Below, one piece after another: positions 1-64,000 of a DNA stretch of 64,000 nt. The notes below the pieces were generated by a model. It ran no database searches. It was given only the letters and a program-made list of their open reading frames with translations, and was not told where the DNA came from. Within the stretch, counting starts at the first letter, position 1, and every line of letters starts with the position of its first letter. The position numbers were made by a program, and so were the translations under genes. Source of the DNA: Mycobacterium sp. HUMS_12744610 (lineage in GTDB: Bacteria > Actinomycetota > Actinomycetes > Mycobacteriales > Mycobacteriaceae); assembly GCF_041206865.1 (NCBI RefSeq), contig NZ_JBGEDP010000002.1, forward strand, positions 124,001-188,000, in the 5' to 3' direction.

Positions 1-276
1 TTCCCACGCTGGGTAAGCCCAGTCGTCCTCGTCGAACTCTTCGCGCTGCACACAGGTCAGGGTGAGCTGTTCGAGGCGTGGCGGGCTGCCTGGGACGTAT
101 CGGTAGACAGTCGCTGCGTCGGAGTCTGCATAACCGTAGTGATGTGCTTCGATATCGCGTGCGAGTCGTTCGGTGAGTTCGTCGACGTCGACCATGCGGG
201 CCGGGCTGTGTTCCGGATCGCCGTAGTCGTACACGAACCGCTCGCTTGTTCGGTCGATCGTTTCTGGGGTTGTCAT
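1..276 (-). CDS. Unknown small acidic protein, truncated by the window edge
   Basis: The frame opens at an ATG at 276 and stays open to base 1, so the C-terminus is missing. At least 92 codons read as an acidic, hydrophilic protein beginning MTTPETIDRTSERFVYDYGD. I recognise no domain. The start codon overlaps the stop of the upstream XRE/NlpC-like gene as ATGA, so the two are probably translationally coupled and transcribed together. The frame has the GC-rich third codon positions typical of this window. Function unknown. Confidence 0.6.
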   Translation of the reverse strand, partial: MTTPETIDRTSERFVYDYGDPEHSPARMVDVDELTERLARDIEAHHYGYADSDAATVYRYVPGSPPRLEQLTLTCVQREEFDEDDWAYPAWE

Positions 277-1526
277 GCTCCGCTATCTCCCTCGTCGGTT
301 TCTGCCATGTTGACGATCACTCGCCGTCGCGGACGAAACTCGTTCGCGCGCGATCGTTCTGGGCCGGTCCCGCCGCCCCAGACGTAGGGCATTCCCAGTG
401 CGCGCTCGGCGGCCTTCGCCACCTTCGCTAAGGTGTGTGCCTCTTGTTCAGATCGGCCGGTGCGATCACCATCGGTCGGCGATGAAGGCTCCGCGGCGCT
501 GGCGTGGCGGACGAATCCCTTGAATCCGGGATGGTCGACGACCTCACTTATCGGTATGTCCTGACCGTCGGTGCCAATGAGCCGTCCGGGCTCGGCGACC
601 AGGACCGCGTGGTCGTCGAAGATGCCGAGATCGCCCGCCTGGAGATCATCTGTCTCGACTGGCACAAACCTCGCAGGACTTGGCGTCATACCGCCGCCGC
701 GAGCCACGGCAATGGGCATGCGCTGCGGGCGCAGGGAATCTATGCGCTGCAGCGGCGAGCCCATGCGCTGCAACGGTGACATATCAAACGGGCTCAACAG
801 GCTCTGCTCGTACGCCCACGCGGACAGCCCGCTGTAGCCGCCGGCGACGTCGACTTCCGGTGGAAGGAGCCGGCCGTCACCCCGAAGCTTCCGCAACGCC
901 GCCTGGAGTACTTCACGTCCCGCATCCGGATCGAGGCTGTCAACCCGCAGCTGGTAGATCTCGCCCGTGTCACTCAATTCGAGGCCTTCAACGGCGCTCA
1001 CGCCGTCGCTACCGACGCGGGTTGGCACGCTGCCGTACAGCATCGACGATTCGGCGATCTTGTCTGCCCGGTGTGACCACGTCAGCGTGTGAACGCGTAC
1101 CGCTGGCGGTGGTTCAGCCGATTCGACGATGATGGGGCCCTCAACGAAGTCCGCGTCCGGGGTCACCGCGTCGGAGATCTCGACGAATTCCGTTGCCTTG
1201 TCGGCATTTGTGAACACCGCAACGGGTGCCGCCTCGCCCCGGTCGTACGCGCTGCCTTCGTTTCGAACGACAACGTGGACTGTTTGGTTCGCCAAGACGT
1301 CTTCCAGGCCTTCGATGTAGTCGGCGGTGTACAGCGCCGCGGTGAGCACCATCGAGTACGGCACTTCGAGCGTCTCAGCGATCCGGCGCAGTGTGGCCGG
1401 CGCCGGGAAGCTCGTACGCCAGCCGCGCACTGTCTGACGGTTGGTTCCCATTCGCTCCGCGAACGCGGTCAACGTCTCGCCGCGCTCGTTGATCAGCCGA
1501 TCGACCAGATCACCAAGGCTCTCCAT
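273..1526 (-). CDS. XRE-family HTH protein with C-terminal NlpC/P60-like sequence
   Basis: A 417-aa protein from ATG 1526; an in-frame ATG at 1553 lies inside the palindrome at 1549-1565, so I prefer the downstream start. Residues about 1-60 form an XRE helix-turn-helix (RMGTNRQTVRGWRTSFPAPA). The middle is of unknown fold. The C-terminal third has NlpC/P60-like pieces in permuted order: first the second half of the fold (LQAGDLGIFDDHAVLVAEPG, then GFKGFVRHA), then the opening of a domain (AERALGMPYVWGGGTGP) that stops before the catalytic Cys. The catalytic D-C-S-G is therefore absent. Similar pieces occur at 33668-34117 and 55779-56294. It may be a regulator fused to a peptidoglycan-binding remnant; this is inference. 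Confidence 0.6.
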   Translation of the reverse strand: MESLGDLVDRLINERGETLTAFAERMGTNRQTVRGWRTSFPAPATLRRIAETLEVPYSMVLTAALYTADYIEGLEDVLANQTVHVVVRNEGSAYDRGEAAPVAVFTNADKATEFVEISDAVTPDADFVEGPIIVESAEPPPAVRVHTLTWSHRADKIAESSMLYGSVPTRVGSDGVSAVEGLELSDTGEIYQLRVDSLDPDAGREVLQAALRKLRGDGRLLPPEVDVAGGYSGLSAWAYEQSLLSPFDMSPLQRMGSPLQRIDSLRPQRMPIAVARGGGMTPSPARFVPVETDDLQAGDLGIFDDHAVLVAEPGRLIGTDGQDIPISEVVDHPGFKGFVRHASAAEPSSPTDGDRTGRSEQEAHTLAKVAKAAERALGMPYVWGGGTGPERSRANEFRPRRRVIVNMAETDEGDSGA

Positions 1527-1548
1527 GGGAGTACCGTACCATCCGCCC

Positions 1549-1565
1549 GGCATGTATTACATACC
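1549..1565. promoter_or_regulatory. Imperfect 17-bp palindrome, candidate XRE operator
   Basis: The sequence GGCATGTATTACATACC is its own reverse complement apart from three positions, one of them the centre. It sits 23 bp upstream of the preferred start (1526) of the XRE/NlpC-like gene, as expected for an autoregulatory operator. No binding data. Confidence 0.4.
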
Positions 1566-1590
1566 GCTCCGGTCGGTGACGGCATCTAAT

Positions 1591-1783
1591 GCATGTCGCA
1601 TAGCGGTAGCGGCGTAAGGATGCCCAGGGGACAGTCAGCGCCGCAGCGGCCAGATCGCCTCCCGCCCGGACCCGCCGCCGCACCGACCTCAGGCCGGTCC
1701 GCTGGCGAACACGCGATCTTCCAAAGCCCGGTATTCCTCGGGTGTGGGGCATTTTTGATGTTCACGGAGGAAGTGGTCCAACC
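1591..1783. repeat. R2: intergenic plus gene-end sequence repeated in decayed form at 4463-4624
   Basis: This stretch spans the gap between the XRE/NlpC-like gene and the YbaB-like gene and the last codons of the latter. A clearly homologous but diverged copy, with an internal deletion of about 35-40 bp, lies at 4463-4624 in the same orientation. The best-kept core includes GGCGTAAGGATGCCCAG and GACAGTCAGCGCCGCAGCGG. Confidence 0.75.
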
Positions 1784-2507
1784 GGTCAGGTTTACGCACT
1801 TCAGCCTCATGGGCGGCCAGCGTCCAGAGCCGAAGGTCCATGCGGCGTTTGGCCCTTGCCAGCCCTGCAACGGCGACGATCTGGTCTGCCAACGACTCGT
1901 GGTCAACATCGGCCGAGGTGACAGTGACGTCCGTGAACCTTCCGAGCCCGGAGACCGAGACAGACACCGAGCCGGTTGGATCGACTACGGTGAACTGCCT
2001 CGCGGAGAAGCTCTGCTTCGCGTCGGGCTCTGCAACCACAGCGCTCCAGTTTGGAACACTCCACTCACCATCCCCTTGGCGCGAAGAGAGGCCGTTGGCC
2101 AGGGTCGCCGCGTCCATCGCGCGGCGCTGGCATTCGCCCAGGGCGTGGTAGCACTCGGCAATGGCCGCCATCGTCATGGCGCCGATCTGCTCCGGGGTAT
2201 GGCGGGCGATCACCGTGAACCACAGTCGCGTCAGTTCTCCCAAGCCATCGAGTTCGACTGTCAGATAGGGATTTTCTGGCGCCGAGCGCCGCACCCTCAT
2301 ACCGCGGAAGACAGCATTATCGACGTTCTCCAGCGCGACCGTCAGCTGCTCGGAGCGATGAAGAAACCGCGCAATCGCCAGAGAGTCTGATGACGGGGTC
2401 AGCGACAAGGCCTCCTTATAGCCCATGCCTGGATTCTTCCGTTGAAGCTCTCGCGCAGCGGATTTCCGCGCGTTATTGCGCCGCTTACGTTCGGGATTGG
2501 CGGCCAT
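1689..2507 (-). CDS. Double YbaB/EbfC-domain protein (EspL-like)
   Basis: A 272-aa protein from ATG 2507, or up to 327 aa if translation begins at GTG 2672. The N-terminus is basic (ERKRRNNARKSAARELQRKN). Two YbaB-like strand-turn-helix modules follow, near PYLTVELDGLGELTRLWF and GSVSVSVSGLGRFTDVTVTS, each followed by a helix rich in Ala. YbaB-fold proteins bind DNA, and in mycobacteria they include EspL-type partners of ESX secretion; which role applies here is not shown. A CCTCTTGAACTTCC promoter-like module lies at 2686-2722. The 3' end is duplicated as a decayed fragment near 4560-4640. Confidence 0.65.
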   Translation of the reverse strand: MAANPERKRRNNARKSAARELQRKNPGMGYKEALSLTPSSDSLAIARFLHRSEQLTVALENVDNAVFRGMRVRRSAPENPYLTVELDGLGELTRLWFTVIARHTPEQIGAMTMAAIAECYHALGECQRRAMDAATLANGLSSRQGDGEWSVPNWSAVVAEPDAKQSFSARQFTVVDPTGSVSVSVSGLGRFTDVTVTSADVDHESLADQIVAVAGLARAKRRMDLRLWTLAAHEAEVRKPDRLDHFLREHQKCPTPEEYRALEDRVFASGPA

Positions 2508-2685
2508 GACGGTACCTGCCTTCCTATCGAAGCATCGCAGTGTCGATGTAAGGCGATCCACGGTCACCACAACACCGCTGAGCCAATAGGGCGGGTCGCC
2601 CGCGTCGCCCAAAGGGCGTTGCCCCGATCCATCGAAGCCGTGGACTCCGAACGAGGACCGCCGCACAGGCACGACGGTTACAGCG

Positions 2686-2722
2686 ATGATTACTGGCCAC
2701 CGCGGGAAGTTCAAGAGGACCG
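2686..2722 (-). promoter_or_regulatory. Copy 1 of the shared CCTCTTGAA promoter module
   Basis: On the minus strand the order is CGGTCCTC, TTGAAC (2714-2709), a 17-bp spacer, then AATCAT (2691-2686). Unlike the four canonical copies, no start codon follows at 7 nt; the first in-frame start, GTG 2672, is 13 nt below the -10. It lies upstream of the YbaB-like gene. Confidence 0.55.
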
Positions 2723-2839
2723 GATAGCCGGTTGATTCCATCGCCAGCTGCCCCGCGCGAGAGAGTCGCAAGAGGCGTGAATCCAAACTTGGGGCGTTAC
2801 CCTTGCAGGGTCTGGCCCGCAACCGGGAAGCGTGGTGGC

Positions 2840-3074
2840 ATGGGTGAACTGATCCGCACGGACAACCACGGCCGCGTCATACTGGCCGGCCACCCGGACT
2901 TGACCTATTTCCTGCACGAGGAACCTGACGGCGTGTTGGTGCTGGAACCGGTCATAGTCATGTCGGGCGCGCAGGCAGCCTACTTCGCGCTCCCGACTGG
3001 CGACCTGCGCTCGCATCGACGAGTTCTTCGACGACCCGTCCACCGCGGTGAAGCGCACCTATCGGCGGCGGTAA
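2840..3074 (+). pseudogene. Frameshifted antitoxin-like gene
   Basis: From ATG 2840 the first frame reads MGELIRTDNHGRVILAGHPD and on to LEPVIVMSGAQAAYFALP. After about 3012 the family-like continuation (IDEFFDDPSTAVKRTYRRR, then TAA at 3072) is in another frame. A one-base indel near CTGCGCTCGC explains this. The pattern of a VIVMSxAxA segment followed by an acidic-then-basic tail is common in small antitoxins beside PIN or MazF toxins, but no toxin partner follows directly. It is either a decayed orphan or a sequencing indel. Confidence 0.5.
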
Positions 3075-3201
3075 CCGTGCCCGTCGAGTCCGCAGACGAC
3101 AACCTCGAAGCCCTCCACCGCCCGTACGCCACTCATATTCGACCAACCCAGGCGCCCGACCGCTACAGGCGCGCGCGTCCTCTAGTGGCCGATTGCCCAC
3201 C

Positions 3202-3222
3202 GTTACATGTAACATAGCGCGT
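3202..3222 (+). promoter_or_regulatory. Palindrome and leaderless-type -10 before DUF3018-mazF
   Basis: GTTACATGTAAC (3202-3213) is a perfect 12-bp palindrome. It overlaps a -10-like TAACAT (3210-3215), which is followed after exactly 7 nt by ATG 3223. This fits a leaderless transcript repressed by the antitoxin-toxin complex. No good -35 is visible. Confidence 0.5.
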
Positions 3223-3450
3223 ATGGTCAACCGCGACGTCGGCAAGCGAGTCGCCGATCACCGAAACCGACTCCGCGAGCAAGGACTGCGCCCCATCCAG
3301 ATCTGGGTGCCAGACACCCGCGCACCAGGATTCGCCGAAGAAGCACACCGCCAGGCAGCCCGAGTTGCCACCGCAGACGATGCAGCAGAAGATCAGGCTT
3401 GGGTCGACGACATCTCGCAATTCAACGACGACGACTTCGACACCCAGTGA
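3223..3450 (+). CDS. DUF3018-family antitoxin
   Basis: A 75-aa protein. The N-terminus (MVNRDVGKRVADHRNRLREQ) followed by GLRPIQIWVPDTRAPGFAEE is typical of DUF3018 proteins, which accompany MazF toxins in actinobacteria. The C-terminus is strongly acidic (WVDDISQFNDDDFDTQ), fitting a toxin-binding tail. ATG 3223 is chosen because the N-terminal basic segment begins there and a -10 lies 7 nt upstream. Its TGA overlaps the toxin's GTG, a coupled antitoxin-toxin order. Confidence 0.8.
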   Translation: MVNRDVGKRVADHRNRLREQGLRPIQIWVPDTRAPGFAEEAHRQAARVATADDAAEDQAWVDDISQFNDDDFDTQ

Positions 3451-3773
3451 GACGCGGAGAACTCTGGACCGCATCAGGACGTGACTACGCAGGCAAGCCG
3501 CGCCCAGTCCTCATCATCCAAGACGATCGATTCGACGCCACAGACTCCATCACCTTCTGCCCGCTCACCACTGCCATCACCAACACCCCACTGCTACGAA
3601 TACCCCTGCAGCCCAACGCTACTAACGGGTTGACAACACCCAGCCAAGTCATGATTGACAAGATCACCACAGCCCCCAGATCCAAGCTCGGACAACGCAT
3701 CGGCAAAGCCTCGACGACAGAGATACTCCAGATTGAACGCGCACTACTGGTGTTCCTCGGCATGGCAGGCTGA
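3447..3773 (+). CDS. MazF/PemK-family endoribonuclease toxin
   Basis: A 108-aa protein starting at GTG 3447, overlapping the antitoxin stop as GTGA. VRRGELWTASG, AGKPRPVLIIQDDRF and the C-terminal ERALLVFLGMAG match the MazF fold: N-terminal RGEVW-like strand, RPVLIIQ strand and terminal helix. MazF enzymes cut RNA at short sequences; the specificity here cannot be read from sequence. Partner is the DUF3018 protein. A third gene follows 3 nt later. Confidence 0.85.
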   Translation: MRRGELWTASGRDYAGKPRPVLIIQDDRFDATDSITFCPLTTAITNTPLLRIPLQPNATNGLTTPSQVMIDKITTAPRSKLGQRIGKASTTEILQIERALLVFLGMAG

Positions 3774-3776
3774 CCC

Positions 3777-4247
3777 ATGATCGCCTACGAGATCCGCACC
3801 CTAGGCTCGCTGCCGTGGCCCGCAGGCCTCGGCAAGAACCTCGAATACCCCGGCCTCGAATACCGACTCAGCCGACTCCTGGGCATCAGCTGGCGCGACC
3901 CAGACGTCAACCGCCACGCCTTCGAAACCAACGCCGAGTACCGCGCCATCCTCGAATGCGCGTTCGCCGACGCACCATGGCGCGCAGGGCTTTTCGACGC
4001 AGTCATGACGGCAACAGAACTTGCGCGGCGATCTCCACTACTCGGAACGAAGACCAGCGACCCGACAGCATGGTCGACATGGACACGTGAGCTCGATTCG
4101 CTCGACTTCGACACCCAGAGTTGGCTACGGCACCCGGCCAAGTTCGCCCACAACCGCTTCACTGACGGCCGCCACCGCATCACATGTCTCCGACTACATC
4201 ACCCGCCCAGCCTGCCAGTGCTTGTAAAGATCAACTACGCACACTGA
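3777..4247 (+). CDS. Unknown protein downstream of mazF
   Basis: A 156-aa protein beginning 3 nt after the MazF stop, so probably in the same operon. It has no membrane segment. The C-terminal third has a basic motif RFTDGRHRITCLRLHHP, which resembles the DGRHR-type motif of ParB-like or plasmid-borne proteins, and a hydrophobic end (LPVLVKINYAH). I do not assign a function. The frame has good codon usage throughout and the start ATG 3777 is the only reasonable one. Confidence 0.55.
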   Translation: MIAYEIRTLGSLPWPAGLGKNLEYPGLEYRLSRLLGISWRDPDVNRHAFETNAEYRAILECAFADAPWRAGLFDAVMTATELARRSPLLGTKTSDPTAWSTWTRELDSLDFDTQSWLRHPAKFAHNRFTDGRHRITCLRLHHPPSLPVLVKINYAH

Positions 4248-4295
4248 GCTGCGAGCTACACAGCACCGAACAGCGCGCAGGGTTGCGGCCCGTGT

Positions 4296-4453
4296 TATGC
4301 GCCGGCGGCAACAACGATCGGTGGGGGCAGGATCGGCTGCGTCGCCATCAACACCGCGTACTGGATATCAGCCATCACCGTCCGCGACGGACTCCCCAAA
4401 CTGAGCAGCAGCGCTTCCCAACCACGCAGAGCCATCTCCATGCCAGTGTGGAC
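4296..4453. repeat. R1: detached copy of the 3' end of the ESX-associated gene
   Basis: These 158 bp match 25854-26011 in direct orientation with about 8 mismatches (about 95% identity). In the parent copy the segment encodes the last 50 or so residues of the DUF5632-like protein. Here it has no upstream coding sequence, so it is a remnant. Confidence 0.9.
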
Positions 4454-4462
4454 ACATCTACC

Positions 4463-4668
4463 GCATGTCGGATAGTGGTCACGGCGTAAGGATGCCCAGA
4501 GACAGTCAGCGCCGCAGCGGCCGAAGGGCCGCCCGCCCGGGCCCGCCGCCGCACCGACCTCAAGGCCGATCCGCTGGCGGATGTGGGCCATTCTTGGCGT
4601 TCACGGAGGAAGTGGTCCGACCGATTAGCGATCGATTACTGGCCGCCGCCGGAAGTTCAAGAGGACTG
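4463..4668. repeat. R2 copy: intergenic, YbaB 3' end and promoter fragments, no gene
   Basis: The stretch from 4248 to 4799 has no gene. After the R1 fragment come a diverged copy of 1591-1707, a shortened copy of the YbaB-like gene end (near 4583-4624, cognate to 1743-1783), and a copy of the promoter module (4632-4668, TTGAAC at 4660-4655 with a degraded -10 AATCGA). Almost the whole YbaB gene is missing between the last two. From 4669 to 4799 I see nothing recognisable except the ribosome-binding region of the next gene. Confidence 0.75.
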
Positions 4669-4799
4669 GACCCGGTGGCACGCTCACCCATCTTCCAGGC
4701 CACGAAATACCGGCTCAACCAGCCCGACCAGTGTTGGATAACTGATAGTCCACCGGAACCGCCGCCACGGCGCGGCACAAGCAATATGCGAGGGAATCT

Positions 4800-5920
4800 G
4801 TGCCTGGCCAATGGCTCATCGACGCGACCGCGGCCATGGGTGACACGTGCAAGAGGAAGCTCTCCGGCCCCGGAGAACCCGAAGCGGCCATCCGTGCACC
4901 GATCGAGGAACTCCTCGCCGCCGCCGGCCAACACCTGTCCCTAACCGTCGTCCCTCACGACGAAGTCCGCGACAACGACCGCGGAGTGCGCCCCGACTAC
5001 GCCATTAGCGTCAACGGCGCGATCACCGGTTATGTCGAAATCAAGAAACCAGGCGCGAACCTCGATCCCGAATCGTTCACCGGACACAACCTCAATCAAT
5101 GGCAGCGCCAACGTGACCTGCCCAACCTCGTCTACACCAACGGCACCGAATGGCGCCTCTACCGCGACAACGAACAAGTCGGCGACCCCGTCCACCTCAC
5201 AGGAGGCACCCTGCGCGCCGCCGGCAACAAGCTGTCCTGCGGCGACAACTTCGAACAGCTCCTCACCGACTTCCTGCGGTGGAAGCCCGCACCGATCACC
5301 GGCGTCATCGCCCTCGTCAGAGCAATCGCACCACTGTGCCGCCTACTGCGCGGCGAGGTCATCGACCAGCTCGCCGACGAGAAGCACGCGATCGCCGCGG
5401 GCGCCCCTGAAAGCGAACAACCCTTCCACGGCCTCGCGCGAGACTGGCGCGCCCTGCTCTTCCCGACCGCCACCGACGACGTCTTCGCAGACGGCTACGC
5501 CCAGGCCGTCACCTTCGCCCTGCTCCTGGCCCGCACCGAAAACATCGACCTGGAGAACGCCGGCGGCCTGCACAACGTAGGCGCCAAGCTCGCCGGCCAA
5601 CACTCACTCATGTCCCGCGCCCTGCAACTGCTCACCGACTACGTCGCAGCAGACTTCAAAGTCACCCTCGACCTACTCGTGCGCGTAATCGGCGCAGTCG
5701 ACTGGCCGAAAGTCCGCTCCGGAAATCGCGACACCTACCTGCACCTGTACGAACGATTTCTTGAGGAGTACGACCCGGACCTGCGCCGACTATCCGGCTC
5801 CTACTACACACCCCACCAGGTGATCGAGCAGATGGTCCGCCTCGCCGAAGACGTGCTCATCCAACGCCTCGACCGCCCCAACGGATTCGCCGACCCCACG
5901 GTGGTCCTCGCGGATCCGGC
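4800..5920 (+). pseudogene. Type ISP restriction-modification enzyme, 5' half
   Basis: From GTG 4800 (a GAGGG sits just upstream; ATG 4836 is an alternative), 373 codons encode the N-terminal half. GVRPDYAISVNGAITGYVEI followed by KKPG is a PD-(D/E)XK nuclease core (D and E-x-K). A helical coupler follows, with SGSYYTPHQVIEQMVRLAED before the methyltransferase. The reading frame breaks inside motif I after VVLADPA. The next 28 codons to the TAG near 6005 belong to the inserted element. The missing half continues at 23622. As it stands the gene cannot make a methyltransferase. Confidence 0.85.
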
Positions 5921-5947
5921 GGTTATGCGAAATTTCTATGTCTCACG
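5921..5947 (+). other. Left end of the transposon
   Basis: Begins GGTTATGCG directly after the gene fragment ending GATCCGGC. TGTCTCACG follows at 5939-5947, 11 bp inside GTTATG. The same two words occur inverted at the right end with 15 bp between them. They are the best candidates for recombinase-binding sites. Confidence 0.65.
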
Positions 5948-6035
5948 AGACACTGTGCACCGTGAACGGTTGAGCTCCCGGCAAGCTGCATCTACGTTCG
6001 CTTGACGCACGCAGCGTTTCACGGTAACCACAGTG

Positions 6036-8627
6036 TTACTCGGTCGCCTCTAGGTACTGCTTGCGCGCATCCTGCAGTTCCTTCCAATGAGTTTCAAGAC
6101 TGGACAGGCTCGGACCGACTCCAAGGGTCGGTAGTGGTTGGGAATGCGCCTCGGTGTATCGGCAGGCGTCCTCGAATATGCGGGTCACAACCTCGGAGGC
6201 GGCCGGCAGTGCGCCTACCTTGATCTCGCGGAGCGTCGTCATTCGGATGTTGGGCTGTAGCCGCTGCGATACGCCCTTCAGCAGCTCCGTTTCCGTGAAC
6301 ACTTCACACCACGACCTGATCCAGCTATAACCCTCGCGGACCAACGCTGCGCGTGCTTCGCCATCCACAGCGCGGGCGGCCTCGATCGTTTTGTTGATGT
6401 GAGATCTAAGGTTTCCGAGTGAATCCCAGCGCGGGCCAGACGCTCTCGTGACCTTGCCCTTCCCGTCCTCATCAGTCACGTGAAAGTAGGCACATCGCTT
6501 CGACGTTTCGAAGAGAGACAACAACGTGGCCGCAAAGAAGACATCGTGCGTAAAGACGATCACCTGATTGTGTTCGGCAAGGCTCGCCATCCGGCGGGCA
6601 ACCTCGTTAATGCGCCTATGGTCCAGGCTGGAGACAGGATCATCGAAGATGACCGGTGCTGTGATCCCCGCCAGGCGAGCCTCAGCAAGGAAATCGGCAA
6701 GCGCCAGTACCTTTTGTTCTCCCTCAGACAGAACCTTGGAAGGCTTGTGCTGACCCGCCAGGGTCTTGCGACGTTGCGCTCGCCCTTGCCGGCCGACGAA
6801 CTCAACCTGGAGCCCAGGTGCCCGCAGTGCGTCGCATTCCTCAGCGAAGAGCTTGTCGAAGCTCTGGTTGATGAGCTGGTCGCTCGCAGCCTTTGCGAGC
6901 TCCGTCACCGACCGACCCAAAGAGGAGAACTTGCCGGCCAAGACACGCAGTTTGTCCGACTCCTTTGCCCGTTCTACCTGGGCCTGAATCGTTGTCCAGG
7001 ACTTCGTCAGCTCCGCGGCCGCCGTCAGCTCCGCTAACTCAAGTGTCTTCTCGCGAAGAGCATCGGCGCGGTTCTCCGCCTGTGTCTTCAGATCCGCGAT
7101 CTCTGCCTCAACGGATGCGTGTGCCGCCGACACGTCAGAGCTGAGGGCCGACAGACCCTCCATGCTGGAGGTGTCTATGGGGCCTAACGCTCGAATCGCT
7201 TCCGCCGCAGCAATAGCGGCGTCTCTGATGCCGGATAGTGCCGTGTCGTATGACGGCTGGCCGGCTCCAGTCCCGTGATCATCTATGAACGCGTTGATCT
7301 CGTTGAGTTGGATCGCCAGGATCGGTGCCGTCGCACTTTTGATGCTCTGTTCCACAGAGGCGATGTCGGAGCTGATCTTGTCGGTGAGGTACTCACCGTA
7401 CTTTGAGACAAGGGCCTTGGCTGGATCCGCCAACGGCTGGCGGCAGTAGAGGCAGCGCTCCGCATCGTGCACGCCAAGCGATTCCAGGTGCATCCTGTAC
7501 CGTTCGCCGCTTGAAACGAACGCATCCCAGGTGTCTTCGGGGGCTGCCGGGAGATCGGCAGCTGCGAAGAGGTCGGTGCGGAAGCTGCGATAATCGGCTC
7601 GGAGCTCGCCGAGTTGCTGGATCTGCGCATTGAGCTCTTCAACGTTTAGTGAGCCGAGCGTGGTGATAGCAAGCACTGCTTGCCGCAACACTCGCTCGTC
7701 TCTCTGTCGCTCTGTGATCTGAGCGGTGATGGTGTCGGCTTCAAGCGCGGCGACTGCTCGGCGCAGGACATCGATCCGCTGGTCCACGTCAGCGCCTCTG
7801 TCGGCCAGCGCGTTGAGTTCGGCGAGGTCCGTAGACGCGCCGAGTGTTTCCACGAGCGGATAGATTGCCGAATCTCGCGGAAAACGATTCAGCAGTGTGG
7901 TTGAGCCAGACGACAGGTTCACGACGGCCTGGTTTATGCGCTCCTGCACGCCTTTGATGGCTGTGTTCACATGATTGAACAGGGCAAGGACAGTCGGGAC
8001 ATACACGTATTCCAGATCGTCGTCCACGTGGAAGTGCACCGCGGGACTGTCGAAGATCGACATCCGTGTGAAGGGCGCTTGTCCGTGCTCACCAGTCCAC
8101 GCAAACTCCTTGACTTCAGGTCCGACCGTGTACTCAACTTTCGCCGAAGTCGGTGCAACTTCGGTCACGGTGATATCGCTGAGGATTGCATCCGCAGTGC
8201 GACTTCCTGCGAGCGCCTTGAAGATTCGTGCGTAACCAGTCTTCCCAGTGCCGTTCTCGCCAAACAAGATGGTCATTCCGGCATGCGGCTCGATCACAGA
8301 ACCCGTCACGATCGCGTTGACGCCGGTTACCTCAGAAAGTCTGGTGATGGCAAGCGGGAGTTCAGCGTCCTCTTCCGACACCTCCGCTGTAAGGCCAGGC
8401 TCCGTTGGAAGGGTTCGTTCATCAAGTCCTTTCTCTTGTCGAAAGAGCGAGTACACATCGTCGATGTCGTCGCTTGACAGGGCTCGACCAGTGCCCAGTA
8501 CACGTCGGACGATTGAGCGGACCCATTCATCCTGCTCATTCGCCCACGTCGCGAGAGTCTCACGCGGGTCGGGAGGGCGCGGCCCCTCGACGTCGACAGC
8601 CTGTGATTCCAGCCCCTCGTCCTTCAC
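6036..8627 (-). CDS. Zinc-hook AAA/ABC-type ATPase (RloC/PrrC-like architecture)
   Basis: An 863-aa protein from GTG 8627. Walker A GENGTGKTG lies near residue 124, a coiled coil spans about 280-590, and a CxxC hook (ERCLYCRQPL) sits near 392 in its middle. The ABC signature LSEGEQKVLALADF is near 633, Walker B VIFDDPVSSLD near 659, and the switch His in VIVFTHD near 694. This order is that of SMC-like AAA_13 ATPases including the anticodon nuclease RloC. The C-terminal 110 residues contain RSWCE (R771, E775) and H828. PrrC/RloC use an Arg-Glu-His triad with Arg and Glu four residues apart, but the His spacing here is longer, so nuclease activity is only a hypothesis. It is the last gene of the cargo operon. 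Confidence 0.75.
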   Translation of the reverse strand: MKDEGLESQAVDVEGPRPPDPRETLATWANEQDEWVRSIVRRVLGTGRALSSDDIDDVYSLFRQEKGLDERTLPTEPGLTAEVSEEDAELPLAITRLSEVTGVNAIVTGSVIEPHAGMTILFGENGTGKTGYARIFKALAGSRTADAILSDITVTEVAPTSAKVEYTVGPEVKEFAWTGEHGQAPFTRMSIFDSPAVHFHVDDDLEYVYVPTVLALFNHVNTAIKGVQERINQAVVNLSSGSTTLLNRFPRDSAIYPLVETLGASTDLAELNALADRGADVDQRIDVLRRAVAALEADTITAQITERQRDERVLRQAVLAITTLGSLNVEELNAQIQQLGELRADYRSFRTDLFAAADLPAAPEDTWDAFVSSGERYRMHLESLGVHDAERCLYCRQPLADPAKALVSKYGEYLTDKISSDIASVEQSIKSATAPILAIQLNEINAFIDDHGTGAGQPSYDTALSGIRDAAIAAAEAIRALGPIDTSSMEGLSALSSDVSAAHASVEAEIADLKTQAENRADALREKTLELAELTAAAELTKSWTTIQAQVERAKESDKLRVLAGKFSSLGRSVTELAKAASDQLINQSFDKLFAEECDALRAPGLQVEFVGRQGRAQRRKTLAGQHKPSKVLSEGEQKVLALADFLAEARLAGITAPVIFDDPVSSLDHRRINEVARRMASLAEHNQVIVFTHDVFFAATLLSLFETSKRCAYFHVTDEDGKGKVTRASGPRWDSLGNLRSHINKTIEAARAVDGEARAALVREGYSWIRSWCEVFTETELLKGVSQRLQPNIRMTTLREIKVGALPAASEVVTRIFEDACRYTEAHSQPLPTLGVGPSLSSLETHWKELQDARKQYLEATE

Positions 8628-8642
8628 GTGACTCCCCCCGGC

Positions 8643-11600
8643 TCACACCGTTACGAGCTGCATCAGCTCGGTGTAGTCGGTGACAACCTCGTACTTGACG
8701 TTCTCGCCATTCTTCTCGTTCAGCGACGCGAAGAACTTCCGGGCGCATTCGATTTTCGCGTCCTCGACTCCTTTGAGCTGAAGCGACGAGAGTGAGCCTT
8801 TGGTTTCGGCGACGAAGTAGATGTGTTTGACGGTTCCCTCGGTGAACGCGATGGCCCAGTCTGGGTTGTAGTCACCGACGGGGGTCGGGATGAAGAATCC
8901 GCGTGGCAGCTTCGCGTAGACGGCAACCTCCTGACTGGTATCGAGTTCGGTGACGAATTTCCGTTCCACTTTGGAATCGGTTACGACGTAGTCGTAGATG
9001 TGCTTCGTCAGCTTGTTGCCGGCGTGCGTGAGGTCCTGCTTGGTCTGGTTCTCGGTGAAAATCGCTGTGTCAAAACGGTCATCGAGCGCATCGTAGGTCA
9101 GGTGCTCGATGATCGCGGTTGCTTTCTGCTCGTTGATGAGTCGGGCAGCTTCGGTGATGAACTGCTCCGGATTGAGCCGGAACTTGGCGAACGTCTCCGG
9201 TGTGACTCCACTGAGGATAGCTGCCGCGCTACGACGGGTCAGCTGCGTTTTCTCGGTGATTTCACCGAGTAGGTCGTATTTGACCTGGGATGCGGCCGAC
9301 ACTGTCGCTGTGTGGGTGGCGGTGCTGGATACGTCGAATCCGGCACCGCTGGTGAGGTCGTCAGCTTCGAGCGAGTCGCGTTGCGTGCCCGCCTGGACGA
9401 CGTACTGCATCGCGGCGACCTTGAGATGCTTGTCGAGTGCGTGAATGCATTTGGCGATGAGCTCGGATGAGTCGAACTCGACCTGATAGACAGCCTTGTG
9501 GTTGATCCGGCGCCACAGGGCCTGGAACTCCTTCTTGGCGAAGTTGGCCTCGTTGAGCGGGATCTTCTTCGGCTTGCGGTCGTCGGTCGGGATCGGCACG
9601 TCGATGTTCAGCGAGTCGACCAAGGGCAAGAGGAACTTGAGCACCGGTTTCAGGGCCTCTGATGTCGGCTCTGCCAGGGTGCCAGCCTTCTCGCTGCCTT
9701 GTACTCGTCAGAAAGGGTGTCATCGTCGTTCAGGTAGTCGTTCTTGATCAGGTACCTATAGAGGGCCTGCGCAAGGGCTTCCTCGACCACCGACTCACCG
9801 TCTTCGGTCTGAATTGTCTTGCCGGCAAAGAACTTCACGCTTGCCTTGCGCGGCCGCGCGGCCAGCGAGTCGGAGATTTCCTTTTGCAACCCGGCGACGA
9901 AGTCGGTGTAGGACTCATCGGTAACGACCGTCAGCTCGTTGATGTCGTGCACCGTGACGGGGTTGTCCATACGTTCGCCGTGTTGGTCGACGGCCAAGCG
10001 CAGGCCGCGGCCGATCTCTTGCCGCCGAGATACGGTGTTATCGCTTTTCTTGAGCATGCCCATCACGAAGACGTTGGGGTTGTCCCAGCCTTCCCGAAGG
10101 GCGGAGTGGGAAAAGATGAAGCGAACAGGCTCGGCCAGCGATAGCAGCCGCTCCTTGTCCTTGAGGATCAGATCGTAGGCGTCGACGTCCTTGGATTGAC
10201 CCTTCTCGTCACCTGTCGCGTGCACCGGCCCGTCAACCGCATGCCTGGTCTTCTTGTCGATCGAGAAGTAGCCCTCGTGCACTGCTCGGACGGCATCGCG
10301 TCGCAAGTAAGCCTGGTAAGCCACTGTTGCGGGATCCAGTTCCAGCTCCCCAAGAACCTCATCGACGATCGCGGTGTACTCATCCTCGAAGACCCGGGCA
10401 TAGTCACCGAGCGTGTCCTCGCGGTCGTAATCGCGGTACTTCGCCACCTCATCAATGAAGAACAGCGATAGAACCTTAATGCCTCGGGTGAACAGTTCGC
10501 GTTCCTTGTCAAGGTGCGCCCGAATCACCTCCCGGATCTGAATGCGGCGCTTGGCTTCCTCAGTGACGTCACGGTCGGAGAGCTGTCCAGCGATGACGAC
10601 ATCACCGTTGCTGAGTTCGATGATGTCGCGGTTGGCGTCGATGTCGGTGATGAAGAGACCCTTGTACGCCTCGATGCCATTGGAGATGTCATGGAGGTTG
10701 GCGCCCACGTCGAGGCGCTTGACCTGTCGCGCGATCGACCCACCTTTGGTCTGTACCTCGATCTCCACGCGGGCCCGCGGTTTTGCGCCCTTGGCGATCT
10801 CGATGGCATCGAGATACAGGTAGGCCGTCGTGCCGGCCAGCCCCTTCACGGTGATGCCTCGCACCGCGATCTTCTTGACCAACTTCTGGTTGTACGCATC
10901 GAGGGCGTCGAGGCGGTGAACTTTGGTGTGCTCGACCTTGTGAGTTGCCGAGTAGCGCAGCACCATGAGTGCATTGAACCGCGACAGCGCTTCTAATGAC
11001 TTTGGTGCACTGATCTTTTGCGGTTCGTCGATGATCACGATGGGACGGTTTGCGCTGATGACATCGATGGGACGTCGCGACTGGAAGTCGTCGAGTTCGT
11101 CGTAGATGCGGCGATTATCCTTGCTCGTCGAATTGAACGCCTGAATGTTGATGATCATCACCTGCACCCCGGCGTCCGAGCTGAATCGCTCCAACTCATG
11201 CAGCTGAGATGAGTTGTAGATGAAGGACCGAGGCTTGCTGCCGTACGTCTGCTGGAAGTGCTCGGCCGTCAAATCAATTGACTTCTTCACGCCCTCGCGA
11301 ATCGCGACCGACGGGACTACGATGATGAATTTTGACCAGCCGTACCGCTTGTGCAGTTCCATGATCGTCTTGATGTAGACGTAGGTCTTTCCGGTACCGG
11401 TTTCCATCTCGACGTCGAGATTGGGAGCACCCGGAGCGGCTTTGCTGTCCACCAGCTTGTCCGACAGCGGCAGGTTTCGCAGCCGTTGAACGCGCTGAAC
11501 GTTCTCTAGCAACTGCTCTGGTGTCAACGCGATCTCGGCATTTCGTAGACCCGAGTCGGAGGTCGAGCTCGCGTCAAACAGCGTCGGTGCCGTAGCCGGC

Positions 11601-11722
11601 TTCGCCCTGCCCGGGTCGATCCGATAAGAGACGCCATCATATTTCGGCTGTCCGGCGAAGGCGTCGACAACCGCGTCCACGGCATCGGTCTGATACTGCT
11701 GAATCTTGAACTGAAGCTTCAT
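8643..11722 (-). pseudogene. Type III restriction endonuclease subunit (Res), frameshifted
   Basis: The first 690 codons (11722-9650) hold the SF2 helicase: [13 protein letters not shown] as Walker [10 protein letters not shown] as motif [22 protein letters not shown] and the QEIGRGLRL motif VI. The frame ends after [13 protein letters not shown] one-base shift near 9690 continues as [20 protein letters not shown] and then 333 codons (9644-8643). Those carry a PD-(D/E)XK nuclease (YNPDWAIAF and YFVAETKGS). The helicase and nuclease therefore lie in different frames. The change is either inactivating or a sequencing indel. It is cotranscribed 5 nt after mod. Confidence 0.85.
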
Positions 11723-11727
11723 CAGTG

Positions 11728-13599
11728 TCAGATGGCCTTCACATCCGTCGCCGGCGAGATCTCACGGAAGATCTGCTCCGCATTGATCCGAGCGTCGTCG
11801 GATGCAAAGCCGGCATCGCGGAACACCGCCCGCAGTGGCTCGCGCTTGGCGATGGTTCGCACCAACTCCGGGCTCACTGCTGAATCGAAACAGGCGATAA
11901 GTGCGCCGTCTTCAACAACAAAGACGTCGTAGCATTCGTGCTTCTCGACCACGATCGGCATGGTCAGTTCGAGACCCCAGTCCAGCAGCACCTGGAAAAG
12001 CAGATCCTCCGCGGATCGACCTGGCTTCACGCTGCTCTCAAGTTCAGTGAGTGCTTGCTGGCCAGTCTCGTCTGGGGCCCGCAACACGTCAGCCATACTT
12101 GTTGTATCGACCTTGAATGTTCGGAATCCACAGTCGATGTCAGGTGCGGTTAAGCCTGCACGGTCTTTTACTTCGGTGCCAGCTTTCCGAATCCGCTGGC
12201 GAGCGATCTCGCTAATAGAACCAAAACCCGCCTTGCCTGCAGCCGACTCCGGCGCAACCTTCTCGGGGAACTGAACGACTGCGAATCGCCTAGAACCACC
12301 ATCGTCAGCGTTGAGCCGCATGACAGCTTCGGCCGTCGTACCGCTGCCGGCAAAGAAATCAAGTACTAGGCAATCACGCGCTCCGGTCGATCCGTACCGG
12401 ATAAGGCGTTTCAGCAACGCGACGGGCTTTGGATAGTCGAATATCCTCTTCGATCCCAGCATCTTTGCGACTTCCTCGCTACCATCTTTCGTGGTCCCAG
12501 CGTCGAGGAGAATCGAGCTGGGTGTCCGCGTGTCGCCGCGCTCGACCCGCTCGTTTAGAAACAGCTTCCGTTTTGGCGCTGAGTCGCCCCTCAACCCGAA
12601 CTTGACTCGGCCGTCCTCCATGAGCTGCTGCATAGATACACGGTTGATAGCCCAGGATCGGCCAGCCGGTGGCCAAAAACCCTGTCCGGTGGCCGGATTA
12701 ACTACTTCGTAATGTGTATCACCGCCTGGCTTATTGGCATCAAGTGGGACCAGCTTCCACGGACCTCGCGGATCGGAGTCTGTGTTCGAATACTCGTCTG
12801 CCCGCAGGGGCTCACCCCAGAAAGTTAAGAGTTCGCGGTTTCGCGCATACACGAGAATGTAATTGTGGTTCGCGGAGATTTCCTGGTCGTCAGATATTGA
12901 AGTGCGGGACTGCCAGATGATTGTCGCAACAAAATTTTTCGCGCCGAATACTTCATCCATGACGATTCTAAGGTTGGCGCCCTCCTGATCTCCGATCGTC
13001 AAGAACATCACGCCGTCATCGGTCAGCAGGTTTCGTGCCAATCGAATCCTCGGGTAAATCATCGATAACCAGTCAGAATGGAAGCGCCCATTAGTCGACA
13101 GATTCGCGACCAACCTGGCGCCGGAGGTGTCAACGAATCCTGATTGAGCTAGGTAGGTGGGCGGCGAGACCGCGAACGAATCGTGGTAAACGAGGTCGGT
13201 ACCCGTGTTGTATGGAGGGTCTGCAAACAGCACCTTTACTTTGCCCAGGTACGACTCTTGAAGAAGCTTCAATGCGTCGAGGTTATCGCCCTCGATGAAC
13301 AGGTTCTTGGTAGTGTCGAAGTCAACCGACTCTTCGCGAACCGGCCTGAGAGTCTTTGCAATCGGCGCGTTGGCGGCGAATGCCGCTTCGCGCTTACCGG
13401 GCCAGTCGAGCCGGTAGCGCTCCTGCGGGCCTTCGACAACATGATCCGACAGTTCCTGGCGCAGCAGGTCGAAGTCGATGGCCTTCTTGGGATTGCCGTC
13501 GGCGTCGAGCGTCTCGGTGATGACGTTGGGGAACAGCTCGGCGAGCTTCTCGATATTGGCCTCGGTCAAGTCGGGCGATGTCATGCGAAGTTTCTCCAC
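11728..13599 (-). CDS. mod: Type III DNA-methyltransferase subunit (Mod)
   Basis: A 623-aa beta-class adenine methyltransferase. Motif IV is FADPPYNTG near residue 126 and motif I comes after it ([19 protein letters not shown] near 412), the order usual for type III Mod proteins. A target-recognition region lies between. Start is GTG 13599 or ATG 13584 ([14 protein letters not shown]); both have a plausible ribosome-binding site. It lies 3 nt after DUF4391 and 5 nt before res, forming the core of the operon. The reading frame is intact, so modification may persist even if Res is dead. Confidence 0.9.
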
Positions 13600-13602
13600 C
13601 TG

Positions 13603-14268
13603 CTACCTCTGCTGTTCCAGTTCTGCTTGCTTCGTTTTCAGGGCGCGCCGAAGCTCTACCTTGCGGTTGAGTTGCGGCTCGGCGCGGAGTTTGCGCTCCA
13701 GGGAGGCGACCTCGCGTTCGAGCTTGCGCACGGCCTGGAGTCTGGCAGCGACGTCTGACAATTCCTCTCCTGGCCGTGCTGATACCGGGGTCAGCGGCGC
13801 GAGGAGTGCGGTGTACAGGGATGGCAGGCTGATCGCTGTTGGTAGTGGCTGCCGCTCGGCATCCGGGGTTTGCCAGTCGGTCGTGTAGTAGGCGCTGAGC
13901 TTGGGCGTAGCGGGGCCGACCTGCTTGTGCGATGCAGCCATCCGGACTCGCTGCTCGTCTCCTTCGCCGGTGACTATCTCGAAGATGATGGGGGTCTTCA
14001 CCGCTTTGTCGATGGCGGCGAGCACGGACTCGCTGACATCGTCGCCCTTTGTGTCGATCTGGAAAACTTGGATCTCGGGGACGTCTGTGTTGCCGGGCAG
14101 GTTGATGGTGGCTTGGGCGAGTTTGTAGGCCCAGGTGATGCGCTGGACTTCGGAAACGAATTTGTCACGTACTGCACCGGAGACAGTGCCGTGTTCGTAG
14201 AACTTGGTTTTCGGGACGGTACGACCGAATTTGGCGGCGGCGGGCCAGCGGTAGAGCAGGGCCGTCAT
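13603..14268 (-). CDS. DUF4391-family protein
   Basis: A 221-aa protein from ATG 14268, overlapping the helicase stop as ATGA. It begins MTALLYRWPAAAKFGRTVPK. The VQRITWAYKLAQATINLP and QVFQIDTKGDD segments and the C-terminal coiled coil rich in Glu, Arg and Leu (about 160-221) fit DUF4391. That family is regularly found between a helicase and type III mod genes in restriction islands (my recollection, not searched). Molecular role unknown; it may be a structural partner of the helicase. Confidence 0.7.
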   Translation of the reverse strand: MTALLYRWPAAAKFGRTVPKTKFYEHGTVSGAVRDKFVSEVQRITWAYKLAQATINLPGNTDVPEIQVFQIDTKGDDVSESVLAAIDKAVKTPIIFEIVTGEGDEQRVRMAASHKQVGPATPKLSAYYTTDWQTPDAERQPLPTAISLPSLYTALLAPLTPVSARPGEELSDVAARLQAVRKLEREVASLERKLRAEPQLNRKVELRRALKTKQAELEQQR

Positions 14269-17200
14269 GTGGTTCCTTCGGAGGCGTCGACGATCGCGAT
14301 GAATGCGGTGAGTTCGAAGTCGTCGAGGCCGGCGATTGCCTGGGTGAGGGCGGTCGTGTGTCCATCGCTGAAGAGGCTGTCGATGTCGCGTTCTTCGGTG
14401 ACGTCGATCATGGATCGGATTGCTGCGGTGAGCAATTCGGAGTACTTGCCCATCTCTGCGCCTTCGCGGGTGGCAGCGTTGAAGACGCGGGTGACCTCGG
14501 TGACGGGTTCCTCGTGGGGCCGGCATCCTGCGCGAATCAGGTCGAGAAGGTGTTTGACCTCTGTGTGGTCGGCGATGACGTTGCCGTTGTCGTCGAGGTA
14601 GACCAGGTAGTGCGGGTGCAGCCGGTTGCCCCGATTGATGTTCTCGTTGGCGTCGACGTTGCGCAGCGCGAACAGCACACCGGGGTGGAGGCCTCTGGAG
14701 GGGTCTGCGGGGATTACTGCGTGAAGTCCCTTCGGCGCGGTGGCCAGGTCGCCGGCCTTCTTGAGGTATCCCAGCAGGTCCATTCGGAAGTCGTTGAGGC
14801 CGAGATCGGTGATGGATACACCGGTGCGGACGTCTTCGAGTTCGATGACTTCGTCTTGGAGCTTGCGGAGCTGCTCCTTGCGGAACGCGGCGTCGCTGCC
14901 TTCGAGGGTGAGGACGTTGTCGTCGGCGGTGCCGGCGAGGTCGGCGATGACCATGCGGTTCTCGACGCGTTCCTTGAGGTTGATGTATTCGTCGAGGGAG
15001 ATGTCGGGCCAGAAGTTCACGAGCTGGATCTGGGCGTTGGTCGAGCCGATGCGGTCGATGCGGCCGAATCGTTGGATGATCCGTACTGGGTTCCAGTGAA
15101 TGTCGTAGTTGACGAGATAGTCACAGTCCTGGAGGTTTTGGCCTTCACTGATGACATCGGTGCCGATCAGCACATCGAGTTCGCCGGTGTCTTTGGGCAT
15201 GGTGAGGTGGCGTTGCTTGGACCTTGGCGAGAACAGCGTCAGGACCTGCTGGAAGTCGTAGCCGGTCCCCAGCGTTGTTTTCGCGGCGTGGGCACCGCCG
15301 GTGACGAGGGCGGTGTGTAGCCCGGAGTTGCTCAATGTGGGCGCGAGCTGTTTGTAGAGGTACTCGGCAGTGTCGGCGAACGCCGAGAAGATCAGTGCCT
15401 TGCGATTTAGCGGGTTGAGGGGGTTGGCGGCCTTGTCCTCGATGAGTCGTTTGAGCGCCTGCAGCTTGAGGTCGTGATCTGGTGTGACCCTGCGCATCTC
15501 GTCGAGTAGCTCGCGGAGGGTCTCACGGTCGTTCCACAGATCACGCTGCCAGGATTCTACGTCGATGTCATCGAGGTCGATCTTGATCTTCTCGCCAAAC
15601 GAGAGCGCTTCGACGTTGGCGTCATCCTCGTCGTCGACATCGAGGTCCAGGCCGGAGAAATCGACGCTCAGATCGTTCAAGGATCCTGTTCGTGACTTGA
15701 TTCGGATAAGAGTGTTGTCGACCGCGCCTTCAATTTTGGCGAGGGTGAGCCGGAACGCCTCGACCGAACTCTCCAAACGTTTGAGCAGGTTGACCGTCAT
15801 GAGCTTTTTCAAGCCCTGCTCACGGCCGAGTTGCCCGATGTTGGAGCGCGCCGTGCCGCCCTTGACGTTGTAGAGGTCTTCGTACTTGCCGATTCGGCTT
15901 GGGAATACGTAGGACAGCGGCGTGTAGACGGCCAGGGTGAGCGCTTGAAGTTGTCCGAAGATTTCGTTGAATGCGGGCACATCGGGGAGGTCGGAGAGCG
16001 GCTCACGAATGGACCGCGGCGGGAGCCGTTGTGGGAAGGTACCGATTTCGGTGGTGTCGTAGAACGCCTGAATGTGTTTGCGGGACCGTGCGATGGTGAC
16101 CGAGTCGAGCAGTTCGAAGAAGTCGAAGTCGAGCATCTGCAGGATACGGTCGGTGGTGCGCGCCTCGGGGTCGAGCTTGGACCACTCGTTGAAGACGCGC
16201 TGCGCGTCGCTGAACACTTTCTCGACCGTGGTCGAGATGTTCAAGTGTTGGCTGAGGTTCTCCGACTCTCCTTCGTAGGCAAGTTGGAGTTGGTTCTTCA
16301 GGTCGTTGAAGCGGTTGTTGACCGGTGTGGCCGACAGCATGAGCACCTTGGTCTTCACACCCTCGCGGATGACTTGACGCATCAGCCGTTGGTAGCGCGA
16401 CTCTTTCTCTTCTGCGTAGTCCGCGTTCCGGAAGTTGTGGGACTCGTCGATAACGACGAGGTCGTAGTTGCCCCAATTGATTCGGTCGAGCCGCAGCCCC
16501 AACGATTCACCCTTGGTGCGGGAAAGATCGGTGTGGGCGAGGACGTCGTAGTTGAACCGGTCTTGAGCGAAGATGTTCGTCGTCAGGTTGGCGTTGTAGT
16601 TGGTCCAGTTCTCCGCAAGCTTCTTCGGTGCAAGCACCAGGACGGACTTGTTGCGCAGCTCGTAGTACTTGATCACTGCCAACGCGGTGAAGGTCTTCCC
16701 GAGCCCCACGCTGTCAGCGAGGATGCAGCCGTTGTAGGTCTCCAGCTTATTGATGATTCCCGTCGCCGCGTCCCGCTGGAAGTTGTACAGGCTCTGCCAG
16801 ACCTGCGTTTCCTGGTAGCCGGTGCGATCATTCGGCAGGACGTCCTCGCTGATGTCGTCGAGGAACTCCGAGAACAGGTTGTACAGGATCAGGAAGTAGA
16901 TTCGCGCCGGTGAGTTTTCGGCGTACACGCTCGCGATGTGGTCGTACACCGCTTGGGTAACATCTTCGAGCTGCGTGGGGTTGTTCCAGATCTGATCGAA
17001 CAGGGCGGCGTACTGCCGTGCCATGGGAGCATCGTCGAGCTTGGTCACGACGTTCGACACGGCGTTCCCACGCTCATAGCCAAGGTCGGCGGAGGTGAAG
17101 CCTTGGATCGGCTGGTAGGCGACCTTGTCATCCACAACGACGAACTGCTGCATCGGGGCACCGGTCCGGTTCGACCGGAAGCGAACCTTTCGGCGCACCC

Positions 17201-17534
17201 ATTCCGCGCATTCACGCGCGATGGCCCGCTGCGTCAGCTTGTTGCGCAGACGGATCTCGAACTGCGAACCGTAAAGCGACGACTCCCCGTTGGACCCCGG
17301 CGGAATGAAAAACTGTCGGCGTTCCTTGGGCAGCTGATCAGTAGCCGCCGCGGCGACAAACGACGGCGAGGTGAAGACGAACTCGAGCTCTTCGACGCGC
17401 TCCAACTCCTTGCGCAGCGCCTCAAACGCGAAGATGGAAAACGTCGATGCAGCGATACGCAGCTTCGACCCAGCCTGCACCTCAGCCTTGAGATCATCGC
17501 CGAGGAGGTCGTTGACGTTGTCGATGATGTGCAT
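14265..17534 (-). CDS. SNF2-type helicase with N-terminal PLD-like domain
   Basis: A 1089-aa protein. Residues 1-160 resemble the phospholipase-D-like domain found in front of some defence helicases (IAASTFSIFAFEALRKEL and FVVVDDKVAY). Helicase motifs follow: Walker A ILADSVGLGKTFTAL near 272, motif II VVIDESHNFRN near 361, motif III LMLSATPVNNRFNDL, and C-terminal IGTDVISEGQNLQDC and IIQRFGRIDRIGS. No HKD nuclease motif is evident. It starts 2 nt after the small HTH gene and overlaps DUF4391. Expected role is ATP-driven translocation on DNA as part of the modification-restriction complex; this is inference. Confidence 0.85.
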   Translation of the reverse strand: MHIIDNVNDLLGDDLKAEVQAGSKLRIAASTFSIFAFEALRKELERVEELEFVFTSPSFVAAAATDQLPKERRQFFIPPGSNGESSLYGSQFEIRLRNKLTQRAIARECAEWVRRKVRFRSNRTGAPMQQFVVVDDKVAYQPIQGFTSADLGYERGNAVSNVVTKLDDAPMARQYAALFDQIWNNPTQLEDVTQAVYDHIASVYAENSPARIYFLILYNLFSEFLDDISEDVLPNDRTGYQETQVWQSLYNFQRDAATGIINKLETYNGCILADSVGLGKTFTALAVIKYYELRNKSVLVLAPKKLAENWTNYNANLTTNIFAQDRFNYDVLAHTDLSRTKGESLGLRLDRINWGNYDLVVIDESHNFRNADYAEEKESRYQRLMRQVIREGVKTKVLMLSATPVNNRFNDLKNQLQLAYEGESENLSQHLNISTTVEKVFSDAQRVFNEWSKLDPEARTTDRILQMLDFDFFELLDSVTIARSRKHIQAFYDTTEIGTFPQRLPPRSIREPLSDLPDVPAFNEIFGQLQALTLAVYTPLSYVFPSRIGKYEDLYNVKGGTARSNIGQLGREQGLKKLMTVNLLKRLESSVEAFRLTLAKIEGAVDNTLIRIKSRTGSLNDLSVDFSGLDLDVDDEDDANVEALSFGEKIKIDLDDIDVESWQRDLWNDRETLRELLDEMRRVTPDHDLKLQALKRLIEDKAANPLNPLNRKALIFSAFADTAEYLYKQLAPTLSNSGLHTALVTGGAHAAKTTLGTGYDFQQVLTLFSPRSKQRHLTMPKDTGELDVLIGTDVISEGQNLQDCDYLVNYDIHWNPVRIIQRFGRIDRIGSTNAQIQLVNFWPDISLDEYINLKERVENRMVIADLAGTADDNVLTLEGSDAAFRKEQLRKLQDEVIELEDVRTGVSITDLGLNDFRMDLLGYLKKAGDLATAPKGLHAVIPADPSRGLHPGVLFALRNVDANENINRGNRLHPHYLVYLDDNGNVIADHTEVKHLLDLIRAGCRPHEEPVTEVTRVFNAATREGAEMGKYSELLTAAIRSMIDVTEERDIDSLFSDGHTTALTQAIAGLDDFELTAFIAIVDASEGTT

Positions 17535-17536
17535 GT

Positions 17537-17722
17537 TCAGTCCTCCGCGGCCGTCGCCCCGTTACGACGAACCCAATCGTCGACCTCAGCCGCCTGGAAC
17601 TTCCACAGGCGCCCCACCTTGTGAGCGGGCATGGCCTTCTCGGCGATCCAGCTGTAGATCGTGTCCTTGGTGACGCCGAGGTGGGTGGCGATGTCGTCGG
17701 CTGACAGCCACGGCTCAGCCAC
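17537..17722 (-). CDS. Small helix-turn-helix (excisionase-type) DNA-binding protein
   Basis: A 61-aa protein. GTG 17722 is preferred because AGGAGG lies 6 nt upstream; a TTG at 17728 is possible. PWLSADDIATHLGVTKDTIY, then a Trp and KVGRLWKFQAAEVDDWV, is the classical MerR/Xis-type HTH_17 pattern. It heads the cargo operon, 2 nt before the helicase. It could regulate the operon or assist excision. Its distance from the recombinase genes slightly favours a regulator. Confidence 0.8.
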   Translation of the reverse strand: MAEPWLSADDIATHLGVTKDTIYSWIAEKAMPAHKVGRLWKFQAAEVDDWVRRNGATAAED

Positions 17723-17845
17723 AGGCAACCTCCTGACTATCGACCCCCTGCGTGCCGACTGGTCGATCTTAGCGGGATGAACCGATTTAGACCGTGTATT
17801 TGCGGGTTCAACCGACTCTGTCGAGGTCGGAAAGTCAGCCTGTGA

Positions 17846-18262
17846 TCACCACCGCCGTCGCGCATGACGGCCCTGCAGCGGAGTGACGGTTCCGCGCGGC
17901 ACGGCACCGCGACTCGCTTGTAGCTGTGAGTGGAGCTCGGCGATCACGGTTACCGCGGCTTGGTTCTTTCGTTCGAGGTCGGTGTTGCTTTGCCGCAACG
18001 TCGCGATGGTCTGCTTGAGCTTGGTGACTATTCCCTGCAACTCGATGATCTGGGAGTCGCGCGGTGCGACCCGGGCGCCGACAGCGGTATTCCAGTCGGC
18101 GAGGACGGCGTCGGCCCGGTTCATGGTGGCGCGGCTGACACCGGCTTCGACGTGCAGGTTGGCTTTGGTGAGCCGCCCGTCGGTCCGTCTGGATTGGCCT
18201 GTGAGGAGTCGCTGCATGGCGTCGCGCAGCTTCTTCTCGGACGCAGGGCTGACGGCGGTCAC
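17846..18262 (-). CDS. DUF6262/TnpC-like coiled-coil accessory protein
   Basis: A 138-aa protein from GTG 18262, overlapping the stop of the third recombinase as GTGA. The N-terminal half has an HTH-like segment (TKANLHVEAGVSRATMNR) and the C-terminal half is a coiled coil (IIELQGIVTKLKQTIATLRQ). Tn554 encodes a similar small third protein, TnpC, which biases transposition; DUF6262 proteins occupy the same place next to actinobacterial recombinases (family knowledge). It is the last gene of the recombinase operon. Confidence 0.7.
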   Translation of the reverse strand: MTAVSPASEKKLRDAMQRLLTGQSRRTDGRLTKANLHVEAGVSRATMNRADAVLADWNTAVGARVAPRDSQIIELQGIVTKLKQTIATLRQSNTDLERKNQAAVTVIAELHSQLQASRGAVPRGTVTPLQGRHARRRW

Positions 18263-20323
18263 TTGGGGTCCTGCTGGGTGATTCGTCGGACATCGGCGAG
18301 TTGGGCTTCGAGGCGCTGGCGGTGGACGGTGGCCATCTTCTTGTCCTTGAGTTTCTCGACGAGGTCGGCCTCCTCGTGGCGCCAGACCGGGAAGTGTTTG
18401 TCGGTGATCACTGAGTTTCGGCAGGTGGCGGGTTGGCACATGCTCGGGATGGGTCCGCCAGCTTTAACTGCGGCGGACGCGCCTTCCAGGCAGAGTGCCT
18501 TGTTCGGGTCGCCGAGGCAGTGGTTGAGGGTGCCCAGGCGGATCGTGGCAAACTCGTCGCGCAGCAGGTTTCGGAGCATGCGTGTCGCCTACCGCGGCGG
18601 TGCTGCTCGCACGGTCGGTGACGCTGTCGAGGCTGTTGACGAATGTGGCGGCGCCAGGGCCGCGCACTTCTCGGTCACCGTTGGCGTGCCGTGCCCAGTC
18701 GGCGACGAGCTCTCCGGCAGCGGCCTCCTTGGCGTGGTGTTCGAACTCTTTGGCCCACTCTGGTGTCGGTGCCCCATAACCGCTGGTGGTCGCGTTGGCC
18801 AGTGCCCGCGTGGCGTTGTGCTTGAGGGTGATTCCGAGGGCGATCTCTCCGTCGGGTTCGTTGGCGGTGAGGACGGCCATGGTTCGGCGAAACATATGCG
18901 GCGCCAACGCTGTTGCGAGGATCGGCTCCAGCCCGTTACGGGGTGAGTGGTCATTGACCCAGTTGATGAACGACCGAATCTGTTCGTGCTGGTCGAACCC
19001 GGCGAGGTCACGGTTGACGCCGGTGCGGACACTGCCGAACAGCCTGCCTGGGTCACGGGTAATGCGTTCTGCGACTTCGAGGGCGCGAACGACCGGCGGG
19101 CTTACCCACCAGCGCTGTGGTGTACCCGCACCCGTCTGGCCTTTATGGAGGTTGCTGGTGATCGCGGGGGCGCCATAGTGCGTGCCGATCGCTCCGGCGG
19201 CGAGTCCTTGGACTTCGCTGTCCCGCATCATCGTCATGATTGCGACGAAAATATAAGCAGCGTTGCGCATTTGGGTGAGTTCTTTGCTTACGATGACGCG
19301 GTCGAATCCGCTGATCCATGGTCCGCGTGTCCCGTCGGGTCGGTCGACGACCGTGGGTGGAACGGCGGAGTAGCCGAACTTGGTGGGCAAGCCGGCGGCG
19401 ATCGCGTCGCGGACTCGTTGCCGTCGGGCTGCTCCGCTGCCGTTGTAGAAGTTGACTGCCCGGATCCGCGGCGTGGTGCATAGCGCCAGGCCGTCCCAGT
19501 TGATCTCGCCGGCTTTTCCGCGTCCAAGCGTGTAGATGTGCAGCGGAATGAAACCGTCGGGTGATGTGAGCCAGGAGTCGATTGCGCGGTCGATGGTTTG
19601 TGCCGCCGGCCATTTTGCGGGAGGTGGGCTGGCATCCAGTGTGTCGATCTCGTCGCGGGCGGCAAGAACGTCAGGGGCGAATACGTCGATATAGGTCCAG
19701 CAGGCGCGAATCAGTGGCCAGAATGTGTCTGGAGGGATGACCGGTGTCTTGATCTCGCCCGAGCTGCCAGTTTTGGAACGCCCCACCGGTACCCGCAGGC
19801 CGCCGTTGTGCATCAGCGGCCCGAACGCCACCAGGTGGCGCAGGAGATCGTTCGCTGACTTCTCGGCGGTGGCTGCGCGGGTGGCGCGAACCGATGCGAG
19901 ATACGCCTCGCTGTCGTCATCGGTCCATAGCGACAGGTCGGCCGTGTAACCACGGTCCTCAGCCCATTTCGCGAGATACCGCAGCTCGGCGAGGGCGTGC
20001 TGGATCGACTTGATCTTGTAGGGCCGGTTGGACCGGTAGACGTGCGCTTCACGAAGGACGGTATGGGTTGGTTGCAGCATCGCCATTGCCAACGTCTTGG
20101 CGATGGACACCCAGGCCTCGGGGAGGTCATCGAAACGCAGATGCGCACGAGACGCGCTCAGGTTAGGGGCGATTCCGCCGGCGGTCAGATCCCAGCGGGG
20201 CATATCGTCGAATCGCAGCTCGGGACCGGGTGCGATCCGGCGAGCCGCCGGTAGCACGGGTTCGTCGGGAGCGAAGGGCGGATCCCACGCCGCCGCTATC
20301 GGTGATGTGAGTTGGCGGGTCAC
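18259..20323 (-). pseudogene. Third tyrosine recombinase of the trio, one frameshift
   Basis: The first frame (to about 18585) covers the catalytic domain: MTMMRDSEVQGL (Arg), LAPHMFRRTMAV (HxxR), a KHN segment and ATTSGYGAPTPEW (candidate Tyr). After about 18580 a shift leads to MLRNLLRDEFATIRLG, continuing to 18259. That part carries a Cys-rich tail (C-x4-ALC, then MCQPATCRNSV and HFPVW), as also seen in the second recombinase. The conserved tail in another frame is evidence of a one-base indel, though re-initiation at ATG 18579 would also give a separate tail protein. Start ATG 20323 overlaps the previous stop. Confidence 0.75.
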
Positions 20324-22134
20324 TGTTCAGCCCTTTGTCCGAACGGTCGATGAAGGTGAGCGGTTTGTTGGCGCGCTGCTTCGATGTGGTCACTGGTGAA
20401 TTCGGTGAGGATGGCGTCGACGTTGATGCGTTGCTGGCCGTAGACTTCGCTGAACTGGATTGGGGGCATGGTCTTTTCGATGCCGTCCAGCACGTTGCGG
20501 TATATGAGGAGGCGTGGCAGGTGGTCGCGGAAGACGACCGCGTTTCGGCACTGCAAGCACAGCGACGGCGAGGCGTGGCACAACGATCCTGTCTGCCCGA
20601 CCGGCGGATCGTAGGGGTCTCGGCATGCTGCAAGTGTCAGCTGCTGCTCTGTGGGTGATTCTTCGGCCACCGACATGGCGAGGGCGGCCACATCGGAGTC
20701 ATTTGGGCCAGCGGCGACGTCGGCGGCCGTCGCGTCGATAAACATCGGTCCGTTTGATGCGCGTTCGAGGACTTTGCGCTGGGCGCGCAGGACTGTCTGT
20801 GCCGCGATGGTGTGAACCGTGGTGGTTTGGGCGTAGTGGCCCCGGAAGACTTCGACGGAGTGGTCGTCACCGGCGGCGCCGTTGAGGGTGCCGAGCAATG
20901 CGGCCCGCGCGCTTTTCACCGTCTTGCGGATCCTACGCATATCGTGCGGTTCGCTGATCGTCAGTCCGTGGCGCTCGATGAGCTTGTTGAGCGAGTTGGG
21001 GCATCCGAAATGTCTTGCACGGATCACATATTGGGGATACTCGTCGTCGCGCCGGTCCCGTGCAGAGCGGACCCCTGTCACCCAGAAGAGTGGCTCGTCG
21101 GGAGTGAGCGCGTGCGCGTGCTGCATCGCGTGTGCGGCGCGTCGAAGCAGGTCGCCGGCCTTCCATCCCCAGGATGGCTGTGGCGTTGAGGACAGGGTGT
21201 GCCAGCGGATTCGTTGGGCCCGTAGCTTGGTCGCTCGGACACGGACGGAGGAGTCGCCGATCTCGATGTCACTGCGCAGAAGTCGGCGGCTCTCCTCAGG
21301 TGCCCACCCCGTTTGTAGGTGGAGCAGCACTCTGATGGCGAGAAGGTACTCGTCCTCTGGGGTGAGGTATGCGCCTATGGCCGTCACCAGCGGGCGTGCC
21401 TTCAATCGGGCATCGCGGTTGACTCCGGACTCTTGGTCGACGTCGCATCCGTTCAGTGCTCGACGCGGCCCGGCCAGATGAACGTGGAACGATTCGTCGT
21501 AGGGCAGGTTCCGCAGGGCCCACAGGACGTTCTCCACTTGGTTCCAGCCGTGGCTGCGGGGATCCCTTCCGGCGTTCAGCAAGGTGTTGCCGCGGGCGAG
21601 GCGTGTTTCGGTGTCGCGCACGATCGTTCGGCATGTCTGCTCAAGGTGGAGTCGTTCGTCGTTGCTGAATTCGTCGAGCGGTAAGCCCTCCCATGCGCTG
21701 CCGTCCAAGACCCATCCGCTGGTCCAGTCCGCGAGCACACCGTCGTGCACCCCGTGTGATTGGAGATATCGGGCGACGTGATTGCGCAACTCCATGCCGA
21801 GGTCTTTCGCGTGCACGCTGGGAGGCGGGAAACGCAGGACCATTGCCGATTCCCAGTCGTGCAGTCGTCGCGCAACCTCCCCGCCGTCGCCAGACAAGGT
21901 GAGAAATCGGTCGGCGCGGTCGGTCAAGAATTCGCCAACTCGTCTGATGACCCCGCCTTGACGAGTGATTGTTCCGGGGGTCAGGTCGAGATGTTCGGCG
22001 GCCTCTTTCCAGGCGTCGGCCAGCTCGGCGACCAGCCGTGTGGCGACATACTTACTTGGGTCGATGCGCGCCGACTTCATCGGTCCGCCGGGCGGGAAGA
22101 GCACCATGCGCGGTTCACGGTCAGCGGGCGTCAC
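20320..22134 (-). CDS. Second tyrosine recombinase (TnpB-like), probably not catalytic
   Basis: A 604-aa integrase-family protein, start ATG 22134 overlapping the previous stop as ATGA. The catalytic domain is recognisable from TGWAPEESRRLLRSDIE, PHDMRRIRKTVKS and FRGHYAQTTTVHTIAAQT. The first Arg is not in its usual TGxR place, and the nucleophile position in TTxxYxH reads His (TTTVHTI). The C-terminal Cys-rich region is CRDPYDPP, then SLCHASPSLCLQCRN. It may be a structural partner of TnpA. In Tn554 both TnpA and TnpB are required (established). Confidence 0.8.
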   Translation of the reverse strand: MTPADREPRMVLFPPGGPMKSARIDPSKYVATRLVAELADAWKEAAEHLDLTPGTITRQGGVIRRVGEFLTDRADRFLTLSGDGGEVARRLHDWESAMVLRFPPPSVHAKDLGMELRNHVARYLQSHGVHDGVLADWTSGWVLDGSAWEGLPLDEFSNDERLHLEQTCRTIVRDTETRLARGNTLLNAGRDPRSHGWNQVENVLWALRNLPYDESFHVHLAGPRRALNGCDVDQESGVNRDARLKARPLVTAIGAYLTPEDEYLLAIRVLLHLQTGWAPEESRRLLRSDIEIGDSSVRVRATKLRAQRIRWHTLSSTPQPSWGWKAGDLLRRAAHAMQHAHALTPDEPLFWVTGVRSARDRRDDEYPQYVIRARHFGCPNSLNKLIERHGLTISEPHDMRRIRKTVKSARAALLGTLNGAAGDDHSVEVFRGHYAQTTTVHTIAAQTVLRAQRKVLERASNGPMFIDATAADVAAGPNDSDVAALAMSVAEESPTEQQLTLAACRDPYDPPVGQTGSLCHASPSLCLQCRNAVVFRDHLPRLLIYRNVLDGIEKTMPPIQFSEVYGQQRINVDAILTEFTSDHIEAARQQTAHLHRPFGQRAEQ

Positions 22135-23531
22135 GACGACTGCGCCTCCAGCTCCAGCTCGTCCAGAACGTAGGTGGCGTAGTCGCGGGTATCGTCGCTC
22201 CAGGATTCAAACGCCCGCTGGATCAGCTCATCTGACTCATCGACAAACCGGAGGTAGACCATAGTCGTAGACGGGCTCGCGTGGCCGAGTAGACGCTGTA
22301 GAGTTAAGAGCGGGTTGTGGACGATGTGTTCGCTGATCGTACCGAATCCTGTTCTCGTCCTGGACTGTTCGAGTAGCATCGCGCGTCGCTGCAGGCTGCG
22401 CAGCATGACCACAGCGAATGTATGTCTCAGGTCATGCGGTGTGACCGCGGGAGGCATGGTGGGTGGGGAACTCCCGAACGCGGCAAGGCGGTCGTTGGCG
22501 TCCTCAAAGTATTGATGCCAGCGCCGCTGCGACGGCGGGCGCCCGCCCTTACCCACAAATAGCGACAACGGCTCGATATACCCAGCCGCGTCGACTCTGA
22601 CCAGGAGCCGTCGCACTTCGGGAGGGATCGCAGCGAAGTCCTCCCGCGTGTCGATCCCTTTTTGACGGTATGTGAGCTTGCCCGCGGTCGGGTCGATGTG
22701 GGTGGCGACTGCCAGCGTCGGCAGCCTGCGCCGCAGAGCGGTCTGAGCTTTGCGGACAAGGGATTTACGTTCTGTGGCGCGGTAGAGTTCGACTGCCTTG
22801 ACGGTCGAGGCTGGGATATAGACCCGCCGGCGGCGCGCATTCTTCGCACACGCTTCCAGCACCAGCGAAGCGCCGCCGTCGGAAGACGGGATCTCGGCAT
22901 CCAGCAGCGTGGACCACTCGGTGAGGCGCATGCCGGTGGTCAGGGCCAGGTCGACCGCGCACACGTTGCGGACGGTCGATTGACCACGATAGGAGCGGTC
23001 GACCTCTCCTGAGGGCAGCTCTCCACCAAATCCGATATTGCGCAGGGCCAGCCATTGCGAATGTGACAGCGCTCTGACGTCCATCTCCGTGCGTGGCGTC
23101 CTGGGCGTCACGACTGACCTGCTCCCGACCTGGATCCAGGGCAGGCTGTCGCGTTGGCCAGTCTCGTACAGGTAGGTGAATAGCGCCCGAATGACGACAA
23201 GATGTCGAGACCAAGAACTGGGTGACACGCCGTTGGCGAGTCGGTGCTTGCGGAATGCAACGAGATCGGGCTCTGAGACATCAAGCACCCCGATGCCTCT
23301 CGTGTCCAAGAACCGTCCGAACTCCAACGCATCACGGGCGTACGCGTAAATCGAGTTCGTCCGCAGGTTCTGGCAGTACAGCCGCAAGAAGGTGCACCAC
23401 GGCTCCATTGGCCGCATCGCGTCATCGACGAGTATGGGAGTGCCGCAGGCCAGCCGACGGTCGGCCGGGCCAACATCGATCTGATACTCGCTTTGCTCGA
23501 CCGCTGCCCAATCCGCGAAGTACAGCTGCAA
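22131..23531 (-). CDS. First tyrosine recombinase (TnpA-like), complete active site
   Basis: A 466-aa integrase. Arg I is in TTGMRLTEWSTLLD, the HxxR in TPHDLRHTFAVVML, and the last His and the nucleophile in LLGHASPSTTMVYLRF. The N-terminal half has a SAM-like core-binding domain (YCQNLRTNSIYAYARDALEF). It is the first gene of the recombinase operon, reading inward from the right end about 60 bp away. It is the best candidate for strand exchange at the GTTATG ends. Confidence 0.88.
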   Translation of the reverse strand: MQLYFADWAAVEQSEYQIDVGPADRRLACGTPILVDDAMRPMEPWCTFLRLYCQNLRTNSIYAYARDALEFGRFLDTRGIGVLDVSEPDLVAFRKHRLANGVSPSSWSRHLVVIRALFTYLYETGQRDSLPWIQVGSRSVVTPRTPRTEMDVRALSHSQWLALRNIGFGGELPSGEVDRSYRGQSTVRNVCAVDLALTTGMRLTEWSTLLDAEIPSSDGGASLVLEACAKNARRRRVYIPASTVKAVELYRATERKSLVRKAQTALRRRLPTLAVATHIDPTAGKLTYRQKGIDTREDFAAIPPEVRRLLVRVDAAGYIEPLSLFVGKGGRPPSQRRWHQYFEDANDRLAAFGSSPPTMPPAVTPHDLRHTFAVVMLRSLQRRAMLLEQSRTRTGFGTISEHIVHNPLLTLQRLLGHASPSTTMVYLRFVDESDELIQRAFESWSDDTRDYATYVLDELELEAQSS

Positions 23532-23588
23532 CGTGTCACCTCCCGCTGATCAATCCGCCCCACCGTATTCGCCGGGGGCTACTTGGTC

Positions 23589-23621
23589 CGTGAGACACGC
23601 CCAGAGAGAGCACATAACAGC
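23589..23621 (-). other. Right end of the transposon
   Basis: Read inward on the minus strand this is TGTTATGTGC, then TGTCTCACG (23597-23589). It mirrors the left end. The host gene resumes at 23622 with CGCAGGCACCGGCGG. Confidence 0.65.
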
Positions 23622-25836
23622 CGCAGGCACCGGCGGCTATCTGCAACAAGTGATCGAGCACGTCGCAAAACGCGTCGCGGACCGCGACGGCCAAGGCGCG
23701 GTCGCCGGCGCCGTTACCGACCTTGCAACACGCCTCTACGGATTCGAACTGCAGATGGGCCCATTCGCCGTCGCCGAGCTGCGCGCCACCGACCTGCTTG
23801 CCGACGTCGGAGCCAGCCTCCCAGATCGGGGACTGGGCCTTTTTGTCACCGACACCCTCGACGACCCCTACGCCGAACAAACCCAGCTCGGCTCCGGACT
23901 AGAGCTCATCAGCCGCTCCCGCTCCCGCGCGGCCAAAGTCAAGTCAAAGACGAAAGTCACTGTGGTTATTGGCAATCCGCCCTACCGCGAACGTGCAGAA
24001 GGCATGGGAGGATGGATCGAAAACGGCGACGGCTCAGACCCCTACCGCCCCCTCGACGACTTCCGCGCCGCCGGCAACGGCCGAGCAGAGTATGTCCTCA
24101 AGAACCTCTACGTGTACTTCTGGCGATGGGGAACCTGGAAAGTATTCGACGCCAACGCCAGCATCCCCAACGGCGACACCGGAATCGTCTGTTACATCAC
24201 AACCTCCGGCTACCTGCGCGGCCCCGGCTTCAAAGGCATGCGAGAGTACCTGCGCCGCAACACCACCGAAGGTTGGATCATCGACGTCTCACCCGAAGGC
24301 ATCCGACCCGACGTCGCTACCCGCATATTTCCCGGAGTCCAACAACCCCTTGCCATCGCACTATTCACCCGCACGCCCCACTGCGACCGAGACGTCCCCG
24401 CCACCATCCACTACACTTCCGTACACGGCCGCCGCGCCGACAAATACCGAGCGCTCGCCAGCCTCACCCTGACCGGCGCCCAGTGGCGTCCAGCCCGCAC
24501 CAGCTGGCAAGCCCCGTTCACCCCAGCCGCCGACACCGACTGGGACGCCTATCCAGCCCTCAATGACCTACTTCCATGGAGCACCCCCGGTGTCAAATCA
24601 AACCGCAACTGGGTCACCGCACCCACAGCCGTAGTACTGCGCGACCGGCTCACACGGCTCATCAGCGAAGCTGACACCACACGAAAAGCTAACCTATTCA
24701 AAGAGACTCGGGATCGCACCCTGTCATCCACGGCCACACCCCTAGGCCCAGGCACCGAACAGCACACCGACCGGCCACTCCGCGCAGAAAGCCTCGCCTA
24801 CGCCGCCAACGCGCGCATCGTGCAATACGGATACCGCTCGTTCGACCGGCAGTGGATCATCGCCGACAACCGACTCCTCGATCAGGCGCGGCCACCGCTG
24901 TGGGCCGCCGCACGCCTAGCCAACCAGGTCTTCACCGTCGAACTCCACTCCAAGCCCATAGCCAACGGGCCCGGCGTCGTATTCAGCTCCCTCATCCCCG
25001 ACATGCATCACTTCCGCGGCAGCCAAGGCGGCCGAACCCTGCCCCTCTACCACCCCGGGGGTCGACCCAACTTCGCCAACGGCCTCCTCGGCGCGCTCTC
25101 AACGATCACTGGAACAACCGTCACAGCTGAAGACCTACTCACATACATCGCCGGCGTCGCAGCGCACCCCGCCTACGTAGATCGCTTCGCCGACGAACTC
25201 ACCACGCCAGGTATTCGTATACCGATCACCACCGACGCCACCCTATTCCAACGGGGAATTGACATCGGCCGGGACATCATCTGGCTACACACCTACGGCG
25301 ACCGATTCCCAGCCGGACGCAACGGAATCCGATACCAATCAGACGACGCCCGCCGTATCACCAACCAGACCACCGTCACCACCATCCCGAACGCCATCAC
25401 CTACAACCCTGAAACGGCCACCGTACACATCGGATCAGGAACGTTCGGCCCCGTCCCACAACAGGTATGGGACTACACCATCGACGACAAACCGGTCATC
25501 AACGCATGGTTCAACTACCGCAAAGCCAACCCCACCGGCCGCAGAACTAGCTCCCTCGACGACATCAACGCCACCACCTGGCCCACCGAATGGAACGCAG
25601 AACTCATCGACCTCCTAACGATTCTCGCCCGACTCGTGGACCTACACCCTGTGCAAGCCGAGCTGCTCGACGAGATCCTCTCCCACCCTGTGGCCAGCTA
25701 CACCGACCTCGCCGCCGCCGGTGTCACCTGGCCCACCAGCAGCGCCGACCCACAACGCAAACCCGACTACACCACCCAAACCGACCCCGACGACACCGGC
25801 CCAGGCCAACTCGGCTTCAGCTTCGGCAGCCGCTAG
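23622..25836 (+). pseudogene. Type ISP restriction-modification enzyme, 3' half
   Basis: In frame with the 5' half once the transposon is removed. It begins AGTGGYLQQVIEHVAKR-like sequence of motif I, followed by motif IV NPPY (VIGNPPYRERAEG, near 23965-24000), the long N6-adenine methyltransferase domain and a target-recognition region. The end, LLDEILSHPVASYTDLAAAG, is followed by a Pro/Asp-rich tail. It has no start codon of its own that would give motif I. With the first half it encodes 1111 aa, shorter than LlaGI-type enzymes (about 1500 aa) because no helicase lies between nuclease and methyltransferase. Confidence 0.85.
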
Positions 25837-25852
25837 CCAGCGGCTAGCAACC

Positions 25853-28243
25853 CTATGCGCCGGCGGCAACCACGATCGGTGGCGGCAGGATCGGCTGCGT
25901 CGCCATCAACACCGCGTACTGGATATCAGCCATCACAGTCCGTGACGGACTCCCCAAGCTGAGCAGCAGCGCCTCCCACCCACGCAGAGCCATCTCCATG
26001 CCCGTGTGGATACCCCATTGCGGCGTCCCGTAGTTCGGAGCTCCGATCAACCGGGTGGCCAACTCGCCCATCTTCGCGGCCAGCAGCTGCTTGACATCAC
26101 CTGCGCCGCCCTCCCGGCCGATCTGAGACAGCGCCAGGGCCCGCAGCTTCGCATCCTCGGCCGCATCGGGCCACTGCGCGAACATTTGGTCGTGCTCACC
26201 GACGAGCCACTGGGCGACCGCCTGGACCTCCTCGGGTAACACCGCATCCGGCAGGGACATCACCCATCGCCAATGCTCCGGCGCCGCCAACTCCAGCCGG
26301 TGCCGGCCGCCAGGCTCATGCAGCGGATTCGGAATGATCACCCGACTCGCCTCATCGGCAGCCAACACGACACCACGCCCAAACCAGCCCGGCATACCGG
26401 GATGATAGGCACGCGCGACCACGATGCGTGGTTGCTCCCCAATGGCTTTCGCGTACTCGGCGAGCACAAGCGCCGACGGGTCGAGGCCACGCCAGGAGTG
26501 CCGCACGTCGGCGGGCACCCGCTCATCCAGGTGCGCCACTGTCACCCCTGCCGGCAGGTAGACGCCGGCAGGAATCCACGACAGACCGTGTCGCTCGGCG
26601 ACGACGAAACGCATCGACGCACCGGCCCCAAACACCGCGCACGACCACCCACCCAAGATGAGGCTGCCGGCCGGCCGTTCCGGATCGTTGAGCGCAGACA
26701 CCAGCGCCATTGCCGCACTGAACTCCGGGGTCGACCGAAGCCCCTCTCCCACCGTGTGAGCCCCCATCTGCATAGCCTTGAGCGCCGCATTCTTCCCGCC
26801 GAGATTCATGATCCCGGGCGGCGGACCGGACACCGGCCCACCACCACCGCCACCTGGCGGCGGTGCTGCCGCCGGAGGAGGAGCAACCGGCGACGGAGGC
26901 GGCGCAGTATTCGGCACACCCGCTGTCGGAGGCGGCGCCAACGGCACACCACCCGCGCCCGCGCCCATCGGCGGAGTACCCGCTCCGACCGGCGCGCTCG
27001 GCGACGACGTCACCACCTGCTGGGGACCAGCCGGCGCCGATGGAGTCGCGGCGGCCGGCGCCGTCGGCGCCAACGGCGCAGGCGACGTCTGCATCGTCGA
27101 ACCCGCAGGCGGCCTGAACGGCTGCGCAGCAGCAGTCGCCGCCGACGCACCAGTCGCTACCGGAGACTGCGAAAACCCTTGCGCCGCACCATTTAAGAAC
27201 TGCTGCGTCGGATTCAGAGAAGCAGGCGACGCAGACGCACCACCACCCGAGCCGAGCCCGGACAACCCGCTACCCCCGCCAAGGCCGCCGCCGGAGGGCG
27301 CGCTCGGCGTCGAGGGCATCTTCGGCATTGAGCTACCCACTGAAGACAAACCCGACGTCGCACTACTCGATGCAGAGGTACTTGGCACTGTCGGGGCCGG
27401 AGCGCCGGCCGAACCCGGGGTTGCCGCCACACTCGGTTGCGAGTTCTCAACTAGACCTGCCGGTCGCACATCGCCTTTCGTCGAGTTTGAAAGCTCGGCG
27501 GGCTTCCCTGTATCACCCTTCCCGGTAGCACCGGTTCCGTCGCCAGCAGGACGGACATCGCCTTTCGAGTCGGTCATGCCCTGGCTCACATCGCCTTTTG
27601 TGCCAGGGATCGGATTGTCTAGCGCGGAGGTATCACCTTTGCCGGTTTCAGAGCCGGTACCTGAACCAGCGGGGACAATCGTTCCGTACTGAAACTGTGG
27701 GAATGGTTGGTCGTTGTGAATCAGCGGCTGTAAGCCGGGTGATGCTGGAGCCGTCGGTGTGTAGATACCGTCGTAGAGCTCCTGGATCGCTTGTTTGGCA
27801 TCGTCGGTGATCTGTTTGATCTCAGCGCGTAGCTGCTGAATACGCTGTGTGCTCGCCTCGGACGGGAACAGGCTGAGGATTACTATCTCGGCCTCTTTCG
27901 AGGCGATCACCGCTTCAGCGACCATGGTGGTCACCGCGATCAAGAGCTTCCCTAGCGCGACACCCTCCGCCACCACGCCGGTTTCCGTGGCGCACTTGGC
28001 GAACCAACCAGATAGATCGGCGGCCATGCCGCCGACCTTGAACGCCGCATCGACCTGCGTTTCGAAGCCTTCTGGCAGCAACGTCTGGTACGTAGTGCCG
28101 TCTTGGTACGACTTCTGCTCTGCGGTCCCCGCACCGGTGCCAGCCTTCGCGAGCGCTGTCGCCACCTTCGCTATGCCCAGCTCATCGATCTCAGGCCAAT
28201 GGTCACCGATCAGCCCATGCGGACTCGGCGGCTTCTCAATCAT
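25853..28243 (-). CDS. Large ESX-associated protein with DUF5632/DUF5631-like C-terminus
   Basis: A 796-aa protein. Residues 1-170 are helical and resemble WXG/Esp-type substrates (GDHWPEIDELGIAKVATALA, then a GWFAKCATETG helix). Residues about 190-275 contain five spaced KGD repeats (KGDTSALD, KGDVSQG, KGDVRPA, KGDTGKP, KGDVRPA). Then about 200 residues rich in Pro, Ala and Gly. The last 300 residues (SLILGGWSCAVFGAGASMRF and PEHWRWVMSLPDAVLPEEVQ) resemble the conserved domain of M. tuberculosis Rv0029. Its gene ends the operon begun by the Esx-like gene; gap to the upstream gene is 10 nt. Its 3' end is duplicated at 4296-4453. Role in type VII secretion is inferred. Confidence 0.7.
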   Translation of the reverse strand: MIEKPPSPHGLIGDHWPEIDELGIAKVATALAKAGTGAGTAEQKSYQDGTTYQTLLPEGFETQVDAAFKVGGMAADLSGWFAKCATETGVVAEGVALGKLLIAVTTMVAEAVIASKEAEIVILSLFPSEASTQRIQQLRAEIKQITDDAKQAIQELYDGIYTPTAPASPGLQPLIHNDQPFPQFQYGTIVPAGSGTGSETGKGDTSALDNPIPGTKGDVSQGMTDSKGDVRPAGDGTGATGKGDTGKPAELSNSTKGDVRPAGLVENSQPSVAATPGSAGAPAPTVPSTSASSSATSGLSSVGSSMPKMPSTPSAPSGGGLGGGSGLSGLGSGGGASASPASLNPTQQFLNGAAQGFSQSPVATGASAATAAAQPFRPPAGSTMQTSPAPLAPTAPAAATPSAPAGPQQVVTSSPSAPVGAGTPPMGAGAGGVPLAPPPTAGVPNTAPPPSPVAPPPAAAPPPGGGGGGPVSGPPPGIMNLGGKNAALKAMQMGAHTVGEGLRSTPEFSAAMALVSALNDPERPAGSLILGGWSCAVFGAGASMRFVVAERHGLSWIPAGVYLPAGVTVAHLDERVPADVRHSWRGLDPSALVLAEYAKAIGEQPRIVVARAYHPGMPGWFGRGVVLAADEASRVIIPNPLHEPGGRHRLELAAPEHWRWVMSLPDAVLPEEVQAVAQWLVGEHDQMFAQWPDAAEDAKLRALALSQIGREGGAGDVKQLLAAKMGELATRLIGAPNYGTPQWGIHTGMEMALRGWEALLLSLGSPSRTVMADIQYAVLMATQPILPPPIVVAAGA
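25854..26011. repeat. R1: parent copy of the 158-bp direct repeat
   Basis: This is the 3' end of the ESX-associated gene. The detached copy is at 4296-4453, same orientation, about 95% identical. Together the two copies bracket the type ISP gene and the transposon within it. Confidence 0.9.
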
Positions 28244-28253
28244 GCGGACTCGC

Positions 28254-29069
28254 TTAGCGCGGTCCCGTGACGGTGCACACGCTGTTCACTGAATTACCGA
28301 AATCAGTCACCGCCTGCCAGAGCCGCTGATCGTTCGGCTGGTAATTCGGCAGCCGATTCGCGTACGCGTCCTCGTACTGCGCCTGGCTGCGCATCAAGGT
28401 GGCCAGCAGATCGTTTTGCGCCTTGTCCGCGAGTCGACGCAGGTCATCAGCTTCCGCGCGGAGCGTCGGAATCACCGCCATATTCGCCGCTCGTTGGTCG
28501 GGAGTCCATTGAGCAGCGGAGATATTCGGATCGATGGCAACCCAGGCCGCGCGCTTCGCGCGATAACCATCTGCCAGTGGAGACCATTCGGCGCAGACGG
28601 GATCCGCCGACGTGGGCACACTCACGTCGATCGGCGGCGCTTCTGCGGTCACGGTTACCGGCGCTGGCGCGGTCGGTGCGGCGGTGTCGCGAGTGCCAGA
28701 CCCGATGAGCCCGCCGATGACTCCACCGATGATGAGTGCGGCGGCTGCGGCCGCGCCGGAGATCGCGAGGAGCCGGCCACGGCGGCTCGGGGCCACTGGT
28801 GCGGCCAGGCTGATCTGCATCATCGCGCCGGAGTTGTTGTGGAGCTCGCGCACGGCAGCGTCGATCGCCGACGAGGGCGTGCCCATGTCGGTAAGGCGCT
28901 TCACGTACTTGGCGAGCGGGACGGCGCCGGCGCTGTACATCGGGACAGGGCCGGTGGTGTCAGCCGGCATGAATCGCTGGATCAGGTCTTCGCGGAGGCC
29001 CGACTCGCGTGCGAGTTCAGCCGTACTGATCCAGCGACCTGGCGCGCTCTGCGGTGCGTAGGTGGTCAT
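28254..29069 (-). CDS. Membrane protein with N-terminal MerR-like HTH
   Basis: A 271-aa protein from ATG 29069, overlapping the Esx-like stop as ATGA. Residues 11-70 look like a MerR-type winged helix (WISTAELARESGLREDLIQR, then MYSAGAVPLAKYVKRL). A single membrane segment follows (LLAISGAAAAAALIIGGVIG, about 98-120), then a Pro/Thr linker and an extracytoplasmic helical region with two Cys (DPVCAEW and NSVCTVTG). The topology suggests cytoplasmic sensing coupled to the cell envelope. It lies between Esx-like and DUF5632-like genes, so a secretion-linked role is likely but unproven. Confidence 0.65.
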   Translation of the reverse strand: MTTYAPQSAPGRWISTAELARESGLREDLIQRFMPADTTGPVPMYSAGAVPLAKYVKRLTDMGTPSSAIDAAVRELHNNSGAMMQISLAAPVAPSRRGRLLAISGAAAAAALIIGGVIGGLIGSGTRDTAAPTAPAPVTVTAEAPPIDVSVPTSADPVCAEWSPLADGYRAKRAAWVAIDPNISAAQWTPDQRAANMAVIPTLRAEADDLRRLADKAQNDLLATLMRSQAQYEDAYANRLPNYQPNDQRLWQAVTDFGNSVNSVCTVTGPR

Positions 29070-29353
29070 ACGTATGTGGTCCCTCCGCTTTGGTTTACGG
29101 TGGCGGCGCCTTGCTGGTCGGCGGCGGTGATTCGGTCGGCTGCGGCTGCGAGGCCCTGGCGGAGCTGGTCGACGCTGGTGTTGTACGTCGTGGTTTCGGT
29201 CTTGCCGGTGTCGACGATGGCCTGCAGGGCGGTCGAGATCGCGGTGCTCTTGGTGTCGCTTCCAGTGGGGATCTCGGGCGTGTCGGTGGACAGGTGCATG
29301 CTCGCCGAGTGCGCTGCCTGCGCGCCGGCTGTCGTGTCACCGCGGATCGCCAT
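29066..29353 (-). CDS. Small Esx/Esp-like helical protein
   Basis: A 95-aa protein from ATG 29353 with GGGGAGG upstream. It has no signal peptide, is Ala/Thr/Gln-rich and is predicted as two helices, as in WXG100 or EspC-type substrates of type VII secretion. A W-x-G motif is not present, so it would be an atypical member. It begins the operon with the MerR-like membrane protein and the DUF5632-like protein. A -10-like TAGACT lies about 35 nt upstream. Confidence 0.55.
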   Translation of the reverse strand: MAIRGDTTAGAQAAHSASMHLSTDTPEIPTGSDTKSTAISTALQAIVDTGKTETTTYNTSVDQLRQGLAAAADRITAADQQGAATVNQSGGTTYV

Positions 29354-29526
29354 CGTCTGCCTCCCCTATTTGTCCAGGTAACCAGTCTAAGCGTTCAGTC
29401 GCGAATCCGACAGAGACAGGATTCGTGCAGGTCAGGGCTCTGAGTGGGCCGCTGGGGTGATCTCGTACGTGGCCGGTTGCTTGGGCCCCGGCAAGACTTG
29501 CCTCGTTGAACAACCGTGTTCGGTGG

Positions 29527-30654
29527 TCAGGAGATTTGGCGGTCGGGCTCCAGAGGTGCCCGCAGCAGCTGGTCGCTGCCGACCAGTTCGCAGTTGTGCG
29601 TGTACGCGAGGTCTCGTGCGGCCCGGGTGAAGCCGGTGTTGGTCACGACCATGCTGCTGGTGCAGCCGTGGTGGGTTCCTCCGGCTACTACTTCCTGGAC
29701 GGCGGATACGCCGACTGGTTGGGAAAGCCGTTTGCATTGGACAGCTTTCCGTATGTGTCCGGAGGTGGCGATGAGATCGACTCCGAAGTCCCCGGTTCGA
29801 GCCGTGTGGGTTACGTGCCATCCGACGTGGCGGAGGAGTTCTGCGACGTAGTCCTCGAACTCTTCGCCAGTCATCAGATTGATCTCATCTGAACGGTTCG
29901 CTGCGGCGGGGCCGGCGGGGTGCAGGATCTTGCGCTCGATTTGGAGCGCCGCGAGAGCGACTGTTGATACCCACTGTGGGTCGGCGAAGCGGAAGTTGCC
30001 GCTCATTGTGCGGTTGGTCGATTCGAATATGACCCATGGCGGGTTGTAGTGCACGCCGAGAACTTTGCTGAGGCCGACTTCTCCTGACGCTTGGAGGGTC
30101 CGAAATTGGATGCGTTTGTCGGTGATGATCAGCGACCCTTTGGTGGCTTGGGGGCCTGATTTGAGTTCGCGCCAACGGGTCGCTTGCACCCATATGTGGC
30201 AGCGTTCACCTCGGGGCAGCATGAGCGAGTTCTGCTCGTCGACGGTGGGTAGGTGTCCTGCTCGGACCATGGTTAGCTGGTGCTCTCGTTGGAGCTGTTG
30301 ATTGAGAGCTACAGCGGATTGTGGCCATCCCAGGGCGGCGGCAGCGCGTTGGAACAGCGCCAGGGCTTCTGCGGTCACGTTGCCGTCGAGCAAAGCGGTG
30401 GAAGCGCACCTGTTCAACCAGTCGCCGGCAAGGTCGGCGATCAGGTTGTCAAGCGGCAGACTGACTGCGTTGCGCCACTGTTCAAGGTTTGCCCAGTCTT
30501 GGCTGAGGGGCCCTGAGCTGGCGAGAATGTTCGCCGCGGCGTATCTGTACTGTGGCCCCAGATGGGCGATGGCCTGTCGACAGGTGGCGCAGTATCGCTT
30601 CTTGCGCACCGGTGTCCGGCACCGTTCGCAGTGCGCGTTCGCGAGATAACCCAC
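29527..30654 (-). CDS. Zinc-ribbon Mrr-type restriction endonuclease
   Basis: A 375-aa protein. The N-terminus has a zinc ribbon (CERCRTPVRKKRYCATC). The middle (about 130-240) looks like a small barrel domain (SLIITDKRIQFRTLQASGEV). The C-terminus is an Mrr_cat nuclease: EEFEDYVAELLRHVGWHVTH, then GDFGVDLIATSG and VQCKRLSQPVG, giving the E, D and Q-x-K residues. Mrr enzymes cut modified DNA. It is transcribed alone; the downstream region to 29354 has no gene. It could act on DNA carrying foreign methylation. Confidence 0.85.
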   Translation of the reverse strand: MGYLANAHCERCRTPVRKKRYCATCRQAIAHLGPQYRYAAANILASSGPLSQDWANLEQWRNAVSLPLDNLIADLAGDWLNRCASTALLDGNVTAEALALFQRAAAALGWPQSAVALNQQLQREHQLTMVRAGHLPTVDEQNSLMLPRGERCHIWVQATRWRELKSGPQATKGSLIITDKRIQFRTLQASGEVGLSKVLGVHYNPPWVIFESTNRTMSGNFRFADPQWVSTVALAALQIERKILHPAGPAAANRSDEINLMTGEEFEDYVAELLRHVGWHVTHTARTGDFGVDLIATSGHIRKAVQCKRLSQPVGVSAVQEVVAGGTHHGCTSSMVVTNTGFTRAARDLAYTHNCELVGSDQLLRAPLEPDRQIS

Positions 30655-30970
30655 ACGGTAAATGGTAAGTGCGCTGGCCGACCTCTACGGGCTATCTGGG
30701 ACAACCAACGTTCCAGAGCGGAGTCCGGGTCGTCCCCTTCTACCTTCCACGGATCGCGTCGATGTGCGCGGCGTCCATGCCTGACCACCACTCACTTCCC
30801 CGGGCCGGAGTTCTGTATCGATTAGTTCATGCGCTTCGCCCTCAGGCGAATCGAGCAACGGCAGAAATACTTCTGGCCAGTGCCGCGGGTTTGGACCAGG
30901 CATAGAATCGAGCATTTCAAGATTGCGACACCGAGTTCTCAACCTGCACCACACGAAGGGGGCGCAGAGG

Positions 30971-31342
30971 ATGTATCTGGACGACGGCGACGATGTGATG
31001 ATGCTGATGCTGCTTGGGGCGGCTCTAATCGGCTGTCTCTATTTGCTGGCCTGGCTCATCTACCGCGAGATCGACTTCGCGCGGACCAGATCTCGATCGC
31101 AACAGAAGGCACGTGAAGAAGAAGCCCGGCGCGAACAGGAGCACGCCCGGCGCGAGCACCAAGCCGCAATGGAGCGCGAAGACGTGCTCGCGGATCTGCG
31201 TGACTACGGCATCTCCGAGTATCAACTTGAGCATCTCCCGACGGAGGAGATAGCGACTCAGCTCAGAGTGGCGGTGGATGTTCACCGACGAGCTATCGAG
31301 GGATTCGCCGGAGCACGCCGACCCGCAGACGCGCTTCGTTAA
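30971..31342 (+). CDS. Small single-pass membrane protein with charged coiled coil
   Basis: A 123-aa protein from ATG 30971, with GAGG directly upstream; an ATG at 30923 would add 16 poor residues. Residues 9-31 form one membrane helix (MMLMLLGAALIGCLYLLAWL). A highly charged coiled coil follows (REEEARREQEHARREHQAAM-like, about 45-75), then a short globular end. Such anchors often organise membrane complexes; no partner is evident. Confidence 0.6.
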   Translation: MYLDDGDDVMMLMLLGAALIGCLYLLAWLIYREIDFARTRSRSQQKAREEEARREQEHARREHQAAMEREDVLADLRDYGISEYQLEHLPTEEIATQLRVAVDVHRRAIEGFAGARRPADALR

Positions 31343-31453
31343 AACGTAGGGCGCCAGGCGATCCCAATGCGACGGTGGCTCCCTCAAACGCGTCGTCGCA
31401 CCAGTTCGTTCAGGCGGGGCAGACCCGGGCCCCACTTCGGACTTCGCCTTTCA

Positions 31454-31828
31454 TCAGCGGCGTGAGTCTCCCTCTTCGTACGCACTCGCCGGCAGTTGTG
31501 GGTCCATTGGTAGGTCGCGTTCTTCTCCGGGGAAACGCCACAAGTAGTGGCCGTACTCCTCGCCCCACTCGACTTCGATTGGTCCAGAGCGCCACTCGCG
31601 CTGCGCGGTCGTACCGATATAGGTAGTCCCGGGGCGAGACGGGTCGAAGAAAAATAGTGCTCCGCAGCTGCCTGCCGCCTCGCTCGGTCGGGCGCTTTCG
31701 GGGGTGCAGTCGAATTGCCGGCACTTTGCACCGCTTGGTGCGCTGCAGGTGAACCGGAGGTCGTCCCCGTCCTCGTTGACGGTTATGGCGTGGTCGTAGG
31801 TGGTGTCGTTCACGATGCTCTCCCCCAT
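31454..31828 (-). CDS. Unknown small protein with four cysteines
   Basis: A 124-aa protein. The Cys residues lie in DDLRFTCSAPSGAKCRQFDC and SCGALFFF. Beta-rich pattern, acidic, no membrane segment. Its start at 31828 overlaps the tail of a TnpB relic. I recognise no family. Confidence 0.45.
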   Translation of the reverse strand: MGESIVNDTTYDHAITVNEDGDDLRFTCSAPSGAKCRQFDCTPESARPSEAAGSCGALFFFDPSRPGTTYIGTTAQREWRSGPIEVEWGEEYGHYLWRFPGEERDLPMDPQLPASAYEEGDSRR

Positions 31829-32015
31829 TGTTGCGTCTCTCGTCGTTCGGTGCGATGACGGGTTGGCGTTCGTCGAGTGCCGCGAACTTGGCGACCAGGG
31901 CGTGGTTGTAAGCCTAAGCGCGGGGGCGGCGTGCTTGCGGCGCAGCTCTTCCTGGGTCGGGTGAGGTCGAGGGCGAACCGGTACGCGCGAAGGTCAAGGG
32001 TCGGCTCAGAGCTCA
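31815..32015 (-). pseudogene. TnpB (IS200/IS605-type) N-terminal relic
   Basis: From ATG 32015 the first frame reads MSSEPTLDLRAYRFALDLT, the typical opening of IS605-family TnpB. The expected continuation is split over the other frames (QEELRRKHAA, then YNHALVAKFAALDERQPVIA). At least two indels are needed, and the rest of TnpB (RuvC domain) is absent. No IS ends or transposase TnpA are seen. It is a dead fragment of about 65 codons. Confidence 0.6.
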
Positions 32016-32115
32016 TGGTCGGCAGGTTATGCGTGAGGTCCGACAAGCTGGGGCACCCGCCAGCCCAACGCGAAGCGCACTGGCATCGGAGGCATGTCTC
32101 CGCGGTGCTCTCGTG

Positions 32116-32658
32116 TTATTTCGGACGATCGTTGTTCGTTGGCGCTGGTGCGGGCCAGCTGTTGCAGAAGTCGACGAATTGCCGTACCAGGGCAGCCAGG
32201 TCGTCGGCCGCATCGGTCTCTTTGTCTTGATTGCCCGATGCGGCGGCGTTGACGAAGCGCTCTTCTGCCGCATCGAGCGAGTTGATGTAGCTGTCCAACG
32301 TCGACAACATCATCTCGGTGTCAGCGTCAAGTAGGTCAGTACTGTCCGTGGGCGCCGCGGGTGCGGGCTGAGGCGAGTCAATGGCGTCAACGATCGCGTT
32401 CAAATCAGCGTCCGTGGGGTCACCGAGAAAGCGCCAGAAGACATCTCGACATCCGGCGTCGCGGCGGATGCGCTCGACGAGGCCCAATCGGTCAAGGGCG
32501 CACATCTGCGCGTAGATTCGGTAACCGGTCTCACTGTATCGGTGGGCGCCAAGCAGCTCGCAGACGCGGCGCGTCGATATCGGCAGCGGCCACTCGGTGC
32601 GTAGTGCGGCGAGTATCTGGTCGCGGATCGCGATCGTCCGGGCGGACGGCCTACCCAT
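32116..32658 (-). CDS. Winged-helix DNA-binding protein
   Basis: A 180-aa protein from ATG 32658. Residues 1-80 form a winged HTH (STRRVCELLGAHRYSETGYR, then LDRLGLVERIRRDA). The C-terminal half is acidic and helical. The start codon lies inside a long inverted repeat (32654-32684), suggesting autoregulation. A shorter relative is at 62342-62629. It is likely a local regulator of the small membrane-protein operon transcribed toward it. Confidence 0.65.
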   Translation of the reverse strand: MGRPSARTIAIRDQILAALRTEWPLPISTRRVCELLGAHRYSETGYRIYAQMCALDRLGLVERIRRDAGCRDVFWRFLGDPTDADLNAIVDAIDSPQPAPAAPTDSTDLLDADTEMMLSTLDSYINSLDAAEERFVNAAASGNQDKETDAADDLAALVRQFVDFCNSWPAPAPTNNDRPK

Positions 32659-32684
32659 GACAATGCCGATTGTGACTTGTCATG
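32654..32684. promoter_or_regulatory. 31-bp inverted repeat over a start codon
   Basis: Perfect 9-bp arms CCATGACAA (32654-32662) and TTGTCATGG (32676-32684) flank 13 bp. One arm covers the ATG of the winged-helix gene at 32658. Binding there would block transcription or translation of that gene. Confidence 0.5.
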
Positions 32685-32802
32685 GTCATTGTTTTGCGCC
32701 TTTCCTTGGCGGTGTGCAGCGGTGGTGAGTGAATGTCACGGGTAGCCAACGCCTTTGGTGGCGAAGTGCACGTGGTAGAAGTGGTTGGGAGTCGGCCCGC
32801 CG
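32677..32802. repeat. R3: first copy of a duplicated small-ORF module
   Basis: About 125 bp resemble 34637-34755 (same orientation), including TGTCATGGTCAT, CTTCCTTGG and the shared GTAGAAGTGGTTGG. Both copies precede a gene on the minus strand, so the module may be a leader or a short conserved peptide. Confidence 0.65.
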
Positions 32803-32911
32803 CGGTCCTCCATCGCTTCGGAGGCGCGTGGGTTCTGCGCTGGTCCGGCCGCACCCGCTGGTGTGGCTTGTTGGTGCGTAGAGAGCTGTCGGGTGGCGGT
32901 GGCGGAGCATG
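32686..32911 (-). CDS. Small ORF in the R3 module, uncertain frame
   Basis: From ATG 32911 a 74-codon frame runs to 32686. A second, shorter frame in the same place (MEDRGGPTPNHFYHVHFATK and five more residues) has better GC-rich third positions. I cannot decide which is real. The region is homologous to the small gene at 34644-34823, where NHFYP is also found in one frame. Confidence 0.3.
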
Positions 32912-32912
32912 T

Positions 32913-33194
32913 TCAGCGGTACCAGGTGGAGACGCACATGCAGATGTCGGGTCCGGTGGGCATCCGCAGCGCCGCCCCGATGCCGCCGATGACGACGAGG
33001 GCGCAGGCGGTGGCCAGCAGTACCGATACCGTCGCTGTCCGCAGTCTGGTGGCGAGTGGGGCTGGGCAGAGGATCCGGACAGTGATCATCATGATCATCA
33101 TGGCGATACCGGTGAACAGGAACGCTCCGATGGTGGTTGTCGTGAACGGCAAGAGCCGGGTGTAGGCGTTGGTGAGGAGCTCGATCGGCGTCAT
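32913..33194 (-). CDS. Two-pass membrane protein
   Basis: A 93-aa protein with two strong membrane helices (AFLFTGIAMMIMMITVRILC about 24-43 and VSVLLATACALVVIGGIGAA about 57-76). Start ATG 33194 overlaps the upstream stop. It belongs to the operon 33562-32686. No family recognised. Confidence 0.6.
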   Translation of the reverse strand: MTPIELLTNAYTRLLPFTTTTIGAFLFTGIAMMIMMITVRILCPAPLATRLRTATVSVLLATACALVVIGGIGAALRMPTGPDICMCVSTWYR

Positions 33195-33562
33195 GACTCA
33201 CCCTCGGCGGCGCGGGGGTGGCGGTGTACGCGCCGGTAGGGGAGCGTTTCTCGTGCAAATTCCAAACCACGGCCCGTAGGTATCCAGGCCAGGTACTCGG
33301 TTTCGTCGTCGCCTGAAACGGCGGTGACGTCTGGTAGAGGGGTGCCGTCTTCGTCTCGGGTCTTGACGGCTTGGATGTAGACGTCGCCGTTTTCGGCTTC
33401 GTAGGCGATGCTCATCTCCGTCGCGCGGCGGTTGTAGATGGCGATTGATCCTTCGCCGTAGCCGCTTGCGAAGAGCCACCGGATGTCGGCGCCGGTCATC
33501 GTCAGTAGCTGGGCCGGAATCGTTTCGGCGAGAACTTCATCCTCTTGGTCGATCTCGGTCAT
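33191..33562 (-). CDS. Unknown small acidic protein
   Basis: A 123-aa protein, very acidic at the N-terminus (MTEIDQEDEVLAETIPAQLL). Beta-rich middle (EMSIAYEAENGDVYIQAVKT). No membrane segment or catalytic motif seen. It precedes a two-pass membrane protein with overlapping codons, so it may be a soluble partner of it. Confidence 0.5.
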   Translation of the reverse strand: MTEIDQEDEVLAETIPAQLLTMTGADIRWLFASGYGEGSIAIYNRRATEMSIAYEAENGDVYIQAVKTRDEDGTPLPDVTAVSGDDETEYLAWIPTGRGLEFARETLPYRRVHRHPRAAEGES

Positions 33563-33667
33563 ATTTCGCCGACTCCTTTGATTTCGTTGATGTTTGCGTT
33601 AGCGGACGTGGTGGCGTCATGCTTCGCGTTCTGTCGGCAGGTAGCCGCAACTGGCGTGCCTGAAGGA

Positions 33668-34117
33668 TCACGCGGGGCGGTAAAAGCCTTGGAATCCCGG
33701 TCCCGTTTGGTCGCTGAGCCGGCCATCGTGCCCGATCAGTTGACCGTTGTCGGCGACGATTGCGGTGTGGTCGGCGAATACTGCGATGTCGCCGGGCCTC
33801 GCCGCTGCGAGGTCAACGGGAATGACGGGTGGGAGCGGGTGCGTGTCGGCGTTCTTAGGTTGTGGCTCGTCCCAGAGCATCTCGGCCGCACTGCGTGAAA
33901 TCGGGCCGACGGCTACTCGGTTGCGGAGGTTGTCTCGCGCCTCGGTCGCGGTGAGGGCCTGGCGTACCGCGGCCGTCGCGTTCGGGTTGAGGACGGCCAT
34001 GGCGTTGGGCAGCGGCGATTGGGCAGCGGGGTGGGTGTCAGGCCGGCGATCGCCAGGACCGCGACGAGGGCGCCCAGCCCGCCACCGCCACAGCAGCTGC
34101 GCAATCCGCGACCGCAT
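33668..34117 (-). pseudogene. NlpC/P60-like fragment with probable N-terminal frameshift
   Basis: The C-terminal part reads LAAARPGDIAVFADHTAIVA, then GPGFQGFYRP, matching the second half of an NlpC/P60 fold and the gene at 273-1526. The first 40 codons from 34117 have poor third-position GC. A neighbouring frame between about 34100 and 34010 has excellent GC3 and encodes a membrane or signal helix (LGALVAVLAIAGLTPTPLPN). A one-base indel near 34015 would join them into an exported protein. The catalytic Cys half is not present in either frame. Confidence 0.5.
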
Positions 34118-34647
34118 CAGGCATGCCCTGCTTCACGCGCGAGACGGCCGCGGCGGAACGTGGTGTTCCAGGCCTGCGCTGATGCCCGCCGCGCCGTCTG
34201 CATGCGGGTTGGCGATTCCGGCTCGTCGTCGACCGGCTCGGATAGCCACGACACAAGCGCCAGTCCGATCATCGCTGTCAGCAGTGCCGCCATCACAGAC
34301 AGCAGCGGTTCGGCGACGGCGACGGCGACCATCGCGAATCCGAAGCTGATTTCCCATCCCGACGTCAGCGGGTGTGTCCACCACTGTGGCCCCGGCACGA
34401 GGCCGTCGATCAGCAGGGCCAGCGCGGCGCTCGCCACTGCCAGGCTCGCCAGTGACTCCACGTCTCTTCTTTTGAAGGGGCGGTAGTGGCCTTTGCCGTA
34501 CGGCGGCCGCCGAGTCAGCACCGACGCCGCGACGCGGGGACCGCTGACAACGAGGCAGCGCGCGGACCGCAGCAGGATCGGGTAGGACAGCACTGCCAGT
34601 GCCCATGGGGCCAGGAACTCGGAAATGAGGTGCGGTGTCATGGTCAT
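34117..34647 (-). CDS. Polytopic membrane protein
   Basis: A 176-aa protein from ATG 34647, overlapping the upstream small ORF as ATGA. Three or four membrane helices (WALAVLSYPILL, LASLAVASAALALLIDGL, FGFAMVAVAVAEPLLSVMAA and LLTAMIGLALVSWL). The C-terminal tail is charged. The stop overlaps the NlpC-like frame. Unknown function; the neighbourhood suggests an envelope complex. Confidence 0.65.
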   Translation of the reverse strand: MTMTPHLISEFLAPWALAVLSYPILLRSARCLVVSGPRVAASVLTRRPPYGKGHYRPFKRRDVESLASLAVASAALALLIDGLVPGPQWWTHPLTSGWEISFGFAMVAVAVAEPLLSVMAALLTAMIGLALVSWLSEPVDDEPESPTRMQTARRASAQAWNTTFRRGRLAREAGHA

Positions 34648-34755
34648 CGTTGCGGGCCTTCCTTGGTGGTGGGCGGGTGAATGTCATGGGTAGCCACCGC
34701 CGTTGGTGGCGCGCCGTGCACGGGTAGAAGTGGTTGGTGGTCTGGCGGCCGCGGA
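34637..34755. repeat. R3: second copy of the duplicated module
   Basis: Homologous to 32677-32802. It contains the start region of the membrane protein gene and the 3' part of the small leaderless ORF. Confidence 0.65.
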
Positions 34756-34823
34756 GCCGTGGTGGTGCGGTGCAGCGAATCGGCAGCGTGGAGGCGTCGA
34801 ATCGCGGCGAGGAAACGCTTCAT
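34644..34823 (-). CDS. Leaderless small basic protein
   Basis: A 59-aa frame from ATG 34823, 7 nt below the -10 of the shared promoter module. It begins MKRFLAAIRRLHAADSLHRT and is Pro/His-rich after that. It ends in an ATGA overlap with the membrane protein. It may be a genuine small protein or a leader ORF that couples translation to the next gene. Confidence 0.5.
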   Translation of the reverse strand: MKRFLAAIRRLHAADSLHRTTTAPRPPDHQPLLPVHGAPPTAVATHDIHPPTTKEGPQR

Positions 34824-34830
34824 GGGGTTA

Positions 34831-34867
34831 ATGCTTGGCAGCGGTCGGGGCGGTTTCAAGAGGACCG
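34831..34867 (-). promoter_or_regulatory. Copy 3 of the shared promoter module (canonical)
   Basis: Minus strand: CGGTCCTC, TTGAAA (34859-34854), 17-bp spacer, AAGCAT (34836-34831), 7 nt, ATG 34823. It fits a leaderless promoter for the membrane-protein operon. Confidence 0.75.
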
Positions 34868-34915
34868 TGCGACGTGGGCGGTTTTCGATTCGTACGGGGC
34901 GGACGACATAGGTGT

Positions 34916-35158
34916 ATGGATGGCGACGAATTGAACCTTGTCGAGCGCGCTGTGAACGCTTACCTGGACTTCCTGGAGGGCATCGGTCCGCGGCCGACGT
35001 TCGACGATCTGCGCGATGACGATCGGCGGTGTGCTGTCGCGGTGATCAACATCGTGCTCGCGGGCCAAGGCAACGACCTGAGCAGGGAAACTCCCACGGT
35101 TGAGGAGCTCCTCGAAGGCACGGAGTTTCAGCTGCGTGCCGAGCTTGATTCCGATTGA
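34916..35158 (+). CDS. Unknown small acidic protein
   Basis: An 80-aa protein from ATG 34916. MDGDELNLVERAVNAYLDFL and LRDDDRRCAVAVINIVLAGQ suggest an all-helical fold. It is transcribed away from the leaderless promoter module at 34831-34867. No family recognised. Confidence 0.5.
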   Translation: MDGDELNLVERAVNAYLDFLEGIGPRPTFDDLRDDDRRCAVAVINIVLAGQGNDLSRETPTVEELLEGTEFQLRAELDSD

Positions 35159-35247
35159 CCATCAGGCGCGTCGGCCGCACTCAAGTGGACACCTTCGAGG
35201 ACGATTCCGCCCTGCATCTAGTTCTTCGCCGCGCCGGCACGCGGCTT

Positions 35248-35417
35248 CTAGCTGGTAGGTGGTTTGAGTCCCTCGGCGGCATAGAGGTCGCGTTCGTATT
35301 GCGAGGCTGGGAGTTGACGGCCGTTGGTGGCGGTCTGCCGTCGAAGTTTGGTGGCTTGTTCCGCAGAGAGTGGACGGGCCGCACGTCGAGGGCGTCGCCG
35401 GTGAGTGGGCCGCTCAC
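35248..35417 (-). pseudogene. Small frameshifted ORF
   Basis: GTG 35417 overlaps the TAG of the upstream gene (TAGTG). It starts VSGPLTGDALDVRP. After about 35380 a neighbouring frame with better codon usage continues LSAEQATKLRRQTATNGRQL, then YERDLYAAEGLKPPTS and TAG at 35248. A one-base indel joins them into a plausible 56-aa protein. Confidence 0.4.
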
Positions 35418-36292
35418 TAGGACTCCCCTATCTGGCCGATTTCGCCGGGCAGCGGTGGCTCGGCGATGAGTCTTGTCTCGCGCAGGACTGTTTCTTCGAC
35501 GCCTTGGCGCAGCATCGCTTCGGTGCGGTGTTGTCCGTTGATGTACCAGACGTTGTCGGGTTCGCGGCCGAGTTCGATGGACTCGTACAGCAGGGTTCTC
35601 GCGGCTGCGTCCACTCTCGGTGGTACGTCGTCGGGGATGTGGCCGCCATCCTGAATCGCGTGGATGGCTACCTCCACCGCCTTGCCCCAGTCGGCGGTCA
35701 TGAAAGGCTCCATGTCGCGGAAGAGGCGCCGTGGCGGGAGGTCTTTCACCGGGAACCGGCGCCAGACGTGGGCGTACTTGGGTGGGGGCGGTGTGTATGG
35801 CAGGAAGTCGGCGCCTTCGTCCCATTCGGCGCCGAGCCGGTTCAGGGTCTCGATGTCGGCGGGGTCGGTGGCGTGGTGGCGGTCGAATATCCCGTCATCG
35901 TCGAAGTCCAGCGTCACGATCTGCGGGGAGTCCTTGAACTTGAAGAGGGGATCAAGGACGTTGGCGACCAGGATTGGTGGCGCCTGCTCGGCGGGGAAGA
36001 ACTGTGCCCAGGCGTCGGCGCGGAACATCTCGGCGCCGTTGATGTGCCCGGGCCCGGTGTCACCGGCGCGGCGGGTGATCACCGCGAACGTTCGGCCGGT
36101 CTCGTCGCGGAAGGCCTGAGCCCGTGAAGTCCACCCGTCCCGGATCGTCCACATGTGAACATCGGCGAGCCTGCCGGTGGTGGCGCGGCGGGGCGAACGC
36201 GTTCGGATTCTGGTGATCAGGTCGCGCAGTAGTTGCATGCTGTGGAATGTAGAGGGCCCCGGTGACACTCGACTGATCGTTTCGTTCAGCAC
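35417..36292 (-). CDS. Unknown protein with NGQHR motif
   Basis: A 291-aa protein; ATG 36238 (MQLLRDLITRIRTRSP) is a possible later start. The N-terminal half contains ADVHMWTIRDGWTSRAQAFR and an ITRRAGDT segment. The C-terminal part has VWYINGQHRTEAMLRQGVEE, which resembles the DGQHR/ParB-like motif of plasmid and DNA-modification proteins. No other motif supports ParB. Function open. Confidence 0.5.
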   Translation of the reverse strand: MLNETISRVSPGPSTFHSMQLLRDLITRIRTRSPRRATTGRLADVHMWTIRDGWTSRAQAFRDETGRTFAVITRRAGDTGPGHINGAEMFRADAWAQFFPAEQAPPILVANVLDPLFKFKDSPQIVTLDFDDDGIFDRHHATDPADIETLNRLGAEWDEGADFLPYTPPPPKYAHVWRRFPVKDLPPRRLFRDMEPFMTADWGKAVEVAIHAIQDGGHIPDDVPPRVDAAARTLLYESIELGREPDNVWYINGQHRTEAMLRQGVEETVLRETRLIAEPPLPGEIGQIGES

Positions 36293-36373
36293 ATGACTCT
36301 GTGCTTAATGTTGTATGTATCTTCCTTTAGTATAAGTGGTGTTAGTTAAGTTTCCCTCCGGAGATGGTGGCAT

Positions 36374-37558
36374 ATGACTTGGCCGGCACACACCTCGGAG
36401 ACCAGGCCGTGGGTGGCACGGGGCCGCCACGGCAGCCGCGCTGACCGCACGCTCACCTACGTTGACGTGACCATCCCGCCGGCTATCGCCGGACTCGACT
36501 ACGACCCCACCGGTCCGACAGCTCGCGTGCACGAGGACGCACTCGTCGCGGTGGCGCGGCTTGAGGCAGGGTTCGGCGAGCACCTGGCCCCGTTGGCTGA
36601 TTTTCTGCTGCGCAGCGAGTCGGTCGCATCGTCGAAGATCGAGCATGTCGATGCTGGTTGGCCGGCATTTGCCAAGGCGGTCGCGGGTGGGCGGGCCAGC
36701 GACGAAGCTCAGTCGCAGTTGGCGGCGACGCGGGCCCTGGCGGCGATGGTCGACGATGCAGGAGCGGGTCCGATCACGCTGGCTGGCGTCCTGGAGGCGC
36801 ATCGGCTGCTCATGTCGCCGGACTACTACGCCGCCGCGGAGAGCGGTGCGCTGCGGACGGTGCAGAACTGGATCGGCGGCAGCGACTACACGCCCTTGGA
36901 TGCGATGTACGTGGCTCCCCCGCCCGAGCTGGTCTCGGACCTGATGGCCGATTTGATGTCCTTCGTCGACCGCACAGACCTGCCCACCGTGGCCCAGGCG
37001 GCCATCGCGCACGCGCAGTTTCTGTCGATTCACCCGTTCACCGACGGCAATGGGCGCATCGGGCGAGCGTTGATCAGCGCGACGTTGCGCCGGCGTGGAC
37101 TCACCCGGCGGGTCACAGTTCCGCTGGCGTCGGTGATGCTCGCCGACATCAGCCGCTACTTCGGTGAGTTGACCGCATACCGCCGCGGCGATGCAGATAG
37201 TTTTGTGCGCTACGTGTCGGAGGCGGCAGTGATCGCGAGCTCGGCGGCCGAGCAGTCCGCGGCCCGCTTGAGCGGGCTACCCGATCACTGGCGCTCGATG
37301 GCCCGGCCGCGGGCGAATTCCGCCGACGAGAACCTGGTGGATCGGCTCCTGGATACGCCAATCCTGAACGCCGCGACCGCTTTTGAGATCACCGGGACCA
37401 GTGAGCCGAGCACGTACAAGGCGCTGGATCGGCTCACGGAGGCCGGTGTGCTTGAAGTGGTGTCTGCATCACGCCGGAATCGGATCTGGGCGGCTCGCGA
37501 TGTGCTGTTGGAGTTGGATGCCCTCAGCGCCGCAATCGGCCGACGAGTCCGTAGCTGA
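36374..37558 (+). CDS. Fic-family protein with C-terminal winged helix
   Basis: A 394-aa protein from ATG 36374 (GGAGATGG upstream). The Fic active site HPFTDGNGRIGR is complete at about residues 220-231. SESVASSKIE at about 81-90 fits the inhibitory helix motif (S/T)xxxE. The C-terminal 70 residues form a winged HTH (AFEITGTSEPSTYKALDRLT). Fic enzymes usually transfer AMP to target proteins and the N-terminal inhibitory helix restrains them. The upstream intergenic region (36293-36373) is unusually AT-rich. Confidence 0.88.
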   Translation: MTWPAHTSETRPWVARGRHGSRADRTLTYVDVTIPPAIAGLDYDPTGPTARVHEDALVAVARLEAGFGEHLAPLADFLLRSESVASSKIEHVDAGWPAFAKAVAGGRASDEAQSQLAATRALAAMVDDAGAGPITLAGVLEAHRLLMSPDYYAAAESGALRTVQNWIGGSDYTPLDAMYVAPPPELVSDLMADLMSFVDRTDLPTVAQAAIAHAQFLSIHPFTDGNGRIGRALISATLRRRGLTRRVTVPLASVMLADISRYFGELTAYRRGDADSFVRYVSEAAVIASSAAEQSAARLSGLPDHWRSMARPRANSADENLVDRLLDTPILNAATAFEITGTSEPSTYKALDRLTEAGVLEVVSASRRNRIWAARDVLLELDALSAAIGRRVRS

Positions 37559-37602
37559 AGTCTGTTCTGTGAATTTTCGTCGGCACTCACTGGTCGGACC
37601 GA

Positions 37603-38238
37603 TCACTCCGCTTGCGGCGGCGCATCGGAGTGATTGACGTACTCGGTCGGGTCGAGAGGTGGGGCGGTGGGCATCCGCTGAGCGCGCAGATCGTCCGCAG
37701 TGTGGGGCGCTACCTCGTAGAAAGGCGGCAAGTCGTCGATCGTCATGCCAGTCCAGCGGAGGTGTTTGAGGCGACCAGCACAATTGTCGATCGGGAGCAC
37801 TGTTGGAACGAATCGTTCGGAGACAATCGGGCTGGTCGCGAATACGAAGGTGCGCGCTCCGAATGATCGCTGGCGCTGCAGGGCATTGGCCCACACCGTG
37901 ATGCAGCTGGTCTCGGCACACTCGCGGTGGTGGGCCAGCTCCGCGATATGGGCGAAGGCCCGTGTGCTGTCGTGCTGCAGGCTGACTTCAGGCCAGCAGT
38001 CCCAATCGGCCGGACGACGGAGCGCCGAGGTTGTGCTGGTCTCCTCCTCGCCGGCGCCGTGATGATGATGTGATTCAGCGGCCGCCGTGTCGACGACTTC
38101 TACTGGCGCATAGGGCAACCCGTTGTAGGCGGGAATGCAAACCTCGTTGAGGTCACTGCGGAGGTGTGCCGCGTGTGCTCGCCACCACGCAATGGGGTCG
38201 TCTTCCGGTATCCCAAGACACTGCTCCTTCTCGTTCAT
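37603..38238 (-). CDS. Unknown protein with H-x-x-E-C motif
   Basis: A 211-aa protein from ATG 38238. The centre has AHIAELAHHRECAETSCITV followed by WANAL. The same pattern (HLHECSEASCLQVWRRAL) is found in the protein at 48603-49163, and a looser one (AHCSEDVQAVWRRAL) at 56717-57052. These look like one plasmid-borne family of unknown role. The His/Cys spacing suggests metal binding. Confidence 0.5.
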   Translation of the reverse strand: MNEKEQCLGIPEDDPIAWWRAHAAHLRSDLNEVCIPAYNGLPYAPVEVVDTAAAESHHHHGAGEEETSTTSALRRPADWDCWPEVSLQHDSTRAFAHIAELAHHRECAETSCITVWANALQRQRSFGARTFVFATSPIVSERFVPTVLPIDNCAGRLKHLRWTGMTIDDLPPFYEVAPHTADDLRAQRMPTAPPLDPTEYVNHSDAPPQAE

Positions 38239-38532
38239 GCTGTTGATGTTCCTCTCGGGGACGCCCTATTCGTTCTGTCTCGTCATCGTGCCCGGCGGGT
38301 ACGACATTGTGGCGCCTGTCTGGCCAGCAAGCCCTTCGCCACGGCGTGTGTTTTCGAGCGTTGTCGGTGCCCGGTGCGATGCTGCACCTCGACACGGTTG
38401 TTGCTCCCAGGGAGGGCGGAGATGGCTCGTCGCGCGATTGTCGATGGCCTACCGCGTTTAGCCTTTGCCTCGCGGAGGTTGTCGGTGCATCGGTTTACCC
38501 TGCGGCGCACCAAACTGAGAGGGGTGGTTGTT

Positions 38533-38730
38533 ATGGCGCTGCAGGATTCGACGAGAGAGAAATACCGGATTTCCTATCGGCTCGAACGGCAGATATGCGA
38601 TGGGGAATTCCAAGAGATTGGTTTCGGAAACACGCTCGTGTACGACTCGATCGATGACGCAGTGGCCGAGGCTGTGTCGTCGATGACCGAGTGCGGGATC
38701 TATGTTCCAGGCAGGACGAGGCAGAAATGA
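38533..38730 (+). CDS. Unknown 65-aa protein
   Basis: Starts at ATG 38533 after a purine-rich GAGAGGGGTGG; an in-frame ATG at 38421 is possible. Reads MALQDSTREKYRISYRLERQ, then a Gly-rich turn and an acidic helix. No family recognised. The stretch 38239-38532 in front holds no other convincing gene. Confidence 0.45.
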   Translation: MALQDSTREKYRISYRLERQICDGEFQEIGFGNTLVYDSIDDAVAEAVSSMTECGIYVPGRTRQK

Positions 38731-38802
38731 ACCCGGCGCTTACCCGTTCCGCTCACCAGTCAACGCTCGACGGCAGCCCAACATTCATGTGACACAAGGG
38801 CG

Positions 38803-39273
38803 CTACGCCGGACGGTGGAGTGTGCTGTTGCGTCGCCGTCGTTCGGCTCGCTGCTGACGTAGGTACAGGACGCGTTGTTCGAGCCAGTTCGGTTCCGGTC
38901 CGTCTGTCAGGACGTCGATTTGCGGGTCGGTGAGGCCTTGTGGTTTTCCATCGACCGCGGCGCCGGTGATGAGTACCGGGCCCCATAGCAGGGGGACGGT
39001 GCGCGGCAGAAATGAACTGGCTGCAAGCAGGTTCAGGGTCGCCATCCTGTTGACCGTCGCCCATGTTCCGGCTGCGCTGAACCAGAAGACGATTCCGGAT
39101 CGGACGCTCACCCCTTCGGCGTGATCGCCGAGGAGTTCGGCCAGCAGGTTCGGCGTGATCTCGACGAGCGACATCTGCTCGTTCGTGTCGATCGCGACGC
39201 CAACGTCGACGCCCTTGTCGACGAGCAACTCATCGTTTTCGCTGAGATGGCCGTCAAATTCCTTCACGAACAC
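38803..39273 (-). CDS. Unknown protein, paralogue of 48160-48606
   Basis: A 156-aa protein. It shares with the protein at 48160-48606 the core GIVFWFSAAGTWATVNRMAT, then VPLLWGPVLITG and a LTDPQIDVL helix, ending in an Arg-rich helix (YLRQQRAERRRRN). It lies directly downstream of the MerR regulator (2-nt gap). Function unknown. Confidence 0.6.
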   Translation of the reverse strand: MFVKEFDGHLSENDELLVDKGVDVGVAIDTNEQMSLVEITPNLLAELLGDHAEGVSVRSGIVFWFSAAGTWATVNRMATLNLLAASSFLPRTVPLLWGPVLITGAAVDGKPQGLTDPQIDVLTDGPEPNWLEQRVLYLRQQRAERRRRNSTLHRPA

Positions 39274-39275
39274 TC

Positions 39276-39830
39276 CTAGGCGACTTGGTTGCGCCGTTTG
39301 GCGAGTTCGTCGTCGACGGCGCCGGGTTGGCGCTCACCGGTGGCTGTTTCTGATGGGAATTGGCGGATGTCTTCACGGAGGCTAGGCAGGGAGGCGCCCA
39401 CGGCGATGCCGAAGACGCCTTGGCCTCCGGCGAGCAGATCGACGACTTCGCTGGCGGTGGTGCATTCGTAGATGCCGACACCGTCGGAGACGAGGGTGAG
39501 TCCGGTGAGGTCCGTGACGCCGCGATCGCGTAGCGCTGCCACGGCGGTGCGAATGTTGGCCAGAGATATGCCGGCGTCGAGGAGTCGTTTCACGATCCGC
39601 AGGACGAGGAGGTCGCGGAAGCTGTAGAGACGCACGGTTCCGGATCCGGACGCGGTGGCGATGGATGGTTGGACCAGCTCAGTTCGTGCCCAGTAGTCGA
39701 GTTGTCGGTAGGTGATGCCCACGACGGCGCATGCTGCCGGTCCACGCCAACCTCGGGTGTCGTCGGCGACTGCGGATACTGCGTCGAACGCTTCGGCGTC
39801 GAGATCTTCGAAGCTGAGCTGCTGTTCCAT
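39276..39830 (-). CDS. MerR-family regulator related to Rv1828/FtsR
   Basis: A 184-aa protein from ATG 39830, which has GGGAGGA about 9 nt upstream. GITYRQLDYWARTELVQPSI, VRLYSFRDLLVLRIVKRLLD and ECTTASEVVDLLAGGQGVFG closely follow the mycobacterial regulator Rv1828 (FtsR, an activator of ftsZ, established for corynebacteria). It is shorter than the chromosomal protein (about 247 aa as I recall). A mobile copy could interfere with division control or serve local genes. It is followed by an unknown gene in the same operon. Confidence 0.8.
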   Translation of the reverse strand: MEQQLSFEDLDAEAFDAVSAVADDTRGWRGPAACAVVGITYRQLDYWARTELVQPSIATASGSGTVRLYSFRDLLVLRIVKRLLDAGISLANIRTAVAALRDRGVTDLTGLTLVSDGVGIYECTTASEVVDLLAGGQGVFGIAVGASLPSLREDIRQFPSETATGERQPGAVDDELAKRRNQVA

Positions 39831-40047
39831 CACGGTGGTCCTCCCGGTTTCCATGGTAGGTCGGCCGGGTGGGCAGGCGCCTGTGACGCGCTAGGTTTGA
39901 CACGGAACGCGTCGTCACCAACCTGCGCGCGTAGTGCGCGTATGTCGGCGCAGGGCTGCGCTTCGCGCCCCGGAAAGGACACCCGTTGTTGCTTCAACGC
40001 GAGCACGTCGTGGCCGCCGCCGCGCCCCGAGGACGGCGGTAATCGCC

Positions 40048-40602
40048 GTGGGACTCGTCGAGAAGGTCTCGCGCGCACTGGTCGAGAACATAACCGCCCG
40101 CTGCCAATGGGACGAAGCCGCTCAGCTGTACTGGCTCGAACTCACCGCCGGCCAGGTAACGATGCACCTATTCCCGATTGACCAGAGTGTCTTCGACACC
40201 GGGCATCGCCCTACTGATGTGCTGGCCGGATTGGCCCGGGAGGTCGCCGCCCAGCAGGACGCACTACGGCGGGCAGTTCCACCAGGACTGTTCGGCCTGG
40301 CGTTCTTCTGCGAAGCGTGGTCTGTGACTGTGCCCGCAAATGCAGACGAATGGGACAACGCAGCCAGGGCCGCGGCCGCCGGCGCAGTCCCCCAACACCC
40401 GGACCGCGTGGAGCAGCGAATGATCTACGCCGTCGAACGCGGCGGCCGCCGATTCCTGGTCAGCCAAAACCGCGGTGAACCCGTCGAGACCAGCGTCGAG
40501 CACCCGGACGAACCAGCCGGCCCGAGGAACTTCGGACCGGCCACCGACGCACTCGATGCGTTCCTGGCGGCAATGCTCGGCGTCAACCTACGCCGCCGGT
40601 AA
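40048..40602 (+). CDS. Unknown 184-aa protein
   Basis: Starts at GTG 40048, the first start inside the good-codon region. EKVSRALVENITARCQWDEA, then VPPGLFGLAFFCEAWSV and a FLVSQNRGEPVE segment. Soluble alpha/beta pattern. It ends FLAAMLGVNLRRR. The same general layout is common in actinobacterial plasmids but I cannot name it. Confidence 0.5.
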   Translation: MGLVEKVSRALVENITARCQWDEAAQLYWLELTAGQVTMHLFPIDQSVFDTGHRPTDVLAGLAREVAAQQDALRRAVPPGLFGLAFFCEAWSVTVPANADEWDNAARAAAAGAVPQHPDRVEQRMIYAVERGGRRFLVSQNRGEPVETSVEHPDEPAGPRNFGPATDALDAFLAAMLGVNLRRR

Positions 40603-40674
40603 CCGAGAGCCGGCCTGGCGATGTCGACGTGTCACACTGCAGCCGCTTCAGGCGCTCGTCATGGAATGCCGGCT

Positions 40675-40998
40675 TCACCGAACTGTCGGCCAGTCCCAGG
40701 TTGTGAGCGCATGCGCTACCTTCTCGGGCCAGCGCAATGGCGATTCTTCGAGCGGAAACACCTTGGCCCACACGGGATCATCGCCCGGGTCACCAAGGTG
40801 TGCGAATCCTTCGCGGTCTAGTAGGAGGTACAACGGTCGCACCTCTCCGTCCTCGCAGCGGACGGCAAGATAGGCACGGCCCTTCGCGACGCTCGCGTCG
40901 ATCGCGACTGCATTCGGGTACTCACGCTGCAGCGCCGCAGCGATCGACAGTCGGGGCCGAGCTCCGCTCTCAGTGCCGGGGATCGAATCCCAACCCAT
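40675..40998 (-). CDS. Unknown 107-aa protein
   Basis: Reads MGWDSIPGTESGARPRLSIA at the start. The centre is beta-rich (GRAYLAVRCEDGEVRPLYLL) and the end is WPEKVAHALTTWDWP. No membrane segment. It lies upstream of the MPT63-like gene's 3' end and may be cotranscribed with it (23-nt gap). Confidence 0.5.
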   Translation of the reverse strand: MGWDSIPGTESGARPRLSIAAALQREYPNAVAIDASVAKGRAYLAVRCEDGEVRPLYLLLDREGFAHLGDPGDDPVWAKVFPLEESPLRWPEKVAHALTTWDWPTVR

Positions 40999-41021
40999 CG
41001 CAGATCTCCCCTTTGCTGGCT

Positions 41022-41942
41022 CTAGGTCGCCGGCGGCGGGACCACCATCGTCGTCGACGGCGCCGGCGCGGCGGTTCCGGGGGCTTGCCCAGCTCCACCG
41101 TGGGTCACCGGTGTGCCCGCGCTGTCCGCCGCGGCCGGAGCCGGGGTCTGTTCCGCGGCCGCCGGCGCTGGGGTTACCGCAGAAGTGGTCGGCGCACCCG
41201 GCATCGTGGGGCCCGGTGTGGACGGGATGGGCGTCCCTTGACTATCCGCCGGCAGCGGCGTGCCCTGACTCACTGGCGGCAACGGCGTTCCTTGGCTGCC
41301 TTCTGGCGGCAGGGCGCCCGGGGCGCCCGGTGCTGCAGCTGGCGCGGCGGTCGGGGTCGGCGATACTGGGGCGGATCCGGCCGGCGTCGGCGTCGACGCG
41401 CCGGTCCCCGGAGAGGTGTACGAACTCGAACCGGAGCCGGTCGACGACGATCGCGGTGGCGCCGGCGGTGGCTGTACCCACACCGCCAAATCAGGGCCGC
41501 CAGCGTTGTAGACCACGCTGTCCGGGGCGTCGCCGGTCACGTCGAAGTAGACCTTGCCGGTCGTCTTCTGGCCTTGCGGCAGGGTCGATGGGTTCACACC
41601 CTGGGGTGTCGCGACGCCGAACAGCACCCGATAGGTCTGTCCGCTGCGCGCGCGGGCGTTCAGGTTGGACACGATCGGAACGACTGTCCCGCGTATCGCG
41701 TGATCGGTAGCCGTCGCCTCCCACAGCGTTCCTGCCACCGGATAGGGAATGGCGTCGGAACTGGGCTTCAGGTCACCGACGGTCCAGGCCTGCACAACAT
41801 CACCGTTGTTCAGCTCCGCGGCGCTGCCAAGCGTGTGGGTCACCGAGTCGTCGGCAATCGCCGCCGGCGCGTAGAAGACGCTGACGCTCGCAGCGGCGGT
41901 AACCGCAGCGACCATCAGGTTCGTTGACGTGGTGATCTTCAC
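41022..41942 (-). CDS. Secreted MPT63-like (DUF1942) protein with Pro-rich tail
   Basis: A 306-aa protein from GTG 41942 (GGGAGGG just upstream). A signal peptide (LMVAAVTAAASVSVFYAPAA, cleavage after AIA-like sequence near residue 30). The immunoglobulin-like MPT63 domain follows: GDVVQAWTVGDLKPSSDAIP, then YPVAGTLWEATATDHAIRGT and TTGKVYFDVTGDAPDSVVYN. The last 150 residues are rich in Pro, Ala, Ser and Thr with repeated QGTP(L/I)P units. MPT63 is a small secreted mycobacterial antigen of unknown biochemical role. The fusion to a long repetitive tail is unusual. Confidence 0.85.
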   Translation of the reverse strand: MKITTSTNLMVAAVTAAASVSVFYAPAAIADDSVTHTLGSAAELNNGDVVQAWTVGDLKPSSDAIPYPVAGTLWEATATDHAIRGTVVPIVSNLNARARSGQTYRVLFGVATPQGVNPSTLPQGQKTTGKVYFDVTGDAPDSVVYNAGGPDLAVWVQPPPAPPRSSSTGSGSSSYTSPGTGASTPTPAGSAPVSPTPTAAPAAAPGAPGALPPEGSQGTPLPPVSQGTPLPADSQGTPIPSTPGPTMPGAPTTSAVTPAPAAAEQTPAPAAADSAGTPVTHGGAGQAPGTAAPAPSTTMVVPPPAT

Positions 41943-42047
41943 GTTCCCTCCCAGATTCCCTGTCGTAGAGCGCCTCATCAGCAAACTAGCAGGCCTCGGA
42001 GCGGCCTTCCTCAGGCCTCGGCAGCCGTCGGCGACGCGCCAGTTTGG

Positions 42048-42479
42048 TCAGGCGAGGTGCTCGCGGACGGCCTGCTCGACGAACAGGGGAATTAAGTCGC
42101 GGTCGTTGTGGGTGTCGAAGTCGGCGTGGATGCGGCGGACGGTCGTGGCGATCGCCTCGGGTGCGACCGTTGGATATGTGATTCGCAGTTGGGCTACGAG
42201 GTTGTCGATGGCCGCGTATTCCGCGGCTCGCGCGGTGTGTGGATCGTCGCCGTATTCGGCGCAGGGGGTGCCGCGGTGCTCTCGGTTGAAGGCGTCGTGC
42301 GCGGCCACGATGTGGTCCGGGGTGGCTTCGGGGTGTTCGCGGGCGAGCACGTCGATGGCGAGCCATGTTGTGGGGCCCAGCGCCGCGGTGTGGTGGGGTT
42401 GGCGGCCCCTTGCGATAGCCGCGGTGAGCAGCTCGCGGAAGATCTTTTCGGCCAGGTCGGTCGATTCTGCAGCGGGCAT
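42048..42479 (-). CDS. Unknown helical protein
   Basis: A 143-aa protein, predicted all-helical (LAEKIFRELLTAAIARGRQP, RRIHADFDTHNDRDLIPLFV). One Cys. No motif. It is transcribed away from the antitoxin-RES operon; its promoter would lie between 42480 and 42550. Confidence 0.5.
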   Translation of the reverse strand: MPAAESTDLAEKIFRELLTAAIARGRQPHHTAALGPTTWLAIDVLAREHPEATPDHIVAAHDAFNREHRGTPCAEYGDDPHTARAAEYAAIDNLVAQLRITYPTVAPEAIATTVRRIHADFDTHNDRDLIPLFVEQAVREHLA

Positions 42480-42551
42480 AGCGGCGAGGGTACGGGCCGG
42501 TGGTTACGTGCCGGCGACATGCATGTTGCGACCCATAGCGTTCTTGTTTTG

Positions 42552-42605
42552 CTTGACACGGTTGACGTTACCTGCTTGACCGTCTTGACGGGCCGTGTTT
42601 ACTGT
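42552..42605 (+). promoter_or_regulatory. Leaderless promoter and repeated TTGAC boxes before the RES operon
   Basis: Four TTGAC words occur as two direct repeats of the form CTTGACnnnnTTGAC (42552-42566 and 42575-42589). The third word serves as a -35 (TTGACC) with an 18-bp spacer to TACTGT (42600-42605), and ATG 42612 follows 6 nt later. The direct repeats are a likely antitoxin operator. Confidence 0.6.
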
Positions 42606-42611
42606 GGGTCT

Positions 42612-43139
42612 ATGACCGATGTCGGGGCGTTCGAGCGGCGACTGATCAGTTCGCTGAGCGGAAAGGTGCATGAGCGCCTGCGCAACGCCGACGACGCCAA
42701 CGTTGACGTCGCGATGTTTGGGGATCCTGAGGAGCTAGCCGAAGCTATGGCTGCCGTCCTGCCACTCGGCCATGTCTACGACAAAATCTCGGGCCCGTTC
42801 TATGACACTGCGGGCTTGACCCGCTGGCTAGGCATCAGCCGTCAGGCGCTTCACCAGAAGGTCGGTCGCCAGGCGATCCTGGCGTGCCCTCTCTCTGACG
42901 GCGGGTCGGTGTATCCCGCGTGGCAGTTCCTGACCAACCGCGCGACGATCCCCCACCTGGCCGATGTTCTGGAGGCACTGGCCGCCGGCACCGATGATGC
43001 CTGGATGATCGCGTTGTGGATGCGCGCCCCGAACGACGAGCTCGACGGTGATCGGCCAAGTGATTGGCTGCGTCGCGGCCGCGACCCCGAGTTGGTCCTT
43101 GAAGCTGCGCGGCGGACAGCTGCGGGCTGGGATTCGTGA
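42612..43139 (+). CDS. Antitoxin partner of a RES-domain toxin
   Basis: A 175-aa protein. The central segment (YDTAGLTRWLGISRQALHQK, then VYPAWQFL) is the DNA-binding part of Xre/MbcA-like antitoxins, followed by VLEALAAGTDDAWMIALWMR and PSDWLRRGRDPELVLEAARR, typical of the DUF2384-like toxin-binding region. The stop overlaps the toxin's GTG (GTGA). In M. tuberculosis the equivalent pair is MbcA-MbcT. The N-terminal 60 residues are an extension. Confidence 0.8.
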   Translation: MTDVGAFERRLISSLSGKVHERLRNADDANVDVAMFGDPEELAEAMAAVLPLGHVYDKISGPFYDTAGLTRWLGISRQALHQKVGRQAILACPLSDGGSVYPAWQFLTNRATIPHLADVLEALAAGTDDAWMIALWMRAPNDELDGDRPSDWLRRGRDPELVLEAARRTAAGWDS

Positions 43140-43777
43140 CTACGCGACGTCAGCGGACAGCACTCAGGCCGCCGCCGAAGGATATCGTCCGGTTTCCTAA
43201 ATGGCGGTTGCGGCCGACGCACGACCTACTGCGTGCGCACGGTGTCGGACTGTCGCCGTGGTGGTTCTCCAGCGATCTTTCTGGGCGGTTCGATCTTGTC
43301 CCGCCGAATGGAACATGTTATTTGGCAACGGATCTCGAAACGGCCCTGCGTGAACGCTTCGGTCACGCTCTGGTCAATCAGGGCGTGGTCACGTTCGAGG
43401 CTGCGGCGCGGACTCATGTGTCGAGGCTGCGGGTGCCGGCAGGGCGATGGTTGGCCAACACGTGCCACGATGGCGCAGCACATTTCGGTTTGACGCGCGA
43501 GCTGGGGACGTGCGCGGACTACCGTCTTCCGCAGGCCTGGGCGGCAGCATTCCACGGGAGTGGCCTATCCGGCACTCGCTATCAGACACGGTTCACGACA
43601 GGGCCGCGGCCTAACGCAGTCGCCCTGTTCGGTGAGGCGGGACAGCAGGAATGGCCCGTTGACGATGCTCCGTTAGCCGGTGTTGATGCATGCGGTGATG
43701 TTGGTATCACGGTCGTGCACTTGCCTTCCCGACGGCAACTGCGGATTCAGCCCCCACCAGAGGAGACAATTCGCTAG
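43136..43777 (+). CDS. RES-domain toxin (NAD-degrading family)
   Basis: A 213-aa protein from GTG 43136. RES hallmarks: RFPKWRLRPTHDLLRAHGVG with the binding Arg, WWFSSDLSGRFDLVPPNGTC with an early Arg, YLATDLETALRERFG with the catalytic Glu, and GLSGTRYQTRF with the late Ser. RES toxins such as MbcT phosphorolyse or hydrolyse NAD (established). Slightly longer than usual because of a C-terminal extension. The antitoxin is directly upstream. Confidence 0.85.
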   Translation: MTTRRQRTALRPPPKDIVRFPKWRLRPTHDLLRAHGVGLSPWWFSSDLSGRFDLVPPNGTCYLATDLETALRERFGHALVNQGVVTFEAAARTHVSRLRVPAGRWLANTCHDGAAHFGLTRELGTCADYRLPQAWAAAFHGSGLSGTRYQTRFTTGPRPNAVALFGEAGQQEWPVDDAPLAGVDACGDVGITVVHLPSRRQLRIQPPPEETIR

Positions 43778-43911
43778 GGCTAGGAGTTCAAGTCGAAGGC
43801 CCCGTTGCTCCGTGGGCTCAACAGTGAGCAGCCAGGCCGTCGTGGATCTTGGCGCGTGGCGCAAGCACCGAACTGGCTGCCCGCTAACCCCCTTATGGCG
43901 AACCCCCGCGA

Positions 43912-44733
43912 TCACATCGTGTGTGTGGGCGTGAACGTCGTCAGATTGCCGCGATAGTGCAGAACGGCGCGGCCCGGCCGGGCGGCAGCTTCAATGTCTG
44001 ATCGGCCGAGTATCCGTAGAGTTTCGTGATCAACGTCGCCCATCGCGATCGCGTACGACATGGAACTCAGCAGACTGCGGCCGGTCTCGAAGGTGAGCGC
44101 GGTCGAACAGAGTTGCAGTGCGATGCCCGTACAGCGGCCCGCCGCGCATAGCCTGTTGAGTGCACCAGCGATTTGGGGGTCTGTCCCCTCGGATGCCAAC
44201 AGGGTTGGGTACTGGTCGGCTTGAATGAGGATTTGCGGTAACGGCGCGAGGTCTGCCCGTTGATGATTGCGCAGCCAGGTGTAGTCCGTCCAGTCCTGTG
44301 TGCCGGCCCGATCCAGGAGATCGAGTCGGCGGTCGATTTCTGCGGCTGCAAGTTCTGCGAGCATGGCGGCGCTGCCGTCGCCGGCGATGAAGTGGTCGAC
44401 ATGAGGTAGTGCGCTTAGCAGCGTGTCACGGTGGAATGCCTCTACGCGACCATCGACTTCCTGACGTAGCTGCGTCAGGTCAGTCGACGGTAGCTGCTGT
44501 TCGAGGAAGGCCAGCTTTGCTTTGAGGATGCTTGGATCAGTCCGATCGGGTCGGACCAGCCACACCCTCAGTGTGTCGGGGTCTTGAGCCTCGGTCGCCG
44601 ACAGCACGAGCGAGCTTGGGAGCAAGGCGCCGCTTCGGGTGGCGCCGGTGATCACAATGCCGTGCAGCTGGTCGGCCGTAACGTCGAGGCAGACAGTGTC
44701 GCCACCCCCGCCGGCGCCCAGGACATATCGCAT
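43912..44733 (-). CDS. Stand-alone EccC-like FtsK/SpoIIIE domain with dead P-loop
   Basis: A 273-aa protein consisting of one ATPase domain. The colinear pattern with EccC is strong: HGIVITGATRSGALLPSSLV in the Walker A place, LPHVDHFIAGDG, LAAAEIDRRLDLLDRAGTQD, LAPLPQILIQADQY in the Walker B place, and GRCTGIALQLCSTAL. The P-loop Lys-Ser/Thr is replaced by Ala-Leu, and Walker B D-E is A-D. It should not hydrolyse ATP. Degenerate EccC domains bind secretion signals (established for ESX), so an adaptor or decoy role is plausible. It is the third gene of an HTH-controlled operon. Confidence 0.75.
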   Translation of the reverse strand: MRYVLGAGGGGDTVCLDVTADQLHGIVITGATRSGALLPSSLVLSATEAQDPDTLRVWLVRPDRTDPSILKAKLAFLEQQLPSTDLTQLRQEVDGRVEAFHRDTLLSALPHVDHFIAGDGSAAMLAELAAAEIDRRLDLLDRAGTQDWTDYTWLRNHQRADLAPLPQILIQADQYPTLLASEGTDPQIAGALNRLCAAGRCTGIALQLCSTALTFETGRSLLSSMSYAIAMGDVDHETLRILGRSDIEAAARPGRAVLHYRGNLTTFTPTHTM

Positions 44734-44762
44734 GTCGCTCTTCCGTTGGTTGCTGGGGCGGT

Positions 44763-44999
44763 TTAGTTATAGCGCCTGGCGTAGCGCTGCAGAATCTCTG
44801 GGTGCGGCGCGATCAACTCGGGGTCGTCGAGGTCGATCCACGGGTCGGCGCCGACGAACCCGTCGTACTGACTGCTCAACTGGCCGACCCGTGCCTGGCC
44901 GTCGGCGATCTCGCGGATCCGGAAGAGGCTCGGGTTGCCGTGTACCTCATACTCCGACTTGATCTGGACGAGGTCACCGACCTCGAATCGCTTCGTCAT
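44763..44999 (-). CDS. Small KOW/SH3-like protein
   Basis: A 78-aa protein; MTKRFEVGDLVQIKSEYEVH and RIREIADGQARVGQLSSQYD suggest a small beta barrel. Start ATG 44999 overlaps the upstream HTH gene's stop. It lies between the HTH protein and the EccC-like protein. Confidence 0.55.
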   Translation of the reverse strand: MTKRFEVGDLVQIKSEYEVHGNPSLFRIREIADGQARVGQLSSQYDGFVGADPWIDLDDPELIAPHPEILQRYARRYN

Positions 45000-45301
45000 G
45001 TGGAGTCTCCTTGCCTGCGTGCGATTTTCGTAGGGTCACTGGCATGTGCGCCCAGGGTGTTGCGCCCCTGGGTGCGGCCGGGTTGGCGCTGTGTTGTGCT
45101 CCTTGCGTCATTGCGGATTTGGCGTAGTCGTTCTCGGGTGTAGCCGGTGCGTCGAACGAGTTCGGCTTGGGTGCCGCGGGGGCCTGCGTCGAGCCGCCGA
45201 CGTATCACGTCGTGTAGGGCTTCGAGGGCTTCGGCTTCGGCCGTGCGGGCCCGTTGCAGGCGTGTGAGGGCGCGGTCAAGGTCATCCACGTTACTAAGCA
45301 T
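44996..45301 (-). CDS. Helix-turn-helix regulator
   Basis: A 101-aa protein from ATG 45301. The N-terminal helix (LDRALTRLQRARTAEAEALE) precedes an HTH (TQAELVRRTGYTRERLRQIR). The tail is basic and Gln/Arg-rich. It is divergent from the gene at 45359, with palindromic boxes in the 57 bp between. It is a likely repressor of both directions. Confidence 0.65.
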   Translation of the reverse strand: MLSNVDDLDRALTRLQRARTAEAEALEALHDVIRRRLDAGPRGTQAELVRRTGYTRERLRQIRNDARSTTQRQPGRTQGRNTLGAHASDPTKIARRQGDST

Positions 45302-45307
45302 AATCCA

Positions 45308-45352
45308 TTTGGCCAACTTCACTTGGCATATGCCAACTGCGTTTGGCATACT
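45308..45352. promoter_or_regulatory. Divergent promoter with TTGGC boxes
   Basis: A perfect palindrome TTGGCATATGCCAA (45323-45336) lies between TTTGGCCAA (45308-45316) and TTTGGCATA (45342-45350). For the rightward gene, TTGGCA (45323-45328), 18 bp and CATACT (45347-45352) form a promoter with ATG 45359 just 6 nt on. Operator and promoter overlap. Confidence 0.6.
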
Positions 45353-45358
45353 GGGGTC

Positions 45359-46636
45359 ATGATCGCCAGCCCCCAGATGGTCGAGACCCACGAGTGGGAG
45401 ATCCCGGCCTACAAACTGGATGCATTCCAGGCCAAGATCGCCCAGGCCAACAAGAAGCTGGCCCGGGCCGGCCTGGACGCCCGTTTCGAGGTCTCCTACG
45501 AAGAGTTCGAGGTCAAGAAGAACGTCTCGGATGTCGATCGCTTCGTGGTGAGCGGGCATGACGCGGTGTATGTCTACGAGCCCTGGGTGCGCGCCACCTT
45601 GACCGGTCCGCTGACACTGCGGCACGGACATTTCACGTTTGTCGCCAGCTTGGTCGCCGAGGAAGCTGGCATCACCGTCCACTCCGCTCCCGGCCAGGAA
45701 CTGGGCGGTTACGCCCCCAAAGGCACCAACGATTGCGATCACTGCAACGTCGCCCGGTCCCGCACACGGCTGTACCTGGTGCGCGATGAGCGGGACCGCT
45801 CAATCGTCCAGTTGGGGCACTCCTGCATCGAGCTCTACACCGGTATCGCCCCGAAAGGGCTGTGGGCGTTGACTTTCGACGAGGATCTAGCGGGCTTCAC
45901 GCGCGACGATCTCGACGGCGGATTCGGTCCGCGCTCCTACGGCGCTTCGGTCGACCTGGTGCTGGCGTATGCCTTCGCCCACTCGGACAAGGGCCGCGCC
46001 TACGTCCCCTCATCGGGCTTCGGGGTCTCGACGGTCTCGCAGGTCCGCACCAGCCTGTTCTCCGATATCAACCGGCTCAAGGAAGCCGACCGCGCCTACT
46101 ACATCGCCAAGGGCGCCGAGGCGGCTACCTACCTCGCCGACACGGGTTTGATCGCCGCGATCAAGGCTGCCGTCACCGAGACCGCAGAAGATAGCGATTA
46201 CGGACGCAACCTGCGGATCGTCCTGGCCGGCGACCATGTGTCCGGCCGCAACGTGGGCATCCTGGCGTCCCTGGTCAAGGTCTACGCCCGCCAGCAGCAG
46301 CTCGAAGCCGAACGCAAGGCACACCCAGTCGTGGCCGGCTTCATCGGCGAGGTCGGCGAGCGGGTCCGGGACATCTCAGCGACCGCCAAGACGGTTGTGT
46401 ACTCCGAAGGCGACTACGGCATGAAGACGTTCCTGGTCGCCATCACCGACTACGGGCACACCGTGGTGTGGAATGCCAGCAAGGCGCTCGACATCGAGGT
46501 CGGTGACACGTTCACAATGGGCGCGGCCACCGTCAAGGCGCACGAGAACTACCACGGCGTCGACCAGAGCGTGATCACGCGTCCGTCGAAACTCGCAATC
46601 AGCCCCACCGCAGCACCGTCGCTGGCATCAGGCTGA
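45359..46636 (+). CDS. Unknown plasmid/phage-type protein with a zinc-finger-like Cys pair
   Basis: A 425-aa protein from the leaderless ATG 45359. It contains ETHEWEIPAYKLDAFQAKIA, then GTNDCDHCNVARSRTRLYLV, a CxxC that resembles a treble-clef finger, and a later GHSCIELYTG. The C-terminal 90 residues (AKTVVYSEGDYGMKTFLVAI and DTFTMGAATVKAH) look like an OB-fold. Proteins of this layout occur on actinobacterial plasmids and phages. Nucleic-acid binding is likely; function unknown. Confidence 0.55.
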   Translation: MIASPQMVETHEWEIPAYKLDAFQAKIAQANKKLARAGLDARFEVSYEEFEVKKNVSDVDRFVVSGHDAVYVYEPWVRATLTGPLTLRHGHFTFVASLVAEEAGITVHSAPGQELGGYAPKGTNDCDHCNVARSRTRLYLVRDERDRSIVQLGHSCIELYTGIAPKGLWALTFDEDLAGFTRDDLDGGFGPRSYGASVDLVLAYAFAHSDKGRAYVPSSGFGVSTVSQVRTSLFSDINRLKEADRAYYIAKGAEAATYLADTGLIAAIKAAVTETAEDSDYGRNLRIVLAGDHVSGRNVGILASLVKVYARQQQLEAERKAHPVVAGFIGEVGERVRDISATAKTVVYSEGDYGMKTFLVAITDYGHTVVWNASKALDIEVGDTFTMGAATVKAHENYHGVDQSVITRPSKLAISPTAAPSLASG

Positions 46637-46690
46637 CATAGGTATCAAATCCGGTACAACGCAACGTTCATCGGAGATTGCGGGAACATA

Positions 46691-46852
46691 GTGCGCGCGA
46701 ATGCAGACGACCTCCTCTGCGATGGAACGTGTTCGGATTTTCGGTACTTCGACGATGAGTGGAGCATCTGGATCTGCTCGCTCTGCGACCGACCACTGGC
46801 GGTCACCGATGCCGAACCGAGCCGCAAGCTGACAGAAGAAAGGGCGAGATGA
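46691..46852 (+). CDS. Small zinc-ribbon-like protein
   Basis: A 53-aa protein from GTG 46691: VRANADDLLCDGTCSDFRYF, then WICSLCDRPL. The CxxxC...CxxC arrangement suggests a zinc ribbon. The tail is charged. Its TGA overlaps the ATG of the next gene (ATGA), supporting real translation. Confidence 0.5.
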   Translation: MRANADDLLCDGTCSDFRYFDDEWSIWICSLCDRPLAVTDAEPSRKLTEERAR

Positions 46853-47058
46853 AGTACACCGTGGTCATGGTCGCGGGCGCGACAATCGTGGTCGACGTGG
46901 AGGCCGACAGTCCCGACGCAGCTCGCGAGCGAGCCTGCGAAGAAGCCTATGCGTCGCTGTGTCACCAGTGCGCGCATGACGTCACCCTTGGCGATGAATG
47001 GGAGCCAATCCAAGTAACCGATGCCGCGGGCGAAGTCCTCTGGCACGACCCGACATAA
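46849..47058 (+). CDS. Unknown 69-aa protein
   Basis: Starts at ATG 46849 (MKYTVVMVAGATIVVDVEAD). A beta-strand followed by a helix with Cys and His (AYASLCHQCAHDVTLGDEWE). This resembles small phage proteins with an xTVxVxVxxxVxVEAxs pattern. Coupled to the upstream zinc-ribbon gene. Confidence 0.5.
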   Translation: MKYTVVMVAGATIVVDVEADSPDAARERACEEAYASLCHQCAHDVTLGDEWEPIQVTDAAGEVLWHDPT

Positions 47059-47090
47059 GCACCGAACCGGCAAGAAGGCGAGGACACGAC

Positions 47091-47243
47091 ATGCCTAGCA
47101 ACTACCCCACCGTCGAAGAGCTGGTGGCAGAAGGCGTCCCAAGAAACGTCGCAGTGCTAATCCAGCCATTCCTCAACAGGTGGGCCAGCGAAGTCGGCGA
47201 CCTGTCACGGGGCATACGGTCGACCCTCGCCCGACAGGAATAA
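47091..47243 (+). CDS. Unknown 50-aa protein
   Basis: From ATG 47091, with AGGCGAGG upstream: MPSNYPTVEELVAEGVPRNV, then a helix with Trp. Third gene of the small operon beginning at 46691. No family recognised. Confidence 0.45.
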   Translation: MPSNYPTVEELVAEGVPRNVAVLIQPFLNRWASEVGDLSRGIRSTLARQE

Positions 47244-47305
47244 CTGCGCCTATTGGCCATAGCTGAGATAAGGTCGGCGTCCCAGGGCGCGCCCTGCTGG
47301 TGGTT

Positions 47306-47563
47306 TCAGTAGTGGTAGCGAGCCTTGAGGATCTTTATCTCCTCGTCGTTGGCGCGATATACGAGGCGGTGCTCGTCGTCGATCCGCCGCGACCAATACC
47401 CGGACAGCTCGCCTTTGAGGGGCTCTGGTTTTCCGATGCCCGTGAACGGATCGCGCTGAATCTCGCTGAGGAGTCGGGTGATTCGCCGGGCCATCTTTCG
47501 GTCGGATGCCAACCAGAACAGGAAGTCGTCCCAGGCATCCGGATCGAAGTTGATGTTCCTCAC
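47306..47563 (-). CDS. relK: YoeB/RelK-family mRNA interferase toxin
   Basis: An 85-aa protein: [20 protein letters not shown], then [20 protein letters not shown] and RLVYR, ending ARYHY. This is the complete YoeB fold with the C-terminal catalytic His-Tyr. From memory it is very close to M. tuberculosis RelK (Rv3358). It cleaves mRNA at the ribosome. Start overlaps the antitoxin stop. Confidence 0.92.
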
Positions 47564-47844
47564 GCCTCTCCGCCGGCCATCTCCTGCAGTTCGCGAATCG
47601 TTGTGGTGTGCTCGGCCGACGCAGCATGGCCGGTCTTATCACGTGCGACGGCATCCATGAGTCGGCGCGCATTCTCTGGCGAGCGCAGAAGGTAGACGGT
47701 TTCCATCCAAGCGTCGTAGTCGTCGGCCGACATGAGCACGGCGTCCCCTGCCTTGGAGGTGATGCGGACAGGTTCGTGGTCGTTGTTTACCTGTTCGAGG
47801 AGCGGAAAGAGGCGCTGACGCGCTTCGCTGGCGCTGATTGCCAT
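47560..47844 (-). CDS. relJ: YefM/RelJ-family antitoxin
   Basis: A 94-aa protein from ATG 47844. [20 protein letters not shown], then [19 protein letters not shown], is the Phd/YefM DNA-binding fold. The C-terminal tail ([13 protein letters not shown]) binds the toxin. It is close to Rv3357. GTAC-rich operator sequence is just upstream. Confidence 0.92.
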
Positions 47845-47867
47845 GTTCAAACCACCTTGAGCGAGTC

Positions 47868-47908
47868 GTACAGGGATATCGTACCGCTATTGTACGGTAC
47901 TCCCGTAC
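47868..47908. promoter_or_regulatory. GTAC-rich operator of relJK
   Basis: Five GTAC words (47868, 47881, 47892, 47897, 47905) lie within 41 bp upstream of the antitoxin. YefM-type antitoxins bind palindromes with TGTAC cores (established for E. coli YefM). The minus-strand TACGAT inside may be the -10. Confidence 0.5.
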
Positions 47909-48159
47909 TGGTGGTATCCAGGCGGCTGTGAGTGCGTCCTAGTTCCTCGCGTGCATGGCATGGCCGAGTTTCATGACATTTTCATCTGTGATGCGCATCG
48001 CCGATGGGGTTAATGCCCTGCGCGTATACGCCTATTTGGCGACGGGGCACGGGTAGTTTGAACGCGAAATATTTCACCTCCGCACCTATACGATCTCCAC
48101 AGTCTGTCCGCGGCTGATCAGCGGGCTTCCCTGGCGCCGGCCCGCTTAGGACCGAGGTC

Positions 48160-48606
48160 ATGGTTCAGACGCTGCATGCCAGCCACACCGGGAGTTTGTA
48201 CCTGACCCAGCTGTACGGGATCGCCGACCTCGCGGACCTCGTCCGTGAGCACCGTCTGGAAAGTCTCACCAGTGCTGACGGGCGAATTGTCTTTTGGTTC
48301 AGCGCTCACCGAACCATCCGGCTGGTGAACCGCCAGGCGGTCAAATTCCTGCTTTCCACGAAAAATTTCACAGCGCGACAAGTGCCGTTGCTGCTCGGCA
48401 ATGTTGTGCTGTCTGGCCGCGACGCCAGTGGCGGTCTGGCGGATCTCACCGATGAGCAGGTGCGTTGGCTGGTCGACATGGAACTCGGCGTCCGCGACGA
48501 CTGGGTACTGGGCAGGCGGTTCGCCGAATACGGGCGCCAGCAGCGGCGGCGCTCCCGGGACGAAGAGGCGGCGCGCTGGGCGGCCCTATTGCAGCCGCCG
48601 TCATGA
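48160..48606 (+). CDS. Unknown protein, paralogue of 38803-39273
   Basis: A 148-aa protein from ATG 48160. RIVFWFSAHRTIRLVNRQAV, then VPLLLGNVVLSG and LTDEQVRWLVD, matches the gene at 38803-39273. It ends in a basic helix. Coupled to the next gene (ATGA at 48603). The 220 bp upstream (47936-48159) hold no convincing gene. Confidence 0.6.
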   Translation: MVQTLHASHTGSLYLTQLYGIADLADLVREHRLESLTSADGRIVFWFSAHRTIRLVNRQAVKFLLSTKNFTARQVPLLLGNVVLSGRDASGGLADLTDEQVRWLVDMELGVRDDWVLGRRFAEYGRQQRRRSRDEEAARWAALLQPPS

Positions 48607-49163
48607 GCGCACAGCTCCCCCCGGAATTCATGTCTGATGGTGCATCTGCGGTCTGGGAGACTGGACACATGACCGCGCTGAGTCCTTTCGATGGCGGCCG
48701 CCACTTGGCCCATCTCATGACCGATGTCGGCGTAGTTGGTATCCCGCGCTGGTCCGGTCAGTCCTCCACCGCCGTCGAGCTGCTTCCCGTCACCTACGAG
48801 GGTGTGACGTCTTGCCCTGTCGACGTCCATCTCGTGGACTACGACCTGACGGTTCGCGCACCGCTGGATTGCCTTGCGCACCTTCATGAGTGCTCTGAGG
48901 CCAGTTGTCTACAGGTGTGGCGGCGCGCCTTGCGGCGGGCCAATCGCAGGCGTGGGCCCGGTCCGGATTTTTCGTTGTTCTGGTGGGATCGTGACGGTCC
49001 TGGATCGGCGGTCCTCACCCACTACGCGGACATCACTGCGCTCGAATACCCAACACGACGGGCATGGACGGTGATGTCGTTGACATCGTGGAACATCGCG
49101 GACTGGCGAATCATCAACGGCCACACGTCATCTGCCGCATCCGCCGACACGCCGCGTGTGTAA
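48603..49163 (+). CDS. Unknown protein with HECSEASC motif
   Basis: A 186-aa protein from ATG 48603. The central CLAHLHECSEASCLQVWRRA is shared with 37603-38238 (AHHRECAETSC). The Trp-rich C-terminus (FSLFWWDRDG, then TSWNIADWRI) suggests a beta structure. At both loci it occurs near a member of the 38803/48160 family, which hints at a duplicated two-gene unit. Confidence 0.55.
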   Translation: MSAQLPPEFMSDGASAVWETGHMTALSPFDGGRHLAHLMTDVGVVGIPRWSGQSSTAVELLPVTYEGVTSCPVDVHLVDYDLTVRAPLDCLAHLHECSEASCLQVWRRALRRANRRRGPGPDFSLFWWDRDGPGSAVLTHYADITALEYPTRRAWTVMSLTSWNIADWRIINGHTSSAASADTPRV

Positions 49164-49174
49164 GGCCCGGCAGG

Positions 49175-49912
49175 TCACCAATCCCACGGTCGCCGGATCG
49201 GCTCCAACGTGGGGTCGTCGCGCTCAAGCCTGACCCGGATCTTCTCCAACAGATCTGCCGTCGCCGGGTAGAGCCCGGGCTGGCGCCAGGCATCGTCGAG
49301 CGACCCCAACGGCACGCGGCGGCGGCCGTCCAGATCGGGATGATCCGGCGGATACATCTGGTGCGCACGGCATTTCTCATTGATCGCGACGGTGATTCCG
49401 TCGGCGCTGGGAAGCAGGAAATGTATTGGGTACCACCGGCCGAGCCACCGGAAATCCTCATCGTCGTAGCCCCACGCCCGCGCGAACGGCGGCGCCAGGA
49501 GATGCCCGTCTTTGGCGTACTTGGCAGATCCGTCCGGCCACACGTAGTCGGGTGACAATACTTCGACGATCTGGCGGGCGGTCGGCAACTCGGACTCGCT
49601 CACCACTTCGACGGACACCGATTTGACTGGGCCGCGGAATCGGACACCGAGGTTCGGAAAATCCGGATCCACCTCCGCCGCCAGACCGCCGGGATCGACC
49701 TCGCACACCGCCTGGCCTCCACCAAGTGTGCTGAACGCCAATGCCACGTCCCAGGACGTGCTGGCGTACACGTACTCCCGGCACTCCAGGGGCGCGTTAG
49801 GCCGCGCCGGCAGCCCCCGCATCGCGGCTGTTTCAATCTTGCGGACCGCGAACGGCGCGGGGCATGCGCCGAGGCCGTGCCAATACCTGACGCGGCCCCT
49901 CGGCTTTTTCAT
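49175..49912 (-). CDS. ADP-ribosyltransferase-like protein (Arr-type fold)
   Basis: A 245-aa protein. VRYWHGLGACPAPF near the N-terminus, YVYASTSWDVALAFSTLGGG, then AVCEVDPGGLAAEVDPDFPN and GPVKSVSVEVV follow the order of strands in Arr-like ADP-ribosyltransferases (H-Y-D type). The rest is an extension. Target unknown; it is not a full match to rifampicin-modifying Arr. It overlaps the upstream small gene by 4 nt. Confidence 0.55.
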   Translation of the reverse strand: MKKPRGRVRYWHGLGACPAPFAVRKIETAAMRGLPARPNAPLECREYVYASTSWDVALAFSTLGGGQAVCEVDPGGLAAEVDPDFPNLGVRFRGPVKSVSVEVVSESELPTARQIVEVLSPDYVWPDGSAKYAKDGHLLAPPFARAWGYDDEDFRWLGRWYPIHFLLPSADGITVAINEKCRAHQMYPPDHPDLDGRRRVPLGSLDDAWRQPGLYPATADLLEKIRVRLERDDPTLEPIRRPWDW

Positions 49913-50136
49913 GGGCCTATCCCCGCCTCTGATAGAGCGTCTGCGGGCAGGCGCTGCCAGGCGGGGACGTCACGGTAGGCGACGAACAACTCCGCGTCAC
50001 CGGGCTCGCTCTCCTGTTCCAGCTTGGTCATCTCGGCGATCGCACCCGGAAGCCACGCCGTTTCTTGCCCGATCACACGCAGATCACCTTCCGGTCCGAA
50101 ATATCCTGGTACGTAGAGGCGTGTCGCAGTGGTCAT
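49909..50136 (-). CDS. Unknown 75-aa protein
   Basis: From ATG 50136: MTTATRLYVPGYFGPEGDLR, then an acidic helix and LFVAYRDVPAWQRLPADALS. It overlaps genes on both sides, so it belongs to the operon 50489-49175. It may be an antitoxin-like partner of the ADP-ribosyltransferase-like protein, but nothing in the sequence proves it. Confidence 0.5.
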   Translation of the reverse strand: MTTATRLYVPGYFGPEGDLRVIGQETAWLPGAIAEMTKLEQESEPGDAELFVAYRDVPAWQRLPADALSEAGIGP

Positions 50137-50489
50137 CGTTGGTCCTTCTTGTTGGCGCTGTGGTCGTTGACGACGCGGATCCCCCACCGGCGGGTGGGGT
50201 CTAGGTGCCGCAAGGGTGTCTGGTTGAACACGCGCCGTGCGATCGGGTTGGGCCAGCTGTGATGCTTGTAGGCGTACATCCAGTGCCCAGCCAGCCATAA
50301 CGTGAGTCCACCGACGAACGCTGCGAAACATGTTGCGGCGGAACCCAATTGGTTGTGGGTGCCGTAGACCACCATGCCCACCAAACCCAGTAGTGCGAAG
50401 AACAGGCCGAAGAGGCGGGCGATGATCGAGCCGAACAGCCCCGCGGCCAGTGCGACGACGACGGCGCCGGCGAGGTAGGCGAAGATCAT
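50133..50489 (-). CDS. Three-pass membrane protein
   Basis: A 118-aa protein. Helices: YLAGAVVVALAAGLFGSIIA, LFGLFFALLGLVGMVVYG and ATCFAAFVGGLTLWLAGHWM. A basic cytoplasmic tail (LRHLDPTRRWGIRVVNDHSA). First gene of the operon with 49909 and 49175. Confidence 0.6.
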   Translation of the reverse strand: MIFAYLAGAVVVALAAGLFGSIIARLFGLFFALLGLVGMVVYGTHNQLGSAATCFAAFVGGLTLWLAGHWMYAYKHHSWPNPIARRVFNQTPLRHLDPTRRWGIRVVNDHSANKKDQR

Positions 50490-50542
50490 TTTTCAATCAT
50501 CACCCAAGGTCGGTGGATCAGGGCGCACCTGTTTGTAGCGGG

Positions 50543-51130
50543 TCAGTTCTCGCCGGGTTGGCCGGGGAAGGCGGGTCGGTGGGAGGGCCGCACGCTGATG
50601 TCGGGTCCACGGGTCTGTGGTGTCGTCACGTTCGGGCGCTCCGGGCTCGGGGTGCGCGGGTAGTAGGTGCGTGGGTAATTCGGCTGCGCCGGCGGCGGCT
50701 CCTCGCTCGGCGGAGGCGGCGGGGGTGGGGGCGGTGGTGCGCTGGTCACCGGCGTCGTAGTGGTCGTCGGGGATGTCGGCGTCGGCGGCGCCGGTGCGGG
50801 ATTGTCGCGGGCGGCCGGTTCGCGGGTCATCAAGATCATGACCGCAGTGATGAGGGCGAGCAGGGCCACGAGGATGACAGCCAGGATGGCCGTTGTTCGG
50901 CGATTCGGGGACCAGGATGTCCGCGACGAGCGGACCGCGGTGGTGAGGCCGATGTCGGTGGCCCACGGGTCGGGGTTAGTGGCTGTCGGTGCCCAGGCGG
51001 CGGGGTCGGGAGGGGTGGATCCTCTCCAGAGGTCGGGGTCGGTGGCCGGGTCCGGGTCGCGAATCAGTGGGGGCCGTGACGGCGTGTCGCTGGTGCGGGG
51101 ACGTGAAGGGGAATCGACTGGTCTTTCCAC
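50543..51130 (-). CDS. Single-pass membrane protein with Pro-rich outer domain
   Basis: A 195-aa protein. A Pro/Asp-rich N-terminal 80 residues, one membrane helix (TTAILAVILVALLALITAVM), then a Pro/Thr-rich tail with a run of more than ten Pro (after PVTSA). The topology resembles mycobacterial envelope-anchored proteins. No catalytic domain. Confidence 0.6.
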   Translation of the reverse strand: MERPVDSPSRPRTSDTPSRPPLIRDPDPATDPDLWRGSTPPDPAAWAPTATNPDPWATDIGLTTAVRSSRTSWSPNRRTTAILAVILVALLALITAVMILMTREPAARDNPAPAPPTPTSPTTTTTPVTSAPPPPPPPPPPSEEPPPAQPNYPRTYYPRTPSPERPNVTTPQTRGPDISVRPSHRPAFPGQPGEN

Positions 51131-51150
51131 CTGCCCCTACCTGTAGCCGT

Positions 51151-51178
51151 CATGCCACTTTGACGCCATAATTGTGGC
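51151..51178 (+). promoter_or_regulatory. Operator/promoter of the antitoxin-mazF operon
   Basis: GCCAC (51154-51158) and GTGGC (51174-51178) are inverted, and a nearer GCCA (51165-51168) pairs with the same TGGC. A -10-like CATAAT (51167-51172) stands 6 nt before ATG 51179, so transcription is probably leaderless. Confidence 0.5.
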
Positions 51179-51415
51179 ATGGCGCGCGTGCGACTGTCCA
51201 CGACAGTGGATGCCGACCTGATCGGTGCTGCCCGGCACTTACGCCCTGGTACGAAAGACGCACCGTTGGTGGACGAGGCCCTGCGGGCACTGTTGGCGGT
51301 ACATCGTGCTGCCGAGATCGACATCAGCTACGGCGTTTATGACCAGCAGCCTCTCGACCAGCCCGACGAGTGGGGCGATCTTGCTTCGTGGCGGCGCGCC
51401 GCCGGTGCATCGTGA
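51179..51415 (+). CDS. Antitoxin (ribbon-helix-helix type) of a MazF pair
   Basis: A 78-aa protein: [20 protein letters not shown], then [20 protein letters not shown], a ribbon-helix-helix or VapB/MazE-like DNA-binding unit. The acidic, Trp-containing tail ([20 protein letters not shown]) is the toxin-binding end. Overlaps the toxin GTG. Confidence 0.75.
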
Positions 51416-51756
51416 CCGGCTTGCCCGGCCACGGTGAGGTGTGGTGGTGCGAGCTGGCGGGTATTGGTCGGCGTCCGGTGGTCGTTCTGTCACGTGACGC
51501 CGCGATCCCCAGGCTTCGTCGTGCGCTGGTCGCGCCGTGCACGACGACGTTTAGAGGATTGGCCAGCGAAGTTGTTCTTGAGCCTGGAGCGGATCCGATA
51601 CCTCGGCCGGCCGTGGTGAATCTGGACTCTGTAGAGAGCGTGTCTATTGCCATGCTCGTGGAACGTCTTGGCCGGCTTTCAGATCACCGTATGCGTTCGG
51701 TCGGTGCGGCGTTAAATGTCGCTGTCGCTTGCGATTTCGGAGGTGGTGTGACATGA
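51412..51756 (+). CDS. MazF/PemK-like endoribonuclease toxin
   Basis: A 114-aa protein from GTG 51412: [20 protein letters not shown], then [20 protein letters not shown] and [20 protein letters not shown]. This is the MazF fold with GEVW, RPVVVLS and the NxD motif. The second MazF system of the window; it differs clearly from 3447-3773. Confidence 0.82.
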
Positions 51757-51938
51757 CAGAGATCGGTACGCTGCCGTATTCGGTGTTGTACACCGCGGCG
51801 CGCGATCTCGGCTACACCGAGTTGGAGGCGATGCGTTACGCCAGTGAACCTGACCTGTTCGCGGCCGACCATCCCGACGACGTTGTTGAGCTGCTCGACA
51901 CAGAGGGTGAAAGGGCAGACGACGGTGAGCCCGAGTAG
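51753..51938 (+). CDS. Unknown 61-aa acidic protein
   Basis: ATG 51753 overlaps the MazF stop. SVLYTAARDLGYTELEAMRY and an acidic C-terminus (ERADDGEPE). Third gene of the operon. Confidence 0.5.
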   Translation: MTEIGTLPYSVLYTAARDLGYTELEAMRYASEPDLFAADHPDDVVELLDTEGERADDGEPE

Positions 51939-52107
51939 CGGCGGCGGGTACTGGGTGGTCAGCGTTAACCGGGAGACCGGGCAGGCTAGCACGTCGGACT
52001 TGTTCGACGACGCCGACGCTGCCTGGCAGCACAGCATCACGATCGAAACGCCCGAGATCTACACCACGGTGGTGGACCGCCGTGTCAGACCACGCAAGGA
52101 CGGCTGA
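51925..52107 (+). CDS. Unknown 60-aa protein
   Basis: GTG 51925 overlaps the previous gene by 14 nt. GGYWVVSVNRETGQASTSDL, then a beta strand (EIYTTVVDRRV). Good codon usage. Fourth gene of the operon. Confidence 0.45.
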   Translation: MSPSSGGGYWVVSVNRETGQASTSDLFDDADAAWQHSITIETPEIYTTVVDRRVRPRKDG

Positions 52108-52355
52108 TGACTGAGCCGAACGTGTCCAGGGTGAAACCGCGGAATCCGGGTGTGCGCTTGGAGGATCTCGTCTGGCTCGTGCGTGTTCCGCACGCGCCGG
52201 CGCTGACCATGGCGTTCACCGCGGGCGAGGAGGAGTTGGCGCGGCAGCACGCGGGTCAGCATGGCGGCATTCTTGTGCCGTTGCCGGTGCCGGATCCGGT
52301 GTGGGATTGGGATGCCGGCCGCTGGTGTGGACGGGACCGCACCGACAATCTCTAG
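52107..52355 (+). CDS. Unknown 82-aa protein
   Basis: ATG 52107 overlaps the previous stop. GVRLEDLVWLVRVPHAPALT and a Trp/Asp-rich end (VWDWDAGRWCGRDR). Fifth gene of the antitoxin-mazF operon. Convergent with the next gene, ends overlapping by 4 nt. Confidence 0.45.
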   Translation: MTEPNVSRVKPRNPGVRLEDLVWLVRVPHAPALTMAFTAGEEELARQHAGQHGGILVPLPVPDPVWDWDAGRWCGRDRTDNL

Positions 52356-52816
52356 GCGCTGCTTTCCCCCAGTGTTGTTGTGTCGCTGCGGCGGTCGGCG
52401 ATTTTGTTGATGGCTTCACGTGCCCGTACGCCTGGGGTGTCGATGTCGCGGAGGCCATGGTCTGCGGCGGCGGCGCCGGAACTGAATAGTGGTACAGATG
52501 TGGTCGTGCGGTTGATGTCCAGTTCGGTGCCGTCGACGATGCCGCGGGCGGCGGCCAGGCGGAGGGCGAGCAGGTCGCTGCCGTGGCAGCCGACCCAGCC
52601 GGCGCACACTCGCGCTCGGGGGTGGTCAGCGCTGGTTTGGTGGCAGAGGAACAGGTGTGGCGGCTGGAATGGGGTGTCGGCGTCGTAGGCGGGCAATTTG
52701 GCGTATTCCTCGGCGGCCCAGATTCCGCTCGGGACGTCGCGGCGGTATGGACACGAGGCGCAGGGTTGTGGCGCTGGTCCACGCACCTGGCAACTGTTCT
52801 TCTGCGTCAGTCGCAT
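52352..52816 (-). CDS. DUF6283-like Cys-rich protein
   Basis: A 154-aa protein from ATG 52816. PCASCPYRRDVPSGIWAAEE, then FLCHQT and ARVCAGWVGCHG, gives six conserved Cys/His positions of the DUF6283 pattern (phage and plasmid proteins, role unknown; possibly an iron-sulfur or zinc site). Coupled to the DUF4031 gene (10-nt overlap). Confidence 0.7.
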   Translation of the reverse strand: MRLTQKNSCQVRGPAPQPCASCPYRRDVPSGIWAAEEYAKLPAYDADTPFQPPHLFLCHQTSADHPRARVCAGWVGCHGSDLLALRLAAARGIVDGTELDINRTTTSVPLFSSGAAAADHGLRDIDTPGVRAREAINKIADRRSDTTTLGESSA

Positions 52817-53088
52817 TGGGCCATCCGTCTTTCCGCGAGTGCGAGCGCTTCGGCGCTGAACACACCGATGGGTACCGCGCCCAGCCTGATGGCGGCGGTG
52901 CGTAGACGGTCGGTGACGTCGTAGTGCGATTCCCAGGTGCCGGGCTTCTGCGCCCATTCCTGTTTGAGTCCAAGTCTTTTGGTGAAGGCGCGGAGTTCGT
53001 CGTCGGTGTCGGCCATGAGGTGTGACCAGCGTGCGGAGATGCCGTTCACTTTGGCCGGTAGGCGCATATCGTCGACGTAGACAGTCAA
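52807..53088 (-). CDS. DUF4031 protein
   Basis: A 93-aa protein: MTVYVDDMRLPAK, then ARWSHLMADTDDELRAFTKR and GTWESHYDVTDRLRTAAIRL. All parts of the DUF4031 pattern are present (VYVDdm, SHLxAD, HYDvT). Function unknown. Start overlaps the upstream membrane protein's stop. Confidence 0.75.
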   Translation of the reverse strand: MTVYVDDMRLPAKVNGISARWSHLMADTDDELRAFTKRLGLKQEWAQKPGTWESHYDVTDRLRTAAIRLGAVPIGVFSAEALALAERRMAQCD

Positions 53089-54161
53089 TTCTCGGAGGCC
53101 TCGTTGTTGGCGCCGTCGTCGATCGCGGCCAGGTTGCGGTGTTCGAGTTCAGGCAGGCGCAGTAAGTGATTCCAGGAGGTGGGGACGGTGGTGAGCTTGG
53201 TCATTTCCCGGGTGATCGCGTCGGTGATACTGGTCCACATCGGTTTCGGTGTGGACGGGTGGGCGAGTTGGCTGACGAGGGCGTGCAGCCGGCGCAGTGC
53301 GGCTCGTTCAGTCGGGCTGCGGTCGCTGACGCCGATCGCTGCGGCGTGGTCGTTGGCCGCTCCCCAGGCTAGTAATGCGGCTTCGGCGGCGTGTTCGGCG
53401 GCGGTGATCTCGCGGGCGCTGGCTGAGTCGGTGAGGGTCTCCGCTTGCTCGCGCAGATCGTAGAGCGCGGCGCGGTAGGCGGCGGTTTCGGGGACGTTGA
53501 GGTCACGGAGAACGGGCTTGGTGAGATAGTAGGCTTCCAAATCCTGTTCGTAGGCAAGCCATTCCGCGTCGAGTTGGGCGAGGGCGGCGCGGACCTCGGC
53601 TATCCGTTTCTTGTTCCGTTCAGGCTCGTCGGCGGTGCTGTCATGCACCGCGGCGCTCGCTGAGCCGACAGGCGAGAGCGCCCGGATATCTGCAGGCTGG
53701 TCTAGGAGACGGCTGCGTGGCGGCCGGGTGATGGCGTGGATGGCTCGTTCGGTTCCGAGCGCGATCGCTGCGGTCAACACTGTGCCGGTTAACGAGGGCG
53801 TCCCGGTCCCGCCGAAGGTGATGACATGTCCGACGATGTCCCGCAGCTGCGCAAGGAAATTGCCGAACATGTCGATCGCGAATTTGTCTGACAGGACGGT
53901 CGGGTTTGGGTTCGCGGGGATCGCCGCGGCCGCGAGGTACAGACTCATGTAGGTGACGCAGGCCGCTACTAGCAGTTTCAACGCCATCTCGATAGGCCAA
54001 AGCCCCATCCGGATGACGGACGGCGCGGTGTACGGTCCGCCCGGTATCGCTCTGCTCGACGTTGTCCTCACGAAGATCCTTGCGTCCGGCCGCGGCGTCG
54101 CGGTGTAGGGGCCGCGGACCGTGTTCTCGTTGATCGCGCGTGGTCGCGGCGCGGCGGTCAT
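53085..54161 (-). CDS. Membrane protein, paralogue of the next gene
   Basis: A 358-aa protein. Two membrane segments (LLVAACVTYMSLYLAAAAIP and TGTVLTAAIALGTERAIHAI). The C-terminal 180 residues form a helical domain homologous to that of 54158-55471 (ALAQLDAEWLAYEQDLEAYY versus AITELDTEWLEYQLDTHAWF, and MTKLTTVP in both). Overlaps neighbours on both sides (ATGA). Confidence 0.65.
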   Translation of the reverse strand: MTAAPRPRAINENTVRGPYTATPRPDARIFVRTTSSRAIPGGPYTAPSVIRMGLWPIEMALKLLVAACVTYMSLYLAAAAIPANPNPTVLSDKFAIDMFGNFLAQLRDIVGHVITFGGTGTPSLTGTVLTAAIALGTERAIHAITRPPRSRLLDQPADIRALSPVGSASAAVHDSTADEPERNKKRIAEVRAALAQLDAEWLAYEQDLEAYYLTKPVLRDLNVPETAAYRAALYDLREQAETLTDSASAREITAAEHAAEAALLAWGAANDHAAAIGVSDRSPTERAALRRLHALVSQLAHPSTPKPMWTSITDAITREMTKLTTVPTSWNHLLRLPELEHRNLAAIDDGANNEASEN

Positions 54162-55471
54162 GGCGTGCCTCCGTCCCTCCGGTCAGTCCGAGTCGTGTCC
54201 GTGGCTTCCTGACACGGCGGCTGTCCGCAGGCTGCGCGCTGTTCGATGGCCCGTAGCCGGGATTCCGATTCGATGACAGGCAGTTTGGCGATATCGGCCA
54301 GGGTGCAGGGCACGGTGGTCAGTTTGGTCATGGTACGGCTGATGGCGTTGATGAGTTGCGGCCACATTTCCTTTGGTGTGGCGCGGTCGTTGAGCTGGCC
54401 GACCAATCCGTGCAGTGTTCCCAGTGCCGCCTCTTCGGACGGGCTGAGGTTCTGCACGCCGATCTTCAAAGCGTGTCGGTTGGCGGTCCCCCACGCTTTC
54501 AGTGCGTGTCGCGCGGCCTCCTGTGCGGCAGCGATCTGTTCGTCGGTACTGGTGTCGGTCAATTCGACTGCACGGTCGCGTAATTCGGCTTCGGCTTCGC
54601 GGTACGCCCTGATAGTCGGGTCGTTGAGGTTACGCAGCTGCGGCTTTGCCAGGAACCATGCGTGCGTATCCAGCTGGTATTCCAGCCATTCCGTGTCTAG
54701 TTCTGTGATCGCGGCGTGGACGTCGGCGATTGCGCGGCGGCGATCGGCGAGGCCCAACGTCTGGGCGGAGACTGGTTCGGAGTACGTCGTTGTCGGAGTA
54801 TCGCTAGTAGGTGTCGTCAGAGACCTGTTTAGGGCTGCCAGTTGAAGCGCGTCGTCGAGGGGAATCGTCGGATAGCGTGACGGCATCACCAGTTCGCGTG
54901 GGCCACGCAGGTACGCGCCGCGGCGGCGCGGAATCATCGCACTGTAGCCGCATATGACGGCACCCGGGAGTGCGACCAGCAGCGGTACAAGGCCAGCGCC
55001 GAGCAAGATGAAGAATCCCAGCATGCCGATGAGCGATAACAGCAGCGGCCCCCTATCGCGCAGGATGGAGGGCGGCTTGGTTTCGTCGAGGATCTGCTGA
55101 ACCCGAGCGATCCGCGCGTCACCCGCGAGGCTGACCAACAACGGGTCGAGCAGAATCGCCTGTACCGGCCCAGTGGCCATCCATGGCTCATCGTCGACGC
55201 CGCGTCTCAACCTCAGCTGGTCGACGCGGTCCCGCTCAAGTCTCTGAACGGCCGCTTCGCGGGCGATCACGCGTGCAAGCGCCGGGGAGATCGACGGCGA
55301 TGCCTGCACCAGAACCGCCGCATTCTCGAGTACGGCCCGGCATAGGGCCGCCGGCGCGGCGGTGATCACCTCCTGGGTAGCTGGCCGGTCAGCATGGGCG
55401 GGGTCCGGCATTTCCACGGTGTACAGGTCCGCTCCGGGGATCGAAAGCAAACGTGGTGTAGGTCTTTTCAC
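54158..55471 (-). CDS. Membrane protein with helical C-terminal domain
   Basis: A 437-aa protein. The N-terminal 150 residues look like a cytoplasmic domain with helices (ALARVIAREAAVQRLERDRV). Two membrane helices follow (LLLSLIGMLGFFILLGAGLV and LLVALPGAVICGYSAMIP). The C-terminal helical domain matches the paralogue downstream. Tandem duplication and divergence are evident. The N-terminus recalls nuclease-free ImmA-like or ESX-anchored proteins, but I cannot assign it. Confidence 0.65.
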   Translation of the reverse strand: MKRPTPRLLSIPGADLYTVEMPDPAHADRPATQEVITAAPAALCRAVLENAAVLVQASPSISPALARVIAREAAVQRLERDRVDQLRLRRGVDDEPWMATGPVQAILLDPLLVSLAGDARIARVQQILDETKPPSILRDRGPLLLSLIGMLGFFILLGAGLVPLLVALPGAVICGYSAMIPRRRGAYLRGPRELVMPSRYPTIPLDDALQLAALNRSLTTPTSDTPTTTYSEPVSAQTLGLADRRRAIADVHAAITELDTEWLEYQLDTHAWFLAKPQLRNLNDPTIRAYREAEAELRDRAVELTDTSTDEQIAAAQEAARHALKAWGTANRHALKIGVQNLSPSEEAALGTLHGLVGQLNDRATPKEMWPQLINAISRTMTKLTTVPCTLADIAKLPVIESESRLRAIEQRAACGQPPCQEATDTTRTDRRDGGTP

Positions 55472-55632
55472 GCTGTCACCGCGCTCGCTCTGGACCTTGT
55501 GTTGCGAACAGGATCCGGAGCGGTGGGCTTCGTTGGCGCCGGCCAGGGAGACGGGGCCGCCGGCATTGGCCTCACCGGAGGAGCCTCCGGGATAACTTCG
55601 ACCCGTCGTGGGTTTGTACCAATGTCACCCAT
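55468..55632 (-). CDS. Leaderless small Pro-rich protein
   Basis: A 54-aa frame from ATG 55632, 7 nt below the -10 of a shared promoter module: MGDIGTNPRRVEVIPEAPPV, then Pro/Ala-rich. It overlaps the next start (ATGA-type). Either a genuine small protein or a leader ORF for the two membrane proteins. Confidence 0.55.
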   Translation of the reverse strand: MGDIGTNPRRVEVIPEAPPVRPMPAAPSPWPAPTKPTAPDPVRNTRSRASAVTA

Positions 55633-55639
55633 GTCGTCG

Positions 55640-55676
55640 ATCCTTCGGACCTGTTCAGGAGGTTTCAAGAGGACCG
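55640..55676 (-). promoter_or_regulatory. Copy 4 of the shared promoter module (canonical)
   Basis: Minus strand: CGGTCCTC, TTGAAA (55668-55663), 17-bp spacer, AAGGAT (55645-55640), 7 nt, ATG 55632. Drives the operon of tandem membrane proteins. Confidence 0.75.
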
Positions 55677-55778
55677 CCACCGGGGTTTTTGCCGCCAGCG
55701 AGCGGTTTCTATGTGGATTCTGGACCATAGTGCTTGCGGCCACCGACAGCCGCCAGACTCGTCGGGCAATTGGATCGC

Positions 55779-56294
55779 TCACGCTGATTCGGTGACGGAG
55801 TATGGCGGCCGGGCAATGATGAGCTCAGGTTGGTCCGGCCCGGCCGGCGGCTTGGCGGTGATTATGTCCGTTTCGACTGTCTGTTCGTGGAAGACGGTGC
55901 CCATAACGGCGGCGATCACGCGGGTGTCAAGCGGGGCCCCTGGCGTTACGAGATCCTCGGGGATCAGTGCGATCACCGTCATCATCCCGGTATAGAACGC
56001 TTGCTGATGGACTCGCTGAATGCCTCCCGGGGAGGTCCAGAACAGGATGTCGCCGGGCTGCGCGATCTCCCCCGCCGGCAGGCGCGTACAGCGGTCCAGC
56101 TGGACGTCGAGTGTTCTACCGATATCCGTGCCCGTGGCGGCATACACGACGCGGCGGGTGAATCCGGCACGGTCGAACCCCCCGTTGGTGGGTCCGTCCA
56201 GGTCGCCGCCGCCGAAGACGTACGGGAGCCCGAGATAGCTGTATGCGATCTCGACAGCGTGTTCTGGGGCCGAGTTGTCGGGGACTGAGGACAT
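55779..56294 (-). CDS. NlpC/P60-fold pseudoenzyme
   Basis: A 171-aa protein. YSYLGLPYVFGGGDLDGPTN, then GGFDRAGFTRRVVYAATG, follows the NlpC/P60 consensus in which the residue after FD is the catalytic Cys; here it is Arg. The later AQPGDILFWTSPGG and RVHQQAFYTG keep the fold and the His. It cannot be a Cys hydrolase but may bind peptidoglycan, as the related RipD does (established). No signal peptide is visible. Leaderless-type start: TATAGT, 6 nt, ATG, within a paired operator. Confidence 0.75.
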   Translation of the reverse strand: MSSVPDNSAPEHAVEIAYSYLGLPYVFGGGDLDGPTNGGFDRAGFTRRVVYAATGTDIGRTLDVQLDRCTRLPAGEIAQPGDILFWTSPGGIQRVHQQAFYTGMMTVIALIPEDLVTPGAPLDTRVIAAVMGTVFHEQTVETDIITAKPPAGPDQPELIIARPPYSVTESA

Positions 56295-56340
56295 ATGTCG
56301 ACTATATCCGACATTCCCGAATGTCGTCTATAGTAGACAT
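56294..56340. promoter_or_regulatory. Two 20-bp dyads between divergent genes
   Basis: ATGTCGACTATATCCGACAT (56294-56313) and ATGTCGTCTATAGTAGACAT (56321-56340) are both near-palindromes of one consensus. The same pair recurs at 58189-58233 beside an XRE repressor gene. The left dyad covers the start region and -10 (TATAGT) of the NlpC-like gene. Confidence 0.65.
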
Positions 56341-56387
56341 CGCGCCGCGCAGCGCGCACCAGCCAGAGCAGGAAGCACCCCACCGCC

Positions 56388-56720
56388 ATGAGCCACTCCC
56401 CCTCACCTCGCCAGCGTCCTGCGCCTCCGCGCCGGACGCGCCCATGGAAGGTGCACTTTCACTTCGACGGCACGAAGGCGTTCAGCGACGACGAATCCCT
56501 GGCGGGCCTCTATGTTGTCGACACGTCGCGTCCGATCGTCGGAACGTCTTCCCATCGCGACGACGGGGCAGCCGATGCCGCCGCACGCCGGGTCTCACGA
56601 AACGGAGGTACCGCTCGGATCACGCTGCGCGACAGCATCACTAGCGATGAAACCGAGATCCGCACCTACGCGCCCTACGAGGTGGCGCTGCAGGATCTAG
56701 TCGAAAGCGAGTCACGATGA
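56388..56720 (+). CDS. Unknown 110-aa protein
   Basis: From ATG 56388. A basic N-terminus (SPRQRPAPPRRTRPW), then KVHFHFDGTKAFSDDESLAG and a beta-rich remainder. Divergent from the NlpC-like gene, behind the second dyad. Coupled to the next gene. Confidence 0.5.
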   Translation: MSHSPSPRQRPAPPRRTRPWKVHFHFDGTKAFSDDESLAGLYVVDTSRPIVGTSSHRDDGAADAAARRVSRNGGTARITLRDSITSDETEIRTYAPYEVALQDLVESESR

Positions 56721-57052
56721 TCGAGCATGGTCCCGAAGACGCGGCGGGCGATTTCGAGGCGAGCACGCCGGCACCTGTGGTCCGGCATCTGCCTTCGACC
56801 ATCAAGCAGCTCGGCGATCCGCGGAAGGACGCCGGCTTCACGCTGTTGCCGGCGCCGCCAGGTGTGTGTTCGCAGTGTGCACGCGATCACGAGCCGGACG
56901 AACCGCACGACGCCCAGTCCCTGCACTACCAGTACACCTTCTATGCCGAGCATGACCGGTGGCCGACCTGGGATGACGCCTTGGCGCATTGCAGTGAGGA
57001 CGTGCAGGCAGTGTGGCGTCGCGCTCTGGCAGAGCGCGGCATCCGCTTCTGA
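56717..57052 (+). CDS. Unknown protein with CxxC and HC-W motifs
   Basis: A 111-aa protein. VCSQCARDHEPDEPHDAQSL, then RWPTWDDALAHCSEDVQAVW and RRAL. A zinc-binding fold is likely (CxxC, His, HC). Related patterns at 37603-38238 and 48603-49163. Overlaps the upstream gene (ATGA). Confidence 0.55.
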   Translation: MIEHGPEDAAGDFEASTPAPVVRHLPSTIKQLGDPRKDAGFTLLPAPPGVCSQCARDHEPDEPHDAQSLHYQYTFYAEHDRWPTWDDALAHCSEDVQAVWRRALAERGIRF

Positions 57053-57250
57053 TCATTCGGCAACTGCCGCTGCGTTCTGTTCATGCCAGCCGTGGTTGTA
57101 GGCGCGCAGGAGATGGGTCTTGCTACCGACTGGTGCATCAATGCATGCGGCGAGAAGAGTCGCGTTTGCAAAGGGGCTGTTGGGTTTTCCGGCCTTTGCG
57201 TCGTCTCGTCCGGCCTGTAGCGCGGCGGAGGTGTCCAGCGTGGTGAATCC
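57053..57250 (-). CDS. Small protein without a canonical start codon
   Basis: The frame FTTLDTSAALQAGRDDAKAG, then PFANATLLAACIDA and AYNHGWHEQNAAAVAE, ends with TGA at 57053. Codon usage is good, but no ATG, GTG or TTG lies between the upstream stop and the coding part. It may begin at ATT or the start may be lost by an indel. The motif NHGWHEQ suggests a small plasmid protein family. Confidence 0.4.
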   Translation of the reverse strand, partial: GFTTLDTSAALQAGRDDAKAGKPNSPFANATLLAACIDAPVGSKTHLLRAYNHGWHEQNAAAVAE

Positions 57251-57280
57251 TCTCTCGTGGGGGCCGGGATCTGGGGTGAA

Positions 57281-57481
57281 TTATGTTGGCGGGTCTTCTT
57301 GCTTGCCGTCCGGAAAGAGTGGCTGGGCGACCTGGGTCGGCTGTTGCTGCATCTGCTGTGCCACCTGTACAGGTTCTTGGTCGAGCGCTTGAGTGATCTG
57401 GGTCGCCCGTTGCTCCATCTGCTGGGTCATCTGCGTGAACCGCTGAGGCTGACCATGCGGGTCGTTGTTGTCGTCCGGCAT
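57281..57481 (-). CDS. Small Gln-rich protein
   Basis: A 66-aa protein: MPDDNNDPHGQPQRFTQMTQ, then repeating QxxTQxxQxxxQ units (QQMEQRATQITQALDQ, QVAQQMQQQPTQVAQ). It probably forms a coiled coil. Between a membrane protein upstream and the small gene downstream. Confidence 0.5.
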   Translation of the reverse strand: MPDDNNDPHGQPQRFTQMTQQMEQRATQITQALDQEPVQVAQQMQQQPTQVAQPLFPDGKQEDPPT

Positions 57482-57523
57482 CGTATTTCCTTCCCTGGGT
57501 GTGCTTTTCGTAGATACGGGGAG

Positions 57524-57862
57524 CTACGGGCTCCACACCGCGGCCAGGAAGGTCTGACCGGTAGCGAGGAGAACCAGGACAAGCGTGGCGGCGGCTGCCT
57601 TCCAGATCGACCAGTCGAGTTCAGTCCGGTAGATCCACACGAGGGGGATCCCGACGACGATCAGGGCGATACGCAGAACTGCGATGGCGTACGTCCTCCA
57701 CCTCGGTCTACCTGCCGCCGTCTGGCCTGTGTCACGTTCGTCCATCGGCTCGGCCAGCCGATTGAGTGAGCTCGTGTTGCGCGTTAGAGCATCGGCGCGG
57801 CTGTTGGCCCGGGTTTGCATGGTGTAGTCGACACCGGGGGCGCTCTGGCGGTCATCGCTCAC
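57524..57862 (-). CDS. Two-pass membrane protein, translationally coupled to a leader
   Basis: A 112-aa protein from GTG 57862, with GGAGGT 6-7 nt upstream. Membrane helices: AIAVLRIALIVVGIPLVWI and AAAATLVLVLLATGQTFLAA. The start overlaps the stop of the 12-codon leader ORF (GTGA). Promoter is the shared module at 57905-57941. Confidence 0.65.
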   Translation of the reverse strand: MSDDRQSAPGVDYTMQTRANSRADALTRNTSSLNRLAEPMDERDTGQTAAGRPRWRTYAIAVLRIALIVVGIPLVWIYRTELDWSIWKAAAATLVLVLLATGQTFLAAVWSP

Positions 57863-57897
57863 TTGAAACCTCCGTCTATCGCCGATGTCGCGGGCAT
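57859..57897 (-). CDS. 12-codon leaderless leader ORF
   Basis: ATG 57897 is 7 nt after the -10. The peptide is MPATSAIDGGFK; its TGA overlaps the GTG of the membrane protein, and its codons contain that gene's ribosome-binding site. It is a candidate for coupling or attenuation. Confidence 0.45.
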   Translation of the reverse strand: MPATSAIDGGFK

Positions 57898-57904
57898 GGG
57901 ACTG

Positions 57905-57941
57905 ATGGTGCGGCGCGCGCGCTCGGGTTTCAACAGGACTT
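57905..57941 (-). promoter_or_regulatory. Copy 5 of the shared promoter module (canonical)
   Basis: Minus strand: AAGTCCTG, TTGAAA (57933-57928), 17-bp spacer, CACCAT (57910-57905), 7 nt, ATG 57897. The -35 overlaps the last codons of the XRE gene. Confidence 0.65.
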
Positions 57942-58187
57942 GCGGGATTGCCGGGAGGTGCGGCTTTTCTCCACACGCAGGATTTCGGCCGGTTCGATCT
58001 TGAAGTGGTTGGCGAGGGCGTAGAGGGTGCTCAGTGTGATGTTCTTGCGGCCGGATTCAATTTCGGTGAGGTAGGTGCGTGTGAGGCCGACGCTTTTGGC
58101 GGTTTGTTCTTGGGTCTCGCCGGCGGCGTGGCGGAGTGCGCGCAGCCTTTCGCCCAGCTTCTGGAGGTCGGGGGCGTCTATCGGCAC
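57930..58187 (-). CDS. XRE-family repressor
   Basis: An 85-aa protein: LGERLRALRHAAGETQEQTA, then LTRTYLTEIESGRKNITLST and LYALANHF, a complete HTH_3 domain with little else. Typical of a small phage-type repressor. Dyads at 58189-58233 lie directly upstream and recur at 56294-56340, so it may control both divergent pairs. Confidence 0.85.
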   Translation of the reverse strand: MPIDAPDLQKLGERLRALRHAAGETQEQTAKSVGLTRTYLTEIESGRKNITLSTLYALANHFKIEPAEILRVEKSRTSRQSRKSC

Positions 58188-58188
58188 G

Positions 58189-58233
58189 GTGTCTACTATA
58201 GACGACCATTGCCGTGTCGCTTATAGTCGACAT
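58189..58233. promoter_or_regulatory. Two dyads between XRE and divergent gene
   Basis: GTGTCTACTATAGACGACC (58189-58207) and GTGTCGCTTATAGTCGACAT (58214-58233) match the 56294-56340 pair in sequence, order and roughly 25 bp spacing. TATAGT (58222-58227) is followed after 6 nt by ATG 58234. Confidence 0.65.
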
Positions 58234-58542
58234 ATGTCCCGAGGTGCCGATACCGCGACCAGGATCCCCGAAGCACGCCTGATCGAACTGAGACGCGACG
58301 GCAAGAGCCGCGACCACGGCTTCGTCGACCCGCACATGCTGCGCAGGTGCACCGATGCGCTCGACCGCCGCGGCGAAACGTGGGCGGCCGCGGTCCTCGG
58401 CCGCGATATCTCCCGCCGCAGCCTTGGCGTTCCTCACCGCCCATACCTCTACGTCGGCGAGCCGCACGCGCTTGTTGCTGCCGACACCGAGGAGGATCTG
58501 CTCACCCTTGCCGACCTCGACCCGGACAGCGCCGGCGGGTGA
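58234..58542 (+). CDS. Unknown 102-aa protein
   Basis: From the leaderless ATG 58234: MSRGADTATRIPEARLIELR, then RGETWAAAVLGRDISRRSLG. Soluble, mixed alpha/beta. Transcribed divergently from the XRE gene under the paired dyads. Coupled to the next gene (GTGA). Confidence 0.5.
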   Translation: MSRGADTATRIPEARLIELRRDGKSRDHGFVDPHMLRRCTDALDRRGETWAAAVLGRDISRRSLGVPHRPYLYVGEPHALVAADTEEDLLTLADLDPDSAGG

Positions 58543-58721
58543 CGACGGTGAAGATCACTGACCGCAACCTGGTGCAGGCCGGCGATCGGGTGACGTGGGG
58601 CGCTCTCGGGTACGTGCACGAGGGTATCGCCCGTAGCGATCCAGACCATTGGGACGGCCAGCTCGCCGTCAACGGCGGAATCGACTGGTGGGCAAACTTT
58701 TTGTGGGCTGAGCGGGACTGA
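58539..58721 (+). CDS. Unknown 60-aa protein
   Basis: From GTG 58539: VTTVKITDRNLVQAGDRVTW, then a Trp-rich end (GGIDWWANFLWAERD). Beta-rich. Followed 60 bp later by a terminator hairpin. Confidence 0.5.
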   Translation: MTTVKITDRNLVQAGDRVTWGALGYVHEGIARSDPDHWDGQLAVNGGIDWWANFLWAERD

Positions 58722-58781
58722 TCGTGGTCCACAATTGTCTTGCCTTGCGTTCAAGCACTTTTCCGTGCCGACGATGTGAAA

Positions 58782-58805
58782 GGCCCCGACCTTGTGGTCG
58801 GGGCC
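58782..58805 (+). terminator. Strong hairpin terminator
   Basis: GGCCCCGACC, loop TTGT, GGTCGGGGCC: a perfect 10-bp GC-rich stem. No U-tract follows, as is common in mycobacteria. It ends the operon 58234-58721 and could work in both directions. Confidence 0.75.
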
Positions 58806-58901
58806 GGAAGGTGCCTAGCTCCGCAATCGGCGAAGATCAGCGCCTACCAATGAGCATAGCGTCCCAGCAGCGTTATCGTCTGTTCCCCAAGGAGATTCCA
58901 G

Positions 58902-59206
58902 GTGACTGCGGTTAGACAAGTTCAGGTTCACCACGCCAGCCGTGCGATCACACGGCGCTTGGGCCGCCCTTATGCACCGGCGATCATCGCGGTAGTACGC
59001 GACGGCACACACTCAGCTCAGGGTCGGTCATTCTGCACGTCAACTCGGGTGGCAATGCCCTAGCGGCAGAGCGTGAGCTGCGGTTTCGCGGATATCAGGT
59101 GGGCCACACCGAGTACGACCCTTTCGCGGACGGCCATTACGGAGTTCAGCTGCGGGTAAGCCCGAGCGTTCCGCCCGCTGCGCAGCCGACCGCCATCGCT
59201 GGTTAG
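58902..59206 (+). pseudogene. Small gene with one frameshift
   Basis: GTG 58902 has AAGGAG 7 nt upstream. It starts VTAVRQVQVHHASRAITRRL. After about 59020 a neighbouring frame continues VILHVNSGGNALAAERELRF, then a YDPFADGHYGVQLRV segment and TAG at 59204. A one-base indel restores a plausible 100-aa protein. Unknown family. Confidence 0.5.
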
Positions 59207-59208
59207 GA

Positions 59209-59436
59209 CTAGGGCGCGGCGATCCAGACCAGCGGGTAGTAGCCGTCCTGATCCTTGATTGGCGATACGCCGACAATGAGGCCACAACTCGGCCCCAACG
59301 CCGGGTCGTCAGCGAGCACGATGTTCAAATATCCGGCCTGCCTTTCCGCGCTCGCGCGCTTGACATAGCCGAAACCGCCGCCGACCGGGTCGCCCAGCCG
59401 AGGCGGATTCAATGGAGGCGGTACCGCCACCGTCAA
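59209..59436 (-). CDS. Unknown 75-aa protein
   Basis: Start TTG 59436 or GTG 59430, with AAGGAG just upstream. PPRLGDPVGGGFGYVKRASA, then a hydrophobic GLIVGVSPIKDQDGYYPLVW end. Convergent with the frameshifted gene (2-nt gap). Confidence 0.45.
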   Translation of the reverse strand: MTVAVPPPLNPPRLGDPVGGGFGYVKRASAERQAGYLNIVLADDPALGPSCGLIVGVSPIKDQDGYYPLVWIAAP

Positions 59437-59466
59437 TCTCCTTATCTCTTAGGGTCATTGGCGGAC

Positions 59467-59883
59467 TTAGTCCGGTGGTAGGGCGACGTCGAAGCCCGCG
59501 GGCGTCCGATACACGCGTCCCGGCTCGAACGTGAATTGGGTGTAGGCCGGCACTCGACGATACGTCCACCGTCGCCCCTGGTGGACGACATCGATGTACG
59601 AGTTGCCGTCGATGTCACGACGTGTCACATTCGTTTCCTCGTAGTTCCACCATGAGAATCCCGCGAGCGGCGGGGGCGGACCGGCGGGCAGTGTCTGGGG
59701 AAAGTCACGGAACTCGCCGTAGCGGCATCTGTAGCGGCCGATCGCCGGATCCACCGTCCGGTAGTTCGGCGGGTCCACGATGACCACCTCGATCGCCGAG
59801 TCGTCACATTTCGGCGATTCACATCGGCAGGCGCACCGTGTGCACTCGATCAGCTGCTTGGACGAAAGTTTCACTACTGTCAT
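59467..59883 (-). CDS. Unknown protein with N-terminal Cys cluster
   Basis: A 138-aa protein: IECTRCACRCESPKCDD near residues 12-29 gives five Cys that could bind a metal. The rest is beta-rich and Tyr/Arg-rich (IDVVHQGRRWTYRRVPAYTQ). No family. Confidence 0.5.
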   Translation of the reverse strand: MTVVKLSSKQLIECTRCACRCESPKCDDSAIEVVIVDPPNYRTVDPAIGRYRCRYGEFRDFPQTLPAGPPPPLAGFSWWNYEETNVTRRDIDGNSYIDVVHQGRRWTYRRVPAYTQFTFEPGRVYRTPAGFDVALPPD

Positions 59884-59893
59884 CTATCGCGTC

Positions 59894-60352
59894 CTACGTG
59901 CCGGCGTGTCCGCGTCGTTGCCGACGGCGGCGGGTGAGGTCTACCGCGCCTTCCACACCATCGAGGTAGCCGTCGAACTCTGCTCGGTGTGCCTCCACGA
60001 GTGCGGCGATCGCGCGCAGTTCGTTGTTGGCTCGCATGGCCTCGGGGTCGGTCGGTGCGGCGTCGTGGCCGCTGTAGCCACGCACCCGGGTGAGTTCCCG
60101 GACAAGGACTGCGGCCGGGTTTGTGCGCCACCGGCTGGTATGCCGGGCGGTGGTCCAGCAGGTCATGCACACAGTGAAGGCGGTGCGTTGCTGGCCGTGG
60201 ATCCGGATCCGTTCGTGGAGATCGTCGGGTGAGATGACGCTGGCGACGTCGACGGCCAGGCGTCCGCATTCGGTGTAGCGGGCGTACGGACGCCAGGGCA
60301 CGACGTCGCGGGCGACATGATCTCGACGCTCCTGCATGAACTGCTCGGCCAT
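59894..60352 (-). CDS. Unknown protein with Cys pairs
   Basis: A 152-aa protein from ATG 60352. RYTECGRLAVDVASVISPDD, then TVCMTCWTTARHTSRW suggests a zinc site. The C-terminal half is helical and basic. Part of the phage-like block read leftward from 62.7 kb. Confidence 0.5.
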   Translation of the reverse strand: MAEQFMQERRDHVARDVVPWRPYARYTECGRLAVDVASVISPDDLHERIRIHGQQRTAFTVCMTCWTTARHTSRWRTNPAAVLVRELTRVRGYSGHDAAPTDPEAMRANNELRAIAALVEAHRAEFDGYLDGVEGAVDLTRRRRQRRGHAGT

Positions 60353-60384
60353 CGCGTTGTCCCCTATCGTTCGTGGGCTGGTGG

Positions 60385-61242
60385 TTACGCCGCCCAGCCG
60401 TGTGTGGTGTTGGCCAGCTGAGCCACCGGTTTCTGCAGGAGCCGTCCTAGGCGATGCCATGCAATTGCAGAGAGCGTCAGGCCGGCAGCTGCGGCCGCCA
60501 ACGATGCAGGCAGCGCAGCGGCGGCAGCGGCGGCTCGTCGTCGCGCGTCACGGTGTCGGAGTTCCGTGACGAATTCCTGGTAGGCGGCGTCGAGGGGAAG
60601 GCTCGTGAAGAGTTCGGCGGAGGGGACGTCGACGGTGTATCCAAGCTGCCGATGTAGCACGGCAAGCCGTTCGCCTTGGCGCAGCACACGGAATAGGGAC
60701 ACGGGGTCGAGTCGCGAGGGTCCGCCGGAGGCGGGCCGTACCGTCGTCAGGGTGGACGAGCCCTCGCCGAGGGCGCGCACGCCTACGTGATCTGGTACCG
60801 CATCGAGCACCCGGGCGGCTTTGGTTTGGGATGTCACTACGTGGACGTATTCGAAACATCGTGAGTAACTGAGCACTTGGAGGTCCAGGCGCGCGAAGCT
60901 GTCCAGGTCGGTTTTGATTTCGAACGCTGACGCGGCTTCGCCGGCCACCACGACGTCGGCGATGGAGAGGAAGACAGGTACGCCCGTCATTGCGTGTGCG
61001 GGCGGTTCGGTGGCCATGGCCTGGTTGATCACGGCTGACTTGTACACGTACTCACACCGGTAGTTGCTGGCGAGTTGTTCGTGGGCGGCTTCGAACGCGA
61101 GGCTCAGTGGCACATCACCGTCGACGAGTTCGGCGACCGGCACGATGCGCTCCCTCGCCCACACGGCCGGGTATGGCTTGGAAAGCTCGCGCACTACACG
61201 TGTTGAGAATGCCGCGGCCAGTTCGCGGGCCGTGGCGGTCAT
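60385..61242 (-). CDS. sce7726-family nuclease-like protein
   Basis: A 285-aa protein. VFLSIADVVVAGEAASAFEI, KTDLDSFARLDLQVLSYSRC and FEYVHVVTS follow the sce7726 pattern, a PD-(D/E)XK relative (D, E-x-K, Q). An Ala-rich C-terminal segment (RRRAAAAAAALPASLAAAAA) may be a membrane helix. Possible defence or phage nuclease; substrate unknown. Confidence 0.65.
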   Translation of the reverse strand: MTATARELAAAFSTRVVRELSKPYPAVWARERIVPVAELVDGDVPLSLAFEAAHEQLASNYRCEYVYKSAVINQAMATEPPAHAMTGVPVFLSIADVVVAGEAASAFEIKTDLDSFARLDLQVLSYSRCFEYVHVVTSQTKAARVLDAVPDHVGVRALGEGSSTLTTVRPASGGPSRLDPVSLFRVLRQGERLAVLHRQLGYTVDVPSAELFTSLPLDAAYQEFVTELRHRDARRRAAAAAAALPASLAAAAAGLTLSAIAWHRLGRLLQKPVAQLANTTHGWAA

Positions 61243-61268
61243 CGGATCTCGCTTTTCACCACATGCCT

Positions 61269-61994
61269 CATCGGTGGGCGGGGTGGATGTCGACGGGGAT
61301 GTCGATTTCCTCGCCCTGGGTGTGGAGGTCGTTGATCCACGCCTCGTTGATGGGGCGGCTGTCGTCGATGGTCATAGTGACCAGGTCCAGTGGTGGGTTG
61401 GGTGCAGGTGTGGGGCGTGGTCCAGCCGCGGCATGCGGGGCATCCTGCTGGGCTCATCCAGGGCGCGAGGTCGACGGGTGTGTCTTGGTCGACGACGGCG
61501 AATCGGATCGCTGCGGGGGTGTCGAGCAGGGGCGGGATGTGTTGGTCGGCGTCGTGCTGGTTGGTGATGAGGACGCCGAGCCAGATGTGGCGGGGCGGGG
61601 TGCCGGCGCGGCGGTGTGCTTCGCGGGCGGCGGGGCTGCTTCGTCGAGTTGGTATCGGGTGGTTGTCGAATGCGTCGGCGTAGTCGCGTTTGTGTTGTTC
61701 GCGGTCGATGATGATGGTGCGCAGTTGATTTGGGCGTGTGGTGATGACTTCGAAGACGTGTTTGTCGGCGGTTTCGATTTCTTGGAAGAAGGTGTGGGCC
61801 AACCACTCCGGCGCGTCGGGGTCCAGGAGCGTGTCGATGTCGACGCGGACGCGGTGTGGTTGTCGCCATTCGGGGACATGGGGCCACCAGGCGATCGGGT
61901 CACCTTGGTAATCCAGTTGCCACAGTGTGGTTTTCGTCGGCCAGGGCGTGCCTGGCCTGTGGGGCAGGTGCTGGATGGTCGGCGTCAGGCTCAC
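61269..61994 (-). pseudogene. DUF5131 (Gp37/Gp68-like) protein, truncated and frameshifted
   Basis: GTG 61994 overlaps the upstream stop. HRVRVDIDTLLDPDAPEWLA, VFEVITTRPNQLRTII and RHIWLGVLITNQHDADQHIP follow phage Gp37/Gp68 proteins. Those normally begin with a Cys-rich radical-SAM-like site, which is absent here. Near 61385-61420 the coding frame shifts; VTMTIDDSRPINEAWINDLH to the TGA at 61269 is the expected C-terminus. Activity is doubtful. Confidence 0.55.
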
Positions 61995-62345
61995 TGTGTG
62001 GACTCCATGGTGTCGGCGGCGTGGGCGGCGGCCAGCAGAGCGGTGGCGTCGTCGCGGGCGTCGTCGGAGTGATCCCAGGTTTGAGGTGTCGGAGTCGACG
62101 TGGCCGGAGGTGGCGTAGTACACGGTGTTGGCTCCGGAGTACGCGACGTGGGCGCTTTCTCCGTTGTCGTGCAGTGGTGGAGGGAGTTTGACGACCGCAT
62201 AGCCGTGCTCGGCGAGGGCGGTGAACGCGTCGGCGGCGATTTGATGGTTGCGGGCGCCGTCTTGTCCGGTGTCGGCCTCGGGCATGTAGGCGGCCAGGAC
62301 GTCGGCGAGAATGGCTTGTGCGGTGCGGGTTTCGGTGTCGGTCAT
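61991..62345 (-). pseudogene. Small gene with one frameshift
   Basis: ATG 62345 overlaps the upstream stop. MTDTETRTAQAILADVLAAY, then a long helical run up to HVDSDTSN. The good codon frame changes near 62085 to TWDHSDDARDDATALLAAAH and ends with TGA at 61991 overlapping the next GTG. About 117 aa after correction. The same N-terminal pattern is common in actinophage genes of unknown role. Confidence 0.5.
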
Positions 62346-62629
62346 CGGGTGGGGCCTTTCTCTACTGCGGCATTGAATGCCGCCTCGGTTTGATCGGCTC
62401 TGTTGAGCTGCCAACGTGCGGCGCCGCCGGGCGGTCGTTCGGTTTGGGTGATCACACCGATGCGCGCTAGGGCTCGAAGTTGGGGTCCGACGTAGGCGTG
62501 GTGTTCAAAGTTGTTGTATCCGGCGCGGTTACAGATCTCGGTAGTGGACAGGCTTGTGTCGGGGCAGGCGCGTAGGACGGTCAGGATGCGTTTTCGCAGG
62601 TTCGCTGTGCGGGTGCTCACCAGGGCCAC
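62342..62629 (-). CDS. Winged-helix DNA-binding protein
   Basis: A 95-aa protein from GTG 62629 with GGGAGG 5 nt upstream. TANLRKRILTVLRACPDTSL, then STTEICNRAGYNNFEHHAYV and LRALARIGVITQTE, a winged HTH related to that at 32116-32658. A 21-codon leader ORF overlaps its start by 13 nt. Confidence 0.7.
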   Translation of the reverse strand: MALVSTRTANLRKRILTVLRACPDTSLSTTEICNRAGYNNFEHHAYVGPQLRALARIGVITQTERPPGGAARWQLNRADQTEAAFNAAVEKGPTR

Positions 62630-62682
62630 ACCGTCACCTCCCAGTGGTGGGACTGGGTGGGGTTTGCGTGCGGGTTGACCAC
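62617..62682 (-). CDS. 21-codon leaderless leader ORF
   Basis: GTG 62682 is 7 nt below the -10. The frame is VVNPHANPTQSHHWEVTVWP plus a final Trp, and ends inside the winged-helix gene start. Its last codons carry that gene's ribosome-binding site. Rich in His, Pro and Trp. Confidence 0.4.
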   Translation of the reverse strand: MVNPHANPTQSHHWEVTVWPW

Positions 62683-62689
62683 GGTTTCG

Positions 62690-62726
62690 ATCGTGGTTCG
62701 GGCTGTGAGGGGTTTCAAGAGGACCG
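62690..62726 (-). promoter_or_regulatory. Copy 6 of the shared promoter module (canonical)
   Basis: Minus strand: CGGTCCTC, TTGAAA (62718-62713), 17-bp spacer, CACGAT (62695-62690), 7 nt, GTG 62682. The -35 overlaps the stop of the preceding gene. Confidence 0.75.
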
Positions 62727-64000
62727 TCCTTGGCGTTGGCGCGGGCCCGTCACCCTGTGTCGGGGCGGCAGGTGCTCGACGATGTCGGCGAGATCCTCGT
62801 CACCGCGGGCGCGTAGCACGGTGGTCACCTCGGCGGGTTTGCACTCCAGGCTTGCCGCGAGCGTGTTGACGGTGAGTCTGATGGGGCCGACCAGCTTCTG
62901 CAGCCGTTGGTGCTCGGGCAGGGTTGATCTGATCAGTTCGACGTCCACCGAGTTGTCGTCGAGTGAGAAGATCAGGACCAGCGTGTCGCCGAGTCTGGCG
63001 CCGGTCGCCTGCACGTGAGGCCGTAGCGAGCTGGTGCGCACGCCGGTGGTGGAGGTTAGTGGCCAATTCAGGGTGATGGCGCCGTGCGGGCCGGTCATGA
63101 CGCGTATATGTCCGGGCAGAATGCCGAGGGCGGCGGCCACTGCTGTCTTGAAGTGCTGGCTCGAACCTCGCATGACGTCACTGGTGACGGGTACTGCCAG
63201 GCGTAGATGGGTGTCGGCGCTGAGGAAGGCGCCGCGGACGGTGTTGACGGGGGCGAGGACGGGCCATGGGTCTGTGCGTCGGCGCCGGCGCACGGTGCCG
63301 GCTTCGGTGATGAAGGCCAGGGTGCTCACATAGGTTCGGATCGAGGTTTCGGCGATGTCGGGGAATGTGGCGCGGATATCGGTGATGAGTTCAGTGAGGT
63401 TGATGCGGCCGCCGGCGGCGTCGATGCGGATCCGGATCTCGTCGACGATTCCCTTGTATTCATGGTGGCCCCAGGTGTGCAGTCCCCATGAGCGCCTGCT
63501 GGTGCGGACGAATCGGGGATGTCGGATCAGCGCGCCGTGAACGGCTCGGCGGGGGGTTTCGTCGTGCCCGACGGTCGCGAGGATCTCATCAACGGTGGCC
63601 GGCGCGTTAAGTACATGCAGAGCGGCTTCGATCTTGTCGGCGATCGCCTCTCCCCAGCGGACAAACTGGTCGCCGAAGCGGCGGGCATCTAGTTGGTTGT
63701 GCAGATAGGACTGGGCGCTCTGAGGTGCCATCCCGATCGCGCGAAGTGCGTCGAGGAGAGCTGCGAAGTGCGGGGCAGGTTGGACAGCGAATGCTGTGTC
63801 GATGGCGGCGGCGGCGCGGTCGCTGCCACCTGGGTTCTCGAACCAGTCGCCAAGACGGGTGTAGGGGCCGGCCAGGTACAGCAAGACTCGTGCGGTTTCG
63901 CTCGATGGATCTACGTGGAGTGTGGTCAGGGCTGCTGTGACAACTGGGGCGGGGGCGTAAGGGCCGATCTGGTGTCCCAGGTGGTGGGCGTAGTCGGTGA
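62715..64000 (-). CDS. Large unknown DNA-binding-like protein, cut by the window edge
   Basis: The frame is open from 62715 to the right edge (at least 427 codons); the start lies beyond 64000. The first visible residues read TDYAHHLGHQIGPYAPAPVV. The middle has repeated winged-helix-like units (ATVDEILATVGHDETPRRAV, then TELITDIRATFPDIAETSIR). The C-terminus is basic. HTH repeats suggest a regulator or a sigma-like or replication protein; I cannot name it. Confidence 0.55.
   Translation of the reverse strand, partial: TDYAHHLGHQIGPYAPAPVVTAALTTLHVDPSSETARVLLYLAGPYTRLGDWFENPGGSDRAAAAIDTAFAVQPAPHFAALLDALRAIGMAPQSAQSYLHNQLDARRFGDQFVRWGEAIADKIEAALHVLNAPATVDEILATVGHDETPRRAVHGALIRHPRFVRTSRRSWGLHTWGHHEYKGIVDEIRIRIDAAGGRINLTELITDIRATFPDIAETSIRTYVSTLAFITEAGTVRRRRRTDPWPVLAPVNTVRGAFLSADTHLRLAVPVTSDVMRGSSQHFKTAVAAALGILPGHIRVMTGPHGAITLNWPLTSTTGVRTSSLRPHVQATGARLGDTLVLIFSLDDNSVDVELIRSTLPEHQRLQKLVGPIRLTVNTLAASLECKPAEVTTVLRARGDEDLADIVEHLPPRHRVTGPRQRQGRSS

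Follow-up and report, generated by a model that had tools for sequence, protein, structure and literature searches.

The window analysed here is a 64-kb stretch of contig C2 (250,868 bp), part of a 6.4-Mb genome assembled in 3 contigs. It contains a 17.7-kb mobile element of the tyrosine-recombinase type, flanked by 6-nt cores and by the two halves of a type ISP restriction-modification (R-M) gene. Matches to known plasmids cover at most 4% of a 25-kb stretch of C2 adjoining the element. The features are listed below with their sources in brackets; C1 denotes the chromosomal copy of the element in the same genome, and SEs are strand-biased circularizing integrative elements.

4800–5916, plus strand: 5' part of the target gene, the N-terminal half of a type ISP R-M gene, stopping where the Pro codon of motif I starts (Pfam HSDR_N/N6_Mtase)
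5917–5922, plus strand: far-end 6-nt core, interpreted as brought from the previous insertion site, by the SE/Tn554-like rule
5923–23617, no strand assigned: mobile element, TTATG...CATAA (limits from a 17,704-bp alignment with the C1 copy, and from relatives)
5923–5949, plus strand: far terminal end, TTATG...TGTCTCACGAG (sequence, relatives)
6036–8627, minus strand: AAA ATPase, PADLOC PDC-S06 (Pfam, PADLOC)
8643–9644, minus strand: C-terminal part of a type III Res protein (RE_endonuc), with a broken frame here where the C1 copy has a single frame of 1026 aa
9650–11722, minus strand: N-terminal part, a ResIII helicase, of the type III Res protein (Pfam, PADLOC)
11728–13599, minus strand: type III Mod methyltransferase (Pfam, PADLOC)
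13603–14526, minus strand: DUF4391 protein, 218–221 aa in three relatives (Pfam)
14265–17534, minus strand: SNF2-type helicase, 1089 aa (Pfam, PADLOC)
17835–18251, minus strand: ginD-like small gene, ~138 aa, in fourth position as in SEs and GInts (found by tblastn in 10 of the 19 sources)
18464–20323, minus strand: large tyrosine recombinase resembling ginC, 619 aa here against 688 aa in the C1 copy, with a frame break close to the C-terminal end
20320–22134, minus strand: ginB-like degenerate protein of the tyrosine-recombinase fold, 604 aa (box I Arg absent in 20/20)
22131–23531, minus strand: ginA tyrosine recombinase, 466 aa (PF00589 and PF02899; R-H-R-H-Y kept in 18–19 of 19)
23588–23617, minus strand: recombinase-side terminus, TTATG...TGTCTCACGG on that strand (sequence, relatives)
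23618–23623, plus strand: recombinase-side 6-nt core, interpreted as the target's own; the C1 copy has the same six bases as its far-end core
23624–25836, plus strand: 3' part of the target gene, the remainder of motif I through the stop, Type_ISP_C (Pfam, PADLOC, homologues)

Both junctions lie within the SAM-binding motif I of the type ISP gene, where the original prediction had placed the transposon, and its joined length for the halves (4800–5920 plus 23622–25836, 3336 nt) is confirmed as 1112 codons with the stop included. Pfam assigns HSDR_N and the beginning of N6_Mtase to the left half, and Eco57I and Type_ISP_C to the right half, and a single PADLOC IIG model covers both in adjoining stretches (11–353 and 351–1065). 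The gene is of type ISP, and its homologues carry a nuclease-side N-terminal half, an Eco57I-type methyltransferase and Type_ISP_C on one chain. A search with the right half (E ≤ 1e-60) matched 8 of 396 genomes of the genus, one being the source genome itself, and the element is absent from this gene in all seven others. The uninterrupted homologue that had been proposed as a check is available several times over, as the left half (residues 1–373) and the right half abut without a gap in six of the seven, with identities of 82–93% and 71–80%, respectively. The homologue in L082 is 93% identical to the left half, its alignment ending exactly at the junction; among the other abutting homologues, that in L083 has a single in-frame stop, and the right-half match in L088 is limited to the first 136 residues. 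The seventh homologue (L087, 27–33%) has partial matches on either side that end before the junction and is therefore uninformative on abutment, with its motif uninterrupted. Inspection of the motif region in five of the seven showed it to be uninterrupted each time; the other two, L085 and L086, are on the opposite strand and were assessed by tblastn alone.

The inverted words that had been reported at the two ends are real, both ends reading TTATG...TGTCTCACG in inverse orientation, and DNA hairpins at these ends scored no better than shuffles. The C1 copy is 99.98% identical to the window copy over 17,704 aligned bases and interrupts an HsdM-type gene (N6_Mtase), again at motif I. Insertion at motif I is thus not a matter of chance, since this genome has an independent, near-identical copy at that motif in a different gene. 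The two copies differ in their end bases and in two small indels, which break the ginC and res frames in the window copy, both frames being whole in C1; these indels may reflect sequencing error or decay. The MBM element, in another genome, is 97.7–99.1% identical to that of C1 over two long stretches and occupies a third, different methyltransferase gene. Some variation at the ends was also seen. In the M. barrassiae element (L022, 9773–9900) the recombinase-side end is present twice with N between, perhaps a scaffolding artefact, and the elements of ENV421 (L019, 1703–2594) and G124 (L057, 3349–4239) have ~0.8 kb extra from the end to ginA, which in ENV421 contains a 120-aa ORF.

Counting loci found twice only once (such as Skermania, which equals G1125), we identified 19 distinct loci with a GinA at least 44% identical, 17 of them at 58–100% and two, on Microbacterium plasmids, at 44–45%. 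Contig edges truncate three of them (PO1, ENV421 C128 and a fragment in G124 C1), leaving 16 readable junctions. In 14 of these the element sits in motif I of a DNA methyltransferase, in line with the expectation that other copies would share the target, and all 14 insertions have the same codon position and orientation across four enzyme classes: type ISP (window, Skermania, M. barrassiae, G124a and JOB5), IIG/MmeI-like (MBM, SCH5224772, G167, Microbacterium No. 7 and M. paraoxydans), HsdM-type (C1 and G032) and PglX (ENV421 and G124b). Pfam and/or PADLOC were applied to 13 of the 14 targets, and all were methyltransferases; M. barrassiae and G167 were assigned by PADLOC alone, 304 of the 992 residues of the G124b target were given to the family check, and the G124a target was assigned to type ISP because it starts with residues resembling those of the other ISP genes. 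A swap of halves between the two G124 copies was considered and rejected, as each pair of halves matches one gene family. Among more than 100 GinA matches, nine relatives at 30–37% with unmapped ends had no similarity to the 14 target proteins in the sequence stretches covered.

The loose DNA pattern GAYCC..GG..GG has 611 matches in the genome, compared with 156 for the reversed control, so this pattern alone does not explain the choice of site. With a 27-nt site profile in a leave-one-out design, seven of eight full sites have at most one equal in 513,256 background windows taken from 22 sequence stretches; the window site is the weakest, with 22 equals, or one per 12 kb.

The two remaining readable junctions, in G1210 and G1145 (GinA 58%), belong to a sister clade and fall in a ResIII/DEAD helicase gene, immediately behind its TATPGHHPG motif; the gene is uninterrupted in a Dietzia plasmid (L109). 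The original prediction had singled out homologous elements at unrelated targets as evidence against it; these occur only at a distance, in the two 58% relatives that cut the helicase gene, and the motif-I target is therefore a trait of certain clades. A tree of GinA was built with 21 rows, of which 10 have a methyltransferase target. The two helicase-targeting rows fall inside its methyltransferase-using group, so the methyltransferase label needs two changes, for example, two gains, or one gain followed by a loss; support is modest (80/77) for the branch on which the Microbacterium rows join. The splits made by these sister elements at the TATP motif of the helicase gene, near 9537 in L097 and near 9553 in L099, present another conserved-motif target.

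Among the recombinases, GinC keeps R-K-H-R-H-Y in 22/22 aligned relatives. A structural model of GinC from a relative (L018; pLDDT 83.6) has Cre and then FLP/XerH as top Foldseek hits, and the GinB model (pLDDT 78.2) has XerH and the Tn1549 Int, none of these hits reaching E ≤ 0.001 and all with low TM-scores; sequence searches of both proteins against solved structures were uninformative. The nearest named records of GinA are from Mycobacterium and Skermania. No GinA relative was found in viral contigs, and the order-level search (E ≤ 1e-45) returned 1 of 397 genomes, the source genome itself, while the class-level search (E ≤ 1e-50) returned 2 of 394, the source genome and one 37% relative.

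The cargo contains restriction genes, as had been predicted, and R-M genes of two kinds are present in all six mapped cargoes. In the window copy the cargo consists of the SNF2 helicase, the DUF4391 protein, the type III Mod and Res proteins and the AAA ATPase. Five mapped elements encode a type III-like system, counting the two copies of the source genome as one, and the sixth (G124a) a type II R-M pair comprising an adenine methyltransferase and a XamI-type nuclease. The cargo plan of the window recurs in MBM, SCH5224772 and ENV421, judged from ORF length and DNA similarity, and in JOB5, where annotation agrees as well. The middle of mod (~1 kb) does not align in MBM, SCH5224772, ENV421 and JOB5, elements that are otherwise similar, perhaps through exchange of the target-recognition part; this holds even for MBM against C1, which agree at 98–99% outside it. 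At motif I, all 14 targets read D-P-(A/F/S/T), and the cargo methyltransferases read in three of the six mapped cargoes depart from that form, with DFF in C1, DLF in SCH5224772 and DPG in G124a, a departure that possibly avoids self-insertion.

Both ends were available in eight elements, whose cores were read with their flanks against named homologues uninterrupted at the motif. In all four decidable elements (C1, SCH5224772, G124a and JOB5), only the core on the recombinase side, of the two, encodes the native residues. C1 has two HsdM-type homologues, both reading DPACGTGG, of which L106 has the identical 6 nt; SCH5224772 has one, reading DPACGCGNF; and the three ISP homologues found via the JOB5 gene, which serve for JOB5 and G124a and two of which are without an annotated gene, have F in 3/3 (DPFT in two, DPFV in one). 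For window, MBM and ENV421 (3/8) either core yields a plausible motif, and the nearest homologue of the window gene agrees with the recombinase-side core in 5/6 bases and with the far-end core in 4/6; G124b, with homologues at 26–48%, is not among the decidable elements. In SEs and Tn554-like elements the rule is likewise that the element has the target's own core at the recombinase side and the donor core at the far end (PMC10214605 and PMC12486829). At its far end, C1 has the same six bases that the window copy has on the recombinase side. The far-end core of G124b matches the recombinase-side core of G124a in the same way, and these two elements are 99.96% identical over 9,613 bp. From the rule and these identities we infer two parent-daughter pairs, with C1 descending from the window copy and G124b from G124a; both parents are still in place. 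The core of the G124 pair also occurs in Skermania, so a chance match is not negligible for this pair.

Part of what is said here of Tn554 is general background. The Tn554-family assignment made originally holds for the brought-in core mechanism, but not for the gene complement, which comprises four genes with a degenerate recombinase in second place, as in SEs. SEs have been reported from Gammaproteobacteria, at a few selected locations (PMC10214605). Judged from the description there, they share the order active/degenerate/active large/small (intA-tfp-intB-srap), the 6-nt core with their own at the recombinase side and the donor's at the far end, and the retention of copies, and differ in target class and host group. 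GInts share the four-gene ginABCD module at one end reading inward with cargo behind, a likeness read here from gene order and strand, as well as a 6-nt staggered exchange and the common presence of R-M cargo (PMC5385486). In GInts, however, GinA and GinB are complete and the first Arg is missing from GinC, whereas here the second protein lacks it. The GInt targets named in that paper are intergenic sites or the genes for ssb, ribonucleotide reductase and ABC transporters, mostly at gene ends, in contrast to the internal conserved motif split here (PMC5385486). GInts are described with flanking imperfect direct repeats of 10–17 nt; a comparison by eye picked out only the 6-nt cores here. The gene order here is closer to that of SEs than to that of GInts. 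Tn554/Tn552-II elements share a fixed target and a brought-in core of 6–7 nt from the donor flank (PMC12486829 and PMC10214605) but have three genes, tnpABC, and other targets. RITs likewise have three adjacent tyrosine recombinases but, according to PMC10214605, all three are catalytic proteins of 315–410 aa, compared with 466, 604 (degenerate) and 688 aa here. The kind of element is thus already known (Tn554/SE/GInt-like), and the motif-I target class is without description in the open-access literature searched, subscription papers lying outside its scope; the main text of the GInt paper (PMC5385486) has no word starting with "methyl".

Taken at the sequence level, the exact repeated target, the core pattern, the presence in two genomes of a pair of near-identical copies with cores that suit a parent and its daughter, and the restriction cargo indicate that this Tn554/SE/GInt-like element very probably recognises the DNA encoding motif I of DNA adenine methyltransferases and inserts by exchange over a 6-nt core. 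The predicted four-gene module of an active GinA, a degenerate GinB, an active large GinC and a small GinD would recognise the codons of D-P-x-x-G-x-G in type ISP, IIG/MmeI-like, HsdM-type and PglX genes, with strand exchange over the 6-nt core on the P-x-x codons. The four proteins may act together as in SEs and GInts, moving the element by copy-out/copy-in through a circle that would bear the recombinase-side core and leaving the split target gene presumably inactive.

The original prediction also held that clean excision restores the gene, so that the element would serve as an on/off device for reversible silencing of restriction. The gene halves do abut when set against homologues, and an empty site was obtained in some GInt strains (PMC5385486). 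Both parent-daughter pairs nevertheless appear to retain the parent copy, and SEs give no empty site (PMC10214605), which together favour copying over clean reversible excision; moreover, a far-end core left behind would alter residues in several targets, and the ginC frame is broken in the window copy. We therefore regard such a switch as improbable. Copy-out is the likely course, although a parent could equally remain if the element left one cell by excision and entered a different one. Fortuitous landing is a further possibility, with defence islands acting as recombination hot spots and no sequence-specific targeting. Defence genes do cluster and are often exchanged, yet the identical nucleotide position and orientation in 14/14 methyltransferase genes of four enzyme classes contradict this explanation, which we consider virtually untenable.

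There are two views of what the target means for the element. In one, the motif-I codons serve as an attachment site into unrelated restriction and BREX methyltransferases; insertion would disable these and install the element's own R-M system, and the far-end core would record the previous immunity gene. The target would then be favoured because the element's own system replaces the resident restriction, whose silencing would benefit the element. We hold this view tentatively, at slightly less than even confidence. In the other, motif I is merely a conserved DNA word in dispensable, freely exchanged genes, offering low-cost sites in many hosts without any anti-defence role. The genes struck here (ISP/IIG, HsdM-type and PglX) look like genes that hosts can generally do without; the sister clade, for its part, inserts at the conserved TATP region of a helicase gene with plasmid-borne relatives, again a conserved motif in accessory DNA. 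R-M genes in 6/6 mapped cargoes, of two kinds, are unpredicted by a pure model of this sort, but the argument is weak, since R-M systems are often carried by GInts anyway (PMC5385486). The chance of this second view also falls a little short of one half.

If motif-I recognition is correct, the specificity of a mobile element would rest on a conserved protein motif of bacterial immunity genes, which would explain how one recombinase set enters many unrelated genes. It would also provide a testable case of an element against defence, in which the cores record past insertions and movement may be read from sequence. The principle, of which the clade inserting at a helicase motif is a second case, may extend to other Tn554/SE/GInt relatives.

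Around ISP genes, we also observed that the window gene is followed at 25853–29069 by two ORFs (796 and 271 aa) without a Pfam or PADLOC match, and then by an Mrr-type gene at 29527–30654. On an M. poriferae plasmid, an ISP gene 99% like that of JOB5 (L110, 3959–5791) is without the first ~106 residues of the C-terminal half and abuts DUF87 and SIR2 genes.
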